DNA from: Pyropia yezoensis | Taxonomy: Eukaryota; Rhodophyta; Bangiophyceae; Bangiales; Bangiaceae | Direction: 5' to 3' | Assembly (NCBI GenBank): GCA_009829735.1 | Contig: CM020618.1 | Span: 16,167,346 to 16,231,345, forward strand | DNA length: 64,000 nucleotides | Part shown: positions 1 through 64,000 of the stretch, piece by piece | How the letters are laid out: each line of letters opens with the position of its first letter | How positions within the stretch are numbered: position 1 is the first letter of the stretch | Made by a program: the position numbers and the translations under genes | Notes under the pieces: model-generated | What the model was told of the DNA's origin: nothing | Seen by the model: the letters and a program-made list of their open reading frames with translations, nothing else | Databases searched by the model: none

Positions 1-2187
1 TTCCTGGGAATGTGCAATGTATACCGACGGTTCGTCAAGGACTTCGCTCGGATAGCTAAACCGTTAACGGTTCTTACGAGCAGTACCTTACCCAAGGTAC
101 TCCAACCCCCTTCGCCTAGCGAAGAGGAGGCATTCGAGTCGCTGAAGCGAGCCCTGCTAGCCCCACCCGTCCTTGCGTTACCGCATAGACGGGGTACCTT
201 CGTCATCGATGTCGATGCATGTGATACACAAGTGGGATGCACCCTGTTACAGGGAGAGACGTTGATCGGTACCGATAACGTTATCCCGGACCTACGTCCG
301 GTAGGGTACTTCAGCCGGACACTCAACCCGGCTGAGCGGAACTATAGTGCCACCGAGCGTGAATGCCTCGGAGTTATATGGGCAGTGCAACTGCTCCGTC
401 CATACCTGGAGGGCTCCAGGTTCATCGTGAGGTCCGACCACGAACCCCTACGATGGCTCCTCAACCTTGGTGACAAGGATTCCGATAGCCATGGGAGGCT
501 AGCCCGATGGAGGCTGAAGATGGCCGAGCACGACTACCGCACGGTGTATAAGGCTGGGTCAACCCACCACCTCGGAGACGCGTTGTCTCGACTCGACACC
601 CCGAGCGGGGATACCCGCCCGGTGGACGAGGACATCCCGGTGGTACCGGTGTGCATGGTGGGTAATGCTACCCAGGGTATGGCTGACCATACCATGGCAC
701 ACCTTGCGTGCCCATTGACCCTCGCGGACTTCCGCGAGGCACAGGCCAACGACGATGACTGTAGACGTCATCGTGCTAACCTCCTGGCCGGTACGGCCGG
801 CATCTTCTCCGAGAACGAAGACGGACTCATATACCGGCGGGCACCCGCCGATGGACGACATCAAGTCGTGGTTCCCGTGTCCTTACGGCAAGCCGTCATG
901 GAACGAGAACATGAGAACCCTACAGCCGGACACCCGGGGGGTTCACGTATGTTCGCAGCAATGCGCAGGTTCTTCTACTGGCCAGCAATGGCCGTCGACG
1001 TGGTCGACCACGTAAGGGGATGCCACCCCTGTGCGCGTAACCGCATGAGTCTACATAGGCAGGCGTCTGCCATGAAGCTATTCCCACCCGATGGGCCCAA
1101 CGAGCAAGTCGCTATCGACATACTCGGGCCACTTCCGGTAACGGAAGAAGGGAACAGGTACATCCTGGTCATGTCTGACCGATTCACCAAGCTGTCACGA
1201 GCGGCAGCCATCCCGAATGATACGGCATACACGATCATGAACGCAGTGGTTGACCACTGGATCAGTGCATACGGAGTCATGAAGCAACTCCTCTCCGATA
1301 ACGGAGCAAACCTTACGTCGGCATTCTGCACAAAGGTCCTGGGCATGTTCGGTATCGAACCACGTCGGGCATCCGACTACCACCCGCAGTCCAACGGGCA
1401 GGTGGAGCGGTTCAACCGCACCATCGTAAAGATGCTACAGTGCTACGTGGCCGAGCACACGAACACTTGGGACAGGCTTCTGTCCGTACTCACCCTGGCA
1501 TACAATGCCAGGCCACATCGGAGCACAAACATTGCTCCGCTGGAGTGGGTCATGCCACTAGGCGTCGGTAACCTGACGCTGCCACCCGGCAGGTGCACTC
1601 GGTATGATACACCGAAGGGCCGACCCGCCGAACGCATCCACCTAGCTTGGTTGGCCAAGCTATCGTGGATGATTCCTAAGCTCAAGGGTGCCCTTGACAG
1701 AACACAACTTCGATATAAGAAGAACTTCGACGCCCGACTACGGGTGCGCAACGCAACCCTGGTAACAGGTGACTGGGTCTATATCAGACACCAGAAGTTC
1801 CGAGGGAACAAGCTTATGCAACCGGTCAAGGGACCGTACCAGATCCTCCACAGAGATGACCACTCTGTTATCTTACACTCCGATACGGAGATCCAACGCA
1901 TCAGTATGAATGATGTCACACCTGCTCCGAAGCCGGAACAGCCTCAGCCGGTACCGGCTGGGTTGCTACATGAAGCTCTTACAACCCACCGGTCGGATGA
2001 CCCGGTGGGACCGGATGGGATTCCATACCAAGTAGAGAGCGTGGTCGGACACACCGACCCAGACATACCAGGACCCTGGTACGTCAAGGTTATGTGGGTC
2101 GGATACGACTCACCCACCTGGGAACAGGCGGCAAATATACCCCGCCAACTACTCATGCCTTACATGAGGCGACGACGCCTACTGTAA
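1..2187 (+). CDS. pol: Pol polyprotein, C-terminal part (RNase H, integrase, chromodomain-like), partial
   Basis: The frame is open from the left edge (F-L-G-M-C-N-V-Y-R-R-F, the end of a gypsy reverse transcriptase) to a TAA at 2185. RNase H: FVIDVDACD, the ERECLG segment and RSDHEPLRWLL. Integrase: an HHCC zinc finger (HENP..., GHPGGSRM, CHPCARNRM), then the D-D-E core as AIDILGPLP, LLSDNGANL and NGQVERFNRT. The last 60 residues (YVKVMWVGYDSPTWEQ) form a chromodomain-like tail that may direct insertion to marked chromatin. No stop or frameshift is seen in the 2.2 kb present, so this pol half is intact. It differs from copy 2 by scattered substitutions; copy 2 also lacks one base near 53290 that is present here. 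Confidence 0.95.
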   Translation, partial: FLGMCNVYRRFVKDFARIAKPLTVLTSSTLPKVLQPPSPSEEEAFESLKRALLAPPVLALPHRRGTFVIDVDACDTQVGCTLLQGETLIGTDNVIPDLRPVGYFSRTLNPAERNYSATERECLGVIWAVQLLRPYLEGSRFIVRSDHEPLRWLLNLGDKDSDSHGRLARWRLKMAEHDYRTVYKAGSTHHLGDALSRLDTPSGDTRPVDEDIPVVPVCMVGNATQGMADHTMAHLACPLTLADFREAQANDDDCRRHRANLLAGTAGIFSENEDGLIYRRAPADGRHQVVVPVSLRQAVMEREHENPTAGHPGGSRMFAAMRRFFYWPAMAVDVVDHVRGCHPCARNRMSLHRQASAMKLFPPDGPNEQVAIDILGPLPVTEEGNRYILVMSDRFTKLSRAAAIPNDTAYTIMNAVVDHWISAYGVMKQLLSDNGANLTSAFCTKVLGMFGIEPRRASDYHPQSNGQVERFNRTIVKMLQCYVAEHTNTWDRLLSVLTLAYNARPHRSTNIAPLEWVMPLGVGNLTLPPGRCTRYDTPKGRPAERIHLAWLAKLSWMIPKLKGALDRTQLRYKKNFDARLRVRNATLVTGDWVYIRHQKFRGNKLMQPVKGPYQILHRDDHSVILHSDTEIQRISMNDVTPAPKPEQPQPVPAGLLHEALTTHRSDDPVGPDGIPYQVESVVGHTDPDIPGPWYVKVMWVGYDSPTWEQAANIPRQLLMPYMRRRRLL

Positions 2188-2644
2188 CAACCCAACCGAC
2201 ACCGACTTCGGCTGTTGGGGGGTGAGGCTTATACCTACTAAGTAGGGTGTGACATGGTTACGGCAGACTTAGGTTTCTAAGTCGAACCAAGCTTAGGTAA
2301 CTAAGTAGAGCTAAGCTTAGGTAACTAAGTAAAAACCTGAACCTTAATAAGTTAACTTAAAGGTAAAGGCTAACTCCGATAATATCGAAGTAACTAGGGA
2401 GCTTACACGGGAGGATGACCTCCCCAAGCCAAGACACAAAGTGAGGGAGGATAACCTCCCCAAGCATGAACCAACCGGAAGAAGTTGGGCGGGAGGCAAG
2501 GCACCACTGAGCCAGAAGGGGTACTCCCCAGGGCAGCAAACAGAGGCAAGCAATGCCCCCAGCGGGGGATGAGTTTATACTCACTACTACCCGGCTACCA
2601 TAAGGGTTGCCGGGACCCTCTCCCTCACAAACAAATAGCACTCC
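2188..2644. other. Spacer between convergent pol and antisense frame, with 24-bp tandem repeat
   Basis: This 457-bp stretch lies between the pol stop and the stop of the minus-strand frame, so it should contain 3' ends of transcripts from both strands. It has two 18-base copies of AGCTTAGGTAACTAAGTA starting at 2290 and 2314 (24-bp period), with a weaker third unit before them. The matching spacer of copy 2 (61535-61894) is about 100 bp shorter and lacks this array, so the spacer diverges faster than the flanking pol. No coding sequence is seen. Confidence 0.6.
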
Positions 2645-5092
2645 TCAGTGGGTAGACCCACTGCCCGAGGGAGGCCACTCACGCGTAAGCGCGTATACCT
2701 CCGTGCTCCACCGGTCGGCAATGTCACGACGGTCGACCACCCGAGTTACCTCGGTGCATAACTGGACGAGGGTGCTGCGGCCAGCCTCCACGTCCTCCAG
2801 AGCTTTCTGGAGGCGGTCCAGCACGCCACCAAAGCAACGCGCTGACCCAACCAGCGCAGCACCTGGGGGGATATCCCCCCAGCTAACAGAGAGACCCCCA
2901 CGCATTGCGCGGGTAACAAGGGCGTCAACGCCTTCATACCAGAGACGGGGACCCCCGTCATGTAGGACAGGGGCGGGAGGTGACACTGGCGCAGCCAGAG
3001 GAGCCACAGGAGCCGACACGGCTACCACCGGAGCCGGTGACACCTGATACGAGGCCCGGTAGGACCCTACCGAAGGGGCTCCACCGTAACCACGGCGGTA
3101 ATCCGCCCGACGACGGGACACCTCACGCTCCCCACCCGCAGAGCCCCACTCTCGGGGACGACGGCCAACCGCCGCAGGCATCGGGTTACCGAACCACGGA
3201 GCAAGGACCTGAAGAGGGTCATGGATAACCATGGGAATACCCAGGTCAGGAACGGCCTCGGTGGACGCCCACCCATGGCAACTAGGCTCACCCGGCTGAG
3301 TACGCCGGACACGCAACGAGTGACGAGGCAAGGGGGAAGCCCCAGCCTGCGGGTCCCGGTACGGGGGAAGGGCCAACACCCCAGCCCAGTTCACGGCATC
3401 GTGAACAGCCAGCAGGGCCTCGAACTCCCGGGCCAACCCGGTCTTGGCGGCTATCAGATCCACGCCCAACTGCGCGATGTGCCGACGGACACCCGTCGGA
3501 AGATGAAACAGACGACCCTGCCGGCGGACGGACAGCAAGAAGGATGAAGCCTGCCCGAGGGTAACCTCAAGGGTGAAGGTACCCTGCAACGGGTGGACCG
3601 GCCGGGAGGCCAACACACTCCCGAAGTATCGGAGGCAGGAGCCGGTGTCGAACCGGAAAGCAGGGGCGGGTTCCCACCCCTCCTGCCATAGCGGCGGGCG
3701 CACGGGAGTGTATACCGGAGCACGACCGTTGCCGGTCTGCAACGCACACGTTATATCCGTGCGGAACGCATCCGCCATGACACCATGGTTACGTCGCCAA
3801 CTCGACGCCGACTTCAACCCCGCCATGGGCGGGTAGGGAGCCGTCAACGACAGATACGGGGGTACCCCCGGGTAGTAGTCAAAGTCGGGATACCGACCGG
3901 TACGGCTCACCGTCTCCCCAAACGCAACCGGCTCCGCCGCCGCCGCAATCCCCCGAGCACTAGCCGGGTAGTCAATCTCCCGCGGCAACGCGGGGGCAAT
4001 CAAGTCGCAGACCCCGAAGTTGGGGTCGAGGTAGACCTCACCCCGTCCCACCCGGGTGCGCCAGAGCTGCGCATGCCGGTCGTCCGGCTGACTCAGGATC
4101 CAATGGTGTTCCACCCGGACCGCGTTCGGCTGGTTGACCAGCCGCACCAACTCCCGCTCCCAGCACGGGTCCACCTTGACGCGCCGGGAGGATTCTCCAC
4201 GGGGATGCACCAGGTGGAAGTCCACCCGCATACGCCCATCGGACTCCATCGACTCTTGCACCGTGAGGCCTCGAACCCGAGCCACCAAGTCGGACACCGA
4301 CATGGCGGGTTGACCCGCCGCCACGGCGACGCCGCCACCCAACGGGGCAACCCGGGCAGGACCAGGAAGAATCGGGGGCGCCGGGGGACGCACCACCGGC
4401 AGAGGGGCCGACGTCGGAGATGGACGAGGCCGAGGAGGAAGAAGAAGGGCGGGCGCCCGCCCGGAGTAACTCCCGGTGTCAACCGCCATGGGAGAAGGAG
4501 CGTCTTGACCGCTCGACGCCCGCGGCACCGCAGGTACGGCACCGGCGCCGGCACCACCCGTCGGCGTAGCCCCCGCCTCGGAAGTGGAAGGCGCTGGGAC
4601 AGCCTCCGGAGCCGGAGCCCCGGCCGTGCGGACACCCGCACCGTCTTGACCCACCGCACCGGGGGTCGCACCGCCACCACCACCCGCGTCAACGTCGGGA
4701 CCACCTCGAGGAGTCACCGCCCGGACACCCGGACCACCTTGACCAGCCGGAGTCGGCTGCGGGTCGCCACCTCCGCCGCGGGGCGGACCATCTTGAGGTA
4801 CCTGCGGTGAGCCGGCATCGGCACCAGGCCCCATCCGGGCAGCCGGCAGAGAGGGGGTAGAAGCCGCCACGCGCGGTTGACCGCCGGGTTGACCTCCGGC
4901 CGACGGCACCGTCGTGCCGCTGCACACGGACGACAGTCCTCCGGCCGACAGACGGACGGACACCGCAGGCCCGTCGTCGTCAGACGAGCTCACCCCGTAA
5001 CGCGCAGCGTCGGGACCGACAGGCGCGTCGTCCTCCATCTCCTCCCCGATCAGGAGGTCTTCCTCCTCTTCAAGCACCTGGGGATAGGACAT
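2645..5092 (-). CDS. Antisense retrotransposon protein, family A (aORF-A copy 1)
   Basis: An 815-residue frame on the strand opposite to pol, lying between pol and the 3' LTR. The chosen ATG at 5092 opens an acidic N-terminus (MSYPQVLEEEEDLLIGEEME); the open frame extends further upstream without another likely start. The first ~350 residues are Pro/Gly/Ala-rich and low-complexity; the next ~450 are a well-mixed, probably globular domain with motifs GVPPYLSL, RPPLWQEGWEP, LRYFGSVLASRP and VRRQGRLFHLP. These motifs align with the antisense frames of families B and C. Copy 2 keeps the frame through a strongly diverged N-terminus but has one stop (near 62360). Function unknown; I recognise no enzyme motif. 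It could be a regulatory, Gag-like or Env-like accessory protein. Confidence 0.75.
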   Translation of the reverse strand: MSYPQVLEEEEDLLIGEEMEDDAPVGPDAARYGVSSSDDDGPAVSVRLSAGGLSSVCSGTTVPSAGGQPGGQPRVAASTPSLPAARMGPGADAGSPQVPQDGPPRGGGGDPQPTPAGQGGPGVRAVTPRGGPDVDAGGGGGATPGAVGQDGAGVRTAGAPAPEAVPAPSTSEAGATPTGGAGAGAVPAVPRASSGQDAPSPMAVDTGSYSGRAPALLLPPRPRPSPTSAPLPVVRPPAPPILPGPARVAPLGGGVAVAAGQPAMSVSDLVARVRGLTVQESMESDGRMRVDFHLVHPRGESSRRVKVDPCWERELVRLVNQPNAVRVEHHWILSQPDDRHAQLWRTRVGRGEVYLDPNFGVCDLIAPALPREIDYPASARGIAAAAEPVAFGETVSRTGRYPDFDYYPGVPPYLSLTAPYPPMAGLKSASSWRRNHGVMADAFRTDITCALQTGNGRAPVYTPVRPPLWQEGWEPAPAFRFDTGSCLRYFGSVLASRPVHPLQGTFTLEVTLGQASSFLLSVRRQGRLFHLPTGVRRHIAQLGVDLIAAKTGLAREFEALLAVHDAVNWAGVLALPPYRDPQAGASPLPRHSLRVRRTQPGEPSCHGWASTEAVPDLGIPMVIHDPLQVLAPWFGNPMPAAVGRRPREWGSAGGEREVSRRRADYRRGYGGAPSVGSYRASYQVSPAPVVAVSAPVAPLAAPVSPPAPVLHDGGPRLWYEGVDALVTRAMRGGLSVSWGDIPPGAALVGSARCFGGVLDRLQKALEDVEAGRSTLVQLCTEVTRVVDRRDIADRWSTEVYALTREWPPSGSGSTH

Positions 5093-5666
5093 GATAACGG
5101 GTGCGGAGTCCCCCGCGCCCACAAGCCGTCGACGGCTACAACCCGGTACGGTGGGATAACCGGGACGAGCCAGGGAAGCGCGGACACCCGCGCTTATGAC
5201 CACAAACGGCCACGAGAAGCGCCGCAGGCACGCGGGTCGACCCGCGCCCCACGGGGCTACGACCGCGCTCCACCCAGGCACCTGGGCGGGACGGGGCCAC
5301 ACCCACACACGGGGTAAGTAAGGGGGGTCACCCCCAACCGCCCCCACGCAACGCGGGCAGCCCCCGCCCCCCACTCAATCGTCCACACGAGAGGGGCCCC
5401 CCTACCACCAGGCACCTGGTGGCGGATCCGCTTGCACCACCCCTCGGAAAGGGGGGGCGTGAACAGCAACCCGCATCGGGAATTTAACGGTCCGGAAAAC
5501 GGATCGTGTGTGTGTACCACGCAAAGGGGGGCACCGCCCTGAGACAACCTCGAAAAGGGGTGTCTGTCGCGACGGGGCGCAAAGCCCCACCCGACGGGTA
5601 AACGGTCACGCGACCCACTTACATTCGGTAACCCGAATGCAACTCGACCCGAGGACGGGCCGAATC
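5093..5666. other. Leader between 3' LTR and antisense frame of family A copy 1
   Basis: About 570 bp, GC-rich, without a credible gene. The minus-strand open frame runs part-way into it (to about 5374) but has no better ATG. It should contain the start site and 5' leader of any antisense transcript. No TATA box is evident on the minus strand. Confidence 0.4.
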
Positions 5667-5679
5667 TAAGGGGGGGATA
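5667..5679 (+). other. Polypurine tract of family A copy 1
   Basis: The sequence TAAGGGGGGGATA directly precedes the LTR start TGTAGCAATATGG. A purine run touching the 3' LTR is where plus-strand DNA synthesis is primed in LTR retrotransposons. Confidence 0.8.
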
Positions 5680-6042
5680 TGTAGCAATATGGTTGTCCGT
5701 ATTGTGACCCTAATATTAGGGGGGCTACTTCTAATCCTTAACTTTCAATTTGAGAGTCCGTACTGGTCACGGTATCTATAAGTTACGTATGACCAGAGGG
5801 ACTTGCATCTTGGGGTGGAGGGTAGTTAGTAGTGTCTCCGAGGGTTTATAACGAGGGGGCCGGTGGCGAATCCACCGCCGGCCAAGGTAGAACAACAAAC
5901 CCCTCCCATTTGGGCTCCCATCTTGGTCCCGTGGCTTGCGCTCCAAGGACAGCAACCTTGGCCTCCCGGTGACGTTGGTGCCGATCCCCCTTGGTGAGTG
6001 TTCCCTGAGAGTGGACGCGCGACGGATCCCTATTGTGCTACA
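5680..6042 (+). repeat. 3' LTR of family A copy 1
   Basis: A 363-bp LTR beginning TGTAGCAATATGG and ending TTGTGCTACA, so the tips TGTAGCA/TGCTACA are inverted repeats. It is closely similar to the solo LTR at 29111-29473 and the 5' LTR at 47332-47695. The short open frame that crosses its right edge (5936-6304) is a chance fusion of LTR sequence to the interrupted family B pol tail. Confidence 0.92.
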
Positions 6043-6304
6043 CCCAGCTTGGGCGCGTGCGTTGGAATCGTGGCGCCTCCCCTCACTGCCTGCGGCCAAA
6101 CAGGGCCCGCAGGAGTACGTGTTCGATAAGTTCATCGACCACGGATGGGATGAAGACACTGACCGCCTCATGTTGAGGGTGCGTTGGTTTGGCTACAAAG
6201 CCAAGGATGATACGTGGGAGTATGTGGAGGACCTTCCCGCTGAGAAGGTCCGGGCGTACTGTGCCCGGAATGAGATAGACCCTAACAGCCCTCCCTCAAC
6301 GTGA
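6043..6304 (+). pseudogene. pol: Interrupted pol tail with chromodomain (family B copy 1)
   Basis: The last ~85 residues of family B Pol, from PAWARALESWRLPSL to the TGA after SPPST. It contains a clear chromodomain (EYVFDKFIDHGWDED, LRVRWFGYKAKDDTWEYVED). It is cut off from the rest of pol by the family A insertion. Confidence 0.9.
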
Positions 6305-6415
6305 GGGAAGGCCGAGCAACAGTGCCAAGAGAGTGCTTCAAGTCGAAGTGGTACGCAGAGTAGCTTTTAACTACAGCCCTAACCCTCACACTCTCACAAC
6401 AAAGGCAGCTGCCAA

Positions 6416-8359
6416 CTAGGCACGCATGCTAGACTCTCCCACTCCACGGCCCTCGCCCTCACGTGGAGGCGAGCGGCGAGACCCACGCCGATAACGGTCT
6501 CCACTTGTTGAAGGGGGCGGCGGCTCCAAGTCGGAACGGTCGCGCCCCTCACGGTCGCGCAAGTGGCGCCGACCGTGGCCACTCTTCTGCCTGGTCTTGC
6601 GCGCAAGTTTGCGACGCAGACGCTGGACAGACTCCGTCTCCGACGGGGTAGAGGACTCCGAAACGGAGTAAGACAACTCGTCTTCCGATACGGAAGGAGA
6701 GCGCCGCGAGTGTCGGCGACGACGGCGAGGAGGCGAGTATGCCCGGCTCGCGCGACGCTTGCCACGCCCAAGTGGGGCTGGCTGGGGCATGATAGCCCCA
6801 ATGCGAGCCAACTCGGCTGTCATAAACTCCGCCACCGACTCGCAACTCGCGGTCGCCACTGCAGTACGAACGCGCTCCTCAAGTTGAGGAGTCTCGGAAC
6901 TCTGTAGGGTTGCGGTCGACGCGGCCAACCAGGAAATGGTGCGCACCAACGTGGTGATCATCATCTCTGAGGTTAGAGGCGTGGGCGGCAACACCAACTT
7001 GGGGTATACCGTCAGGAGGGTGGCCCCCAAGTTGGGGGACACCGGGGTGGAAGACTCCACGGCCACGCTGATCGGGATGTTCCCGTGAGGTTGGAAAGAA
7101 ACAGGAGGAAGCGGAGGGGCCCGCCGAGGTGGCGGTACCCGGGTGTAACTGCGACCCCGACTTGGGGCCCCCGCAGTGGGTTGAGTCATATGGTCATCAT
7201 AGGACGGCACGGCCATAACTATGGGCTTGTCCGGGGGTGGCGCAGTGTGGCGATCCACCCCCGGGGCATACGGGTAGTCCCCGATGCCCAATCCCTCTCG
7301 TAGGACCACACGGCCGTCGTGAAGTTCACGAGCGACCCACACGAACTGGCGAAGTGCGCCATCGTCCTTGGGCCCACGAGTGGGGCGGCGCAACTTGTGC
7401 TCAATGCTCTCCCACTCGATAAACTTATGGAGCCGGAGCATCTCCTCAAGTAGAGTGAGTTGTCCTGATGAGCGCCCCTCAGCAACTAGCTGAGGGGTGA
7501 GCTGTTCCAAACCTTGGAGGAGCCGGAGGGGGAGATGTCAGAGCATCCCCCGCCGCTGAACACAGGACACCCAGGTCGACATGACCTCGAGGAGCCACTG
7601 GGTGGCCAACATGGCCCACACCAGGTGATCAGGGGCAGCCGTCAACATGACGGAGCCGAAGTGGTCAAGCAACCGTGGCAACAACGCCGGGAACCCGTAG
7701 GGGACCTCAACTTGTGGCCACCACTCGGGCTTCTTCGGATAGTACTGCTCCTTACTGGCAGCAGACTGTTGAGGAATCTCAAGTTGAGCCGAGGTCACAA
7801 AGTAGGGACCTCGCCGGAAGTCTTTCTCCATCCGCACATCAAAGTGATGAGTGTGCGGATCGGCCTCGTGGAGGTACGGTGGGCGAGTTGCCACAGCGTC
7901 CCACGTGAAGGTCGGCAAGTCGCCGGGACCCGGGATAGTTCCCCCGCGGTCCACCATGGCCTTGGCACGCTGAACGTCCTCAACCTCCTCATCGTCCAGG
8001 AAGGCAAACTGGTCCGTCCTGAAGCCGGCAGGGAACCCGACCCTACGGGGATACTTCTCCCGTAGGCGGTCCCATACCCGGCCCATCGCTGCGCCAAGTC
8101 GGCCACAGCGAAGAACAGTCAGCCCCTCCTCATAGAGAGGCCAAGCGGGGTAAAACCACCGCCCCAAGGCCTCACGCGGGACAACTTGTCCCGCCTCCGG
8201 GGGAGACCCCGCCGTCAACCCAAAGCCGGGTGACGCGGGAGTCCCGTGCCCCGGAGCGATCGCGGAGCCCCCGCCGGAAGTCCCGGCGGGTGCTGCCCCG
8301 TAGGAGGTGTCCTCCATGCGCTCGTCAAGAGAGTCCGTCTCCACTCCCGGAGTCGCCAT
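6416..8359 (-). CDS. Antisense retrotransposon protein, family B (aORF-B copy 1), with in-frame TGA
   Basis: A minus-strand frame between pol and the 3' LTR, 647 codons from the ATG at 8359, which sits in a strong GCCATGG context. One TGA interrupts it at 7538-7540. The downstream part has no ATG at its head (the next usable start there is TTG), and the amino-acid match with aORF-A runs straight through the stop, so this is one gene with an in-frame TGA rather than two genes. The 5' half has PPYL, the YPKKPEWWPQ segment and HFGSV motifs; the 3' half has an Arg/Ser-rich tail. The matching frame at 39371-41314 has the same TGA. Either the source element was already mutant or the TGA is read through. 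Confidence 0.7.
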
Positions 8360-8683
8360 GGCTCTCCCCAAGTTGGGGAGAGACGCTCTGGCTATCGCAG
8401 CACGAGACCCGCCTCGAGTTGAGGGGGACTCGGATCGTGGGTATACGGGTGGCCTCCCCAGCGTGGGGCGGCCCAGTGGAAGGTGAAGGGGAGGTGGTGG
8501 TGATGGTGAAGTGTGAACTGAGGAGAGCAAGCTGCCGAGTGGGCAAGCTTGAGGAGAGGGGCGGTCAACGTGACCGCCTCCACATCCGTGTTACGTACTC
8601 GATGGGGGACAGCAAGTCGCGCCCCCAACGCCGAGACGTGCGTTTACGCACCCCCTCACAGGGCCGACCGGGTCGGTCGGAAC

Positions 8684-8697
8684 TGAGGAGAGGGGAG
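8684..8697 (+). other. Polypurine tract of family B copy 1
   Basis: TGAGGAGAGGGGAG immediately precedes the LTR start TGTGGCAGTATTG; the identical tract is found before the 3' LTR of copy 2. Confidence 0.8.
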
Positions 8698-9166
8698 TGT
8701 GGCAGTATTGACCCCCAGGTAGGGGGGCAACACGTGCCATGCAAGGGGCGGCAGGCCACTAGCCTGATCCGTTCCTCCCCCTGCATTTGGGTCCATATTC
8801 CCTAAGTTTGGGATAGTTAGCTTAGTAGTAAATCCAACTTGGATTTGAGGGTTTTCTGCATTTATCGTCTTGAATTTTCGTGTGGCCCGGTGGGCAGGTG
8901 CTGGGGTGGGAGATTCTGAGTGGCGAGATTCTGAGTGGACCCTGGGGGGATAAGGGGAGGGACAGCGGGGCTTGGCCCTGCGTCCCCGTCCCGACCAAGA
9001 AACTGTTGGACCACACACCATCTTCTTGTTTGTCCGTGGGGGGTTTGCCCCACAACAGGGACAGAGTGTGTGCGACTTGCACTTCTTCCGGTTCCCCCGA
9101 CACGGGAGGCAGCCCTAGCACACCGCCCCAACTTGGGTGCCGTGTGTGCTTGTGGTTTTTGCCACA
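8698..9166 (+). repeat. 3' LTR of family B copy 1
   Basis: A 469-bp LTR beginning TGTGGCAGTATTG and ending TTTTTGCCACA (inverted tips TGTGGCA/TGCCACA), nearly identical to the LTRs at 32745-33213 and 41653-42121. The 5 bp after it are CTGAC; the partner duplication is outside the window. Confidence 0.93.
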
Positions 9167-9868
9167 CTGACAACGGTGGCATGGGACACAGCAAGTACGA
9201 CGAGTAGCGGCAGAAAGCAGTGGCCGCGATGGGCGGCGGCAACGGCGAGAGTGGCGGTGGCCGGGTTGACGTGAAGCGGGGGACGGGGGAGAGGGGTGAG
9301 GTGGCGGGGGCGGGGGGGGGGAAGGGGCCTAGCCTGGCGAGGTCGGGGGCCCGGCGCGGACGGGGGGGGTCACCACCCCTTTCTTGGCACGGGGTTAATG
9401 GACGTGTCAGTCCATGGGGTCGTAAGTAGCACAAATTAGCTCTCGCTGCACACGTGTGCCCCGCCGGTAAGGGGGTTTGGGTGCTGGACCGAGGGGAGCC
9501 CGCTGCCGCCGGCTGGCCGCCACTCCACCGCTGCCTCTGCCGCCGGCCTTCGACCCCCCCTGCCCCACTACCCTCGCCTGCGACGGCTGGCTGCCGCTGG
9601 CTCGCCGCGGACACAGCCGCTGTCGTGTGGCCGTCGCTGGCTCGCCGCTGCCACAGCCGCTGTCGAAGTGCCGAGTGAGCTGGGAGCGCGCCCGACTGCC
9701 TCGAGTGTGTCTCGCTTCTTCTACCTTGGCGGCGGCGGTGCACTTCAACTGGAACCAGCCCCACTTGGCGCGAGGCCACTTCTCTCGCTTCCGACGCTCA
9801 CCTTCCATTTTGTCAATCCCTTTTGGAACACGCCCGCCCCTGTATTGGCGCCACGACACGCGATCAGC
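9167..9868. other. GC-rich stretch upstream of an unknown gene
   Basis: G-rich to about 9380, then a more even, CTG/GCC-rich stretch leading to the gene at 9869. The open frame of that gene extends upstream to 9668 but without convincing protein. No recognised promoter element. Confidence 0.35.
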
Positions 9869-10699
9869 ATGTGGTCTCCCGGACAAGGCAGCCATCTGGA
9901 CGACGTCGCGGCGGCCCGGGTCTACTTAGGCGCACCCTTGACGGACGCCGACGCTGCCCTTTACGTTGACCAGAGGAGGGCCCCGCCGGATGGCGCCATG
10001 GACGACTGGCTAGACTCCATGCTCCACGGTACGTTCTTGGCTGCGCCTGGCAACGCCGCGAAGATGAATCTGCTGATTAACGGCGACGGGCAACGTGACA
10101 CGACTGGATTCTCGACCGGTTGTGCTCCAGCGCCGTCGGATAGAGGGCCTGCATCCGAGTCACCGCCTGTCAACCACCTGCACGGGGCACCCTCCACCGT
10201 TGCAGCGCCTGTCGAGCACGCGCGTGAGGCGCGCCCAACCATGCCATCTCTCGTGGGCCACGCGCCCCCCGCCACCCCTTCTGGCGTCCCCCATCGTCTG
10301 CTTCCTGTCGCAGCTCAGTCGCATGGCGTGTCTGGGGGTGGGGCGATCGGTGAGGCCTCGAACAAGGTCATTGCGCGCCAGAACCTTCCGAAGGGTCTGA
10401 GGACGGTCGACGGCGTTTTAACCGCATGGGAGGATGGGTTAGATGGGCTGCTTCCCATGCGTTCGTTCGTGGGGAACCAGCACCCAACCATCAAGCTGGA
10501 TCGCGCGGAGCGCAAGCAGCTGAATGACTACGCGCGCATTGCGCGCAAGGTGCTGGGGGGTGGTAGCGTGGAGGGCATCGGTCGTGAGCAGTTTCACGTC
10601 CGCTATGAGGTGGACAGTGGAGGCAAGACGCGTACCTTGAAGGCGATTCGTGTGATGCTCGAGCATGAGGCGAGAGCCTCAAAGAGCGCGCAGTCGTGA
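9869..10699 (+). CDS. Unknown protein, 276 aa
   Basis: A credible coding frame from the ATG at 9869 (MWSPGQGSHLDDVAAARVYL) to a TGA. Unlike the flanking low-complexity DNA it has even residue use, including a compact C-terminal segment with LDRAERKQLNDYARIARKVL and a basic region GGKTRTLKAIRVMLEHEA. The middle (~80-150) is Pro/Ala-rich and probably disordered. No family is recognised. The open frame extends 67 codons upstream to 9668, but that part does not look like protein. Only 36 bp separate it from a second ATG frame (10737). The setting suggests a transposon-borne gene, but no terminal repeats were found. Confidence 0.5.
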   Translation: MWSPGQGSHLDDVAAARVYLGAPLTDADAALYVDQRRAPPDGAMDDWLDSMLHGTFLAAPGNAAKMNLLINGDGQRDTTGFSTGCAPAPSDRGPASESPPVNHLHGAPSTVAAPVEHAREARPTMPSLVGHAPPATPSGVPHRLLPVAAQSHGVSGGGAIGEASNKVIARQNLPKGLRTVDGVLTAWEDGLDGLLPMRSFVGNQHPTIKLDRAERKQLNDYARIARKVLGGGSVEGIGREQFHVRYEVDSGGKTRTLKAIRVMLEHEARASKSAQS

Positions 10700-10736
10700 G
10701 CTCATTTTCATCTTTCTTGTTGTGACAGCTTGAAAC

Positions 10737-11228
10737 ATGCCGGCGAGGGCACCGCGGGGTCGGCCGATCTCAGGCAGGGCGAGCACAAAGGTTGCTCGTG
10801 CGGCCCTTCGGCAAATCCACTCCCGCCACCGCGCTACCCCCCCGACGCCGGCGACGCCCCGCCCCGCACCACTGGCGCCGCCCCCCCCCCCGCCCACGCC
10901 GCGCCCTCCTCGGTCCACGCCTTGCCTTTCTCCCCCCGTGCTCTGGTCCCCTACCACCCAAGACGCTCATCGACCGCGCCAGCTGGCGGGCCCCTCCCCA
11001 GCGCCGCGCCGCCCGCAGCCGTCCTCAGGCACTGTCGCCGACAACCGCCGCTGCCGCCCGCTGCCGGCCGCGCGTGGCCGCTGCTCCAGCCGACTGCCGG
11101 CTGCGGCGGGCCGCCCCCGCGCCGGCTGCCGGCTGCCGGCTTGTCCGTCCCACGCCAGCTGCCCACCACGGCTGGCCACCGTTCTCGCCGGCTGCGGTGT
11201 AGTGGTTTTACGTACCTTAGGCGCGTAG
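10737..11228 (+). CDS. Possible small basic then Pro-rich protein
   Basis: The frame starts 36 bp after the previous gene with MPARAPRGRPISGRASTKVA, which contains an AT-hook-like RGRP, and then becomes an almost pure Pro/Ala/Arg low-complexity sequence. The ~10710-10730 stretch is pyrimidine-rich and ends in GACAG, so this may instead be an exon of the preceding gene behind a 3' splice site. Only the first ~35 residues look like protein. Confidence 0.25.
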   Translation: MPARAPRGRPISGRASTKVARAALRQIHSRHRATPPTPATPRPAPLAPPPPPPTPRPPRSTPCLSPPVLWSPTTQDAHRPRQLAGPSPAPRRPQPSSGTVADNRRCRPLPAARGRCSSRLPAAAGRPRAGCRLPACPSHASCPPRLATVLAGCGVVVLRTLGA

Positions 11229-14200
11229 CACCCAGATCACACAGAGAAACAACCCACCAAGAACGCGGGGAGACAGGAGAGATACCGAACCGCCGACCGC
11301 CTGGCTAGTTCACGCGGGGATCCGCGACCAGGACGACAGTGTTCAAGCACACGCAAGTCTGTTTTTTTTTCGAAGGGGGAAGCAACGCGCACCCCCACGC
11401 ACACTCTTACCCTCTCTCACCCGCACCCAGCAACCCTCCACACCGGGCCACGAGCGGGCCTATCAAAACCCTCCAACATGTCCGGAGGGCCCCCTCCCCC
11501 ACGGATCATCCCTGCCAGCGGGGCAGGAACCTCCAAGATACGGGGAAGAGGAGCCCCGCCGGACATCAGTGCCATCACTCAAGATCTCCCCGATCTCACA
11601 ATCACGCAAAATACACAATCAAAATCCAAACCCCAAATGCATCCCATCCCGGAATATTGACCAATGGCCAATTCCGGTCAGGGGAAATTCCCGTACACTG
11701 GAAATCCCAACATGGGCTCCAGAACCAATGGCGACCCGGTCCCATCTCCATAGGAGGGGACCAATCGGAAGCCAGTAAAATCCCAAGGGGCCAAATCGGC
11801 CCCGTCCTCCTCACTAGGAAGGTGGGCACATGGGTACGACGCGATCTCTTCGAGGTCCCCCCCCGTGGAGGGCCCATGGGGTCCCTACATGTGGGCCTCC
11901 GCCCGGCGGATGCCTCCTCTTTCCTGCGGGCTGACCCCCTACTGACTTAGCTGCTTGCGAGCCGCCGTCCCCGCTGTCCCGCTGCGCGTTTGTCTGCAGC
12001 CACCGCTGCTGCTCCCGTCCCCGCCGCGGGCTGCAAGCTGCGACCTCAGCCCCCGCCGCCTCCCCCGCCGCAGTCAAGTGGCCGAGGCGAGGCGGCGCCA
12101 CCGCCTCAGCCACCGCCGTCGCCGCCGCCGCCGCCGCCGCCGCCGGTCGGCGCGGCTGCTGCGGTAGCGACGTGGGCGGCGGCGGCGCCTGGCACGTGAA
12201 CCAGCCCGGGGATGGCGTCGATGGCGCCGCGCGTTGCGCGTGGCGGCGGTGGACTCGAACCGCGCCGGATGCCGCACAAGCAGCGACTGGGGGAGCGCAG
12301 CGACAAGCCACCGCGCGGCGCCCGCGAGAAGCGTCGCCGCCATGGCACACCCCCCCCACAGGCAGCGGCACCACCAGCACCCGCATTCTCCCCGGCGGCA
12401 CCCCCGCCCCCGGTTGAGTGCACGACCGTTGCAAGCAGCAGGGTCGGCAGCGCCCGCCGCAGTGCGTCGCCCGCCTTGTACGCCGCCGCCGCCGGCAGCA
12501 CCATTGCGGCGTCGGTGCAAAGCGCGCGCATCCTCTGCCGCGCCGACGTCGGGCTACAGATGCAGAGGTCGGCGTCGCCGCCGCCGCCACAGTCGCCGAG
12601 TCCCCGCGGGCGCCGCCGCCACTGCCGCAGCCACCGCCATGGTGGTCCCCGCCACCATGCCCCCAGCCCTCCAGGGTGCCCCGCCGCGGCGCCGCCGCGT
12701 CGACCGCCTGAACGAGTGGGCGAGGGGGGAGGAGGGAGAGCCGCTATCTCAAGCAGCCGCCGCCGCCGGTACCGGCGCTGACGGTAGCAGCGGCGCCCGC
12801 CGTGGCTTACGGCGCGCCGACCCGTCCAGGTGAACGCGATCGACCGCCGCAGCGGCCACGGCGGCCTCGACGGCGGCGGCTGTGGCGTCGGCAGCTGTAG
12901 CCGCAGTTAATGAGCGTGGCAGAGGGGAGCGGTGGGGATGAGTTGCGGCGAGGCCGGGGACTCTGAGGCTGGGGGAGCGGGGGGGGGGAGGGGGTCTGCC
13001 CAGGCGCACTGGCCCCTATCCGCAATCCGCGAAAAGCGCCCTGCCGCCGCGGAGGCCGCCGACACCGCCGCCGCCGCGAAAGGAACTGCGCCGGGGCGCC
13101 CGGCCGCCTCCATCCCCACCTCCCCTCTCTCTTTTGCCGCCACCCATGGGACGGTCCTCGATGGCGGAAGGGAGGCTGCCGCGGCGGCCGTGCACCATCA
13201 CCCCCCCCCCGCAACGCCGCTGACGTCCCTCGATGTGCACGCTGCAGCGGGGGGTCCTCCCGCCGCCGCCCCCGCGGTCCCTCGACGGGCATGCCGCCCC
13301 GGCGGCGCTGCCGCGCGTCGGCGACGGCGGCAGCGGCCCCGCTTGGGCCGCCACCGCCTGACTTTCCACCGCCACTTTCGTGCCGTAGAGCGATGCAGCG
13401 GCCGGCGGCGGCGGAGGTGGCCAACAGCCCCCGCGGGGCCCCAACACCAATGCCGAGGCAGCCGTTCTGCGCGTGGGGGTGCGACGGCGGCAGCGGCAGA
13501 ACTGCATCGCTGACGGCGTCCGCCTCCGCCTCCCGGGCGCTGTGGGCGCCCCTGTCGGAGGCGTGAGTGCGAGGTGGGCGTGCGGCGGCTGCGGCCACCC
13601 CCGCCGTCAGCACGGGTGGTCACGGTGGCGGCGGCAGCGGCGGCTTCGGCAGCGGTGGTAGTGGCGGCGGCTCGGGCCTGCTGCGCCCACCCGGCACGGC
13701 TGGCACTTCCCCGGCGGCTCGGCGCCCAAGACGGCCGCCACGGGCGTTGCGCGGCGCGCAAAGGCGCGGGCGTCTCACACCAAGCGAGTGAGCCTCCGTC
13801 GCCGCGACGCCGCGCGGCTTGACCGCTGCCGCCACCGCCGCCGCCGCCTCCGAGGCCACCGCTGCGCGGTCGTCACCGTTGGCGTTGCCGCTGCCGCCGC
13901 CGCCGCACCTGGCCGACGGCAGTGGCTGTTGGGGTTGGGGGAGAGCCGCGAGGGGGAATGGAGCAGGCGGTGGGGAGGGTGGGCCGCGCTGCCACCCAAG
14001 CTTGGCGACGACGGGGCGGGGGGGGGGGGGGGGGCGTGGGCGGCGGCGTGGTCGAGGGCCCCCTCCTGTACTGGCCCAACGACGCGGACACTAACGGCGG
14101 GGCGAGGTCGGGCCGCGGTGGCGGCGGCGCAGCGTCCCGGGCGACCGCGTAGTGGACGTCTTCGGCGTCGTCCGCCGAGGAGTGGGAGGGGGGTCAGGCT

Positions 14201-16008
14201 TGCTGTCGCCTTTGGGGAGGAGCTCGTCCGAGGGGCAGGCAGCGGTGACAGCCGCCGGCGGAGGTGGGGAGGGGGGGGCGTGCGGCGCGGCCGCGGTGAC
14301 AGCAGCAGCGGCGGCGGCGGCCGCGGGCGCCGCGACGTGCGCCGAAGTGAGTGAGCCGCGGGTCCAGCGGCCGGGCGCGAGCGGGTGGAGTGGGAGGGGG
14401 CCGGGGCGGCCGTCGAGCGTCCATGCGACCGCTGCGGTCGACGGCGTGGGCGGCGCCGCTGCTGGCGAGGGGGGGGGGCGCGGCGCCCTCCGAATGCGGC
14501 CGATAGGGGCCGCATCGACGGCGTGGGCTGTGGTGCCGCGGAGAGGAGGCGGGTTGCGGTGGGGGTGCGAGTGTGGGTGGTGCAGGGAAGTCGGCGGGTG
14601 GCGGCGGTGGTGGTGGTGGTGGTCGTGGCGATAGCGGCGGCGGCGGAGGCGGCGGCCGCATGGCCCGCGCCCTCGGCGCCTTCAGCGCCAACCGCGCTCG
14701 GCCGCCTCGTCCTGTGGCGGCGGCCGCCGCGGCCGGGGCCGCGGCTGACGCCAAGCCGCCCCCCCCTCCATGAGGGGCTCTTCCGCACGAGCGGGACGTC
14801 CTCCGCCGCGGCTGCTGCCCCATCCGCTGCCTGCGCTCCGCCCGCCGACTCGCCGGCAGCGGCGATGTCCGCGACGGCGGCCGCGCCGTCCGCGCCGTCC
14901 CTGCTTCCACTGCCGCCGCCGCTGCCACCGCGGTCGAGCACAAGGCGGCGGCGCCCGCCGCCGCGGCCGCTCTCGGCTAGCTCACGCCGGCGAAGGCGGC
15001 GGTGCCGCCGCCCCTTGCCCGGAGGCGACCATGTGCCACCGCCGCCCCACCGACGGTGCGCCACGCCCTGGGGGAAGGGGGGTCCCCCGCCACCGAGAGG
15101 CGGGCGCGCACTCCTGCCGGCCAGCGACCGCCCCGCCTGTCCCCCCGCGCTGGGCGCTCCCGCCCGGCGTCAGGCAGCCGCCGGCAACGGACACACACCC
15201 CTCACCCCGCCGGCACACCAGCCGCACCCACACCCGCCGCTCCCGCCACCGCCGCCGCGCGCCGCCGCCGCCGCTGTCGTTGCCGGACGACGCCACCGCC
15301 GCCGTGGCTGCCACCCGGGCAACGAGCCGTCACGTACGGCCGCGGGCGGATGCCAAAAAAACACGTGCGCGGTGTCCCAACCGAGACGCGCAGGCCGCCG
15401 GGAGGGGGAGCGGCGCCGGCCAGCCTGTTGGGTTGCGGCCAGCAGTGGGGCGGGGGGGGGGGAGGTGCCTGGGCCACCCCTGCCGCGCGCCGCGGCGGCC
15501 ATTGATGGGCGGTCTACGAGCGGTCCGTCCGACGGCGGGCGGCGACACCCGCACGGGCGAAGCGTCAGCATTCGCGGCAACGGTTCGCCTTCGCCTCACG
15601 CAGGAAGAGAAAGTAGGGAACGCACGCACGCCGGGCCATTGCCGGCAGCACCAGTTGCTATAAAACCCCGCGCCGACGCTGCCGCGCCGCGCCGCGACGA
15701 CTAGCCGGGCGGTCGGCAGGCAAACCTCTACCCCCCTTCCCCGCGCCTGTTGTTCTTGGCCCTCCAGTACGCCCCCCCCGTCTCCTCCCGGCCACTCCAC
15801 CCCCCCCCCCACCTCTCCGCCACCCCACGCCAGCCCCCTACGATAGCGGCTCGACGCCGTACGCGCCGTCTGCCGCGGGCTGGCCACGCCCCCCCCCGCC
15901 CCGCCGCGCTCCCCGCCCCCGCCCGGCCATCCGCCCGCTCGTGCGGGGTGGGCCAGTGGGTGGGCACGGGGAGGACTCGTAGGTGCGCAGGTCGCTGGCC
16001 CACGGCAC
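11229..16008. repeat. Low-complexity CCG/GGC-rich region, no credible gene
   Basis: From about 11950 to 15700 the sequence is built of imperfect CCG, GCC and GGC runs. Open frames occur in nearly all six phases simply because stops are rare, and all translate to Pro/Arg/Ala/Gly low complexity. 11340-11900 is less repetitive and lower in GC and may be a decayed element. A TATAAAA sits at 15659-15665. I see nothing else I can name. Confidence 0.6.
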
Positions 16009-16579
16009 TGTGGTATAAAACTCGATCCTCTCAGACACGTGTCAATATCCCTCGGGGGAAAGGGACAGGTAACACAGAAAGGGGAACTACGAGAATGGTA
16101 TGCCTGTTGCCTCACGTGCCTGCTCGCAGAGCAAACAGATACGCACGGTAGTGCACACGGGGAAGAGGAAAGCAAACGCGCAGTTGTCTTTTTCCTGAGG
16201 GCGCGGGCCAAGGGCGCCTCGCTGTCCCTCTTAACGTGCATCTGGGGGAGCCTCGGCACGTTGGCCAGGTAGCCCCCCCATAACCCCGAGTGGCCCCGAC
16301 CCGAGTCTAACCTCGTCAGGTCGGGGGCCACTATCACTACTAATTCTATTCCCACTCACTAATCTCACACTCAAATTCTCTCAAATCAAGTCCCTCACAA
16401 GTATGCAAAAACCCATCAGCAATCCCTCTCTCACGTGTGGATAGCGTAGTCCACCGCATCCCAGTGCCGGGCACGGGCCACGGCCGCCAACCATCACCAC
16501 ACGGCGGGCGTGTTCTGGCACCTGGTGCCCTCTGGTTGTAGTCCCGGGTCGGCGCCAAGTCGGGGCCAGGGATGCTACA
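16009..16579 (-). repeat. 3' LTR of family C (inner end tentative)
   Basis: On the minus strand the LTR begins TGTAGCATCCCTGG directly after the purine tract, resembling the family A tip. The far end is not proven because no second LTR exists in the window; TGTGGTATAAAAC at 16009 is the best candidate because it nearly mirrors the TGTAGCA tip. Confidence 0.45.
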
Positions 16580-16592
16580 TAGCTCCCTCCCT
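16580..16592 (-). other. Polypurine tract of family C
   Basis: Read on the minus strand, AGGGAGGGAGCTA directly precedes TGTAGCATCC, matching the arrangement in families A and B. Confidence 0.65.
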
Positions 16593-16763
16593 AGACTGGC
16601 ACGTCCTCGGGCCAAACCAGGTGCCACCGTGCACAGCCTCGAGCACGTCCACACCGGTGCCGAGGTCGAGCGTCTTCACCCTGGTCACGATCACCTGCTC
16701 CGGTTCTCTGCCCCCCTTCTCTCCTTCACCTTGGCCCTCTCGTTCCCCCGGAGTCTGGACGTC

Positions 16764-18881
16764 ATGTCCAGTTCCGAGATCCAAGCTGGGCCCGTGGTTC
16801 CGGCGGCGAGTGTTGCGGAGGAGAACTCGGGTAGTCGCGCCCCTCTCCTGCCTCCGGTTCCTCGGGTGTCGATGTCGGCGCCGGTCGCCACGGCGGGGAC
16901 GGATCGGGTTCCCCCGGCTTCTGTGATGCACCCGGTCGAGACCCCCCCGGTGGGTCTCCCGGAGATGCTTCTTGGGCAGGACCCTCTGGCGGCCCGGCGT
17001 TACTCCACGGTGGTCGGCAACGCCGGCGCGGCCCAGTGCCAGCAGGATTGCTTGGACCTCTGGCGCAAGGAACTCCAGCGCGGGGTCCTGACCGAGATGG
17101 ATAAGGCTCGTCTTCACACGGCGGACCAGATGCGCCTGGCACAAGACCGCTCCCAGAGCTTCTCGGGTTCCTCTTGGGTTGCTCATCTGGAGGATCTCCC
17201 CTTCGCGCTGGTGCTGGATCTACCCTTGACCGAGCGTCGCGTGCCCGCGTCCGTTCTCCGGTGGCCGGAGGAGGAAGAGTACGTCCACCGGGCGCTCAAG
17301 GTCTGGGACGAGGCGCTCAAGGGGTCGGGGAGCCTGAACTGCGACCCCCGTCCGAGCATGGTCGCTCTGGAGCCGCCTTTCCTGACCCGGATGTACTCCA
17401 AGTTGTCACCGGCACGGGAGCAAGGCGAGCGACGCGGCCGCCAGCGTGACTTCCTCGTGAGCTGCAACCATCAGGAGGTCTGGAAGCTGGATAAGGCTAA
17501 CCGGGCGGCGTACTACCCCAAGGTCATCCCGCAGCAGCAGGAAGTCGAGATCCCGGTCGGGTTTGCTCCTTCCAGCATCCCCTTCACCTGGTACTTCTTG
17601 GACGCCTTGACTCAGGCGTCGATCAAGGGCTTCTTCCACTCGATCCCGTACATGATGTACACGTCCGAGATGACAGTCTTGGCGGCCAGCCACTGGCTTC
17701 ACGAGGTCTTGGTGTCCAACCGGCTTTGGTTTCTCTCTGACCTCCTGATGGTCTGGATTGTCGACAAGTTGACCGTCGACTTCCTGTGCAGCCAGGACGA
17801 AGAGTACAAGGGGCTCTTCCAGGCGATGATTGACTTCTGGCGTCTGGTGCCGGTGCATGACCGGAACTTCTTGAACGCGATTGCCGATCAGAACCGCCCG
17901 CGTCGGGATGGCTTCGGTTGGGCGCAGGTGGTCTACCAGTCTTCTCCGGCCAAGGTGCAGCTGGCGACGCCGCTTCCGGCGTGGCCGCAGCTAGGTAGCT
18001 TTCCTGCCCCGGCCGCCCTTGATCTTCTGCCAGTTGGGCCGCCGGTGCAGGAGTCGGGATGGGCCGCGGCGGTCGGTCAGGCGTCTGCGGCGGCTCCGCT
18101 TCCTCCTGTTGCACCTGTCGCCCCGGTGGCCTCGCCTGAACCGTCGCCGGCGCGTTCACGCCCTGTTCCGGCTGTGCCGGTACTTCAAGCTCCTCCGGCA
18201 CCGCGCCTGTCTGCGGCGAGTCTGGGGGTGACCGTGCGGTCGCCTACCACTCCGGCCGCTCCGCCTCGGACGCCTTCTTCCAACGCCGGTGGCGCTGTGC
18301 CTCCGCTGGAGTTGGGTACTCCGGTTTCGGGGGCTGTTGTGGACCGTCCGGTGGTGTCATCCTCGGGGCGGTTCGAGATTCCGGCGCCGACTCTGCGCCT
18401 TACCCGCTTCCGGGTGCGTGACTGGTACCTGATCCAAGGTGGTCCGACATGCGACCAGTACGACGTCGGTATGATTGAAGACCAGCTGGGTCGTCTTCCG
18501 GTGCAGGTTGAAGGCGTTGGGTCCTCCCTGGTGCTGGGTACTTACGCCAGCGTCTTGAACAACGTGGTCGACCGGGTGTTTGCTTGCGCGGACAGCGGCC
18601 AGATGTCGAACAACCCGGTGGTTGGCGAACTTCTGGCGACCTTGACGCGGCATGGCTTGGCCCAGCAGTGGTCAGAAACCTTCACTGGCTTCCAGGGGCG
18701 CCGACGGGCATATCTGGATGAGCGGGAGCCCCCGGCAACTACCGGTACTACTCCGATGGCGTCATACCGGGATGCACCGCGTCCACCGCACTACGTCATC
18801 CCGTCTTCCTCCGGTTCCCGTCGTGCCGCGGAGGCAGCGCTGGAGGACACTCCCGCGGCTCAGCGTCCGCGCCGGGAGTAG
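16764..18881 (+). CDS. Antisense retrotransposon protein, family C (aORF-C)
   Basis: A fully open 705-codon frame opposite to the family C pol and convergent with it (145 bp between stops). The ATG at 16764 (MSSSEIQAGPVVPAAS) is chosen because the 64 upstream codons do not look like protein. Residues ~1-60 and ~410-540 are Pro/Ala-rich; the two mixed domains are ~75-405 and ~540-650. Motifs LEPPFLTR, AAYYPKVIPQQQEVEIPVGF, LAASHWLHEVL and RPRRDGFGWAQ align with family B and A antisense proteins. The leader between LTR and ATG is pyrimidine-rich with no TATA box. No catalytic motif is recognised. The length is similar to aORF-B and this is the best-preserved member for functional work. Confidence 0.78.
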   Translation: MSSSEIQAGPVVPAASVAEENSGSRAPLLPPVPRVSMSAPVATAGTDRVPPASVMHPVETPPVGLPEMLLGQDPLAARRYSTVVGNAGAAQCQQDCLDLWRKELQRGVLTEMDKARLHTADQMRLAQDRSQSFSGSSWVAHLEDLPFALVLDLPLTERRVPASVLRWPEEEEYVHRALKVWDEALKGSGSLNCDPRPSMVALEPPFLTRMYSKLSPAREQGERRGRQRDFLVSCNHQEVWKLDKANRAAYYPKVIPQQQEVEIPVGFAPSSIPFTWYFLDALTQASIKGFFHSIPYMMYTSEMTVLAASHWLHEVLVSNRLWFLSDLLMVWIVDKLTVDFLCSQDEEYKGLFQAMIDFWRLVPVHDRNFLNAIADQNRPRRDGFGWAQVVYQSSPAKVQLATPLPAWPQLGSFPAPAALDLLPVGPPVQESGWAAAVGQASAAAPLPPVAPVAPVASPEPSPARSRPVPAVPVLQAPPAPRLSAASLGVTVRSPTTPAAPPRTPSSNAGGAVPPLELGTPVSGAVVDRPVVSSSGRFEIPAPTLRLTRFRVRDWYLIQGGPTCDQYDVGMIEDQLGRLPVQVEGVGSSLVLGTYASVLNNVVDRVFACADSGQMSNNPVVGELLATLTRHGLAQQWSETFTGFQGRRRAYLDEREPPATTGTTPMASYRDAPRPPHYVIPSSSGSRRAAEAALEDTPAAQRPRRE

Positions 18882-19026
18882 TAGTTAGAGGCAAGGAGGG
18901 TGAGGGTCTTGGGAGAAGCGAGGAGGGAAGAGGCGGAGAGAAGGGTTGCCCGAGCGGGTGCTTGTTTTCCTTGATTGTTCCATGCTTGTATTGCGTGTTC
19001 TCCTTGATATACCCGTTCCCTTCTTC
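18882..19026. other. Short convergent spacer of family C
   Basis: 145 bp between the stop of the plus-strand antisense frame and the stop of the minus-strand pol. It should hold 3' processing signals for both transcripts; none is evident by eye. Confidence 0.4.
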
Positions 19027-21885
19027 TCAATCCTCTTGTTCCGCATCCGTTGCGGATGAACTCGGCTCGTCCCGAGGGTCTTGGTTGGCCCCATCCTCTT
19101 GGTCCTCCTCCGAGTCCGACTCCAGAATCTTGCCGGCTCTGGCCACTGGAGTGCCCTCTATCCCGTTCCGTCGCGTGTAGGCACAGGCATCCGCGATGGG
19201 TAGCCGGTTTGAGGGTTCCCAGGTATCATCTGCCGGGTTAAAACCGAACCAGCGTACTCGCAGGTACAGGCGTCCGTCTCTCCAGGCATGGTCCACAAAC
19301 TTGACGTAGACATATTCCCGACCTTCTTCTTGGGATAGCCAGGGTACTGCGGCCCGCTTGCGCCGGGTCAAGTCCCGTTGGCTTGGCGGTGGAGCTCGGG
19401 TGACATGGTCGCTGCTCACGCGGTACGGGGAGCCATCCACGTCTAGAAGAAAGGTCCAACCGTCCGTATTCAGGATCTCATAAGGTCCATCCGTCTTCGA
19501 GTCCAGCTTCCCCCGGGTCTTGCTATGGTTGTCCACAAAAACCCAGTCGCCACCACCCAGTTCCATGTTCTTTTCCCGAACGCCCTTGTCATAGCCCCGC
19601 TTGTATCGCTCCTGGGTCTTCGAGATTGACTCCTTGACTCTTGGGAGCAGGAGCTTCAGTTGTTCCAGGGACTCATCCTTTGCCTTGGGACCTGACTTCA
19701 GTGCAGGCTGGAGACCGTCTGGTATTCTTTCCAGGGAGAAGTTGGTCAGCCGCCTTGGGGTGACAAAGTCGAGTGGAGCGACCCCCGTTGTCCGGTGAAC
19801 TCGGGAGTTGTAGGCTAGAGTGAGAACAGCCAGGAGCTCGTCCCAGTCTTCTTGGTGCTTCTCCACGTAGTGCCGTAGCATGTCTACTAGGGTCCGGTTG
19901 AATCGTTCCACCTGGCCGTTCGTTTGAGGGTGGTACGTCGTAGTGTACAAGTTCTTGATGCCCATCAGGTCACAGACTCCTTGGAAGAACAGGGATGCAA
20001 ACTGGGGACCGTTGTCGGTTAAGACGGAGTCTGGTGGGCCGTAGGCAGCTATCCAGTACTCGCAGAAGGCTGACGTGACATCCAGAGCCGTGATGGTCCT
20101 CAGCGGGATTGCTCGAGTAAACTTGGAGAACCGGTCACATATGATGAGCAGGTATATGTTGCCACTGGATGTTTCAGGTAGGGGCCCCAGGATGTCCATG
20201 CTTAAGCTTGCAAAGGGCTCCGCCGCAGGGAATAGGCGTAGCTTAGAAGTCTTTTTCCTCTGGGACAACCGGTTCCTTGCACACGAAACACAAGCCTCCA
20301 GGTACTTATGGACGTCACTGGCCATGGTTTCCCAGTAATAGTGTCGTCTCATGGAAGCATACATCCGATTGGTACCAGGATGTCCGGCCTGGGGAGACGA
20401 GTGCTCCAGGCGTAGGATGTCAGCTCGTAGGCCCCGGGGTACGTAGACTTGAGTGGCCCCATCGAAGGGTGACACCCGTACTAGGAGTCCGTCCGTAGAC
20501 TCGGAGAAACGACTGTTCCGGTTCAGGTCCATTTGGTGGCGAAGCTCCAAGCATTGAGGATCCGTCAGTTGTGCCTCCAGCATCCGGTGAATGGTCACCG
20601 GTTGATGAGCTTCAGGTGTCTCATACAGGGGAGCGTGCCAGCCACGTCCGACATTCGGGAGGATGAAGCAAGGTATTTCCTCCGGGATAGGACCGGTATC
20701 GGCTGCAGGAGTCTCCAGCCGGGACATGGTGTCGGCGCAGTGGTGCTCCCTCCCTGCTCTGGTGCACACCTTGTACATGAACTCCGAAAGGCGTAGGCGC
20801 CACCGGGCGACCCTTCCTTGACTGCTGTCCATACATAGCAGCCACCTTAGGCTGGCGTGGTCCGTCCGGATGAGGAACTCTTGTCCTTCAAGATATGGCC
20901 GTAACAGGAAGCAAGCCCAGACGACTGCCAAGCACTCGCGCTCGGTCGTGGAATAGTTCTTCTCAGCTGGAGTCAAGACGCGACTGTAGTAGCCCATCGG
21001 GAGAAAGTGCCCATCAAGTTGCTGCTGGAGTAGTGAGCACCCCACCTGGACGCCACAGGCATCCGTCTCCAGAACAAACTGGCCCTCCCGCTTGGGTAAC
21101 GCCAGTACTGGAGTGGTGGTCAGGCGCTTCTTGAGCTCTTCGAAGGCCGCGGTCTGCTTCTCGTCGAACACCGGGAGTTGTGCGGGAAGCTTCTTGCTGG
21201 TCAGCTTGGGCAGTGGCCGGGCAATCAGAGCATAGTCCCGTACGAACCGGCGATAGACGTTGCACATACCCAGGAAGCTCTTGAGTTCCGTCTGGGTTTT
21301 GGGTTGCCGTGCATGCCGGAGGGCCTTGATGTTCTTCTCATTGACTCGGAGCTCCCCCGGACTCAGCACATGCCCCAGATACTCCACCTCAGTCTCAAAC
21401 AGGTGGCACTTCTCGGCCTTGAGGGTAACTCCAGCCTTGGACAGGAGGGCCAGGACCTCCCGAAGGTGCTCCTGGTGTTCCGCTGGGGTCTTGGAGAAAA
21501 CGATAATGTCGTCCAGGTAGACCAAACATGATCTCCACCTTAGCCCGGACAGGATGATGTCGATGGCTCTTTGGAAGGTTGCCGGAGCATTGGTGAGACC
21601 AAAAGGAAGACGCTTGCACCGGAATAGTCCCAGGTGGCACGTGAAGGTGGTCTTGTCCTTGTCCTCGTCAGCGAGAGGGATCTGCCAGTAACCGGCATTA
21701 CAATCCAGCGTCGAGAAGAGGGTGGCATCACCAAGAAAGTCGAGGCAATCATCCATCCGGGGTATCGGGTATACGTCCTTGACTGTCATCTCGTTCAGGC
21801 GCCGGTAGTCAACGCAGAAACGGAAGTGACCGCCGGTTTTCGGGACGACTACCACCGGGAAAGCCAACTCGCCATCGCGTGGCGT
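19027..21885 (-). CDS. pol: Pol polyprotein, family C, 5'-truncated
   Basis: About 950 codons open to a TGA. Order: reverse transcriptase (FPVVVVPKTGGHFRFCVDYR, then VYPIPRMDDCLD, and YLDD at ~134-137 of the open frame), RNase H (FVLETDACG, RTDHASLRWLL), integrase HHCC finger (GHPGTNRM, CVSCARNRL) and D-D-E core (SMDILGPLP, LTDNGPQFA, NGQVERFNRT), then a chromodomain (EYVYVKFVDHAW, LRVRWFGFNPADDTWE) and an acidic tail. It lacks gag, protease and the first reverse transcriptase segment because the element is cut near 21885; the open frame continues to 21918 through unrelated sequence. All core residues are present, so truncation is the only visible defect. Confidence 0.93.
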   Translation of the reverse strand, partial: TPRDGELAFPVVVVPKTGGHFRFCVDYRRLNEMTVKDVYPIPRMDDCLDFLGDATLFSTLDCNAGYWQIPLADEDKDKTTFTCHLGLFRCKRLPFGLTNAPATFQRAIDIILSGLRWRSCLVYLDDIIVFSKTPAEHQEHLREVLALLSKAGVTLKAEKCHLFETEVEYLGHVLSPGELRVNEKNIKALRHARQPKTQTELKSFLGMCNVYRRFVRDYALIARPLPKLTSKKLPAQLPVFDEKQTAAFEELKKRLTTTPVLALPKREGQFVLETDACGVQVGCSLLQQQLDGHFLPMGYYSRVLTPAEKNYSTTERECLAVVWACFLLRPYLEGQEFLIRTDHASLRWLLCMDSSQGRVARWRLRLSEFMYKVCTRAGREHHCADTMSRLETPAADTGPIPEEIPCFILPNVGRGWHAPLYETPEAHQPVTIHRMLEAQLTDPQCLELRHQMDLNRNSRFSESTDGLLVRVSPFDGATQVYVPRGLRADILRLEHSSPQAGHPGTNRMYASMRRHYYWETMASDVHKYLEACVSCARNRLSQRKKTSKLRLFPAAEPFASLSMDILGPLPETSSGNIYLLIICDRFSKFTRAIPLRTITALDVTSAFCEYWIAAYGPPDSVLTDNGPQFASLFFQGVCDLMGIKNLYTTTYHPQTNGQVERFNRTLVDMLRHYVEKHQEDWDELLAVLTLAYNSRVHRTTGVAPLDFVTPRRLTNFSLERIPDGLQPALKSGPKAKDESLEQLKLLLPRVKESISKTQERYKRGYDKGVREKNMELGGGDWVFVDNHSKTRGKLDSKTDGPYEILNTDGWTFLLDVDGSPYRVSSDHVTRAPPPSQRDLTRRKRAAVPWLSQEEGREYVYVKFVDHAWRDGRLYLRVRWFGFNPADDTWEPSNRLPIADACAYTRRNGIEGTPVARAGKILESDSEEDQEDGANQDPRDEPSSSATDAEQED

Positions 21886-22083
21886 GGGGGGGGGGCGCGA
21901 GCCCCCCAATCCCACCACCGCGGGGACGCACCCGAGGGGCGGGCGGGGGGCGGGCGGCGACGCCGCGCCTGCTCCGGCACCGTCGCCGCCAAAGTCGTCT
22001 GTGGCGACGGTGGGGGGTGGCGGCGGTGGGAGCCACGCGGGGGAAGCCCCTCGCCAGACGACCGCGACTCACACTACGGCCCG
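21886..22083. other. G-rich junction between family C and the Crinkler-like gene
   Basis: A 200-bp GC-rich stretch with a run of G near 21890 and no coding match to either neighbour. It contains the breakpoint of the truncated retrotransposon and probably the 3' end of the minus-strand Crinkler-like gene. Confidence 0.5.
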
Positions 22084-24162
22084 CTAATAACGCCGCACGA
22101 CACTCTTCAACAGGACGCCATGGGACAGGCAGTTGTGATAGATCGTAGCGCCAATAGCAGTGGGCATGTCCGTCTTGCTCGTCACGATGGTAGCAGCTCC
22201 ACAAGCCGGGTCAGGGTCGGCCACGTTGGCCACGTCGTCCATGTTGAACTTCGCTTGGACCTCCATGTGGACCAAAACCCAGTTCACGACGCGCTCTCGC
22301 CAGCACTCCCAGAAAGGACCAAACGCCGTTGCCATGCTGTTCCAGCCTTCGTACACTACCTTGGCCGACGGAAGATTCTTCTTGTCCTTTTTGGCGTCGC
22401 CCAGCAGGTTCTTGAACTTGTGCTGCATCGCAACCATGACGAGCTTGCCCTCCAGCGTCGGGTCATGTGGGCACTTGACGCAACGGACGAACAAGACCGC
22501 GTCCACGCCAGCAGTCCCCTCCGTCAACAGCCAAGCCTTGTCGAGCAAATCATTCTCTTGAAAGGTCCCCTCCCAAGAGAGCAGGGTCTGCAGGTTGTGG
22601 CGCGACCAGCCAGACCTTGCATGCGATGCGTCCACGAGCATCTCGCGGAGAAGCGAGCCGGGCCCGCAGTAATGGCTGTCAGCACCTAGCAGCGACCCCA
22701 GCGTCACCGCAGAGTACTCGGAGCTGCGCAGAGACCGGGCAATGGAGTGGGCCCACTCGCGGGCACAGCACAAGGTCTCCCACTCCATCCAGGACGACGT
22801 CAGCCCGCCGTCAACCTGCAGCTTCAGGCATTCGTAGAAAAGCAGCGAGGAGGAAGACGCGCGGCGCAGAAGACGACGTAGCATGATGGGGCTCACGCGG
22901 GGGACGAACTCGTCTCCAACGCCATAGATGAGACCGCAGCGACGAGCCCAGTCCCAACTTGAGATGTTGACAGTCTGCTCCACGGTCCCCAAGGAAGGGA
23001 AACACGAATCTTCGCAATCGACGGCCTCCCCCAAGATCAAGGTGGCCAGGAAGTTGGCGCGCTCCTCCAGCGTGGCGCGCTGCCACAGTTGCTGGACACT
23101 GCGGGCGAAGTCCTTGGAGATGACGTGGCCCAGCACACTTGACACGTCGTCATCCGCGGTCAGCTTACATAGCTTCTGGGACAGCTTGACAACCGTCCGC
23201 GTGTGTCCGCCGGTCGCGTACGCCAGCGACCTCGCCATCGGGGTAAGCAGCTCCACAGCACGGGCACTTGCAGCCCGGGGCGTTTCCGCGTAATCCGCCC
23301 GGAGTAGGTTTGCCAGCTCGGTGGAGTCAATCTCCTGGGAGTACACGTACAGGCCATTCTTGGCCAGGACCTGGAGAGCTGCCAGACACAAGGGGATGCA
23401 CTCCTCCGTATCCTCGACGAGGCCAAGGTAGTGGGGCGCGTCCCGTCCAGACACCACCGTGGCGACCTCCTTGAGGAGCTGCGACTCAGTTGCCGTCAAC
23501 AGGACGCTTCCGCCCCCGTCGTCAGCGACTCGGCACGCACCCGCCACAATGAGAGCAACCAAGGACGGGAATCTGCCGTCTCTAGCCGCATACTCCGCAG
23601 AGTTGGATGCAACATGCGCCTGGAGGGTTTGCAGCAGCTTCTCAATGGTGTTGGCATTCTTGGACACCTCGTCCACAACGACCAGCAATGGGTCGTCCTC
23701 CTTGCCGCGACCAGCGCGCCTGTTTAACAGCTGCTGCACCTCCCGGTTCATCAGCTTCTTGTTGCGCACGCCCTCACGCAGCGGAAAGTCGACGGCCTGG
23801 ATGTACTGCGAGAAGGAGACCCGACGGGAAGGCCCCAGGTCGGCCCGTTCGAAGTAGATCAGCCGCAGGATGGTCAGGTGCTTGAGGTCGATGAACTCGC
23901 CCGCCAACAGCTCGGTCTCCTCCTCCGTGATTTGGAAGTGAGAGTTGAAGTTAACCCCCATGATCACGAGGCGGTCCCGCCAAGCAGTGTAGGACCCGTT
24001 CTTCGTAGCTTCCGACACTTCATTTACAGAGGGACGCCCGCTTGACGCCATGAATCGCACCAGCTGCATCTTGCCGGAGCCGCTTGTGGCGACGATGCAC
24101 ACCACACCCGGTCGCCGGTCCTCAGGTTTATCCCCTTCAAACACGGAGCCACCATCTCCAGG
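22084..24162 (-). CDS. Crinkler-like P-loop NTPase with REase-fold domain (main exon)
   Basis: About 690 codons on the minus strand. An N-terminal NTPase has a Walker A-like VATSGSGKMQL (K present, usual S/T replaced by M) and a Walker B LLVVVDE about 130 residues later. A helical middle follows. The C-terminus has a restriction-endonuclease-like segment: GVDAVLF, then VMVAMQHKF about 30 residues on, fitting the D...(E/Q)xK pattern. NTPase plus REase is the Crinkler-RHS architecture, known from pathogen effectors and from many free-living eukaryotes. The frame opens at 24162 after a TGA without an ATG, so the N-terminus comes from another frame by splicing or a frameshift. The gene is not part of the adjacent retrotransposon. 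The family call rests on motifs only. Confidence 0.65.
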   Translation of the reverse strand, partial: PGDGGSVFEGDKPEDRRPGVVCIVATSGSGKMQLVRFMASSGRPSVNEVSEATKNGSYTAWRDRLVIMGVNFNSHFQITEEETELLAGEFIDLKHLTILRLIYFERADLGPSRRVSFSQYIQAVDFPLREGVRNKKLMNREVQQLLNRRAGRGKEDDPLLVVVDEVSKNANTIEKLLQTLQAHVASNSAEYAARDGRFPSLVALIVAGACRVADDGGGSVLLTATESQLLKEVATVVSGRDAPHYLGLVEDTEECIPLCLAALQVLAKNGLYVYSQEIDSTELANLLRADYAETPRAASARAVELLTPMARSLAYATGGHTRTVVKLSQKLCKLTADDDVSSVLGHVISKDFARSVQQLWQRATLEERANFLATLILGEAVDCEDSCFPSLGTVEQTVNISSWDWARRCGLIYGVGDEFVPRVSPIMLRRLLRRASSSSLLFYECLKLQVDGGLTSSWMEWETLCCAREWAHSIARSLRSSEYSAVTLGSLLGADSHYCGPGSLLREMLVDASHARSGWSRHNLQTLLSWEGTFQENDLLDKAWLLTEGTAGVDAVLFVRCVKCPHDPTLEGKLVMVAMQHKFKNLLGDAKKDKKNLPSAKVVYEGWNSMATAFGPFWECWRERVVNWVLVHMEVQAKFNMDDVANVADPDPACGAATIVTSKTDMPTAIGATIYHNCLSHGVLLKSVVRRY

Positions 24163-25075
24163 TCAACCTTGAAGACAGTCTCGGCAGCGCATCGCTCCTC
24201 GTAGACCATGGAGAAGAGCTCCCCAGCACAGGCACGCCGGTCAATAAGCAACGACTTGTTCGGCATCACCGGAGACACGGGTAGCACACGGGCCAAGTTT
24301 GGGGCGCTGCCGTCATCAGCACGGCCAAAGCCCAGGACGTTGATGATCTCCACCATGGAGATGACGGTCATGAGAGACGACCGGAACGTCTCCAGCCAGC
24401 CAAGAGTGAGAGGTGTAGGCTGTGGAGTCAGAATACACCACACCCGAGGGCATGTCAACAAAGCCACCGCGAAATGCACACACACGACCATCAGTAGATG
24501 TTTCACAGGCCCAAGTATCGGGAGCATGTCAGACAGAAGCCCAAAAGAGTATGTGTACTCCAGTGCGTGCACTCCACGCATAGCCCCCCCATTCCAACAC
24601 CCATTAGTCCAGTAGAAGGCCAGCAATCAATCCTCTGTGCTCTCAACGCAAAGCCAGTATCAGTGCACACTCACCTGATCTGCGGTGCACTGGATGACAG
24701 CGGAAGCGAGTCGGCCAGAACAGTGAGGCCTGCCTGCATCTTCCTGCAATCCGCACGGTCACAGGCGCAGCCCAACTCGAACGACGAGAGACGGGCGCAC
24801 AACCTGGTGAAGTAGAGACTCGCCGCAACGGTGCACAAGAGGTCCCCGAAAGAGACAACCCAGAGGGCACCGGCACAACCCAAGCGCCGATCCCCATTGC
24901 GGCAAATGCAGCCAACCGCCCAGGCGGGGGAAAGGGCGGTCGGCCCGTCGCCTACGCCACCGCCGCCGCCACCACACAGGGCGGACATGGTTCCGACAAC
25001 GATGCGAACAGGGGCGCGGATATCACTAACGTCGCCCGCCTCGGCCGCCGCTGCCGTCGCGGCCGAGACGTGCAC
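24163..25075 (-). other. Probable 5' part of the Crinkler-like gene, exon structure unresolved
   Basis: Upstream of the NTPase a second minus-strand frame (24626-24024) reads through LLIDRRACAGELFSMVYEER, which looks like the region before the P-loop in such NTPases, but it is out of phase with the main frame. Further upstream a 134-codon frame (25075-24671) is Cys-rich and ends at a good splice donor. The phase of that donor does not fit the obvious acceptor near 24420, so the exon chain remains open. Either a short intron or a frameshift near 24125-24160 joins the parts. Confidence 0.4.
24669..24680 (-). other. Candidate 5' splice donor
   Basis: Read on the minus strand, GATCAG|GTGAGT is a consensus-quality donor, placed after Cys-rich coding-like sequence and before a lower-GC stretch that ends near an ACAG at about 24420. 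Confidence 0.4.
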
Positions 25076-26310
25076 GAGGCGGGCTGCGGAGGGGGTCGAG
25101 GAGCACAGCGCCCCAAAAGTGTACCCGACGGGTCAGCCGAATATGTATTACGAAAATTCATAACCTGCGGTCGAAGGGACACTTTTCTTCCATCTCAATT
25201 TTGTAATGTAAACTGCAAAGCTCGGCAGGTGTCGTGAGTGCATCGTTTGAGCTACATCGTAAGGGACTGTCTTTTGGCCATGGAGGCTGATTCTGGAGTG
25301 AATGAGAATGCGGCTGGAGGGCTCTGGACAATGCAGTGATCGCATTTTTTGAAACCTCGTGGAAGTGATTGCGGGCCACTTAAAAATGGGCAGCGGAGTG
25401 CGATTCATCAGCGCCTCGGAGTCGGATACCAGAAGACTATCGTGCTTTTCTATAAAATGCCCGGACAAGGACGTGCGGCGTTTCCGGTGGTTGTTCAGAC
25501 ACGGTTCCATTGGCCTGGGCGGGGGTGGTCCGGACACGACGTCTGACTGAGGCAAAACGTCCCAGCACCAGACCTGGGAATTCGATTTATCTGTATTGCC
25601 TCGCGTGGAAAAGCTCGCGATTTGTATCTCCCCGCCGGACGTGTCACCCGCTAGCCCGAAAAGAAGGCCTCTCCGTTGCTCCTGGTGGGCCTCTCTGTGA
25701 CCCACATATTCGCAGAAAATACCTGCGCACCGCGCCGGGTGGCCCTCTAGAATGGGGTGCAAACGCCGCACGTTACAATTCCCCAGGTCGGCTTCCGGCC
25801 GATCCATCTGCTAACTGAGGCACTGGGGGCGCCCCTGCCCCCAATGGGCTGGAACGCTGCAGCCGCAGACACCAGCCACGCCTGAAATGGGCTCGGAACG
25901 CCGCAGCCTCCAGACGGCGTCAGGGAGCTTTGGACGCCGCCCCCCAAAAGTTGGAGTTTCATGGCGGCTTGCCATTGGACAAGCAAAGAACAGTTGATCA
26001 ACAGAGGATCTCCCATTCTCTCGTGTTTTGGGAACCTCGGGGATGTTGATTGTTCGCGTCAGAAACAGAGTCGTGTGCTGTTTTTCGGCAATGACGTGAG
26101 GTCGCTCTGCAGAGAACCCATGTCCGACTGATCGCCTTCTCACCATGGCACACGCACCACCCACTTCGAGGAGGCTGGGATAGCCTTCTCCGGCGCCTGT
26201 ATCGACTTCGTGGCTTCGTGGGACCTCGGAATGGATGGGTCTCCCTCCGGCACTCCAGTCGAGCGTCCTATCGCAAGAATAACCACGGAACACGCTGTAC
26301 AAGAACATTT
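25076..26310. other. Region of moderate GC with a decayed minus-strand frame
   Basis: This stretch is markedly less GC-rich than its neighbours. A 219-codon minus-strand frame (25148-25807) includes NHRKRRTSLSGHFIEKHDS, and a related peptide is found on the other strand at 30611-30658. No family is recognised. Confidence 0.35.
25440..25486 (-). repeat. Inverted-repeat partner 1 (SGHF-I-EKHD coding motif)
   Basis: TCGTGCTTTTCTATAAAATG and the bases after it match the reverse complement of 30611-30658 over about 47 bp. On the coding strand both give a peptide of the form KRR..(V/L)SGHF(I/L)EKHD, so this is a protein-level as well as a DNA-level match. Confidence 0.6.
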
Positions 26311-28140
26311 AGCACCCATGTTTCATGGTGATCTCCCGCGTGAGGCCCAGAAGCACCCATTGACCATTGGCAGCTACCAGAAGGTTTTTCTTCCGGGAGC
26401 ACGCACCGTCGTCCCCCTTACTGTCCACCGCCCACATCCGCCACCGTCGTCCCCCCCCCATCCTCGCCACCTCAACCTTCTCCCCCCCCATGTGCTGCTC
26501 CGTCAGCGAGAGCGTTCGCGGCAATGGCAGCGGCGGTGGCAGCGGCAGCGGTAGGAGTGGCGGCGGCGTTGGCGGTGGCGCCGAGGCGCTGGCGGCGGCG
26601 GCGGTGACGATGCCGAGGCGGCCACTGCCGCGTTGGCGCCCGCAACTGTCGAGGTGGGCTGGGGTGGTGGCGGCGGCAGCAGGTAGGGGGCGGGTGGGGG
26701 CTGGGGGGAAGAGACTCATTGGCAGGCAGGCACCGCAAGCATAGCCTCTGCGGTGGGGGGGAGGGCGGCGGCGGTATTGCGCTGGCGCCGTCGCCGCCGG
26801 GCAGCCACGGGGGGGGGAGAGATGGTGGCGCTTGGAGCGGGTGTGCCGATGATAGAGGATGGGGTGGGCGCGGCGGGGGTGCAGTTGGTCGCGGTGGGTT
26901 AAGCGTGAGTGATCCACCCCCGCCGTGGTGGTGTCCGCAGGTAGGCCGCGGCGGCCAGTGGCCCGTCACCTAGCCGAGACTCCTTTTGGCACCCAGCCCT
27001 ATGTTGTCGCTGCCGTGTTGCTGGATGCGTGAGCTGGTGAAGAGGGGGGCGTGGGGGGGGGGTGAGAGGGACGCGAGGGAGGTAAGCTGGTGTTGTGGAA
27101 GGAGCTACGGGTAGCATGTAGGGGTGGCCGACTTCGGCTGGCGTTGTGCCTGCCATCTGGCCGTCGCGAAGTGGAGCGCGTGCGTGCATTTCTTAGCAGG
27201 GTCAGGCGTTGACAAAAAAAAAGACGAAATATATGAACCACTGCCACCGCCGCACCTGCCACTGCCACTGCTGCCTCCCCTGGTAGGCCCGATAGGCGGT
27301 GGTCCCGCGAAGCTCCTCGTCGGGTGGCGGCTGACGTGGCTGAGCCGGCCGCGGGGGCGCGGGGGGGCGAGGAGGGCGGCCTGGGGAGGCCCGCCGGCCG
27401 CTGGTCGACCTTGCGCATCTCCGCCGTCGCCGACGCGCGCGCGCATCCTGGCCGCGCAGCGGGGGGGGGGGCGGATGGGCGGGAGGGGCAGGGGCGCCGC
27501 CGCCGCCGCCGCGTCCGCGTCCCTGCCACCGCCGCCGCCGCCTTATCCGCCGCAACAGCCACAACCTCCACCGGCGCCGCCGCCACCGCCACCGCAACTG
27601 CCGCTGCCGCAGCCGCCGACGCCGCCGGCGGCGGGGTCGCCCGCCCGACCGGCGGCGCCCCCCAGGCTGCGGCTGGGTGTGGTGGGGGGAGTAAGCACTC
27701 ACAGCCTGAGCACCACCGCCGCCAGCCGCCTCATTATGTCGCTGCGGTCGCTGCACCCCGCACCCCTGCCACGGCGACTGGCCTCGTCACCCCCGATGCG
27801 GCCGCCGCGGCCGCGACTCCCGCCGCCGCCGTCGCCCGTGGCAAGCGCAGGCGGCCGCCGCCGCCACGGACGAGCGGCCTTGCGCGCGGGCGCCCGGTGG
27901 AGCCGGAGGCCGCAGCCGCCGGCATCGTCGCCGTCGCACCGTGCAGCCACCCGGGAGGGGGGCGCCCGGCGGCAGGAGGAATTCGCCCGTCACTTTACCC
28001 GACACTCTACGAGCCCACCTCCGCGGCGCCTCCACAGACGTTCCCCACCATCACGAACAAGCACGAAGCGTTCCTGTCGCAAACACACGGGGAGAAATAG
28101 AATATTGAAGTAGAACAGTTGTGCAAACCAAAAGGACTCT
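26311..28140. repeat. CCG/GGC-rich low-complexity region
   Basis: Imperfect GGC/CCG triplet sequence with overlapping open frames on both strands, all of Pro/Arg/Gly/Ala composition. A run of nine A sits near 27212-27220. No gene is supported. Confidence 0.6.
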
Positions 28141-29110
28141 GCGGTGGCGACCCCACTACCCCTGCATCCCCGCCCACCCCCAGCCCCCCCCTCCCCCTAC
28201 CTAAAACCCGCCCCCCCGCCGGCACGAAGCTCCCCCCAGCACAAGCCCCCCCACAGTACCCGACCTAGCTGCACGACTACGAGCACTCTGCGGCCTTCCC
28301 CCTCTTCCCCCCCACGTCGAGCTCCTCTTACCGTCTTCCCCCCACAGCCGGCACAATCATAGCCAACCCCCCCAACTCCTGCCACGACGACAACAGCTGT
28401 CCCCTCCGCCGGCCCCCGTCAGCACGCCAACGCAGTCGTGTCCACCCCCCCCACCACTCCTCCACCACGACGGACGAGGACAAACAGCGTCCCCAGCGGT
28501 AGCACCTCCACAGCCTCCGCTCGTTCTCCTCCCATTAACCCAGCCCGCAGCAGCGACCGTCACCACCCCCCCCAGCCGCAACCGCCGTCGCCGCTCGCCT
28601 GTACCCGCAGAGCACAATCGACGCCGTCGCCACCCCCATACCGCTGTCGTCACAACTGGGGGCGGCCCCGAGCAGCACCGCGGCGGAAATCCGCCGCGAA
28701 AGACTGCCACAGCGACGAAATCCCCGCAACCGTCCCCGCCCACGACCGCCGCAGCCCACCGCGGCCACCGCCGCAGTTCCTCGCACCTGCCAAGCAGCCA
28801 CGATGACCAGCCGTAAAACTCGCCCACCACTTCAACGCTACGGGAAAAGAAAACATGGAAAAACTAGTGATAGAAAACTAGAGGCGGCGGGGTCGCCCCC
28901 AATGACCCACCCCCCCCCCGAGCACCTATTCCCCCCAAGAACCTTACCTACTCAAGCACCCTCCCCCCCTCCTCCACACCCCCCACAACCCTCCACCCCC
29001 CTACCACCCACCACTTCTCCAAACATCTACCACCCCCACCATCACGAGCGCTCTACCAACAAGTCCCTCCCACCTTCCGTATACCTCCCCTCACCACCGT
29101 ACCTCCCCGC
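28141..29110. repeat. C-rich low-complexity region, left of the solo LTR
   Basis: The plus strand is strongly C over G, with many runs of 6 or more C and frequent CCA/CCT. Translated frames are Pro/Thr/Ser-rich filler. The same base skew continues to the right of the solo LTR. Confidence 0.6.
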
Positions 29111-29473
29111 TGTAGCAATATGGTCGGCCGTATTGTAACCCTAGTATTAGGGGGGCTACTTCTAACCCTTCACTTTCAATTTGATAGTTCGTACTGGTCA
29201 CGGTATCTATAAGTTACGTATGACCAGAGGGATTGGCCTCTTGGGGTGGAGGGCAGTTAGTAGAGTCTCCGAGGGTTTATAACGAGGGGGCCGGCGGCGA
29301 ATCCACCGCCGGCCAAGGTAGAACAACAAACCCCTCCCATTTGGGCTCCCATCTTGGTCCCGTGGCTTGCGCTCCAAGGACAGCAACCTTGGCCTCCCGG
29401 TGACGTTGGTGCCGATCCCCCTTGGTGAGTGTTCCCTGAGAGTGGACGTGCGACGGATCCCTATTGTGCTACA
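29111..29473 (+). repeat. Solo LTR of family A with 5-bp target duplication
   Basis: A 363-bp LTR (TGTAGCAATATGG to TTGTGCTACA) with no element interior on either side. CCCGC stands directly before (29106-29110) and directly after (29474-29478), a normal 5-bp gypsy target duplication. This is the footprint left when the two LTRs of a full element recombine. Confidence 0.93.
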
Positions 29474-30240
29474 CCCGCTCGTCACCCGCAAGGCAATCCC
29501 CCCCGTACTAGCCCCCAACATCACAGCCGTAGCAGCCCCCCCCCGTCCCCTCATCAAACCACTACCGCCGTCGTGCACCTCACCCCACCTGAATCGCCAC
29601 GTACCTGGACACCCCTTGCCGCCGAGGATGAACGCACCCGCCCTTTTCGCCTTCGCAGACGATCATCGACGACGCCACGACGACCCCCTCCACCGCCAAC
29701 ACCCCATCAAACATCATGGAAACCATCCCCCCCCCCCACCGTCGCTCACCACCACAACCACAGCAATCATTCCCCCCCCCACCGTCGCCCACCACCCACA
29801 GCCACCACATCCCCTCCCCCCCCCCCCCTCCACCCCCGCCCCCCCCAGACCCCCCCCCCCCCCCCCGCTCCTCCGCCCCCCCACCCACCCCCCCCCCCTC
29901 CACCACAACAGACGAGCACACCTGCCGTTGCCGTCGAGGTGGCCATCGACGGCCACCGCCGACGCTGACGCCCACCGACGTCACGACCGTCAAACGCCGT
30001 CATTGCCACGGACGGGGCCGCCGCCACCGTCGCCTCAGACACCCACCGCCGCCAAAAAGAAGGACGGCGAGCACTACGACAGCACGTCATGATCGTCACC
30101 ATCGTCGCTGCCGCCGCCGTCACCACCGTTCCCGTCGCCGCCGCCGCCGCCGCCTCCGATCGCCAGCAGCCGTCCCGCGGCCAGATCGCTGCGACGTCGG
30201 TAGAGGAGGCGACGACGGTGACGGACAATTCGCCACCAGG
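29474..30240. repeat. C-rich low-complexity region, right of the solo LTR
   Basis: Continues the C-skewed sequence, with near-pure C tracts around 29815-29895, then CCG/CAC-rich sequence to about 30240. No gene is supported. Confidence 0.6.
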
Positions 30241-30800
30241 AGCACTCCACGGATTTCAAAAAGTGGCCTTTCAAGTCGAGGCTTGTCATTGTGTGGCTGT
30301 CGAGCCTTCATCAGTCGATCTCATCAAATATCGCCATGTGCCAGGAAATGTACAAGGTAAACTTTGAAATGCTGCGGATCCCATTCACGCTGAGTCTGTT
30401 GGGAACGAGCTTCGATCGATCGCAGAGATAGGGCCACCAGGCAAGAAACCAACTTGCATCAATATGGACACCTCTCCCGTGAGGTCTGGCCTTGGTCAAC
30501 GGCACTCACAGGAGTACCGGCAGCAGGTTCAGGCACGTGGACAGGCCTGGGTTGCCCAAGCTGCCATTGGCTGCCCATGCCCTCGCGACTTGGTGGTCCA
30601 CCTCCGACATGAGAAACGCCGCAGGACGGTGTCCGGGCATTTTTTAGAAAAGCACGACATACAATGGGGCTGGAATGGGACTACCAAAGCATCGCGGTAG
30701 TCAACTTCGGGAGGGCTGGAGAATGGAGCGCACGTCGCCCTCGAGCTACCGGCCTGCTCGCCTCTCCACTCGACAGCCCAAGTCCCAGTCACCCTCCGAA
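30241..30800. other. Moderate-GC segment with decayed coding-like sequence
   Basis: A break in the C-rich tract. It contains a 78-codon plus-strand frame (30464-30700) ending in EKRRRTVSGHFLEKHDIQ, the partner of the motif at 25440-25486 in inverted orientation. No family is recognised. Confidence 0.35.
30611..30658 (+). repeat. Inverted-repeat partner 2 (SGHF-L-EKHD coding motif)
   Basis: The reverse complement of this stretch matches 25440-25486. The two copies face each other across about 5.1 kb of low-complexity DNA and the solo LTR. Confidence 0.6.
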
Positions 30801-31462
30801 GGGCGCCCCTCCCCTCCTCCCAACTCCTTATCCTACCATCCCTCCCCCCGCACGGCAACCTCCCTCCAAACACCCCCCCCCGACAACAGCGCCCTCCCCC
30901 AGTACCACCACCCCACACCTGACACGCCCCCCCCTCCACAGACCCCTCTTCTCCTACCACCGCGCCCCTCCGCTCTCCCACACCTACCACCCCCCGCCTC
31001 GACGGCGGTCGCCTCGGCGCCGGGCGCTCCTCCCCTCCTCCCAACTCCTTATCCTACCATCCCTCCCCCGCACAGCAACCCCCCTCCAAAACCCCCCCCC
31101 CGACTACAGCGCCCTCCCCCAATACCACCACCTACCCCCTACCACGCCCCCCCCTCCACAGACCCGACCTCACCTACCACCGCCCCCCACCGCTCTCCCA
31201 CACCTACCACCCCCCGCCTCGACGGTGGTCGCCTCGGCACCGGGCGCTGCTCCCCTCCTCCCAACTCCTCATTCTACCATCCCTTCCCCCGCACAGCAAC
31301 CCCTCTCCAAACCCCCCCTCCCGACTACAGCGCCCTCCCCCAATACCACCACCTACCCCCTACCACGCCCCCCCCTCCACAGACCCGTCCTATCCTACCA
31401 CCGCCCCACTCCGCTGTCCCACACCTACCACCCCCCGCCTCGAAGGCGGTCGCCTCGGCGCC
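30801..31462. repeat. Tandem repeat, three units of about 220 bp
   Basis: The phrase CCTCCCAACTCCTTATCCTA and its surroundings recur with unit starts at 30801, 31022 and 31242 (periods 221 and 220). Each unit ends with a CGGTCGCCTCGGCGCCGG-type segment. Units differ by scattered substitutions. A small C-rich satellite or minisatellite. Confidence 0.85.
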
Positions 31463-32110
31463 GGTACCTCACGGCAGGCTGCGCCCCCCGCGCTAACATG
31501 TAGAGGCTGCCGGAGGTGACCTTGAGCAGGTCCTGTGTCTTGGCGTGCACCGACAGAGCGCACTCGTACTCCTTTTCTTGCTTGTTGGCTGAGTAGTTCC
31601 ACACCGCGTGTTGGCGGCGGCCGCCGTCGCACGCGCCAACCGCGCCCGCTCGACCAGCACTAAGGCAGCGCACAGGGACGCCGCCAAGACGCGCGCGCGT
31701 GCTGAAATGCAGTGGGCTGCAGGGTTGTGGCGCTGCGCTGCGGGGCGACTCGCACACAGGCCATGGGAGGGGAGGGGCGCGCTCGGCGCGGCGGGGGACG
31801 CGCTGGCCGGCGAAGTGCAACGCGTACGTCTCGGAACCAGAGCGGTCCGCTGACAAAGAATCCAACAGGCCACAGCACACCTCGAATTTTCACACTCGCC
31901 AAACACCCGGTTGAGCCAGTCTTGTCAATTTCTGAGGCGTATGAGAGCGGGCCCCTGAGGCCCGTTCGCAGTTCGCGTACCGTCACGTGTGACGACGGTA
32001 TAAACGGTATAAAAGCTGCGAAAGAAATTGGACAGGGCCGCTGTACACAGAATACCAAGTACATAAGTATCTTCCTCATTCTCAAGATATCTTCAGATGG
32101 ACACACACAA
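31463..32110. other. Unassigned stretch upstream of the Harbinger-like fragment
   Basis: GC-rich to about 31850, then lower GC. A minus-strand peptide around 31500-31620 (HAVWNYSANKQEKEYECALS) looks protein-like and could be a zinc-finger remnant, but I cannot assign it. Confidence 0.3.
32008..32015 (+). promoter_or_regulatory. TATA-box candidate before the Harbinger-like frame
   Basis: TATAAAAG about 100 bp upstream of the first ATG (32111) of the Harbinger-like frame. Confidence 0.35.
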
Positions 32111-32744
32111 ATGAGTGTGACCAGAAGAGCGGGGTGTGTGTGCAGCCCTGCCCAAGTTGGATGCCACCGGAGACCATCCGCCGTCCACGGCGCGGCAAAC
32201 AGCATCATGGTCCCCACTCCTATCTGGCGTGCGGGTGCGAATGTGACTTCTGTAGCTGGCGCCCTACATGCCCGCTGTGGTATTCTCTCGGACCCCTTTC
32301 AATACACTTCTGTACCTTTTCCTTTTTCCCACGTCCGGGCTCGCTACGGCGCCCTCCTTCCACGCTCTGTGCGCATGTCCAAGAGCACTTTCCACGGCCT
32401 GGTCGATGTCCTGCGCCCTTGCTTGCCGCGTCAAGGCTTCTCGGCGGAGAATCGTGCGGCTATGGCCCTGCGCTACTTGGGCAGCGGTAGCTGCATGGAC
32501 ATTTGCGCGGCGTTCGGAGCGCATCCAGCCACTTTGTACCGCGCCTTGTGGGACGTTGTGGACGTTGTGGACGCTGTGAACCCTACCCCTGCCCGGCGCA
32601 TCTGCGCGTGCGACCCGTTGAGTGACAAATTTCAATGGCAGCACCCTGGCATGAGAGTCGTCTCGAGAAAGTTCAATCCTGAACGCAATTGGATAGCTGC
32701 AAGTCTTGAGCTCCACAGTGTATGCCGCGGTTTACCGCGGTATA
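32111..32744 (+). pseudogene. PIF/Harbinger-like transposase, N-terminal fragment
   Basis: The frame contains RYGALLPRSVRMSKSTFHGL, the phrase RAAMALRYLGSGSCMDICAA and FGAHPATLYRALWDVVD, the order and spacing typical of the N-terminal helical domain of PIF/Harbinger (HARBI1-like) transposases. The DDE catalytic part is not present: the family B 5' LTR begins at 32745, and the sequence that resumes at 42122 does not restore it. Starts at 32111 or 32207 are possible. A domesticated gene cannot be excluded, but the truncation makes a dead fragment more likely. Confidence 0.55.
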
Positions 32745-33213
32745 TGTGGCAGTATTGACCCCCAGGTAGGGGGGCAACACGTGCCATGCAAGGGGCGGCA
32801 GGCCACTAGCCTGATCCGTTCCTCCCCCTGCATTTGGGTCCATATTCCCTAAGTTTGGGATAGTTAGCTTAGTAGTAAATCCAACTTGGATTTGAGGGTT
32901 TTCTGCATTTATCGTCTTGAATTTTCGTGTGGCCCGGTGGGCAGGTGCTGGGGTGGGAGATTCTGAGTGGCGAGATTCTGAGTGGAACCTGGGGGGATAA
33001 GGGGAGGGACAGCGGGGCTTGGCCCTGCGTCCCCGTCCCGACCAAGAAACTGTTGGACCACACACCATCCTCTTGTTTGTCCGTGGGGGGTTTGCCCCAC
33101 AGCAGGGACAGAGTGTGTGCGACTTGCACTTCTTCCGGTTCCCCCGACACGGGAGGCCGCCCTAGCACACCGCCCCAACTCGGGTGCCGTGTGTGCTTGT
33201 GGTTTTTGCCTTA
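32745..33213 (+). repeat. 5' LTR of family B copy 2
   Basis: 469 bp, TGTGGCAGTATTG start; the last bases read GCCTTA instead of GCCACA in the 3' LTR. Other differences from the 3' LTR are single bases. Confidence 0.95.
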
Positions 33214-33215
33214 TT

Positions 33216-33231
33216 TGGTGGAGCAGCAGGG
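33216..33231 (+). other. Primer-binding site of family B
   Basis: TGGTGGAGCAGCAGGG just inside the 5' LTR begins with the TGG expected from a tRNA CCA end. The same 16 bases follow the family A 5' LTR (47697-47712). I cannot name the tRNA. Confidence 0.7.
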
Positions 33232-33332
33232 AACAGAGGTAAACTTTACCTCCGGGTGCACCCGGGTGTAGGGGGCCCTCTGTCTCAGAGGAACGGTGGT
33301 CTTGGACCGTGTCATACGGATCGTCAGCCAAC

Positions 33333-35279
33333 ATGGCTAGCTCGGACCCCCCGTCGTCCGGGGAGTACACGGGTGACGCACGTACTTCAGTGCCTTTGAA
33401 TACTGGTGAGACACAAGTGGGTTTACCTGGGGTCGCAGAGGGACTAGAGGTCCCTCAAGCCAGCAGGACTGGAAGTGCCGGCGGGCTACAGGCCACCCCG
33501 ACTCAGTCGGGAGTTCACTCGGGTGACACTTCTGATGTGGGTGGGCCGAAGTCTGGCCACCGTGTGGTATACTCAACGGGAACGTCCCAAGGGGTGAGGA
33601 CTGTCCCCGCGGGTTCCACTCGGGTTGGAGCCAACTTTGGCTTGGAGCCGTCGCCAACTAGGCTTTCGGAGGACGGCGGACCTCCGTTGGTCGGTGATGG
33701 GCTCGCGCCCAGGCCCCCGGTTGAGACCCCTGAGGAACGTGGTTACCCCTCAGGTGGACTCCCGGAGGCGGACCGAGACTCAACTGGAGTCGTCAATCCC
33801 CTCCTCGCGGAAACTGTCCGTCGGGAGGCGACCAATGTGTTGCGGCAGACTTTGCCGGACCTGGTGGTCACGATGACGAATACCATTTTGAATCAGATTG
33901 TGGCGAGTTTGCCAGATGGCCTTAATGTCCAGACCGGATTGGGGCTTTCGAGCCCACAGGCGCAGGGGGAATCTCTCCTGACGCCTACCTCGGGTCGCCC
34001 CGAACTGGGGGCGACACCTGTGACTTCCAACGAGGGAGCCACACCGTACGCGGTGGGGCGTACGCCCTTCACGGGGGAGTTCCCCTCGGAAACGCCGGCG
34101 GCTACACCAAGCTCGCCGTACCAGACTACAGGCACTGAGGGTGGACTTACCCCAGTGCCACAGCGGCTGTTCCCTCAACGTGAGGTGCCGCCCAAGATTC
34201 AGGTAACCAACCCGGTCTACCAGCGGATCTTTGACTGTGAGACCTACGCCCTCCACAACAAGTCGGTGGCGTATGCTCCTGACCAGGCCCGAGCTATGGG
34301 CCGTGCCAAGAAGAATGCACTTCATTCTTTTGGGCACAGAGCGGAGTGGGATGGAACTCCCCCCCTCCGTGTCTTTGAGTTCCTACGTCGTTTCACTAAA
34401 GCCTGTGACGACAATGCCATAAGTGAAGGCATGGCTTTTTACATGCTACAGGAGTTTACGAAGGGCGACCTACGGACAGAACTTATGTCCGTCATGCCCA
34501 GCTCCTCAAGTGGAGGCGCTGGGGAGGTGACGTCCTATTTGGAGCTCGTCAACTGGTTGTTCAGAGCCATGGTTGATGAGGCAGCGTTAGCTTCTCAAGT
34601 CGAGGAGTTTACGCAAGCCCATCAGGAAGAGGCGGAGGACGAGTTGTCCTTTGCGGAGCGAGTCCGTAAGCTCAACAATCTTTGTGGGTTTCTTCATCCA
34701 CAAGCTGTGGTGAAGAGTCGGTTTGTGGAGGGACTCCATTGGTCAGTCCGGATGGAGACCCGGGAGCATAACACTGCCCGGGCGACCCTGGCCGAGTTGG
34801 CCAGGTTCGCCTATCGTAGAGGCGAGGCCTACCGCAAGTTGCGGGAGGAACAACGCCAGGAGCGTCAGGCCGAGTTGGCCAAGGAACGGGAGGAGGCGCG
34901 CCAAGCCAGAGAGTTGAGAGAGGCACGCCGAATCCGCAAGGAGAGGGTGGTAGCTGCCGTGGGAACTTCCCAGGGTACCTCTTCGTCTTCCCCAGTTGGG
35001 AAGACCCCTCCGGGAACTGACCATCGGTGTTGGAACTGCAACTCCGATGGACACTGGGCATATGACTGCCCCAAGTTGAGTAAACGCATCCAACAACTTG
35101 TTAGGAATGCGAGTAAGAAGTCGGCTACGAGCGAAGTACGTTCACGCCGCGAGGGTGGGTCTCGACCGGTCGTCGCGGTCGCCACACCCTCGGCGGAGGA
35201 GGCGGACACGTCGTCCTCGGACTCGTCGTCTTCCTCCCCGCCCTCAGATTCGGACGCCAAGTCGGCGGGAAACGAATGA
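33333..35279 (+). CDS. gag: Gag polyprotein, family B
   Basis: 648 codons from the ATG at 33333 (AACATGG context), the first good start after the primer site. Residues ~1-290 are Gly/Thr/Pro-rich; ~295-520 match the retrotransposon Gag capsid region (RVFEFLRRFTKACDDNAISE, FVEGLHWSV); then a charged coiled-coil-like stretch rich in R, E and A; then a CCHC zinc knuckle (CWNCNSDGHWAYDC) and a Ser/Asp-rich acidic end. It forms the virus-like particle and binds RNA. The stop TGA overlaps the first pol ATG, and a slippery heptamer sits just upstream. No breaks are seen. Confidence 0.92.
   Translation: MASSDPPSSGEYTGDARTSVPLNTGETQVGLPGVAEGLEVPQASRTGSAGGLQATPTQSGVHSGDTSDVGGPKSGHRVVYSTGTSQGVRTVPAGSTRVGANFGLEPSPTRLSEDGGPPLVGDGLAPRPPVETPEERGYPSGGLPEADRDSTGVVNPLLAETVRREATNVLRQTLPDLVVTMTNTILNQIVASLPDGLNVQTGLGLSSPQAQGESLLTPTSGRPELGATPVTSNEGATPYAVGRTPFTGEFPSETPAATPSSPYQTTGTEGGLTPVPQRLFPQREVPPKIQVTNPVYQRIFDCETYALHNKSVAYAPDQARAMGRAKKNALHSFGHRAEWDGTPPLRVFEFLRRFTKACDDNAISEGMAFYMLQEFTKGDLRTELMSVMPSSSSGGAGEVTSYLELVNWLFRAMVDEAALASQVEEFTQAHQEEAEDELSFAERVRKLNNLCGFLHPQAVVKSRFVEGLHWSVRMETREHNTARATLAELARFAYRRGEAYRKLREEQRQERQAELAKEREEARQARELREARRIRKERVVAAVGTSQGTSSSSPVGKTPPGTDHRCWNCNSDGHWAYDCPKLSKRIQQLVRNASKKSATSEVRSRREGGSRPVVAVATPSAEEADTSSSDSSSSSPPSDSDAKSAGNE
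35267..35273 (+). promoter_or_regulatory. -1 ribosomal frameshift heptamer, family B gag-pol
   Basis: G GGA AAC in the gag reading phase, followed by GAA TGA. It fits the X XXY YYZ rule, and pol lies exactly in the -1 frame. The same heptamer stands at the family A gag-pol junction. A possible short stem (TGGCCG at 35290 with CGGCCA at 35319) lies downstream. The ATGA stop/start overlap at 35276-35279 offers re-initiation as an alternative. Confidence 0.65.
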
Positions 35280-38200
35280 CCGTTGGAGCTGGCCGTCCGA
35301 AGATCACAACGGCAGCCTCGGCCAAGTGGGCCAGGAGGACGAACCAACCGTGCCGGATACTGCGGCGACGTAAGGGAGTCCGCCCACCTCGGGTAGGACT
35401 CCCCAAGAACGTAAACCCACGTCGGGTCATCGCGGTGCTGACGGGTGAGAACTTCCAGGTGGCTGGACGGGTGCAACTTGCCCCCGGCCGCGCCTGTTGT
35501 GCCCGTATCGTGCTTGATACCGGGTCAGGAGCCTCCTTGATACGCAAGTCGCTATTACCAAAGGAGGTGAAGCTCCAACGCTGGAGGTCCAAGGCTGACC
35601 ATATGATTGACATCAATGGTGGGGTACTTCCCATCGTTGGTGCCGTGACCCTACCAACTAGGTTGGGGACCCATGAGGTCGACGTGACCTATGGTGTAGT
35701 TGAGAACATATCGGTACCCCTGCTTCTGGGTACCCCTTATGTCGTAACACAAGTGCCTTTGATCTGTGGCCCTGAGTACTGGGTCAAGTTGATGAATGGG
35801 GAGACTATCCCCATCCTTGATAAGGGAAAGTCTGTGGCTCCTGTGACAGTCTCACAGTCGAAGCCTGTTTGTTCGGTGAGGGAAGGGATTACTGCTACCC
35901 TGCGTTTAGCCCGCAAAGTCACGTTGCCCCCCAACTCGGTGGCGCACGTTGATGTTGTAACTGATTTTTCGGGGAACGGGTTGGTGCACCCTTACCCCCG
36001 TCTTGCTCGCAAGCACCAAGTGCATGTTGCCCTTGGCACGATGGACTCCAAAGCCGGAGTCCCGTGGAGGATCCAGGTGATGAACCTGAGCCCGACGCCC
36101 AAGTACTTCAAGTCGGGAGCCAAGTTCGTCTATATCGACCAACACGAGGGACCGGTAGTAGCGGTCACCCTCAACGCGGGCGCAAGTAGCGACCCGAAGT
36201 CCGGAAAGGAGAAGCATCAAGCCAAGTCTGCCGCCTCTCCTCGACCCCATGTGAACATGGAGGGTGTCCCCCCCAGGTTGAGGGTTCAAGTTGAACGCCT
36301 CTTGGACCAACATCTCAAGTTGTGGGATGGTCAATTGGGACTTATGAGAGCCACCCAACACCGGATCGAGTTGAAGCCCGGTGCACCCCCTATACGCCAA
36401 CAACCGTATAGGGGAGGACCTCGTTCAAGGGCCCTCGTTAAGGAGCAAGTTGCTCGCATGAAGGCCCTCGATGTGATCGAGGCCAGCAACGCCGAGTGGG
36501 CGAGTCCGGTGGTTATCGTCCCCAAAGTTGATGGGACCCCCCGGTTTTGTATCGACTACCGTAAGCTCAACGAGAGCACGGTGAAGGACAGTTATCCCCT
36601 ACCTAGGATGAATGACTGTCTGGACTCTCTGGGGGAGGCAAACGTGTTCTCTACCCTGGACTGTAACGCGGGGTACTGGCAACTTCCCTTTGCCCCGGAG
36701 GACAGGCATAAAACTACCTTTACCTGTCACTGTGGTACCTACCAGTGCAAGCGCCTACCGTTTGGTCTGTGTAACGCGCCGGCAACTTTCCAGCGCGCTA
36801 TGGACATGATTCTGGCCGGAGTACGGTGGCAGATCTGTCTTGTGTACCTAGACGATATCATTGTGTTCTCCCGAAGTCCGGAGGAACACATTGGCCATCT
36901 TGGCCAGGTGTTCAAGCTACTTGCTGACGCCGGTGTGTCACTGAAGGCGAGTAAGTGCCACCTCTTCACTCAAGAGGTGGAATACTTGGGACATGTTGTC
37001 CGTCCGGGGCGTCTCAGTGTTAACGAGAAGAACTTGAGGGCCATACGTAAGGCTCAGTACCCCCGGACCCAGACCCAGATGAGGAGCTTCCTCGGGATGT
37101 GTAACGTGTACCGACGTTTCACCAAGGGCTTCGCCAAGGTGGCGAAGCCGTTGAATGAGCTAGTGAGCTCAACGCTACCGAAGAACCTACCTCCCCCAAG
37201 TCGGGTGGAGCAGGAATCCTTTGAGACTCTTCGGGACCTTCTGCTGAAGCCCCCCATCTTGGCTATTCCCAGGTTGGGAGGCCACTACATCCTGGATGTG
37301 GACGCTAGCTACGACCAACTTGGTTGTGTGTTGCTTCAGCAGCAGCCGGACAAGGAGTACTTGCCGGTGGGATACTTTAGTAAGGGGCTGAACTCGGCCG
37401 AGAAGAACTACGGAGTCACCGAGTTGGAAGGACTCGCAGTGGTGTGGGCGGTGACGTCACTTCGTCACTACCTGGAGGGTGAGAAGTTCCTCATCCGCTG
37501 TGACCACCGCGCGTTGCAGTTCATCTTTAAGACGGACTGTACGAACACTCGTCTCAACCGGTGGAGGGTGCGACTGGCACCCTTCAACTTTGACATTGAG
37601 TACCGACCTGGCAGGCAACATGCCCTTGCCGACGGCCTCTCTCGGGTACCTACCGAGGGGCTGGACACTAACCCAGTCGATGAGGACATCCCCATCGTGG
37701 GGGTAGTCACGCGCTCGGGTCAGGCGTTGAACCCCGAGGCGCCAGGGAACAAGAAGTACTTGCCCCTGTCCCTGGACGAGGTGGTGAAGGCCCAGGCCGA
37801 GGATCCCTTCTGCAAGTCGCAGAGGGATATACTGGATACGGTGGTTGAGACGCGCTTCTTTCTGGGAGACGATGGCCTCCTCATGAGGAGGGGGGTATTC
37901 CAGGGGACCGAACAACTTGTCGTCCCCGCATCCCTCAAGGACAGTATCCTTGAGAGGGAGCACAACGCTCCCACGGGTGGACACCTGGGGTCTAGTAAAC
38001 TGTACCAGACCCTGAGGACCAGGTACTACTGGCCGTCCATGGTGGTGGACATCTACAGTTGGGTGGCTGCCTGAACAAGTTGTGCTCAGAATCGTCTGAT
38101 GGAACGGCGGCCTAGTACGGCTATGCTATTGTTCCCGGCCAAGGAGCCCTTCGCCGCGTTGGCGATGGACATCCTTGGGCCACTGCCCGTGACCGAGGAG

Positions 38201-39259
38201 GGCAACCAGTACCTCCTGGTCATCTGTGACCGCTTCACGAAACTTACGCGAGCGATCCCACTGGCAGAGATCACGGCCATGTCGGTCGTGTCAGCCTTCC
38301 TAGATCACTGGGTTGCCGCGTATGGCATCCCAGATAGTACACTATCGGACAATGGACCGCAATTTGCGTCTGTACTGTTTCAGGGAGTGCTGGATATGTT
38401 GGGGGTTAAGGCAAACTATGCCACCCCCTACCACCCACAAACTAATGGGCAGGTGGAGCGCTTCAACAAAACTATTGTTAGGCAGCTACGCCACTATGTG
38501 AGTGAGCACGTAAAGACGTGAGACCAATACATTTCTATCCTTACTACTGCCTACAATTCGCAGGTTCACTCATCTACAGGGGAAGTACCCCTCGCTTTTG
38601 TGACCCCCCGTCGCGTGCGGTCTATTGCCGTGCGGCGGTCGCTCCCAACTAGGGAGGATGGTGGCAGTACGCCTACTCCTACTGAGAGTAAGGCGGAGTT
38701 CGCCGCTAGGCTTGAAAACCTCATCCCTGAAGTCAGGGCTGAGATGGACAAAGCACAAAAGCGCTACAAGCGTACCTTTGACAAAAAGGTGCTCAATGCT
38801 AAACATGTCCCCGAGCAGGGTGACTGGGTGCTGGTACACTCGCACACCCCAACTGGGGGTAAGCTGGTATTCCAGACGAAGGGACCGTACCAGGTCCTTC
38901 GTACTGATGGGCGGCGCTTCACCATCGAAAGTGACGATGGGGTCCGCACAGTGAACGCACAGGACGTGGTCAAAGTTGCACCACCGCCTGCAGGAGACCC
39001 AGCTTGGGCGCGTGCGTTGGAATCGTGGCGCCTCCCCTCACTGCCTGCGGCCAAACAGGGCCCACAGGAGTACGTGTTCGATAAGTTCATCGACCACGGA
39101 TGGGATGAAGACACTGACCGCCTCATGTTGAGGGTGCGTTGGTTTGGCTACAAAGCCAAGGATGATACGTGGGAGTATGTGGAGGACCTTCCCGCTGAGA
39201 AGGTCCGGGCGTACTGTGCCCGGAATGAGATAGACCCTAACAGCCCTCCCTCAACGTGA
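35276..39259 (+). pseudogene. pol: Pol polyprotein, family B, with two in-frame TGA codons
   Basis: One reading frame carries protease (VLDTGSGASL, D at ~81), reverse transcriptase (FCIDYRKLNESTVKD, YLDD at ~524-527), RNase H (YILDVDASYDQLGC, RCDHRALQFIF), integrase (HHCC finger, then AMDILGPLP, LSDNGPQF, NGQVERFNKT) and a chromodomain (EYVFDKFIDHGW). Two TGA codons interrupt it: at 38072-38074, where family A and C integrases have the first Cys of the zinc-finger CxxC, and at 38519-38521, where they have Trp. The frame is otherwise unbroken to the final TGA. The simplest reading is two nonsense substitutions that inactivate this copy. Gag-Pol is predicted to arise by -1 frameshifting. Confidence 0.92.
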
Positions 39260-39370
39260 GGGAAGGCCGAGCAACAGTGCCAAGAGAGTGCTTCAAGTCG
39301 AAGTGGTACGCAGAGTGGCTTTTAACTACAGCCCTAACCCTCACACTCTCACAACAAAGGCAGCTGCCAA
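39260..39370. other. Convergent spacer of family B copy 2
   Basis: About 110 bp between the pol stop and the antisense stop. It is shared with copy 1 (6305-6415). No clear processing signal is seen. Confidence 0.4.
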
Positions 39371-41314
39371 CTAGGCACGCATGCTAGACTCTCCCACTCC
39401 ACGGCCCTCGCCCTCACGTGGAGGCGAGCGGCGAGACCCACGCCGATAGCGGTCTCCACTTGTTGGAGGGGGCGGCGGCTCCAAGTCGGAACCGTCGCGT
39501 CCCTCACGGTCGCGCAAGTGGCGCCGACCGTGGCCACTCTTCTGCCTGGTCTTGCGCGCAAGTTTGCGACGCAGACGCTGGACAGACTCCGTCTCCGACG
39601 GGGTAGAGGACTCCGAAACGGAGTAAGACAACTCGTCTTCCGATACGGAAGGAGAGCGCCGCGAGTGTCGGCGACGACGGCGAGGAGGCGAGTATGCCCG
39701 GCTCGCGCGACGTTTGCCACGCCCAAGTGGGGCTGGCTGGGGCATAATAGCCCCAATGCGAGCCAACTCGACTGTCATAAACTCCGCCACCGACTCGCAA
39801 CTCGCGGTCGCCACTGCAGTACGAACGCGCTCCTCAAGTTGAGGAGTCTCGGAACTCTGTAGGGTTGCGGTCGACGCGCCCAACCAGGAAATGGTGCGCA
39901 CCAACGTGGTGATCATCATCTCTGAGGTTAGAGGCGTGGGCGGTAACACGAACTTGGGGTATACCGTCAGGAGGGTGGCCCCCAAGTTGGGGGACACCGG
40001 GGTGGAAGAATCCACGGCCACGCTGATCGGGATGTTCCCGTGAGGTTGGAAAGAAACAGGAGGAAGCGGAGGGGCCCGCCGAGGTGGCGGTACCCGGGTG
40101 TAACTGCGACCCCGACTTGGGGCCCCCGCAGTGGGTTGAGTCATATGGTCATCATAGGACGGCACGGCCATAACTATGGGCTTGTCCGGGGGTGGCGCAG
40201 TGTGGCGATCCACCCCCGGGGCATACGGGTAGTCCCCGATGCCCAACCCCTCTCGTAGGACCACACGGCCGTCGTGAAGTTCACGAGCGACCCACACGAA
40301 CTGGCGAAGTGCGCCATCGTCCTTGGGCCCACGAGTGGGGCGGCGCAACTTGTGCTCAATGCTCTCCCACTCGATAAACTTATGGAGCCGGAGCATCTCC
40401 TCAAGTAGAGTGAGTTGTCCTGATGAGCACCCCTCAGCAACTAGCTGAGGGGTGAGCTGTTCCAAACCTTGGAGGAGCCGCAGGGGGAGATGTCAGAGCA
40501 TCCCCCGCCGCTGAACACAGGACACCCAGGTCGACATGACCTCGAGGAGCCACTGGGTGGCCAACATGGCCCACACCAGGTGATCAGGGGCAGCCGTCAA
40601 CATGACGGAGCCGAAGTGGTTAAGCAACCGTGGCAACAACGCCGGGAACCCGTAGGGGACCGCAACTTGAGGCCACCACTCGGGCTTCTTCGGATAGTGC
40701 TGCTCCTTACTGGCAGCAGACTGTTGACGAAACTCAAGTTGAGCCGAGGTCACCAAGTAGGGACCTCGCCGGAAGTCTTTCTCCATCCGCACATCAAAGT
40801 GATGAGTGTGCGGATCGGCCTCGTGGAGGTACGGTGGGCGAGTTGCCACAGCGTCCCACGTGAGGGTCGGCAAGTCGCCGGGACCCGGGATAGTTCCCCC
40901 GCGGTCCACCATGGCCTTGGCACGCTGAACGTCCTCAACCTCCTCATCGTCCAGGAAGGCAAACTGGTCCGTCCTGAAGCCGGCAGGGAACCCGACCCTA
41001 CGGGGATACTTCTCCCGTAGGCGGTCCCATACCCGGCCCATCGCTGCGCCAAGTCGGCCACAGCGAAGAACAGTCAGCCCCTCCTCATAGAGAGGCCAAG
41101 CGGGGTAAAACCACCGCCCCAAGGCCTCACGCGGGACAACTTGTCCCGCCTCCGGGGGAGACCCCGCCGTCAACCCAAAGCCGGGTGACGCGGGAGTCCC
41201 GTCCCACGGAGCGATCGCGGAGCCCCCGCCGGAAGTCCCGGCGGGTGCTGCCCCGTAGGAGGTGTCCTCCATGCGCTCGTCAAGAGAGTCCGTCTCCACT
41301 CCCGGAGTCGCCAT
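39371..41314 (-). CDS. Antisense retrotransposon protein, family B (aORF-B copy 2), with in-frame TGA
   Basis: Same organisation as the copy at 6416-8359: ATG at 41314 in GCCATGG context, a TGA at 40493-40495, then an open frame to 39371. Residues just before the stop (VQRRGML) and after it (HLPLRLLQGLEQ) align with VRRQGRLFHLPTGVRRHIAQ of aORF-A, so the reading frame was once continuous. The 3' half after the stop has a segment RPTRGPKDDGALRQFVWVAR similar to family C and a C-terminal Arg/Ser-rich tail (RRRRRHSRRSPSVSEDELSY). About 10 of 330 residues in the 5' half differ from copy 1. Function unknown. Confidence 0.7.
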
Positions 41315-41638
41315 GGCTCTCCCCAAGTTGGGGAGAGACGCTCTGGCTATCGCAGCACGAGACCCGCCTCGAGTTGAGGGGGACTCGGATCGTGGGTATA
41401 CGGGTGGCCTCCCCAGCGTGGGGCGGCCCAGTGGAAAGTGAAAGGGAGGTGGTGGTGAAGGTGAAGTGTGAACTGAAAAAAGCAAGCTGCCGAGTGGGCA
41501 AGCTTGAGGACAGGGGCGGTCAACGTGACCGCCTCCACATCCGCGTTACGTACACGCTGGGGGACAGCAAGTCGCGCCCCCAACGCCGAGACGTGCGTTT
41601 ACGCACCCCCTCACAGGGCCGACCGGGTCGGTCGGAAC

Positions 41639-41652
41639 TGAGGAGAGGGGAG
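41639..41652 (+). other. Polypurine tract of family B copy 2
   Basis: TGAGGAGAGGGGAG directly before the 3' LTR. Confidence 0.8.
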
Positions 41653-42121
41653 TGTGGCAGTATTGACCCCCAGGTAGGGGGGCAACACGTGCCATGCAAG
41701 GGGCGGCAGGCCACTAGCCTGATCCGTTCCTCCCCCTGCATTTGGGTCCATATTCCCTAAGTTTGGGATAGTTAGCTTAGTAGTAAATCCAACTTGGATT
41801 TGAGGGTTTTCTGCATTTATCGTCTTGAATTTTCGTGTGGCCCGGTGGGCAGGTGCTGGGGTGGGAGATTCTGAGTGGCGAGATTCTGAGTGGACCCTGG
41901 GGGGATAAGGGGAGGGACAGCGGGGCTTGGCCCTGCGTCCCCGTCCCGACCAAGAAACTGTTGGACCACACACCATCCTCTTGTTTGTCCGTGGGGGGTT
42001 TGCCCCACAACAGGGACAGAGTGTGTGCGACTTGCACTTCTTCCGGTTCCCCCGACACGGGAGGCAGCCCTAGCACACCGCCCCAACTTGGGTGCCGTGT
42101 GTGCTTGTGGTTTTTGCCACA
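41653..42121 (+). repeat. 3' LTR of family B copy 2
   Basis: 469 bp ending TTTTTGCCACA, followed by the target duplication GTATA. Confidence 0.96.
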
Positions 42122-43342
42122 GTATAAACATACGCGGCCTGGCCGCGTATGTTTGCGGCCTGGCCGCGTATGATAATACCGCGATATACCGTCGGCACGG
42201 GCAAAGCCAATCAGATTGGCGTTACGCGTATATACGGTCACGCCGTTTGCAACTGCAAAAGGGCCTCAGTCACCGCTCAGTCGCCGGAATAGTCGACTTC
42301 GATCGACTCCAGAAAGCCGAATGCGCATTATGACTTGTAGAGTAAAATAAAATGCAGAAAGCCGACCCCTTACGATCATGCGGGCAAATGTATCACTCGT
42401 CCTGTGTCGCAAGCACCAGTTCAGGGTTGTTCTGCAAACACTGTATGAGTACCAGTACACGAGTATGAGACCTGGATTACCTGCGGACGTCGCCTAACTA
42501 CCGGGTTCTCACAAGTACAGTCGCCTCTCGGCACCCCCCTCCTTCCCCTACGCCGTCTGTTGTCCCTCCAGCCACACGAGAGCCAGCGCACCCCCCTCCG
42601 ACTGCAATCGCTCTCAAAGTGCCTCACACTGTTATAGTGCTGACCCGACTCTGCTGCGGGGGCAGGGACGCAGCCACGTTGGGAGGCTCCTCGCAAAGGT
42701 GATACGTGTGCCTTCGCAAGGAGCACTCGTACCACCCCTGCTCCCTAGTCCTGGAACGACGGCAGCCCTGGATTGGACGAGACGCTGGGCACGGAGGCTC
42801 CCACATAGGGCTGGTGTTGTGTCGTGATTGATAGGCAGGCGGTTCACAAGGTGCTGCTCACCACCACGAAAGAAATGGACAAGCGACGCGTTTCGGTGTG
42901 TCAAGGCGGCGCCACCCCACGGTTAAGCTCGGGAACGCATGCTGCCGTGATAAATACTGGATGAAGTCCTCCAGGTAGATACCCTTGAGGATCTGTGCTG
43001 TGAGTATCTGATACTCTTGGCTGAAACGGTACTGTGTATGAGGTGCGTCTCGATTTTCGACAAAAGTACTGCAGATACCCTTGTTTCATACCCAAGTAGT
43101 ACCTTTAGGCGCGATACCCGTGATCAGGCCTGGTAGAAACGCCCCGTTGTCCGCGTGGCACAGGTGTGCAAATGAGCGCTGTCTCAGCATCCTGCATTGT
43201 CCACTGGACCGCGGGGCTCCTCCGCCGCCACCATTCCCGTCCAACGTGCCCGTTCATGGGCACTGTCGACCAGCCTTGACCGACCACACGCTGCTTCGGG
43301 ACCGGTCCGTGTACAGGCCGCGGTCGTCCACCGCACAGTGGG
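42122..43342. other. Intergenic stretch between family B and the Fanzor gene, with palindromes and hAT-like end motifs
   Basis: No gene is supported. The left edge holds a palindrome cluster. Between 42443 and 43120 there are repeated GTATGAG/GAGTAC/GATACTC words; GTATGAGTACCAGTA at 42443 closely matches GTATGAGTGCCAGTA at 53671, just inside the hAT element. A self-complementary CAGGCCTG lies at 43125-43132, resembling the hAT tip CAGGCCCTG. This may be the end region of a related decayed hAT element. Confidence 0.4.
42129..42172. repeat. Palindrome cluster next to the family B insertion site
   Basis: Arms CATACGCGGCC (42129-42139) and GGCCGCGTATG (42141-42151) flank a single T, followed by a second partial copy (GCGGCCTGGCCGCGTATG, 42155-42172). 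On the other side of the retrotransposon, TACCGCGGTA (32733-32742) is also self-complementary, so the target was palindrome-rich before insertion. Confidence 0.8.
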
Positions 43343-46300
43343 CTACGCGGTCGTGCGACGCGCCACTGCAGCGGCGCGGGCAGTGGCGCGGGCAGCAGCG
43401 CGGAAGGTGTCTACCGCTGATCTGCGAACCGTCTTGTGGTCTGCCGAGAGGCGGGGGCGCTTGGGCCGCCCCCGCCGGCACCCGGCGGCCATCCGCACTC
43501 GCCGCCCCGACGCGGCAACAGGCGGGCCAAACAGCTCGGAGGGGAGGGTAGGCGGGGAGTCGCCCGTAGGGAACACCAATACCAACTTCCGGTGGCAGCT
43601 CGGGCACGCCTGGCTCGTGTTGAACTCGTCCTGGTCCACCAACCAGCACAGGCGGCGCAGGTACCGGCGCAGCCAACCGTCCCCCCCTCGCACGCGCGCT
43701 TTGCCCATCGACACGACAACCGCCGTGCCACCGCGCACCTGCTGCAGAAGGCCGCCTGTCAGGTCGCGCGCCACCGCCGTCGCAAAGTGTTCTCGTTGGA
43801 TGGTCTTGTGGAGGGTGGCCGACCGCAGCCCACGCGTGTGGTCTGCACCAAACCGTGCGCGGTACTCAGCCGTGTAACGCAGGGCCGCGCATTGGCGCGT
43901 CGCCTGCAGGTGTGCCGCGCGGTCACCCGTCCGCGTCGTGCCGTGTGCCGCAGCCTCGTCCACGGGCGGCGGCGCATCCGTGTCGCTGCCGCTGCCAGCT
44001 ACTGACGCCGTCTCTGCTGCTCGCTGCCGCCATTGCCTCCACGCCCTGGCCATAAAATTTCCGCCGCTGGCCCCCCGGGACTGCGCTGCACTCACCCAGT
44101 AGCAGATGTCGGGCATGGTCGCGAGCCGGCGGCTGCCTTTGCGCCGCGTCACAGCCTCGGCGAGCTCGAGCAGGGAGTCCGTACCACTGTCGGGGGAATG
44201 CATCAGACTCCGTGCAACCGCCTCAGCCTCGTGGCGGGGGAGGGTCCACCGATGTAGACGAGTTCGGCGAAACACGCGTCACTTAGCAGCAGCGAGCTTG
44301 ATACGACCGGCGGCCGGTGGGTAGCGTCGGGCCCGCGCTGCACACGCCCGTGGCCTCGACCGGGTGTAGCCGGCTGGTAGGTCTTGCCCGTCTACTCAGC
44401 CGACGGCGCGCGGCCCTTCTTTTCCTATTCAGTCGTGTCCCGCCGCTTGGCCGCCCGCCCGTCGCCGCCTGCGACCGCCGAGGCCGCCCTCTTGCCTTTC
44501 TTGGCCTGCGTCTGTTGCCGGCCCGGCTCCGTCGCGGAGCCGTCGTCGGCGACTTCGTCCTTTCCGCACAGCAGAGCCGCACACGCGCGATTCAGGGCGT
44601 CCAATTCGACACGGCGCGCCCAGGCGGCGCGCATCAAGTCGATCACTGGGCGAGCGGGCAGGTCCGCCGTGTCGATACATTCGCCGGGCGCCGCTGTCAA
44701 GATGTCGGACCGCCCAGTGTCCACACCGACTATCTGTATTCGTCGCACAGACCCCAGCGGTCGGCCGCTGCGCTCCAGCTGCGTCAGAGCCCCCGCGCGG
44801 ACCGCCGTGCGACCGCCCGCTCCGCCCTTGCGCCGACAGCCTGCCGTTGACTGCTGCCTAGCCCAGTCGGCCGCCCGTTCCTCCGCCACTTCTGGCGTTT
44901 CTGGACGCGACACGTAGAATGTCACAGCCACACCGTCGGTAAACAGCTGCGAGGAGACGAGGACTTTCTTGCTGCCGACGCCCACCATCGCTGCCAAGGC
45001 TGCTGCGCCGCCCTGTGTCAACTCGGGCCACGCTCGATGGCCGCACCGGCCTCGCACCGGCGCGCAGTAGGCGTTTGAGGCTGAGCGCACCAAGGCCAGC
45101 ACCCTGGCAGGTACCAGCGTGCCATGCGCGTGCAGCGCGGCGCGAGCGCCCGGGATGAGAGCGTAGGGGCGCTCCACGCCCCCTGTAAGCACATGCAGAA
45201 AGAATGGCACGTACAGCCACCAGCGCCCCATCCGAGCGGCCGTAGCGCGGAGCAGTGCCGCTGCCGATGCCGGCACGCCCGCCCATATCCTGGCCATCTC
45301 TCTTGCCAGCGCGTCCAGCAGGGCGTCAGGCACGCCCTTGAGGCGTCGCCCGCGCGCAACTTTGTCGGCGGTGCCGGCACTGAAGCGCGACGCTGCCAGC
45401 CGCGCCAACTGCCGCTTATAGTTGGCGTTGGCGGTGCCCCCACAGGCGGCAGCGGCAGCGGCGTTCAGCACGGCGTCTGCGGCCCTGGCGCCCAGCCTGA
45501 GACACGCCGCCTGGACGGACCGCTCCACGTGGGTGGTGACGACAGTGGCGACGGGGACCCACCGTGCCGTGTTGTTGCCTGCCGGCAGGTAGCGGTCGCA
45601 CGCAGGCGATGCCACGCTTAACACCTGCCCCAGGCGGTACCCCAAGGATGCAAGCAGCTTTGGGTAGCGCTCGGCCAGCTGGGCTTGAGCTGGTGCATGG
45701 CGAGTGCTTGTCCGCGCTTCCCCACAAATCCCGCACGCGACGCTGGTTGGTAGTGGGCTACCGGTTACGCCCGTGCATCCGCACGCATACGCCAGCCACA
45801 GCCAAGCAGGCTGCCAGTCAATCAGCATGGCGCCGGCGCAGTCGTGTCCCGCGACGGAACTCGCCAGGTGGCGCAGCGCCACGTCCAGGACACGCAGCAT
45901 CAGGAACCGCAGCTTGGTGGACGCCTGTGCGCGGGCATCCAGCTCGTCCCGCAGTGCGTCGGCAACCGCCGCCCCTGTCGCGGCACTACCGCCGTCGTCA
46001 AGCACCTTGCGTGCCAGAAAGGTCACAGGCACAACGACCGCCCGCGTCTGCCGCCCGCGGTTTTCCAGCGGATCATTACAGCTGGAGTCCACCCCATCAT
46101 CGTAAACCGCCTTGTTGCCGCCGCATTGCCGCTGCAGGGGGCAGCTGGCGTCATCGGGCGCGTGGCCGCCGCCCATACAATCGGCGCATTTGGGTCCTCG
46201 CGCCAGGGCGGCTGCCCGGGGGGCGGATGAGGGCACTTGACAGGAGGTTACCTTGTGGCCTGGCTGCCGGCACCGGCTGCACTTCGGCTTCTTGCCATTC

Positions 46301-46479
46301 CGGGAAGGAAAAAATTGATGTGCGGGTGCGTGTCGAGGGAGCCCTGCTGGGGCAGGCACAATTTCGTGACCTGCGCGAGCAGAAGGCGCCGGTCCTTGGC
46401 GCGGGCCTCGCGCGGCACGCCGCGCAGGAGCACCGTTTTCAGCACAGGCGTGCCGCGCGTGCTCCGCGACAGCGCACAC
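43343..46479 (-). pseudogene. Fanzor (TnpB-related RNA-guided nuclease family), broken
   Basis: Two minus-strand frames, 46479-44425 and 44275-43343, together show Fanzor features in order: CCHC zinc knuckle (CSRCRQPGHKVTSC) and a second C/H cluster, a long Ala/Arg-rich helical region, RPYALIPGARAALHAHGTLV, the FTDGVAVTFYV segment, RuvC-I (IVGVDTGRSDIL, D at residue 587 of the first frame), RuvC-II region (VVVSMGKARV), the DEFNTSQACPSCH motif, and RuvC-III (RRSAVDTFRAA, D at 289 of the second frame). The family is known for a guide-RNA-dependent RuvC nuclease. The usual RuvC-II acidic residue is absent (MGKA); the Glu of DEFNTS could serve. Neither frame begins with a convincing ATG, and stops between 44424 and 44276 separate them unless an intron exists. 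The N-terminus lies in another frame. Confidence 0.7.
46309..46314 (-). other. Six-A homopolymer at a probable frameshift in the Fanzor gene
   Basis: Upstream of this run, the protein-like sequence (TPVLKTVLLRGVPREARAKD) is in a different minus-strand frame, ending in HPHINFF. Just downstream, the zinc-knuckle frame starts with QFFPSRNGKKPKC. A 1-base slip here would join them. Confidence 0.45.
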
Positions 46480-47331
46480 GGGCGCGTAACCGCGGCGGCC
46501 CGCAGCGCCGCTCCCGCCTTGTCCACCTTCCCGGCCGCGGGGGGCGGGAGGGGGGGGTTTCCGCGGGTGGGAGGGGTAGCGTCCGTGGCGCCGTAGGCCA
46601 CACCGGCCGCCGCGAGGCGGCCGGCACGCTCACCGCCAGCGGGCGCGGCCGCCGCAGCAGCGTAGCATCCCCAGGCCGCCGGGGCGGCCTCGGGGGCCAG
46701 CACCATAGCCGGGGGGCGCGCGATCGCCGCGGGGGCGGCGGACAAATGGAGCCGGATGACCCCGTCTCCGCCGCCGACCGCGGCCGCCGCCGCCGCCGCC
46801 GCCGCCGCCCGCCGCCCCCGCCCCCGCCACCGCCCCTGCGCCCGCCCGCCCCGCCGCCGCCGGCTGCGGCCGCCCCCGCCACCGCCCGCGTCGTCCCCGC
46901 CTTTGCCCGCGCCGCCCCCGCCGGATGACCCCGCCACCGCCGCGCCGCCCCCGCACCCGCGCGCGCCGCCGCCGCCGCCACCCGCAGCCGCCGCGCGCGC
47001 CGCCGCCGCCGACTGCGGCCGCCCCCGCCCCCGCTGCGCCGCCCCCGCCCCCGCCCGCGCCGCCCCCGCTGCCACTGCCGCCGCCGCCGGTTGATTCTGC
47101 AACCGCCGCCGACCGCGGCCACCGCCGCCGCCGCCACGCGCCGCCGCTGCCGCCGCCCCCCCCCCCGCCCCCGTCCCCGCCGCCACCGCCGGCTGCGGCC
47201 ACCCAACGCCCCCGCCGCGCCGCCCCCGCCGCCCCCCGCCGCCGCCGCCGCCGCCCCTGCCCCCGTCCCCGCCCGCGCCGCGGCCGCCGGCTGCGGCCGA
47301 TTCTGCCCCCGCTACGCCGGCCCCGCCCCCG
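46480..47331 (-). repeat. CCG/GCC-rich low-complexity sequence upstream of the Fanzor gene
   Basis: The first ~100 bp (to about 46560) probably still encode the Fanzor N-terminus in the shifted frame. The rest is GCC/CCG triplet sequence giving Pro- or Gly/Ala/Arg-rich translations in every frame. The family A 5' LTR begins at 47332. Confidence 0.55.
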
Positions 47332-47695
47332 TGTAACAATACGGTTGACCGTATTGTAACCCTAATATTGAGGGGGCTACTTCTAACCCTTAACTTTCTA
47401 TTTTGGGAGTCCGTACTGGTCACGGTATCTACAAGTTACGTATGACCAGAGGGACTTGCCTCTTGGGGTGGAGGGTAGTTAGTAGCGTCTCCGAGGGTTT
47501 ATAACGAGGGGGCCGGCGGCGAATCCACCGCCGGCCAAGGTAGAACAACAAACCCCTCCCGTTTGGGCTCCCATCTTGGTCCCGTGGCTTGAGCTCCAAG
47601 GACAGCAACCTTGGCCTCCCGGTGGCGTTGGTGCCGAACCCTCCTGGTGAGTGTTCCCTGAGAGAGGACGTGCAGCGGATACCTATTGTGCTACA
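47332..47695 (+). repeat. 5' LTR of family A copy 2
   Basis: 364 bp, TGTAACAATACGG to TTGTGCTACA, diverged by scattered substitutions from the LTRs at 5680 and 29111. Confidence 0.93.
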
Positions 47696-47696
47696 T

Positions 47697-47712
47697 TGGT
47701 GGAGCAGCAGGG
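47697..47712 (+). other. Primer-binding site of family A
   Basis: TGGTGGAGCAGCAGGG one base after the LTR, identical to the family B site. Confidence 0.75.
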
Positions 47713-47920
47713 GACGGGTTTCCGTCACCCTTGTGGTGACGCCGTCGTCGGCCCTGGCACACGGATAGGGATCCAGTCCTTTTCTTGTACTCGTGGTGCT
47801 GCGATCTGTTCGATTGGATTGAGTTGTTGCGTTTGACTTCGATCTACTGTTACCCTCCCACAACTACCCCCTCGCTCTCTTATTCGTGGTGACCGTAACG
47901 TCGGTTGACTGATTGTGACC

Positions 47921-50097
47921 ATGTCTACCCAAGAGATGGGGATCGTTCAAGATAACGGATCGGCGTCGACGCCGACCCCGAAGCTGAACCCGGGAACCGG
48001 GATCGGTAACCCGATCGACAACATTGAGACGCCGATACTCTCCGGTGCCGGATCGACGTTTCGTACGGCACGGACGGCCGGGGGCGGCGGACGTCCGCAA
48101 CTGCCCTCTGCCGACCTCAAGCCGCCGCCACCTTCACCAGGGGACTCCCTGATGGCATCATTGGCTCGCATCGAGGCCCGGTTCACCGGGCTCGACGCCC
48201 GTCAAGAGCGTACGGAGGACGCAATGGCCGTGCTGATGTCAGCACGCCATACGACGGTACCCCCGTCTTGTTCCTCCCAGACCGGTACGATTCGAGCCAG
48301 CCGGACTAATTTTGGAATCCACCAGGGTCAATCCCGGTGTTGCTACTCTTGGACAACCCCCGGACACGGCGGGTTATGGATCCGACTTGTCGGCTGAGTT
48401 GGAACGTAGCCATACGGAGCGTTACGCTCGGAGCACCCAGAGCGGGCTCCGCGGACATGGCTCGGCGGACACTTACGCCGGAACAGAGTCGGCGATGGGG
48501 GGAGACGGTACCGTCTCCCCTTACCCCCTCGACGACCAAAGCCAGGCAGCTCGGGTACCCAAGGCGCCGACGCCGGAAGTTCCAGCGTCACTGATGCAAG
48601 GGATGACAGCGCAGGTTACTGCGAGCTTACTGAAGCGAATGGAGTCCGATGAGTTTACTCATTAACTGGCTATGCGACTGGATATCCAGGACGCGGACAC
48701 GGAGATTATCAACGAAGTCTTCAGGTCGGTACTGACTCCCGAACGTTACGGTTTGGAGGACCGATCCGCTGCCGTATCGGAATCGATGCGTACTACCTCG
48801 CACCGAGCGATCCGCTCTATGCAGACCCTTATGAAGGGAGTCCCGATGTTCGGGGGCCCTAACGGACGCCCGTTGGCAGTCATTGGCTTCTTGAGTAGCT
48901 TCAAGGCAGCCGCAGACAAGGCACTCGTCAACGAGGGGCTGGCACTGGAGATCCTCCCGTTCTTTGCTGACGAACGGGTTCGAGGCATCCTCCGCCAGGC
49001 ATCCCCGATGCCGGGAATGAGGGTCGCGGCCACCCCCATGGATTACCGTGGGATTCTCAAGGAGCTGCTGAGCAGTTACCTCAGTGAGGACAAGTGCGAA
49101 GACCACTATCGGGCCCTTCGCACTGCCACCGCCCAGTCCTGGGAGGATGAAGAGATGTTTGGACGCCGGATCCAAGAGCTCGACTACGAGCTGGGGAAGC
49201 TCCTCGGTGAAGGGGAACTACGGGCCATCCTGTTCGCAGGAGTACCCAACTACGTGCGGATATCCGCTCGGGGAGCCAATACGGCGCGGACGAACTTCAG
49301 TCGACTGATGCATATGTGCAAGTCCCTAGGGGACGCCTACCGGGTGCTACACACGGAATGCGCCTTGGCCCCGAAGCCCAAGGGTGACGGAGGCAAGCCC
49401 AGTTGTGACCCGGTACCGAGGCAAGAGAAGTGGAGCGTAAGCCGCACCAGTACTGGTGGCGACCGAGTATGCCCCCGCGGGTGAGAAGGAACCTCTAGTC
49501 GACCGACGGGACCACCTGTTCTTACCGGCGACGCCGGTGATTGATGAGCATGGTACGGTAGCGTACCTCGCCCCGGCTGGGACCCAGTTCCAGGTCAACG
49601 AGGGAGCGGGACGGCGCTTCCCATATGTGCGAACTACGGGGTATGCCCCGGATACGGGTAACCCCCACCAACCCCTGCCGACATGGGCAGTACGTACTGA
49701 GGCACCTCCGCACATCGCTGGTAGAATCAACCGGCTGGGGGAGTCCATGTTCCGGCTGGCACCGGGACCCAAGGCCTACCAAGGGGCGGGCACTCGGGCG
49801 CCCGAAGCAGGCAACCGGGCCTATGGCGCCAACCCGAAGCGGACGCCCGGGACGGCCGGCTCGTCCGGATGTATGTTGTGCGGAGACCCCCTACACTGGG
49901 TGTCCACATGCCCGCTCATCCCGGAGGAGTCTCGGCGGGCAGCGGCGCAACGCAAGGCATCCATTGGTGGGTATCCCGCGAGAGGCCCGGCACCGGGCAG
50001 GCAGCAAGCGCCAGGAGGAGTACTGGCAGTCGAGGATGCACCCCCTCTCCCGGATATCCCGGAAGATAGCACCCGGCCGAGTACGGGAAACAAGTAA
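47921..50097 (+). pseudogene. gag: Gag polyprotein, family A, frameshifted
   Basis: Starts at the ATG at 47921 (MSTQEMGIVQDNGSAS). The protein moves between frames near 48310-48390, meets a TAA at 48663-48665 (after DEFTH) and shifts again near 49440-49460. Despite this the order is clear: Pro/Gly-rich N-terminus, capsid-like helical region (FLSSFKAAADKALVNEGLAL, RRIQELDYELGKLLGEGELR), and a CCHC knuckle (CMLCGDPLHWVSTC) near the end. At least two indels and one stop mean this copy cannot make Gag. The last codons contain the slippery heptamer. Confidence 0.88.
50085..50091 (+). promoter_or_regulatory. -1 ribosomal frameshift heptamer, family A gag-pol
   Basis: G GGA AAC in the gag phase, followed by AAG TAA. 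The pol frame is open from 50070 and lies in -1, so gag and pol overlap by only about 28 bases around the heptamer. Pol has no ATG near its start (the first start-like codon is a TTG at 50181), which argues for frameshifting rather than independent initiation. A short stem, CGGGGT (50112) with ACCCCG (50141), lies downstream. Confidence 0.75.
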
Positions 50098-53000
50098 GAG
50101 GAAGGACGACACGGGGTCGCTGGGGTAACCTTAGCAAGCCACCCCGGATTGCCGCGAGGAAAGCCCCACGGAGAGCGCGGTTGAGCCGACGCCGCATCAA
50201 CCCCCGGGTACACCTTCCGGCCCCGACGACACGGCGTCAGGGGATTGATGACCAACCACCAAGGTTGGGAGGAGGGGACGGGAAGCCCCGTCACATGGAA
50301 CCAGATAAGGGCCCTGTCCAGGATGCCCGAGCAACACCGGATATCGGTGTAGGCCTCGTACTGTTCACCTTGGAGAACTTCAAGGTATCAGCCACACTGG
50401 GGGTTGACCCCCAGTCGACCCGATCGTACTACCCTGTACTAGATACAGGGGCTGGACCTGACCTGATCCGGAAGGATACCCTCCCGGACAAGTGGCTCCC
50501 GCGAGTCAGAGTTTCTCGGGGACCCACGATCAAGGACGCGAATGGTCGTCTCATTCTTACAACCGCAGCGATGTCGCTGCAGGTCACCATCGGGGAGCTT
50601 ACTACGGAAGTTGACTTCCTTGTGTGTGAGACTCTATCTGTGCCCTGCATACTGGGGTGCACCTTCATCAACGTCCACGTTGATGCAATCCGGCCGGGCC
50701 GGAGGACCGTCGAGCTCCAAGAGGCCGACGGGACGAAGAGAGGACAGACAGCTATCGTCAGGGACCTGACGCTACACGGGAGCCACGTTAACGTGGCTGA
50801 GGTATACGCCAGCGTAGAACCGAATACACTTCGGCTGGCCAAGCAGACTCGCTTTGAGCCGTTATCCGAGACCGTCCTCCCGGTTAACTGTGACCTCGCA
50901 GGCATCTGCAGAGTCCAGTCCAACCTACGAAACCACAAGCGCCATGGGTTAACCATGGCCAACGGTATCGTGGACCTCCCATCGGGGGAGTCATCACTGC
51001 TCGTGATGGCGAACTATCGCCGTAAGGCAGTCCCGAAAGGAACTATCCTCGGGATCGCCGAGCTCTACGGAGGAGATATCCTCACCCCTGACAAGGAAGC
51101 TCAAGTGGAACCACTTGAGGTACTGGCGGTCGCCGAGACCACCGAGCGGCAGCAACCCGATAACGGAAAGCCTAACCCATTGACAGCTCCGGCGGACATC
51201 CCGCCAAAGGACAAAGATGCCTTGAAGGCACTGGCCGAGGCTGACCTCGACCACCTTCCCCCTTCGGTAGCTGAACGGGTACGACGGATGCTAAGAAAGC
51301 ACGACGTCATGTGGACCGGCGGGGCGCTGGGTACCATTGGGGCAACCCAACACCGTATAGACCTGGTACCAGGTGCTCGACCAGCGCGGTCGCACCCGCA
51401 TCGCGCGGTACCTATGCAACGAGAGATCGTTGATGGAGAAGTGAAGAGGATGAGTGATGCTAAGGTGATCCGACCTTCGATGTCGGAATGGGGCGCCCCA
51501 GTCGTTATCGTACCGAAGAAGGATCAAACCCCTCGGTTTTGCATCGATTATCGACGCCTCAACTGGGTTACCAAGAAGGACTCATACCCTTTACCAAGGA
51601 TGGACGAGTGCATGGACTCACTGGGGGAAGCCACAGTGTTTACCACTATCGACTGCAATGCCGGGTACTGGCAGATCCCCGTTGAAGAGGGGGATATCCA
51701 CAAGACGGCGTTCGTCTGTCACAGTGGCGTGTACGAGTTCCTAAGGATGCCCTTCAGATTATCCAACGCCCCCGCCACATTCCAGCGAGCCATCGACACT
51801 ATACTGTCGGGAGTCAAGTGGCGTAACTGCCTGGTGTACCTGGACGACGTCATCGTCTTCTCGCGTAACATGGATGACCATGAGCGACATGTCGATGAAG
51901 TACTCACCCTCTTGCGGAACGCCGGGGTAACCCTGCGACTCAAGAAGTGCGCCTTCTTCCAGCAGACAGTCGAGTATCTGGGTCACCAGATCACACCAGG
52001 TAAACTGGGAGTGCTCGAAGCTAATACCCGGGCACTCCGGGATGCGCGATACCCAACCACCCAGACACAGCTGAAAAGCTTTCTGGGGATGTGCAACGTA
52101 TACCGACGGTTCGTCAAGGACTTTGCTCGTATAGCCAAACCGTTGACGGTTCTGACGAGCAGCGCCTTGCCAAAGGTACTCCAACCTCCCTCGCCCAGCG
52201 AGGGAGAGGCATTCGAGCTGCTCAAGCAAGCTCTGCTAGCCCCACCCGTGCTTGCGTTGCCGCATAGACGCGGGACCTTCGTCATCGACGTCGATGCCTG
52301 TGATACCCAAGTGGGATGCCCCCTGTTACAGGGAGAAACTACCATCGGTACAGATAATGCTATCCCGGAGCTACATCCGGTAGGGTACTTCAGCCGGACA
52401 CTCAACCCGGCTGAGCGTAACTATAGTGCCACCGAGCGCGAGTGCCTCGGAATCATATGGGCAGTGCAACTGCTCCGGCCATACCTGGAAGGTTCCAGGT
52501 TCATCGTAAGGTCCGACCACGAACCTCTACGATGGCTTCTCAACCTTGGTGACAAGGATTCCGACAGCCACGGTCGGCTAGCCCGGTGGAGGCTGAAGAT
52601 GGCCGAGCACGACTATCGGACCATATATATGGCCGGCTCCACCCATCATCTGAAGGACGCGCTGTCGCGACTCGATACCCCGAGCGGGGATACCCGCCCG
52701 GTGGACGAGGACATTCCAGTGGTACCGGTGTGCATGGTGGGTAATGCTACCCAGGGTATGGTTGACCATACCATGGCACACCTTGCGTGCCCATTGACCC
52801 TCGCGGACTTCCGCGAGGCACAGGCCAATGACGATGACTGTAAACGCCATCGCGCAAACCTCCTGGCCGGTACGGCCGGCATCTTCTCCGAGAACGAGGA
52901 CGGACTCATATACCGGCGGGCACCCGCCGATGGACGACATCAGGTCGTGGTTCCCGTGTCCTTACGGCAAGCCGTCGTGGAGCGAGAACACGAGAACCCC

Positions 53001-53620
53001 ACAGCCGGACACCCGGGGGGTTCGCGCATGTTCGCAGCAATGCGAAGGTTCTTCTACTGGCCAGCAATGGCCGTCGATGTAATCGACCACGTGCGGGGAT
53101 GCCACCCGTGTGCCCGAAATCGTATGAGTATTCATAGGCGGGCATCCGCTATAGAACTGTTCCCCCCGGATGGGCCCAACGAGCAAGTCGCTATCGACAT
53201 ACTCGGGCCACTTCCGGTAACGGAAAAAGGGAACAGGTACATCCTGGTCATGTCGGATCGCTTTACTAAGCTGTCACGGGCATTACAGTCCCGGACAATA
53301 CGGCCTACACCATCATGAACGCAGTGGTTGACCACTGGATCAGTGCTTACGGAGTTATGAAGCAACTTCTCTCCGATAACGGAGCAAACCTTACGTCAGC
53401 GTTCTGCACGAAGGTCCTGGGAATGTTCGGTATCGAACCCCGTTGGGCATCCGACTACCACCCGCAATCCAACGGACAAGTGGAGCGGTTCAACCGCACC
53501 ATCGTCAAGATGCTCCAATGCTATGTAGCAGAGCACACGAAGACGTGGGACAGGCTCCTGTCCGTCCTGACCCTGGCATACAATGCCAGGCCCCACCGGA
53601 GTACCGGCATTGCCCCACTG

Positions 53621-53628
53621 GAATGGGT
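53621..53628 (+). repeat. Left 8-bp target duplication of the hAT insertion
   Basis: GAATGGGT directly before the element; the same 8 bases follow it at 60890-60897. In copy 1 the uninterrupted site reads GAGTGGGTCATGCC at the matching place. Confidence 0.97.
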
Positions 53629-53646
53629 CAGGCCCTGTCATAAGTA
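53629..53646 (+). repeat. hAT left terminal inverted repeat
   Basis: 18 bp, CAGGCCCTGTCATAAGTA, matching the right end perfectly; similarity stops after base 18. Confidence 0.97.
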
Positions 53647-54353
53647 GATGATGGGTGAGTACTTTCTACAGTATGAGTGCCAGTATACCCGTACTGGCGG
53701 CTTTTTGCAGACGCTGATACTGCACTCTGTCCCGTGAGAAGGCACGCACTCATACTCGTGCCGGTCGCTCAGTAGGTATTTCACGAGTATTAGTTGCGCA
53801 CAAGGCAGTGCCTCATACGACCCACAAGAGCGGTCTGTCGGGTGCAGCCAGTACGGTGAAAGCGCAGTTTCTGTGCGCTTCTGTTAATAAACAGGTCCGT
53901 TTATGCCTTCGAAATGGACCCACACGGTTACCGCCCGTCCCGCCGGTCTCCTGTGCGTCGCTGGCGACGGATGCGTGCGCGCACTGTTGGCGATGGAAGC
54001 AGACACCACCGACCAAAACAGAGCAGTTGCCCGCCTCCAGGTTCAGAGGAAGGGACAGAGGTGCCGCGCTCGGTGACCGACCCCGCGTGGCAATGTAGCG
54101 GCAAGACATTGGTTCCTTGTTGCCAGACTCGGGGTTCCTTGGGTGCCTCCCACCGCTCAGTTGGCCCACACGCGCCTGCCTACCGTCCCGTCGAGGCCTC
54201 CCTGTACTTTTCCTGTCAAACCGGTGCCTGTCGCCTTATCCACGGCAAAGGGAGGCACGGGCCCTTCCCCCCCCCCCCGCTCTCTCTTTCGTCCCGCTCA
54301 CGCACTCTTCTTCCCTGCCCCCCCCATTGCCCACGCTCCGCTGAACGGGCGGC
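53647..54353. other. hAT left subterminal region and transposase leader
   Basis: Contains repeated GAGTAC, CAGTAT, GTATGAG and GTACTGG words within the first ~170 bp, typical of transposase-binding subterminal repeats in hAT elements. A pyrimidine-rich tract precedes the transposase ATG. No gene. Confidence 0.55.
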
Positions 54354-57005
54354 ATGTCGACCACGAGCACTGAGGACGATGGTATCGCCCCAGTTGGACG
54401 GGAGCTCGTAGCACTCGCCCCCACGGCTGCGGACCGCGGAGGGGGTTCCGACGAGGAGGAAGAAGGAGCGGAACCGCCCCGAGTGCGGAAGCGGCCGCTG
54501 AGCTCTGGTGCGTCGCCTGCCCCAAGTGAATTATGGAAGGCGTCGGTACTGCGCGATGAAGTCGGCATCCAGCGTGCTGTGGTGGTCAAGAGCCCACCGA
54601 TATCCGTTGACCAGGGCAACCACAGCTGGACGCTGGCTGCGGACTACCGCTCAAAAAGCGTGCGTTCAAAGGTTTGGGGCCTCGTGGACGTGTACACCAG
54701 GGCTGGCACCGACGACGTTTACGTCCTCTGCCGGGTTTGCGGGCTTGAGAATGTCACAACTTTTCTCTTCCTTAAGGACGGGGTCTCGAGCAACGCGTCA
54801 AAGCACTTTGAATCGGCGGGCAAGGGCAGGGGCTCGGAAACCCGGCGGGGCGACCATCTGCTGGCAGCTCTCTACCTATCTAAAAATATCAAGGGCGGTC
54901 CGAGAACTCGAGAGGTGGCCAACGACGGGTCGCTCACCCAGTTCCTGCGCCCGGCTGCCCGACGGGATCACCACGTCCGGTTCGTCATGATGCTGGTAAC
55001 GAGCGCGTCACCTCACGCGTTTGCCCGCCAAGAGCGCCTGCGGACCTTCCTCGCGGGGCTGCGCGTAACGTACACGCCACCAGCGCAAGCGACGGTGCGG
55101 CACCACCTCACGGAGCTGGCGTCGGTTGTTCACGGCGCCTTGACGGGTATGCTTGCCAAGGTGAAGGAAGGCTCCTCCGGTGTGCCCTGGGGCCACATCT
55201 CCCTCGACCTGTGGACGGCGCGGCACTCCAAGGAGAGCTATGGGTCGCTCGTCATTCGCTTTACTGAGACGAGCACGTTTGCGGGCGGTGAACGTTCTCT
55301 TGGGGTATGGAAGTGCGGCGGGAAGCACGACTTTGCAAGCATTCGAGCTTGGACCAAGAACCGGCTGGCGTACTTTGGGCTTACGATGGAAGACATTGCG
55401 AGCTCGACTACCGATTCCGGCGCCAACGTTCGCAAGGCCATGATCGGGTTCACTGACGCGTGGGTCCCGTGTGCCGCCCATTCCTTGCACAACGCTGTCA
55501 GGAAGGCTCTCGGGGGCCCGGGCGAGTCGGCCACCCAGCGCTCGGCACGCATGGCCAAGGGTGGCGAGGCCGCCCGTCGCCAGCTCAAGCCCTGCCCCAA
55601 TGATGGGGCGCGAGAGGCACTTGCTCGCTTGCGCACCACGGTCCGGTTTTTCGAGCACTCCCCGGGCGAGGCGAAGCGCATGCGCGGAGTCGACGCGGCG
55701 GGGGATCCCAGCTCCCGCGGGCTGGTGCAGGACGTGGCAACGCGCTGGGGCTCGACGTACGAGTCGCACTGTCGCCTGTTCACCATGTGGGAGCCGTTGA
55801 CGGCGTACTTTCGATCTGCGTCGTTGACGGCGGAGCAGCGGCAGCGGCGTATCACGCGCAGTGACTGGGACAAGCTAAGGCACTTCATCGGCGTATTGAC
55901 GCCGTGCTACGAGGTCACCAAGGCCGCTGAGAGCGGAACGGCCACCCTCGCGGACCTGCTCCCCCTGCTCGTCGCTTTGCGCAAGACCATGCACTGCGAC
56001 ACGATGGTCGTCCCCAAGTACCCCGAGCCGCCGCTGGCGGTCGGCGCGGCCGCCATTGAGCAGTACTTGGCCGACAACCGGGACGTGGACGTGATGGAGT
56101 TGGACGACCGCCTGTTCCCGAGCAAAGATGTGTACGTGGACACCACGCCGGGGTTTGAGTGTCTGTGCCCGGAAGCTCGGACGGCCGTTCATCTTCTCCG
56201 GTCGGAGTTGGATCGGCTTTTTTTTAGCCGAAAGGACGCCACCAAGAACTGGTTGCAGAATGATGCCGTGCTAAGGGCAATGACGCTGACGCCCGGGGGA
56301 TCCAGAATGCTGCGGGAGGTGGCCACGTGGCTGGGCGACCCGGACCCATCGCCGGTGGCCGAGGCTGCCGTTTTGACCACCGCCACCAGGTGGAAAGCCC
56401 CAACCTCGACAGGTGACAACCGTCGCGCGCCCAGTGCACCGCCCACCCCTGTCACTGCGTCGCGGCACTCCGAGCAGCGAGCCGCGGCACGGTCTTCCTT
56501 GGTGCTTTGGGGTGCTGCTGTCCCTGGGCGTCAGCAAGGTGGCCGCCCTATGCACGCTGGGGATGCTGGGGACGTCCACGCGGAGCTGACGCGCTATCGC
56601 ACTCTTTCCAAGAACATGTCAGCTGTTGAGACCTCCACATTTTGGCGCCGGCACCGTGAACAGCTCCCCACCTTGTATTTGGTGGCCGCCTCTGCGTTTG
56701 GTGCCGTTGGATCTTCTGCCTCGTGCGAGCGCGACTTTTCGTTTGCGGGTCGGCTGGTGCGGCCTGACCGTGCGTCGCTTTCCATTTCAAGTGTGGAGAT
56801 GCATTCGCTCGTGTCAGCCAACGCTGACCTGGTGTCCGAGGACACGGCTTCCGTGCCCATCCTTTCGCACGCGGCGGCGGATGAGTACAGGTGCGCAATG
56901 AACACGTTTGAGCCAACGGTAGATGATGTGGGGGACGAGGGAGGGTACTGGGAGTCGTCTGCTGATTTTGAGGAGGGCGAGGACGAGTCCTCGGTGGAAG
57001 GGTAG
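54354..57005 (+). CDS. hAT-family transposase
   Basis: 883 codons from the ATG at 54354 to a TAG. An acidic N-terminus leads to a BED-like zinc-finger remnant (CRVCG at 126-130, H151), then the RNase H-fold core with SLDLWTAR (D285), STTDSGANVR (D354), the CAAHSLHNAV motif (373-382) and DVATRWGSTYE (460-470). The C-terminal dimerisation domain reads GSSASCERDFSFAGRLVRPD, with the expected catalytic Glu at 792, followed by an acidic tail. The enzyme should cut and paste the 7.26-kb element and make 8-bp duplications, which agrees with the flanks seen. Length is within the range of large hAT transposases. No stop, frameshift or obvious intron is present. Confidence 0.95.
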   Translation: MSTTSTEDDGIAPVGRELVALAPTAADRGGGSDEEEEGAEPPRVRKRPLSSGASPAPSELWKASVLRDEVGIQRAVVVKSPPISVDQGNHSWTLAADYRSKSVRSKVWGLVDVYTRAGTDDVYVLCRVCGLENVTTFLFLKDGVSSNASKHFESAGKGRGSETRRGDHLLAALYLSKNIKGGPRTREVANDGSLTQFLRPAARRDHHVRFVMMLVTSASPHAFARQERLRTFLAGLRVTYTPPAQATVRHHLTELASVVHGALTGMLAKVKEGSSGVPWGHISLDLWTARHSKESYGSLVIRFTETSTFAGGERSLGVWKCGGKHDFASIRAWTKNRLAYFGLTMEDIASSTTDSGANVRKAMIGFTDAWVPCAAHSLHNAVRKALGGPGESATQRSARMAKGGEAARRQLKPCPNDGAREALARLRTTVRFFEHSPGEAKRMRGVDAAGDPSSRGLVQDVATRWGSTYESHCRLFTMWEPLTAYFRSASLTAEQRQRRITRSDWDKLRHFIGVLTPCYEVTKAAESGTATLADLLPLLVALRKTMHCDTMVVPKYPEPPLAVGAAAIEQYLADNRDVDVMELDDRLFPSKDVYVDTTPGFECLCPEARTAVHLLRSELDRLFFSRKDATKNWLQNDAVLRAMTLTPGGSRMLREVATWLGDPDPSPVAEAAVLTTATRWKAPTSTGDNRRAPSAPPTPVTASRHSEQRAAARSSLVLWGAAVPGRQQGGRPMHAGDAGDVHAELTRYRTLSKNMSAVETSTFWRRHREQLPTLYLVAASAFGAVGSSASCERDFSFAGRLVRPDRASLSISSVEMHSLVSANADLVSEDTASVPILSHAAADEYRCAMNTFEPTVDDVGDEGGYWESSADFEEGEDESSVEG

Positions 57006-60000
57006 AGCAGATAGGAACCCCTCTTTTTTGTACCCGCTCTTCTATACATGCCCCTGATGCACCTCGGTGCACCTTAGTACTACGGTGAGTGCTGGTCGAA
57101 ACGGGTGCGGGGCACGACAATAAGTGTGTTAGACGAGCGGCCCGAGAAGAGGAGCGGCAGGTGGGATTAGGTAGGTCGGCAGACGTGCGTCAAAGGCAGT
57201 GCACCGCGCACCCCCGCAGCAGCAAGAGCGCGCCTGAGTGGTTGTCAGTGACTGGGGGTATCATGCCGGCCAGAGCTCATGCCCCCCTTCTTTTCTGCCC
57301 ATCGGCCGAGCCCGTTAGCATACACACAGCCGCCGCGCCCGGCGGTCAGTGAAGAGAACATCCACACAAACGTATGGGCTACGCTCTCTGCTTGTGCGTG
57401 CCTGCCGGCCGTCTACTTTGCACCCCTAGAAAACGGAAACTGAGACGGTCGGAAAAGCGAGTCACTTCCCCATCTACTATAAGCTTGTAGTGGTCTGGGC
57501 AGCGCAGGCATGGCATGGTTCAAAACTTCCCCCTCTCGCAGTCATATAAACACAGCATGGGAGCGCCCACCCCGACTGGCGCGTCCGCGGGCTCAAACTC
57601 ACACTCGCCCACACGCACCGTCTCGCCTTCGACACCCGTGCGAGCCGAGACCCCGACCAGGGCCGCGCCGCACGACGCCACGTCCGTGGCGTAAACAGGT
57701 AGAAAGAAAGACCCCGTTGCTCATTGGGTGGCCGGCGGGCGAGCATATACACTCCCCGCAAACAGAGATACCCCCACGCAGGAGCAGGCGTACGCCACCA
57801 GAAAGCGGAACATCAAACTCCCGCACGACGACCGCGCGAGGCCGTCGCGACGGCGAGTGGGGAGGTAGACGCGGCCCAGGTGGCCCCGGGGAGCGCACAG
57901 CGGAAGGTCAACACTCCCTCATCATGCCCCCCCCCCCAACCGTCCAGGGCAGGCAGGCGGCCGGCCACCCAAAAAAAGCACACCAACCCCAACGGCAGCG
58001 ACATGCCGCCGTCCAGGAAAGAGGGGGGGGGGTGGCCGCGCCTGTAGCGGGGCCGCGCCAATGGCAGCGACATACCGCCGTCGACGGGGGAGGGGGGGCG
58101 CCACCTGCGGGGCGGCGCCGCCAACGGCGGCAACATCATGTTGCCGCCGATGGGGGGGGGGCCGCCGCCGCCGCAGGGAGCGCCGCGCCAACGCGAGCAG
58201 GGATGCCGCCGATGGGGGGGGGGTCGCCGCCACCGCCGCGCAGGCGGCCCCACCAGGAAGACAGGAAGACAGGAAGAACCACCAACGCCGCCAGCAGCAG
58301 CAACGCCGCCGCCGTCAGAGGAGGGGGGGGGGGCGCCGCCGCCAGCGGGGATGCGGCCGCCCCCAAAAAAGAACCACCAACGCCGCCAACAGCACCAACG
58401 TCGGCGCCGTCCGGGGGGGGGTGGCGCCGCCTGCGGCAAGACGGCGGCGCCAACGGCTGAGGCGAGATGTTGCCAATAGGGGGGGGGACGCCACACGCTT
58501 TACCAGGGGCCCCCCCCGCCCAGCTGAGCAGCGAAAGGCGAACACGCCGCGCCCCGACGACGACGCGGTGCTGGTCTGTTTGGCAGTCGAGGGTGGGGCA
58601 GGCGCCCGGCAGCGCCGCGGCGGGCTGGGCACCATGGGGAAGTGCGGGCGGTGAGGAGGGGGGGCAGGGCACCACGATAGGGGAGGGGAGGGGAGTGACT
58701 GGTGGCATGGGGCCGCCGGTGAGAGCGCCTAACGACGATGGGGCGGCGGTCGGTAGCAGCGCTAGTGCATGCCGCGCCGACCCCCCCAAGAGACGGGCAA
58801 CTGGTTGCATCGGTGGCCCAACGTTGGGACGCGGGGCTTGCAGCGGCACCCCCCCCGCACTGGCGGTGGCTGCTAGCCACCTGCCGACCCCGCACGGTCA
58901 GCTGAGCGCGAGCTGGTTCTCACGAGCTTGCAAGTAAGTAACGTTGGATGGATGTCAAATCAGTTGCATTTACACCAGCGGAGGGTTCTTGCTTCCTCCT
59001 TTTTTTTTTTTTTTTTTTTTCCTAGTTTCTCGCCGCCTGCACCGCACTCGCCGTCACCACACCTCCTGCTGTCGCCCCCGTCTCCAAGCCCCCGTTGCTG
59101 CCCACCTTCCCACCGGCCACCCTCCCCCCCTGTCGTGCCACCGCTGCTCTCTCCCAGTGACTGCACGACAGGCCGCCCCCCCATCGCAATGACCGGGTGC
59201 ATCCGTCCACCCGCCCTCTCGTCGTGGCAGCCAGAGCCGCCGGGTAGCGGAGCCGCCACATGAGCAGCACCGCCGGCACAGGGAGGTGCCACCGCCAGTG
59301 AGGAGTTGAGCAGCAAAGGAAAAAGGGCGCCACGGCAGGGGGCGACGCCAGGAAAGCCGTCCTTTGGGGAAGGCGCCGCCAGAGAGCAGGGCGCAGTCCG
59401 CCAGGAGGGGGGGGGATCCGCAGGAAAGGGCGCCAAGAGCAACACAGACCACCAGCGGCAGGCGAGGGTGCCGCCACGACAGACGCCACCGGACCGAGGC
59501 GGCCGCCGCCGCGCGGCGAGTCGCCATAAAAAGGGGGGGCGGCGAGGAGGGGAGCAGCACGACAGGGCGGGCGGACGGCGCCAACGCGCGGAAGGCCGCG
59601 GCGAGAGCCACGCCGCCGCCGCCAGCGAGAGCGCGGCCGCCATGGCGACACGGCCGCCGCCAGTGGGCGGTGGCCGCGGGAAGGGGGAGGTGGGGGTCAA
59701 AAGAGGGCGGTCGCTCCTACCATGGGGAGGTCGCTATCGGCGAAAGGGTGGCCCTGCAGGTGAGGGCGTAGGGAAAAAAAGCGACCGCCGCACGGGAAGC
59801 CAGCGTCGTCCTGTGGGGAGCGCCGCCGACCGAGGGGGCATACAGTGCGGCGGCACAGACAAAGTGGGGTGGCTTTGGTGCGGGAAGGGCCACGGATGGC
59901 CGGTTCGTGCGACGGATGGCTGGCGCGGGCGCCCTCGTGGCTGCGGGACGGACAGTCGCAGGCACTGAGGGGGACGCCAGTGGGGGGGGCGCAACTGGGT

Positions 60001-60871
60001 GGGGACTCTCACAATGAGGCGGCAGCCTGGACGAGGCGGTGCCACCTGCTTCCAGCCCTTCTACACCCCCTCGCGGCACGCCGACCCCTCAAATTGACCA
60101 GCTCCAGGGGCCCGTCAGACGGACCCGCGTCAGCGGCCCCACTGCAGTCGCCGCCTACTGGTGGGCACCCTCCAGCGAGGCCCCCTGGGCCTGGCCAAAA
60201 TACGGTGTGAGGCCACTGAGCAGGGCGCGGCGGCCGGTGCCGGTTTGCGCTCGCGCAAGGGGGTAGGTACTGTCTGGTCGGGTGTGGCCCTGAAGGGGGG
60301 GGCACGCAGCGCGGGGGCGGGGGGGCAATGACGGCGGGGGGGGGGGGGCGCGCAGGGCGGGGGGGGGGGGAAATCAAGGCGGGGGGGGGGGGGCGCGCAG
60401 GGCGGGGGGGGGGGGGCAATCAGGGCGGGGGGGGGGGGGCGCGCAGGGCGGGGGGGCGGGGAGTGAAGACTCGCGGGGATCGGGTCGCGGGGGGGGGCCT
60501 GCTCGCGGGGGCCCGTGGAGGGTGGCGCGCGGGGGGCGGCCCGCGCGCGGCGTGTCGGGTGGGAGCGCGGCCCGCGTGTGGGGCGGGCGAGCACCGAAGT
60601 GGAGGGCCAATCCTTCTTCAGCATACAGTCGCGTGTCCACGTGCGCTGTGACGGCCGGCGCGCGCGGCTGACAGCAGGCCGCGCGTAATGGCCAGTCGTC
60701 AGGCGCGAGCTATAAGCAGCGATTCTATATACTCAATTTGAGAGTATATACGCGATAATCGTACCCACCCTGGTCGACGAGTACTCAATACTACGAATCA
60801 AAAATCTATTTCACCGTACCCATAGTCGGAAATTTCAGTGCCCGTCATACTTTACGCCAGGCCGAAAACAG
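57006..60871. other. hAT right arm, mostly low-complexity, no gene
   Basis: 57006-57500 is of moderate GC. 57500-60700 is GC-rich with many G or C runs and CCG/GGC repeats; open frames there occur on both strands and translate to filler. A run of about 23 T near 59000-59022 ends in CCTAG and resembles a pyrimidine tract before a 3' splice site. The last 170 bp are lower in GC, with GAGTAC/TACTC words mirroring the left subterminal region. Confidence 0.55.
60296..60480 (+). repeat. G-run tandem array in the hAT right arm
   Basis: Units of about 50 bp made of two long G runs separated by GCGCGCAGGGC and AATCA-type linkers repeat about three to four times. On the plus strand these are strong G-quadruplex candidates. 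Run lengths may be sequencing-sensitive. Confidence 0.7.
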
Positions 60872-60889
60872 TACTTATGACAGGGCCTG
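60872..60889 (-). repeat. hAT right terminal inverted repeat
   Basis: TACTTATGACAGGGCCTG, the exact reverse complement of the left end. Confidence 0.97.
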
Positions 60890-60897
60890 GAATGGGT
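60890..60897 (+). repeat. Right 8-bp target duplication of the hAT insertion
   Basis: GAATGGGT, identical to 53621-53628. Confidence 0.97.
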
Positions 60898-61534
60898 CAT
60901 GCCGATGGGCGTCGGTAACCTGACGCTGCCACCGGGCAGATGCACTCGGTATGACATACCGAAGGGCCGACCCGCCGAACGGATCCACTTAGCTTGGTTG
61001 TCCAAGCTATCGTGGATGATACCCAAGCTCAAGGGTGCCCTTGACCGTACACAACTTCGGTACAAGAAGAACTTTGACGCCCGGCTACGGGTACGCAACG
61101 CAACCCTGATAACAGGGGACTGGGTCTATATCAGACACCAGAAGTTCCGCGGGAACAAGCTTATGCAACCGGTGAAAGGACCGTACCAGATCTTACACAG
61201 AGATGATCACTCTGTTATCCTGCACTCCGATACGGAGATACAACGCATCAGTATGAATGATGTGACACCTGCTCTGAAGCCGGAACAGCCTCAGCCGGTA
61301 CCGGCTGGGTTGCTACATGAAGCTCTTACAACCCACCGGTCAGATGACCCGGTGGGACCGGATGGGATTCCATACCAAGTAGAGAGCGTGGTCGGACACA
61401 CCGACCCAGACCTACCAGGACCCTGGTACGTCAAGGTAATGTGGGTCGGATACGACGCACCCACCTGGGAACAGGCGGCAGAGATACCCCGCCAACTTCT
61501 CATGCCTCACATGAGGCGACGCCGCCTGTTGTAA
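60898..61534 (+). pseudogene. pol: Pol polyprotein, family A copy 2, right part
   Basis: Continues pol after the hAT insertion: about 210 residues including LTLPPGRCTRYDIPKGRPAE, the basic post-integrase region and the chromodomain-like tail (YVKVMWVGYDAPTWEQAAEI) to a TAA. It matches residues from the interior of the copy 1 pol to its stop with few changes. Confidence 0.93.
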
Positions 61535-61894
61535 CAACCCAACCGACACCGACTTCGGCTGTTGGGGGGTGAGGCTTATACCTACTAAGTTGGGTGTCAC
61601 ATGGATTCGGCAAGTCTTAGGCAAAGTAACCTGAGGCTTACATCAAGGTAAACCTTCATCCATGGGGCAAGTGACTGACCAAGGAAGGTTGACCTTCATG
61701 AGTATTAACCAACCAGGATGGGTTGGGGGCGCGAGAAAGAACCGAGGCAGGCCACGGCTAAGTCAGACGGGGTACTCCCTCAAGGCAGGCATGGTATCAT
61801 GCAAACGCCCCATCGGGGGATGAGTTTACACTCACTACTACCCGGCCACCATAGGGGTCGCCGGGTCCCTCTCCCTCACAAACTATAGCACTCC
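61535..61894. other. Convergent spacer of family A copy 2
   Basis: 360 bp between the two convergent stops. Begins like copy 1 (CAACCCAACCGACACCGACT) but then diverges and lacks the 24-bp tandem repeat. Confidence 0.5.
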
Positions 61895-64000
61895 TCAGTG
61901 GGTAGACCCACTGCCCGAGGGAGGCCACTCACGCCCAAGCGCGTACACCCCCATGCTCCACCGGTCGGCAATCTCACGACGGTCTATCACCCGAGTTACC
62001 TCGGTGCATAGCTGGACGGGGGTGCTGCAGCCAGCCTCCACGTCCTCCAGAGCTGTCTGGAGTCGGTCAAGCACGCCACCGAAGCAACGCGCTGACCCAA
62101 CCAGCGCAGCACCTGGGGGGACATCCCCCCAGCTAACAGATAGGCCTCCCCGCATCGCGCGGGCAATAAGGGCGTCAACGCCCTCATGCCACAGACGGGG
62201 ACCCCCGTCAGGCATGACAGAGGCAGAAGCGGACACTGGCGCAGCCAGAGGAGCCGACACGGCCACCACCGGAGCCGGTGGCGCCTGATACGAGGCCCGG
62301 TAGGACCCTACACAAGGGGCTCCACCGTAAACCCGGCGGGGCTCCGCCCGACGACGGGGCACCTAACGCCCCCCACCCACAGAGTTCCACTCTCGGGGAC
62401 GACGGCCAACTGGCATCGGTACCAGGTTACCGAACCACGGGGCGAGGACCTGAAGAGGGTCATGGATAACCATGGGAATACCCAGGTCAGGAACGGCCTC
62501 GGTGGACGCCCACCCGCGGCAAGTGGGCTCACCTGGCTGAGTACGCCCGATATGCAACGAGTGACGAGGCAAGGGGGTTGCCCCAGCCTGCGGGTCCCGG
62601 TACGGGGGAAGGGCCAGCACCCTAGCCCAGTTCACGGCATCGTGAACGGCCAGCAGGGCCTCGAACTCCCGGGCCAACCCGGTCTTGGTAGCGATCATGT
62701 CCACGCCCAGCTGCCCGATGTGCCGACGGACACCCGTCGGAAGATGGAACAGGCGCCCCTGCCGGCGAACAAACAGCAGGAGGGAGGAAGCCTGCCCGAG
62801 GGTAACCTCAAGGGTGAAAGTCCCCTGCAACGGGTGGACCGGCCGGGAGGCCAACACACTCCCGAAGTATCGGAGGCAGGAGCCGGTGTCAAACCGGAAA
62901 GCAGGGGCGGGTTCCCACCCCTCCTGCCACAGAGGCGGGCGCACGAAAGTGTATACCGGAGCACGACCGTTGCCGGTCTGCAACGCACACGTTATATCGG
63001 TGCGGAACGCATCCGCAATGACACCATGGTTGCGTCGCCAGCTCGACGCCGACTTCAACCCCGCCATGGGCGGGTACGGAGCCGTCAACGTCAGGTACGG
63101 GGATAACCCCGGGAAATACTCAAAGCCGGGATACCGGCCGGTATCGCCCACCGTCTCCCCAAACGCCACCGGCTCCGCCGCCGCCGCAACCCACCGAGCA
63201 CTAGCCGGGTAGTCAACCTCCCGCGGCAATGCGGGAGCAATCAAGTCGCATACCCCGAAGGCGGAGTCGAGGTAGACCTCACCCCGCCCTACCCGGGTGC
63301 GCCAGAGCTGCGCATGCCGGTCGTCCGGCTGACTCAGGATCCAATGGTGTTCCACTCGCACCGCGTTCGGCTGGTTAACCAGCCGCACCAACTCCCGCTC
63401 CCAACTCGGGTCCACCTGGACGCGCCGGGAGGACTCTCCATGAGGACGCGGCTGGTGGAAGTCCACCCGCATCCGCCCAGCGGACTCCATCGACTCTTGG
63501 ACAGTCATGCCTCGAACCCGAGCCACCAAGTCGGACAGCGACAGGGCGGGTTGATCCGCCGCCACGGCGACGCCGGCACCCAACGGGGCAACCCGGGCAG
63601 GACCAAAAAGAATCGGGGGCGCCGGGGGAATCCCCACCGGCAGATGAACCGATGCAGGAGGTGCACGGGGCCGAGGAGGAAGAAGAAGGGCGGGCGCTCG
63701 CCCGGAGTAGCTCCCGGAGTCCACCGCCATCGGGGAAGACACGTCTTGACCACCAATCGCCCGCGGCACCGCGGGCAGAGCATTACCGCCACCCGGGCCC
63801 GACGTGGGCACCACGGGGGCAGCAGGGGTAGACCCGTCACCCGCCGCCGCGGACACACCAACCGGGCGGGCACCCGCGCCGTCTTGACCCGCCGTCCCGG
63901 CCGGGGTGCCGCCACGACCGTCCGACACGCCAGCCACGCCGTCTTGAGGTAGAGCCGCGCCGGCACCGGCGACAGACGCCATCCGGGCCGCCGGAGGATT
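61895..64000 (-). pseudogene. Antisense retrotransposon protein, family A (aORF-A copy 2), one stop, 5' end beyond window
   Basis: Matches aORF-A copy 1. Downstream of the Pro-rich region the protein is roughly 90% the same by eye, including LRYFGSVLASRPVHPLQG and VRRQGRLFHLPTGVRRHI. A TAG near 62363 (after NSVGGGR) splits it, where copy 1 reads on. The N-terminal low-complexity region has diverged strongly yet remains open to the right edge. The start codon is outside the window. Confidence 0.75.

What the first reader, a model, noticed from the sequence alone, without database searches (positions are those of the whole stretch)
2645..41314. A conserved antisense-encoded protein family in three different Ty3/gypsy families
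All three families have a long frame on the strand opposite to pol, between the pol stop and the 3' LTR: 2645-5092, 61895-64000, 6416-8359, 39371-41314 (minus) and 16764-18881 (plus, in the minus-strand family C). Seen directly: A LRYFGSVLASRPVHPLQG with B LNHFGSVMLTAAPDHLVW; B EQHYPKKPEWWPQVAVPYGF with C AAYYPKVIPQQQEVEIPVGF; B MLATQWLLEVM with C LAASHWLHEVL; PPYL/PPFL in all three. Known: some plant gypsy-type elements (such as Retand and Ogre relatives) and retroviruses such as HTLV-1 (HBZ) have antisense genes, but I know of no family with these motifs. Inference: an accessory protein made from an antisense transcript starting in or near the 3' LTR, possibly controlling expression, assembly or copy number through sense-antisense overlap.
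Basis: partly seen in the sequence, partly recalled or inferred. Interest (0 to 1): 0.92.

Follow-up and report, generated by a model that had tools for sequence, protein, structure and literature searches.

The report
Antisense gene in red-algal retrotransposons
Three families of jumping DNA in the nori seaweed carry a related, evolutionarily conserved gene written backwards on the opposite strand, whose protein belongs to no family we could find and probably helps the element control itself.

The parts
2645..5092 (-). A1 antisense gene, 815 aa
   Evidence: open frame; 55 genomic copies listed (capped list), 98-100% aa, stops inside in 2 of 55; pN/pS
61895..64000 (-). A2 antisense gene, about 10% diverged from A1, cut by the window end and interrupted by a stop at 62363-62365
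   Evidence: dN/dS A1 vs A2 0.39
39371..41314 (-). B1 antisense gene, in-frame stop at 40493-40495
   Evidence: genomic copies without the stop
6416..8359 (-). B2 antisense gene, in-frame stop at 7538-7540
16764..18881 (+). C antisense gene, 705 aa (element C lies on the minus strand)
   Evidence: 40 copies of its pol-side junction listed (capped list); pN/pS
1..2187 (+). A1 pol, cut by the window start (RNase H, integrase, C-terminal part)
   Evidence: Pfam
5680..6042 (+). A1 3' LTR (TGTAGC...GCTACA), polypurine tract just before
47332..47695 (+). A2 5' LTR, followed by primer-site-like TGGTGGAGCAGCAGGG
50070..53634 (+). A2 pol, interrupted between 53634 and 60887 by a stretch that holds a hAT transposase
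32745..33211 (+). B1 5' LTR (end approximate; target duplication GTATA)
33243..35279 (+). B1 gag (zinc knuckle)
35117..39255 (+). B1 pol frame, two in-frame stops, chromodomain-like end read by eye (end coordinate approximate)
41653..42121 (+). B1 3' LTR, 7 differing columns from the 5' LTR, gaps counted
8698..9166 (+). B2 3' LTR
19027..22068 (-). C pol (RT, RNase H, integrase, sub-threshold chromodomain)
   Evidence: Pfam
16579..16579 (-). C boundary between 3' LTR and polypurine tract, placed by likeness to A

Best explanation
These are real protein-coding accessory genes of Ty3/gypsy (chromovirus-like) elements in Pyropia yezoensis. They descend from one gene that sat antisense between pol and the 3' LTR before the three families split. 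SHOWN: position, homology (A-B and B-C), many copies, purifying selection. INFERRED: the gene is read from its own antisense mRNA, started in or just inside the 3' LTR (the ATG lies about 590, 340 and 185 bases from the LTR edge in A, B and C). The protein has a disordered-looking Pro/Ser/Gly-rich N-terminus, acidic in A and B; a conserved core of about 200 aa ending in predicted helices; a Pro-rich linker; and a C-terminal segment that in B ends in an Arg/Ser-rich tail with a bipartite nuclear-signal-like motif. I think it most likely acts in the nucleus on the element's own DNA, RNA or integration complex, as a regulatory accessory protein like those proposed for Grande and Retand.
For: Homology. 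Selection, copies chosen by neighbouring DNA and not by protein: A, 20 of 40 listed copies plus the window, shared variants 18 N: 32 S against about 113:49 expected, pN/pS 0.24, p=7e-7; C, 15 of 16 fetched copies (of 40 listed) plus the window, shared 8:16, 0.22, all variants 0.69 with p=0.003; B, the part outside the search query, 27 of 30 copies, shared 7:17, 0.17, p=3e-5. Singletons are nearer neutral in A and B, as expected for decay after insertion (Fisher p 0.007 and 0.001). Among the five other frames it is the mirror frame sharing third positions that falls clearly below 1 in shared variants (A 0.39, B 0.31, C 0.35); it holds 14, 11 and 11 stops in the stretches tested, so it cannot be the gene. 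A1 vs A2 dN/dS 0.39, core 0.31. GC by codon position in the cores resembles pol. B tail and NLS-like motif. Precedents: PMC7264820, PMC11963269.
Against: No transcript, promoter or protein evidence could be sought. Constraint is weaker than on pol (0.39 vs 0.07). A and C cores show no significant direct similarity, and the B tail resembles neither A nor C. A and C proteins have no run of 4 basic residues and no bipartite motif, so the nuclear signal is seen in B only. No family match hints at biochemistry. Both structure models are poor (mean pLDDT 36 and 40). The C core alone shows few shared variants and no constraint in them (4 N: 2 S, 0.89). Another non-mirror C frame also dipped a little in shared variants (0.68). 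Many copies are broken: 9 of 20 A stretches and 7 of 15 C stretches.
Confidence: 0.55

Rival explanations
1. The antisense RNA, not the protein, is what matters: overlap with the 3' end of the genomic RNA gives double-stranded RNA that feeds RNA interference and limits copy number.
For: The host has one Piwi-domain (Argonaute-like) match in an open 959-aa frame and a 643-aa frame with two RNase III domains, as in Dicer. PMC7264820 raises this idea for plants (passages).
Against: An RNA role does not predict amino-acid constraint, yet silent changes are in excess among shared variants in all three families, and amino-acid similarity persists between families whose pols have diverged to 53%.
Confidence: 0.12
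2. A structural or integration-complex protein (a second Gag-like or nucleocapsid-like product) packaged with the element.
For: Helices in the second half of the core in both (poor) models and a basic Arg/Ser-rich tail in B.
Confidence: 0.15
3. An envelope-like protein.
For: It sits between pol and the 3' LTR, where env genes lie.
Against: Opposite strand to pol; no strongly hydrophobic 19-residue stretch (best mean Kyte-Doolittle 1.58).
Confidence: 0.02
4. A passenger: a host gene or another transposon captured backwards in the ancestor, open by compositional luck and without function.
For: GC-rich DNA favours long chance frames (simulated mean longest frames 242-282 aa); no relatives outside the elements are known here.
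Against: Longest frames exceed 500 of 500 simulations in each region, purifying selection, retention in three families; a blastn scan for inverted repeats between the two flanks of each gene gave none in A and only 9-12 bp matches in B and C.
Confidence: 0.05
5. A countermeasure against host RNA silencing, needed because the element makes convergent transcripts.
For: RNAi-type genes are present; no DNA_methylase domain was found in the genome, so an anti-methylation role of the VANC kind (recalled) is unlikely.
Against: No sequence feature points to it.
Confidence: 0.08

Closest known systems
Retand elements of flowering plants with antisense TRP28 (PF04195) genes (PMC11963269; abstract, passages, the end of the section on structure and the Discussion seen)
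   Same: Ty3/gypsy; long frame antisense to gag-pol between pol and 3' LTR; found in 97% of the clusters studied there; proposed nucleic-acid-binding regulator.
   Different: PF04195 finds 0 candidates in this genome even at E 10 (none of its 14 control genomes is a plant). Retand is a non-chromovirus lineage of flowering plants with a pol-3' LTR region of 2.9-6.6 kb, here about 3.5 kb in A but only about 2.4 kb in B and C.
Grande gene23, RIRE2, PvRetro13 and Boty antisense aORF-3Rs (PMC7264820; passages and section 5 seen)
   Same: Same place and strand; Grande gene23 is reported to have its own promoter and a nuclear product.
   Different: Other hosts (plants, fungi).
CrREM1 of Chlamydomonas, ORF3p (recalled; original paper not among the 4 listed)
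   Same: Algal Ty3/gypsy with an inverse-orientation gene downstream of the polyprotein.
   Different: As recalled, ORF3p carries PHD-finger and chromodomains; no such Pfam match in these antisense proteins.
HTLV-1 HBZ (recalled, and named in PMC11963269)
   Same: Antisense accessory gene at the 3' end of an LTR element.
   Different: HBZ is a bZIP protein (recalled); no bZIP match here. Works-like comparison only.

Membership tests
Antisense additional ORF between pol and 3' LTR (aORF-3R) | frame antisense to gag-pol, between pol and 3' LTR | tested here: met
Antisense additional ORF between pol and 3' LTR (aORF-3R) | present in most copies of the family and conserved as protein | tested here: met
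   present beside the DNA-chosen junction in 20 of 20 A and 15 of 16 C stretches; free of stops and frameshifts in 11 of 20 A (500-codon stretch) and 8 of 15 C (645 codons); selection
Antisense additional ORF between pol and 3' LTR (aORF-3R) | transcribed antisense from its own promoter | not testable with these tools
   no transcript data
TRP28 / Retand antisense proteins (PF04195) | Transposase_28 domain | tested here: not met
   no hmmscan match; 0 candidates in the whole genome at E 10; no plant control was in that search, so its reach into distant relatives is unproven
TRP28 / Retand antisense proteins (PF04195) | host element of the Retand (non-chromovirus) lineage by RT tree | not tested
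   no RT tree built; chromodomain-like pol ends argue against
Ty3/gypsy LTR retrotransposon | RT - RNase H - integrase order between LTRs, gag with zinc knuckle | tested here: met
   B complete between LTRs with target duplication, gag zinc knuckle; A and C by pol domains
Chromovirus | chromodomain at the integrase C-terminus | tested here: inconclusive
   C: PF00385 20.1 bits, cut-off 25.1; A no match listed; the B end was read by eye only and not given to Pfam
HBZ-like antisense proteins | bZIP domain | tested here: not met
   no such Pfam match
Env-like proteins | sense orientation and transmembrane segment | tested here: not met

The most novel reading that the evidence does not exclude
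These are obligate ambisense retrotransposons: antisense transcription over the 3' third of the element exposes it to the host's Argonaute/Dicer-type pathway, and the protein made from that same RNA is the countermeasure, so that trigger and antidote lie on one transcript. That would be an RNAi-counteracting gene built into a family of algal LTR elements.
Probability: 0.07. Interest if true: 0.88.

Novelty: new variant of a known kind. Interest (0 to 1): 0.6.

Why it matters
Antisense genes at the 3' end of LTR elements are on record in flowering plants, fungi and retroviruses, mostly without a known function. Here a protein family with no relative that we could find appears in a red alga, kept across three element families with measurable constraint. 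If the proteins elsewhere are as unrelated as they look, elements have repeatedly acquired, and kept, a gene on the opposite strand at the same place, so the place itself (own promoter, independent of gag-pol) may be what is selected. It also gives a family with many young copies in a small, cultivable, three-chromosome genome, where antisense expression is easy to measure.

Tried and rejected
Relatives elsewhere: viral-contig scans with C, A and the alignment A1 and a genome-contig scan with A1 gave no relative; those collections hold viruses and prokaryotes, so this says little about other algae. PDB profile search gave one weak hit (E 0.015, 56 positions of a Gfo/Idh/MocA family protein), taken as chance. 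Pfam DUF6214 (E 0.023) and DUF641 (E 0.23), both under their cut-offs, rejected. Rfam: none in the window at the gathering threshold.

The first selection estimates were set aside: A (0.30) and B residues 1-273 (0.16) come from copies ranked by protein likeness, which favours silent changes. The A estimate was redone with copies chosen by spacer DNA; for B the part outside the query was used, though its copies were still drawn from the top of a protein-ranked list. Rows dropped: L023, L038, L047 of 30 in B, for low 20-mer sharing in that part; L082 of 16 in C, mostly not the element at that place. With L082 left in, C gave 0.88 for all and 0.37 for shared variants; with the three rows left in, the B part gave 0.88 and 0.51. 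My first count of open copies (12 of 20 A, 7 of 15 C) was corrected by alignment to 11 and 8: L059 has several small indels, and the L086 stretch had been cut one base off.

TRP28 kinship: spacing L-x-H-F-G-x7-P-D in B recalls positions L34, P46 and N47 printed in PMC11963269, but G21, P25 and F55 do not fit and PF04195 finds nothing; not claimed. Structure: two AlphaFold jobs gave mean pLDDT 36 and 40; no fold search was run on them.
Full report
WHERE THIS IS. The window lies in a 107.5-Mb assembly whose three large contigs are 43,592,136, 34,331,705 and 29,385,039 bases. They match the 43.6, 34.3 and 29.4 Mbp scaffolds reported for Pyropia yezoensis (PMC7423979, passages), a red alga with 65% GC and about 48% repeats, LTR elements foremost.

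ANATOMY. Family B is a complete insertion at 32745-42121: LTRs of about 467 and 469 bases with 7 differing columns (gaps counted), 5-bp target duplication GTATA, gag with a zinc knuckle, pol, then the antisense frame, a polypurine tract and the 3' LTR. The window copy of B pol has two in-frame stops. Family A is seen as A1 (1-6042, cut by the window start; 3' LTR 5680-6042) and A2 (from 47332 to beyond 64000, split between 53634 and 60887 by a stretch that holds a hAT transposase), plus a solo LTR at 29111-29479. A and B share the primer-site-like TGGTGGAGCAGCAGGG after the 5' LTR. Family C lies on the minus strand, seems broken off just upstream of RT, and has its LTR/polypurine boundary at 16579, placed by likeness to A. 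The three pols are 53% identical pairwise over the RT-RNase H-integrase stretch compared. Their ends look chromodomain-like by eye, but Pfam gives only a sub-threshold match in C (20.1 bits, cut-off 25.1), none in A, and the B end was not submitted.

IS THE FRAME REAL? In each family the pol-3' LTR region holds one long antisense frame: 815 aa in A, 705 in C, and about 647 aa from ATG in the B copy L027. Third-order Markov simulations never reached the longest frame (0 of 500 in each of three regions; simulated means 242-282 aa, maxima 508, 459 and, for C, 728 against 765 observed, so length alone is less telling in this GC-rich DNA than it looks). In the window both B copies have a stop after residue 273. 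A2 has a stop at 62363-62365.

IS IT CONSTRAINED? Variants were classed as silent or replacing against an expectation from the observed mutation types, with CpG kept apart. A, 20 copies chosen by identity of the 457-base spacer (every other row of the 40 listed), last 500 codons: all variants 86 N: 79 S (pN/pS 0.47), shared variants 18:32 (0.24), 1 stop against 4.7 expected; residues 317-601 0.36, residues 602-815 0.65. B, residues 274-647, outside the search query, 27 of 30 copies: all 96:61 (0.66), shared 7:17 (0.17). C, 16 of the 40 listed copies fetched, one dropped, plus the window: all 154:96 (0.69), shared 8:16 (0.22); by thirds the shared counts are small, and the core third shows no constraint (4:2). 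Binomial p for shared variants is 7e-7 (A) and 3e-5 (B); for C all variants 0.003. These p values treat variants as independent. Of the other five frames the mirror frame that shares third positions also falls in shared variants (A 0.39, B 0.31, C 0.35), but it holds 14, 11 and 11 stops there; one further C frame gave 0.68 with 14 stops; the rest are about 0.9 or more in shared variants. Singletons are closer to neutral than shared variants (Fisher p 0.007 in A, 0.001 in B), the pattern of a gene selected while elements replicate and free to decay afterwards. Copies do decay: 11 of 20 A stretches and 8 of 15 C stretches are free of stops and frameshifts. The older pair A1/A2 gives dN/dS 0.39 over 544 codons (0.47 in residues 1-260, 0.31 in 261-600, 0.59 in 56 codons beyond 600) against 0.07 for pol over 407 codons. 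Copy numbers are lower bounds from capped lists: 55 (A), 141 (B), 40 (C).

WHAT KIND OF PROTEIN? N-terminus low in hydrophobics and rich in Pro/Ser/Gly, acidic in A and B; core of about 200 aa with PP[YF]L, YYPK (B and C), GF (B and C) and FGSV (A and B) motifs; Pro-rich linker; C-terminal segment. B ends in an Arg/Ser-rich basic tail with a bipartite NLS-like motif; A and C show none. No transmembrane-like stretch (best mean Kyte-Doolittle 1.58) and no Cys/His cluster. No Pfam family above cut-off, no NCBIfam match, no convincing PDB relative, no similarity to the B gag. Two AlphaFold models are too poor to search with (pLDDT 36, 40), though both place a run of helices in the second half of the core.

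HOW IT MAY WORK. The gene cannot be read from the genomic RNA, so an antisense promoter in or near the 3' LTR is required (inference). Grande's gene23 is the model: own promoter, nuclear product (PMC7264820, passages). I favour a nuclear accessory protein acting on the element's DNA, RNA or integration complex. The host has an Argonaute-like gene and a Dicer-like pair of RNase III domains, so sense-antisense RNA could trigger silencing. That is a rival, and it also opens the reading that the protein counters silencing. No DNA_methylase domain was found (six-frame search, introns could hide one), which argues against an anti-methylation role.

NOVELTY. Antisense genes at this place are known in plants and fungi (PMC7264820 section 5; PMC11963269), so the arrangement is not new. 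TRP28 is not detectable here (no plant genome served as control). My literature searches (listings and abstract starts only) showed no account of an antisense gene in a red-algal element; subscription papers are largely missing from that library. Hence a new variant of a known kind.

Noticed in passing
43343-46629 (-): Two neighbouring frames with residues that recall a Fanzor/TnpB-type nuclease: 'VGVDTGRSDILTA' (RuvC-I-like) and 'DQDEFNTSQACPSC' (zinc-ribbon-like), with a sub-threshold Cas12f1-like_TNB match (E 0.035) and no NCBIfam match. The motif reading is recalled knowledge.
   Followed up: partly
54345-57005 (+), inside A2 between 53634 and 60887: hAT transposase (Dimer_Tnp_hAT, E 4.5e-6), open for 886 aa, within the stretch that interrupts A2 pol.
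   Followed up: partly
22084-24162 (-): 692-aa frame directly upstream of the broken start of C pol, with a P-loop-like N-terminus by eye; only sub-threshold STAND-NTPase and RsgA matches.
   Followed up: no
31706-32744 (+): Transposase-like frame (by eye) with a weak helix-turn-helix match (HTH_28, E 0.0044, under cut-off), cut by the B insertion; the frame stays open for a short way across the joined empty site.
   Followed up: partly
A 5650-5679 and C 16580-16610: By eye, the DNA next to the polypurine tract is alike in A and C (...CGTCCTCGGG... read in the antisense direction), a possible cis signal shared by both families.
   Followed up: no
30801-31464: Three tandem copies of about 220 bp in a stretch with strong GC skew (-0.34 over 28-32 kb).
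   Followed up: no
29111-29479: Solo LTR of family A with GCTACA/TGTAGC ends and what looks like a CCCGC target duplication.
   Followed up: partly
G000:C3:5004889-5005788 and C1:5448574-5449464: One Piwi-domain match and a frame with two RNase III domains: an RNAi-type pathway in the host, with no DNA_methylase domain found.
   Followed up: partly
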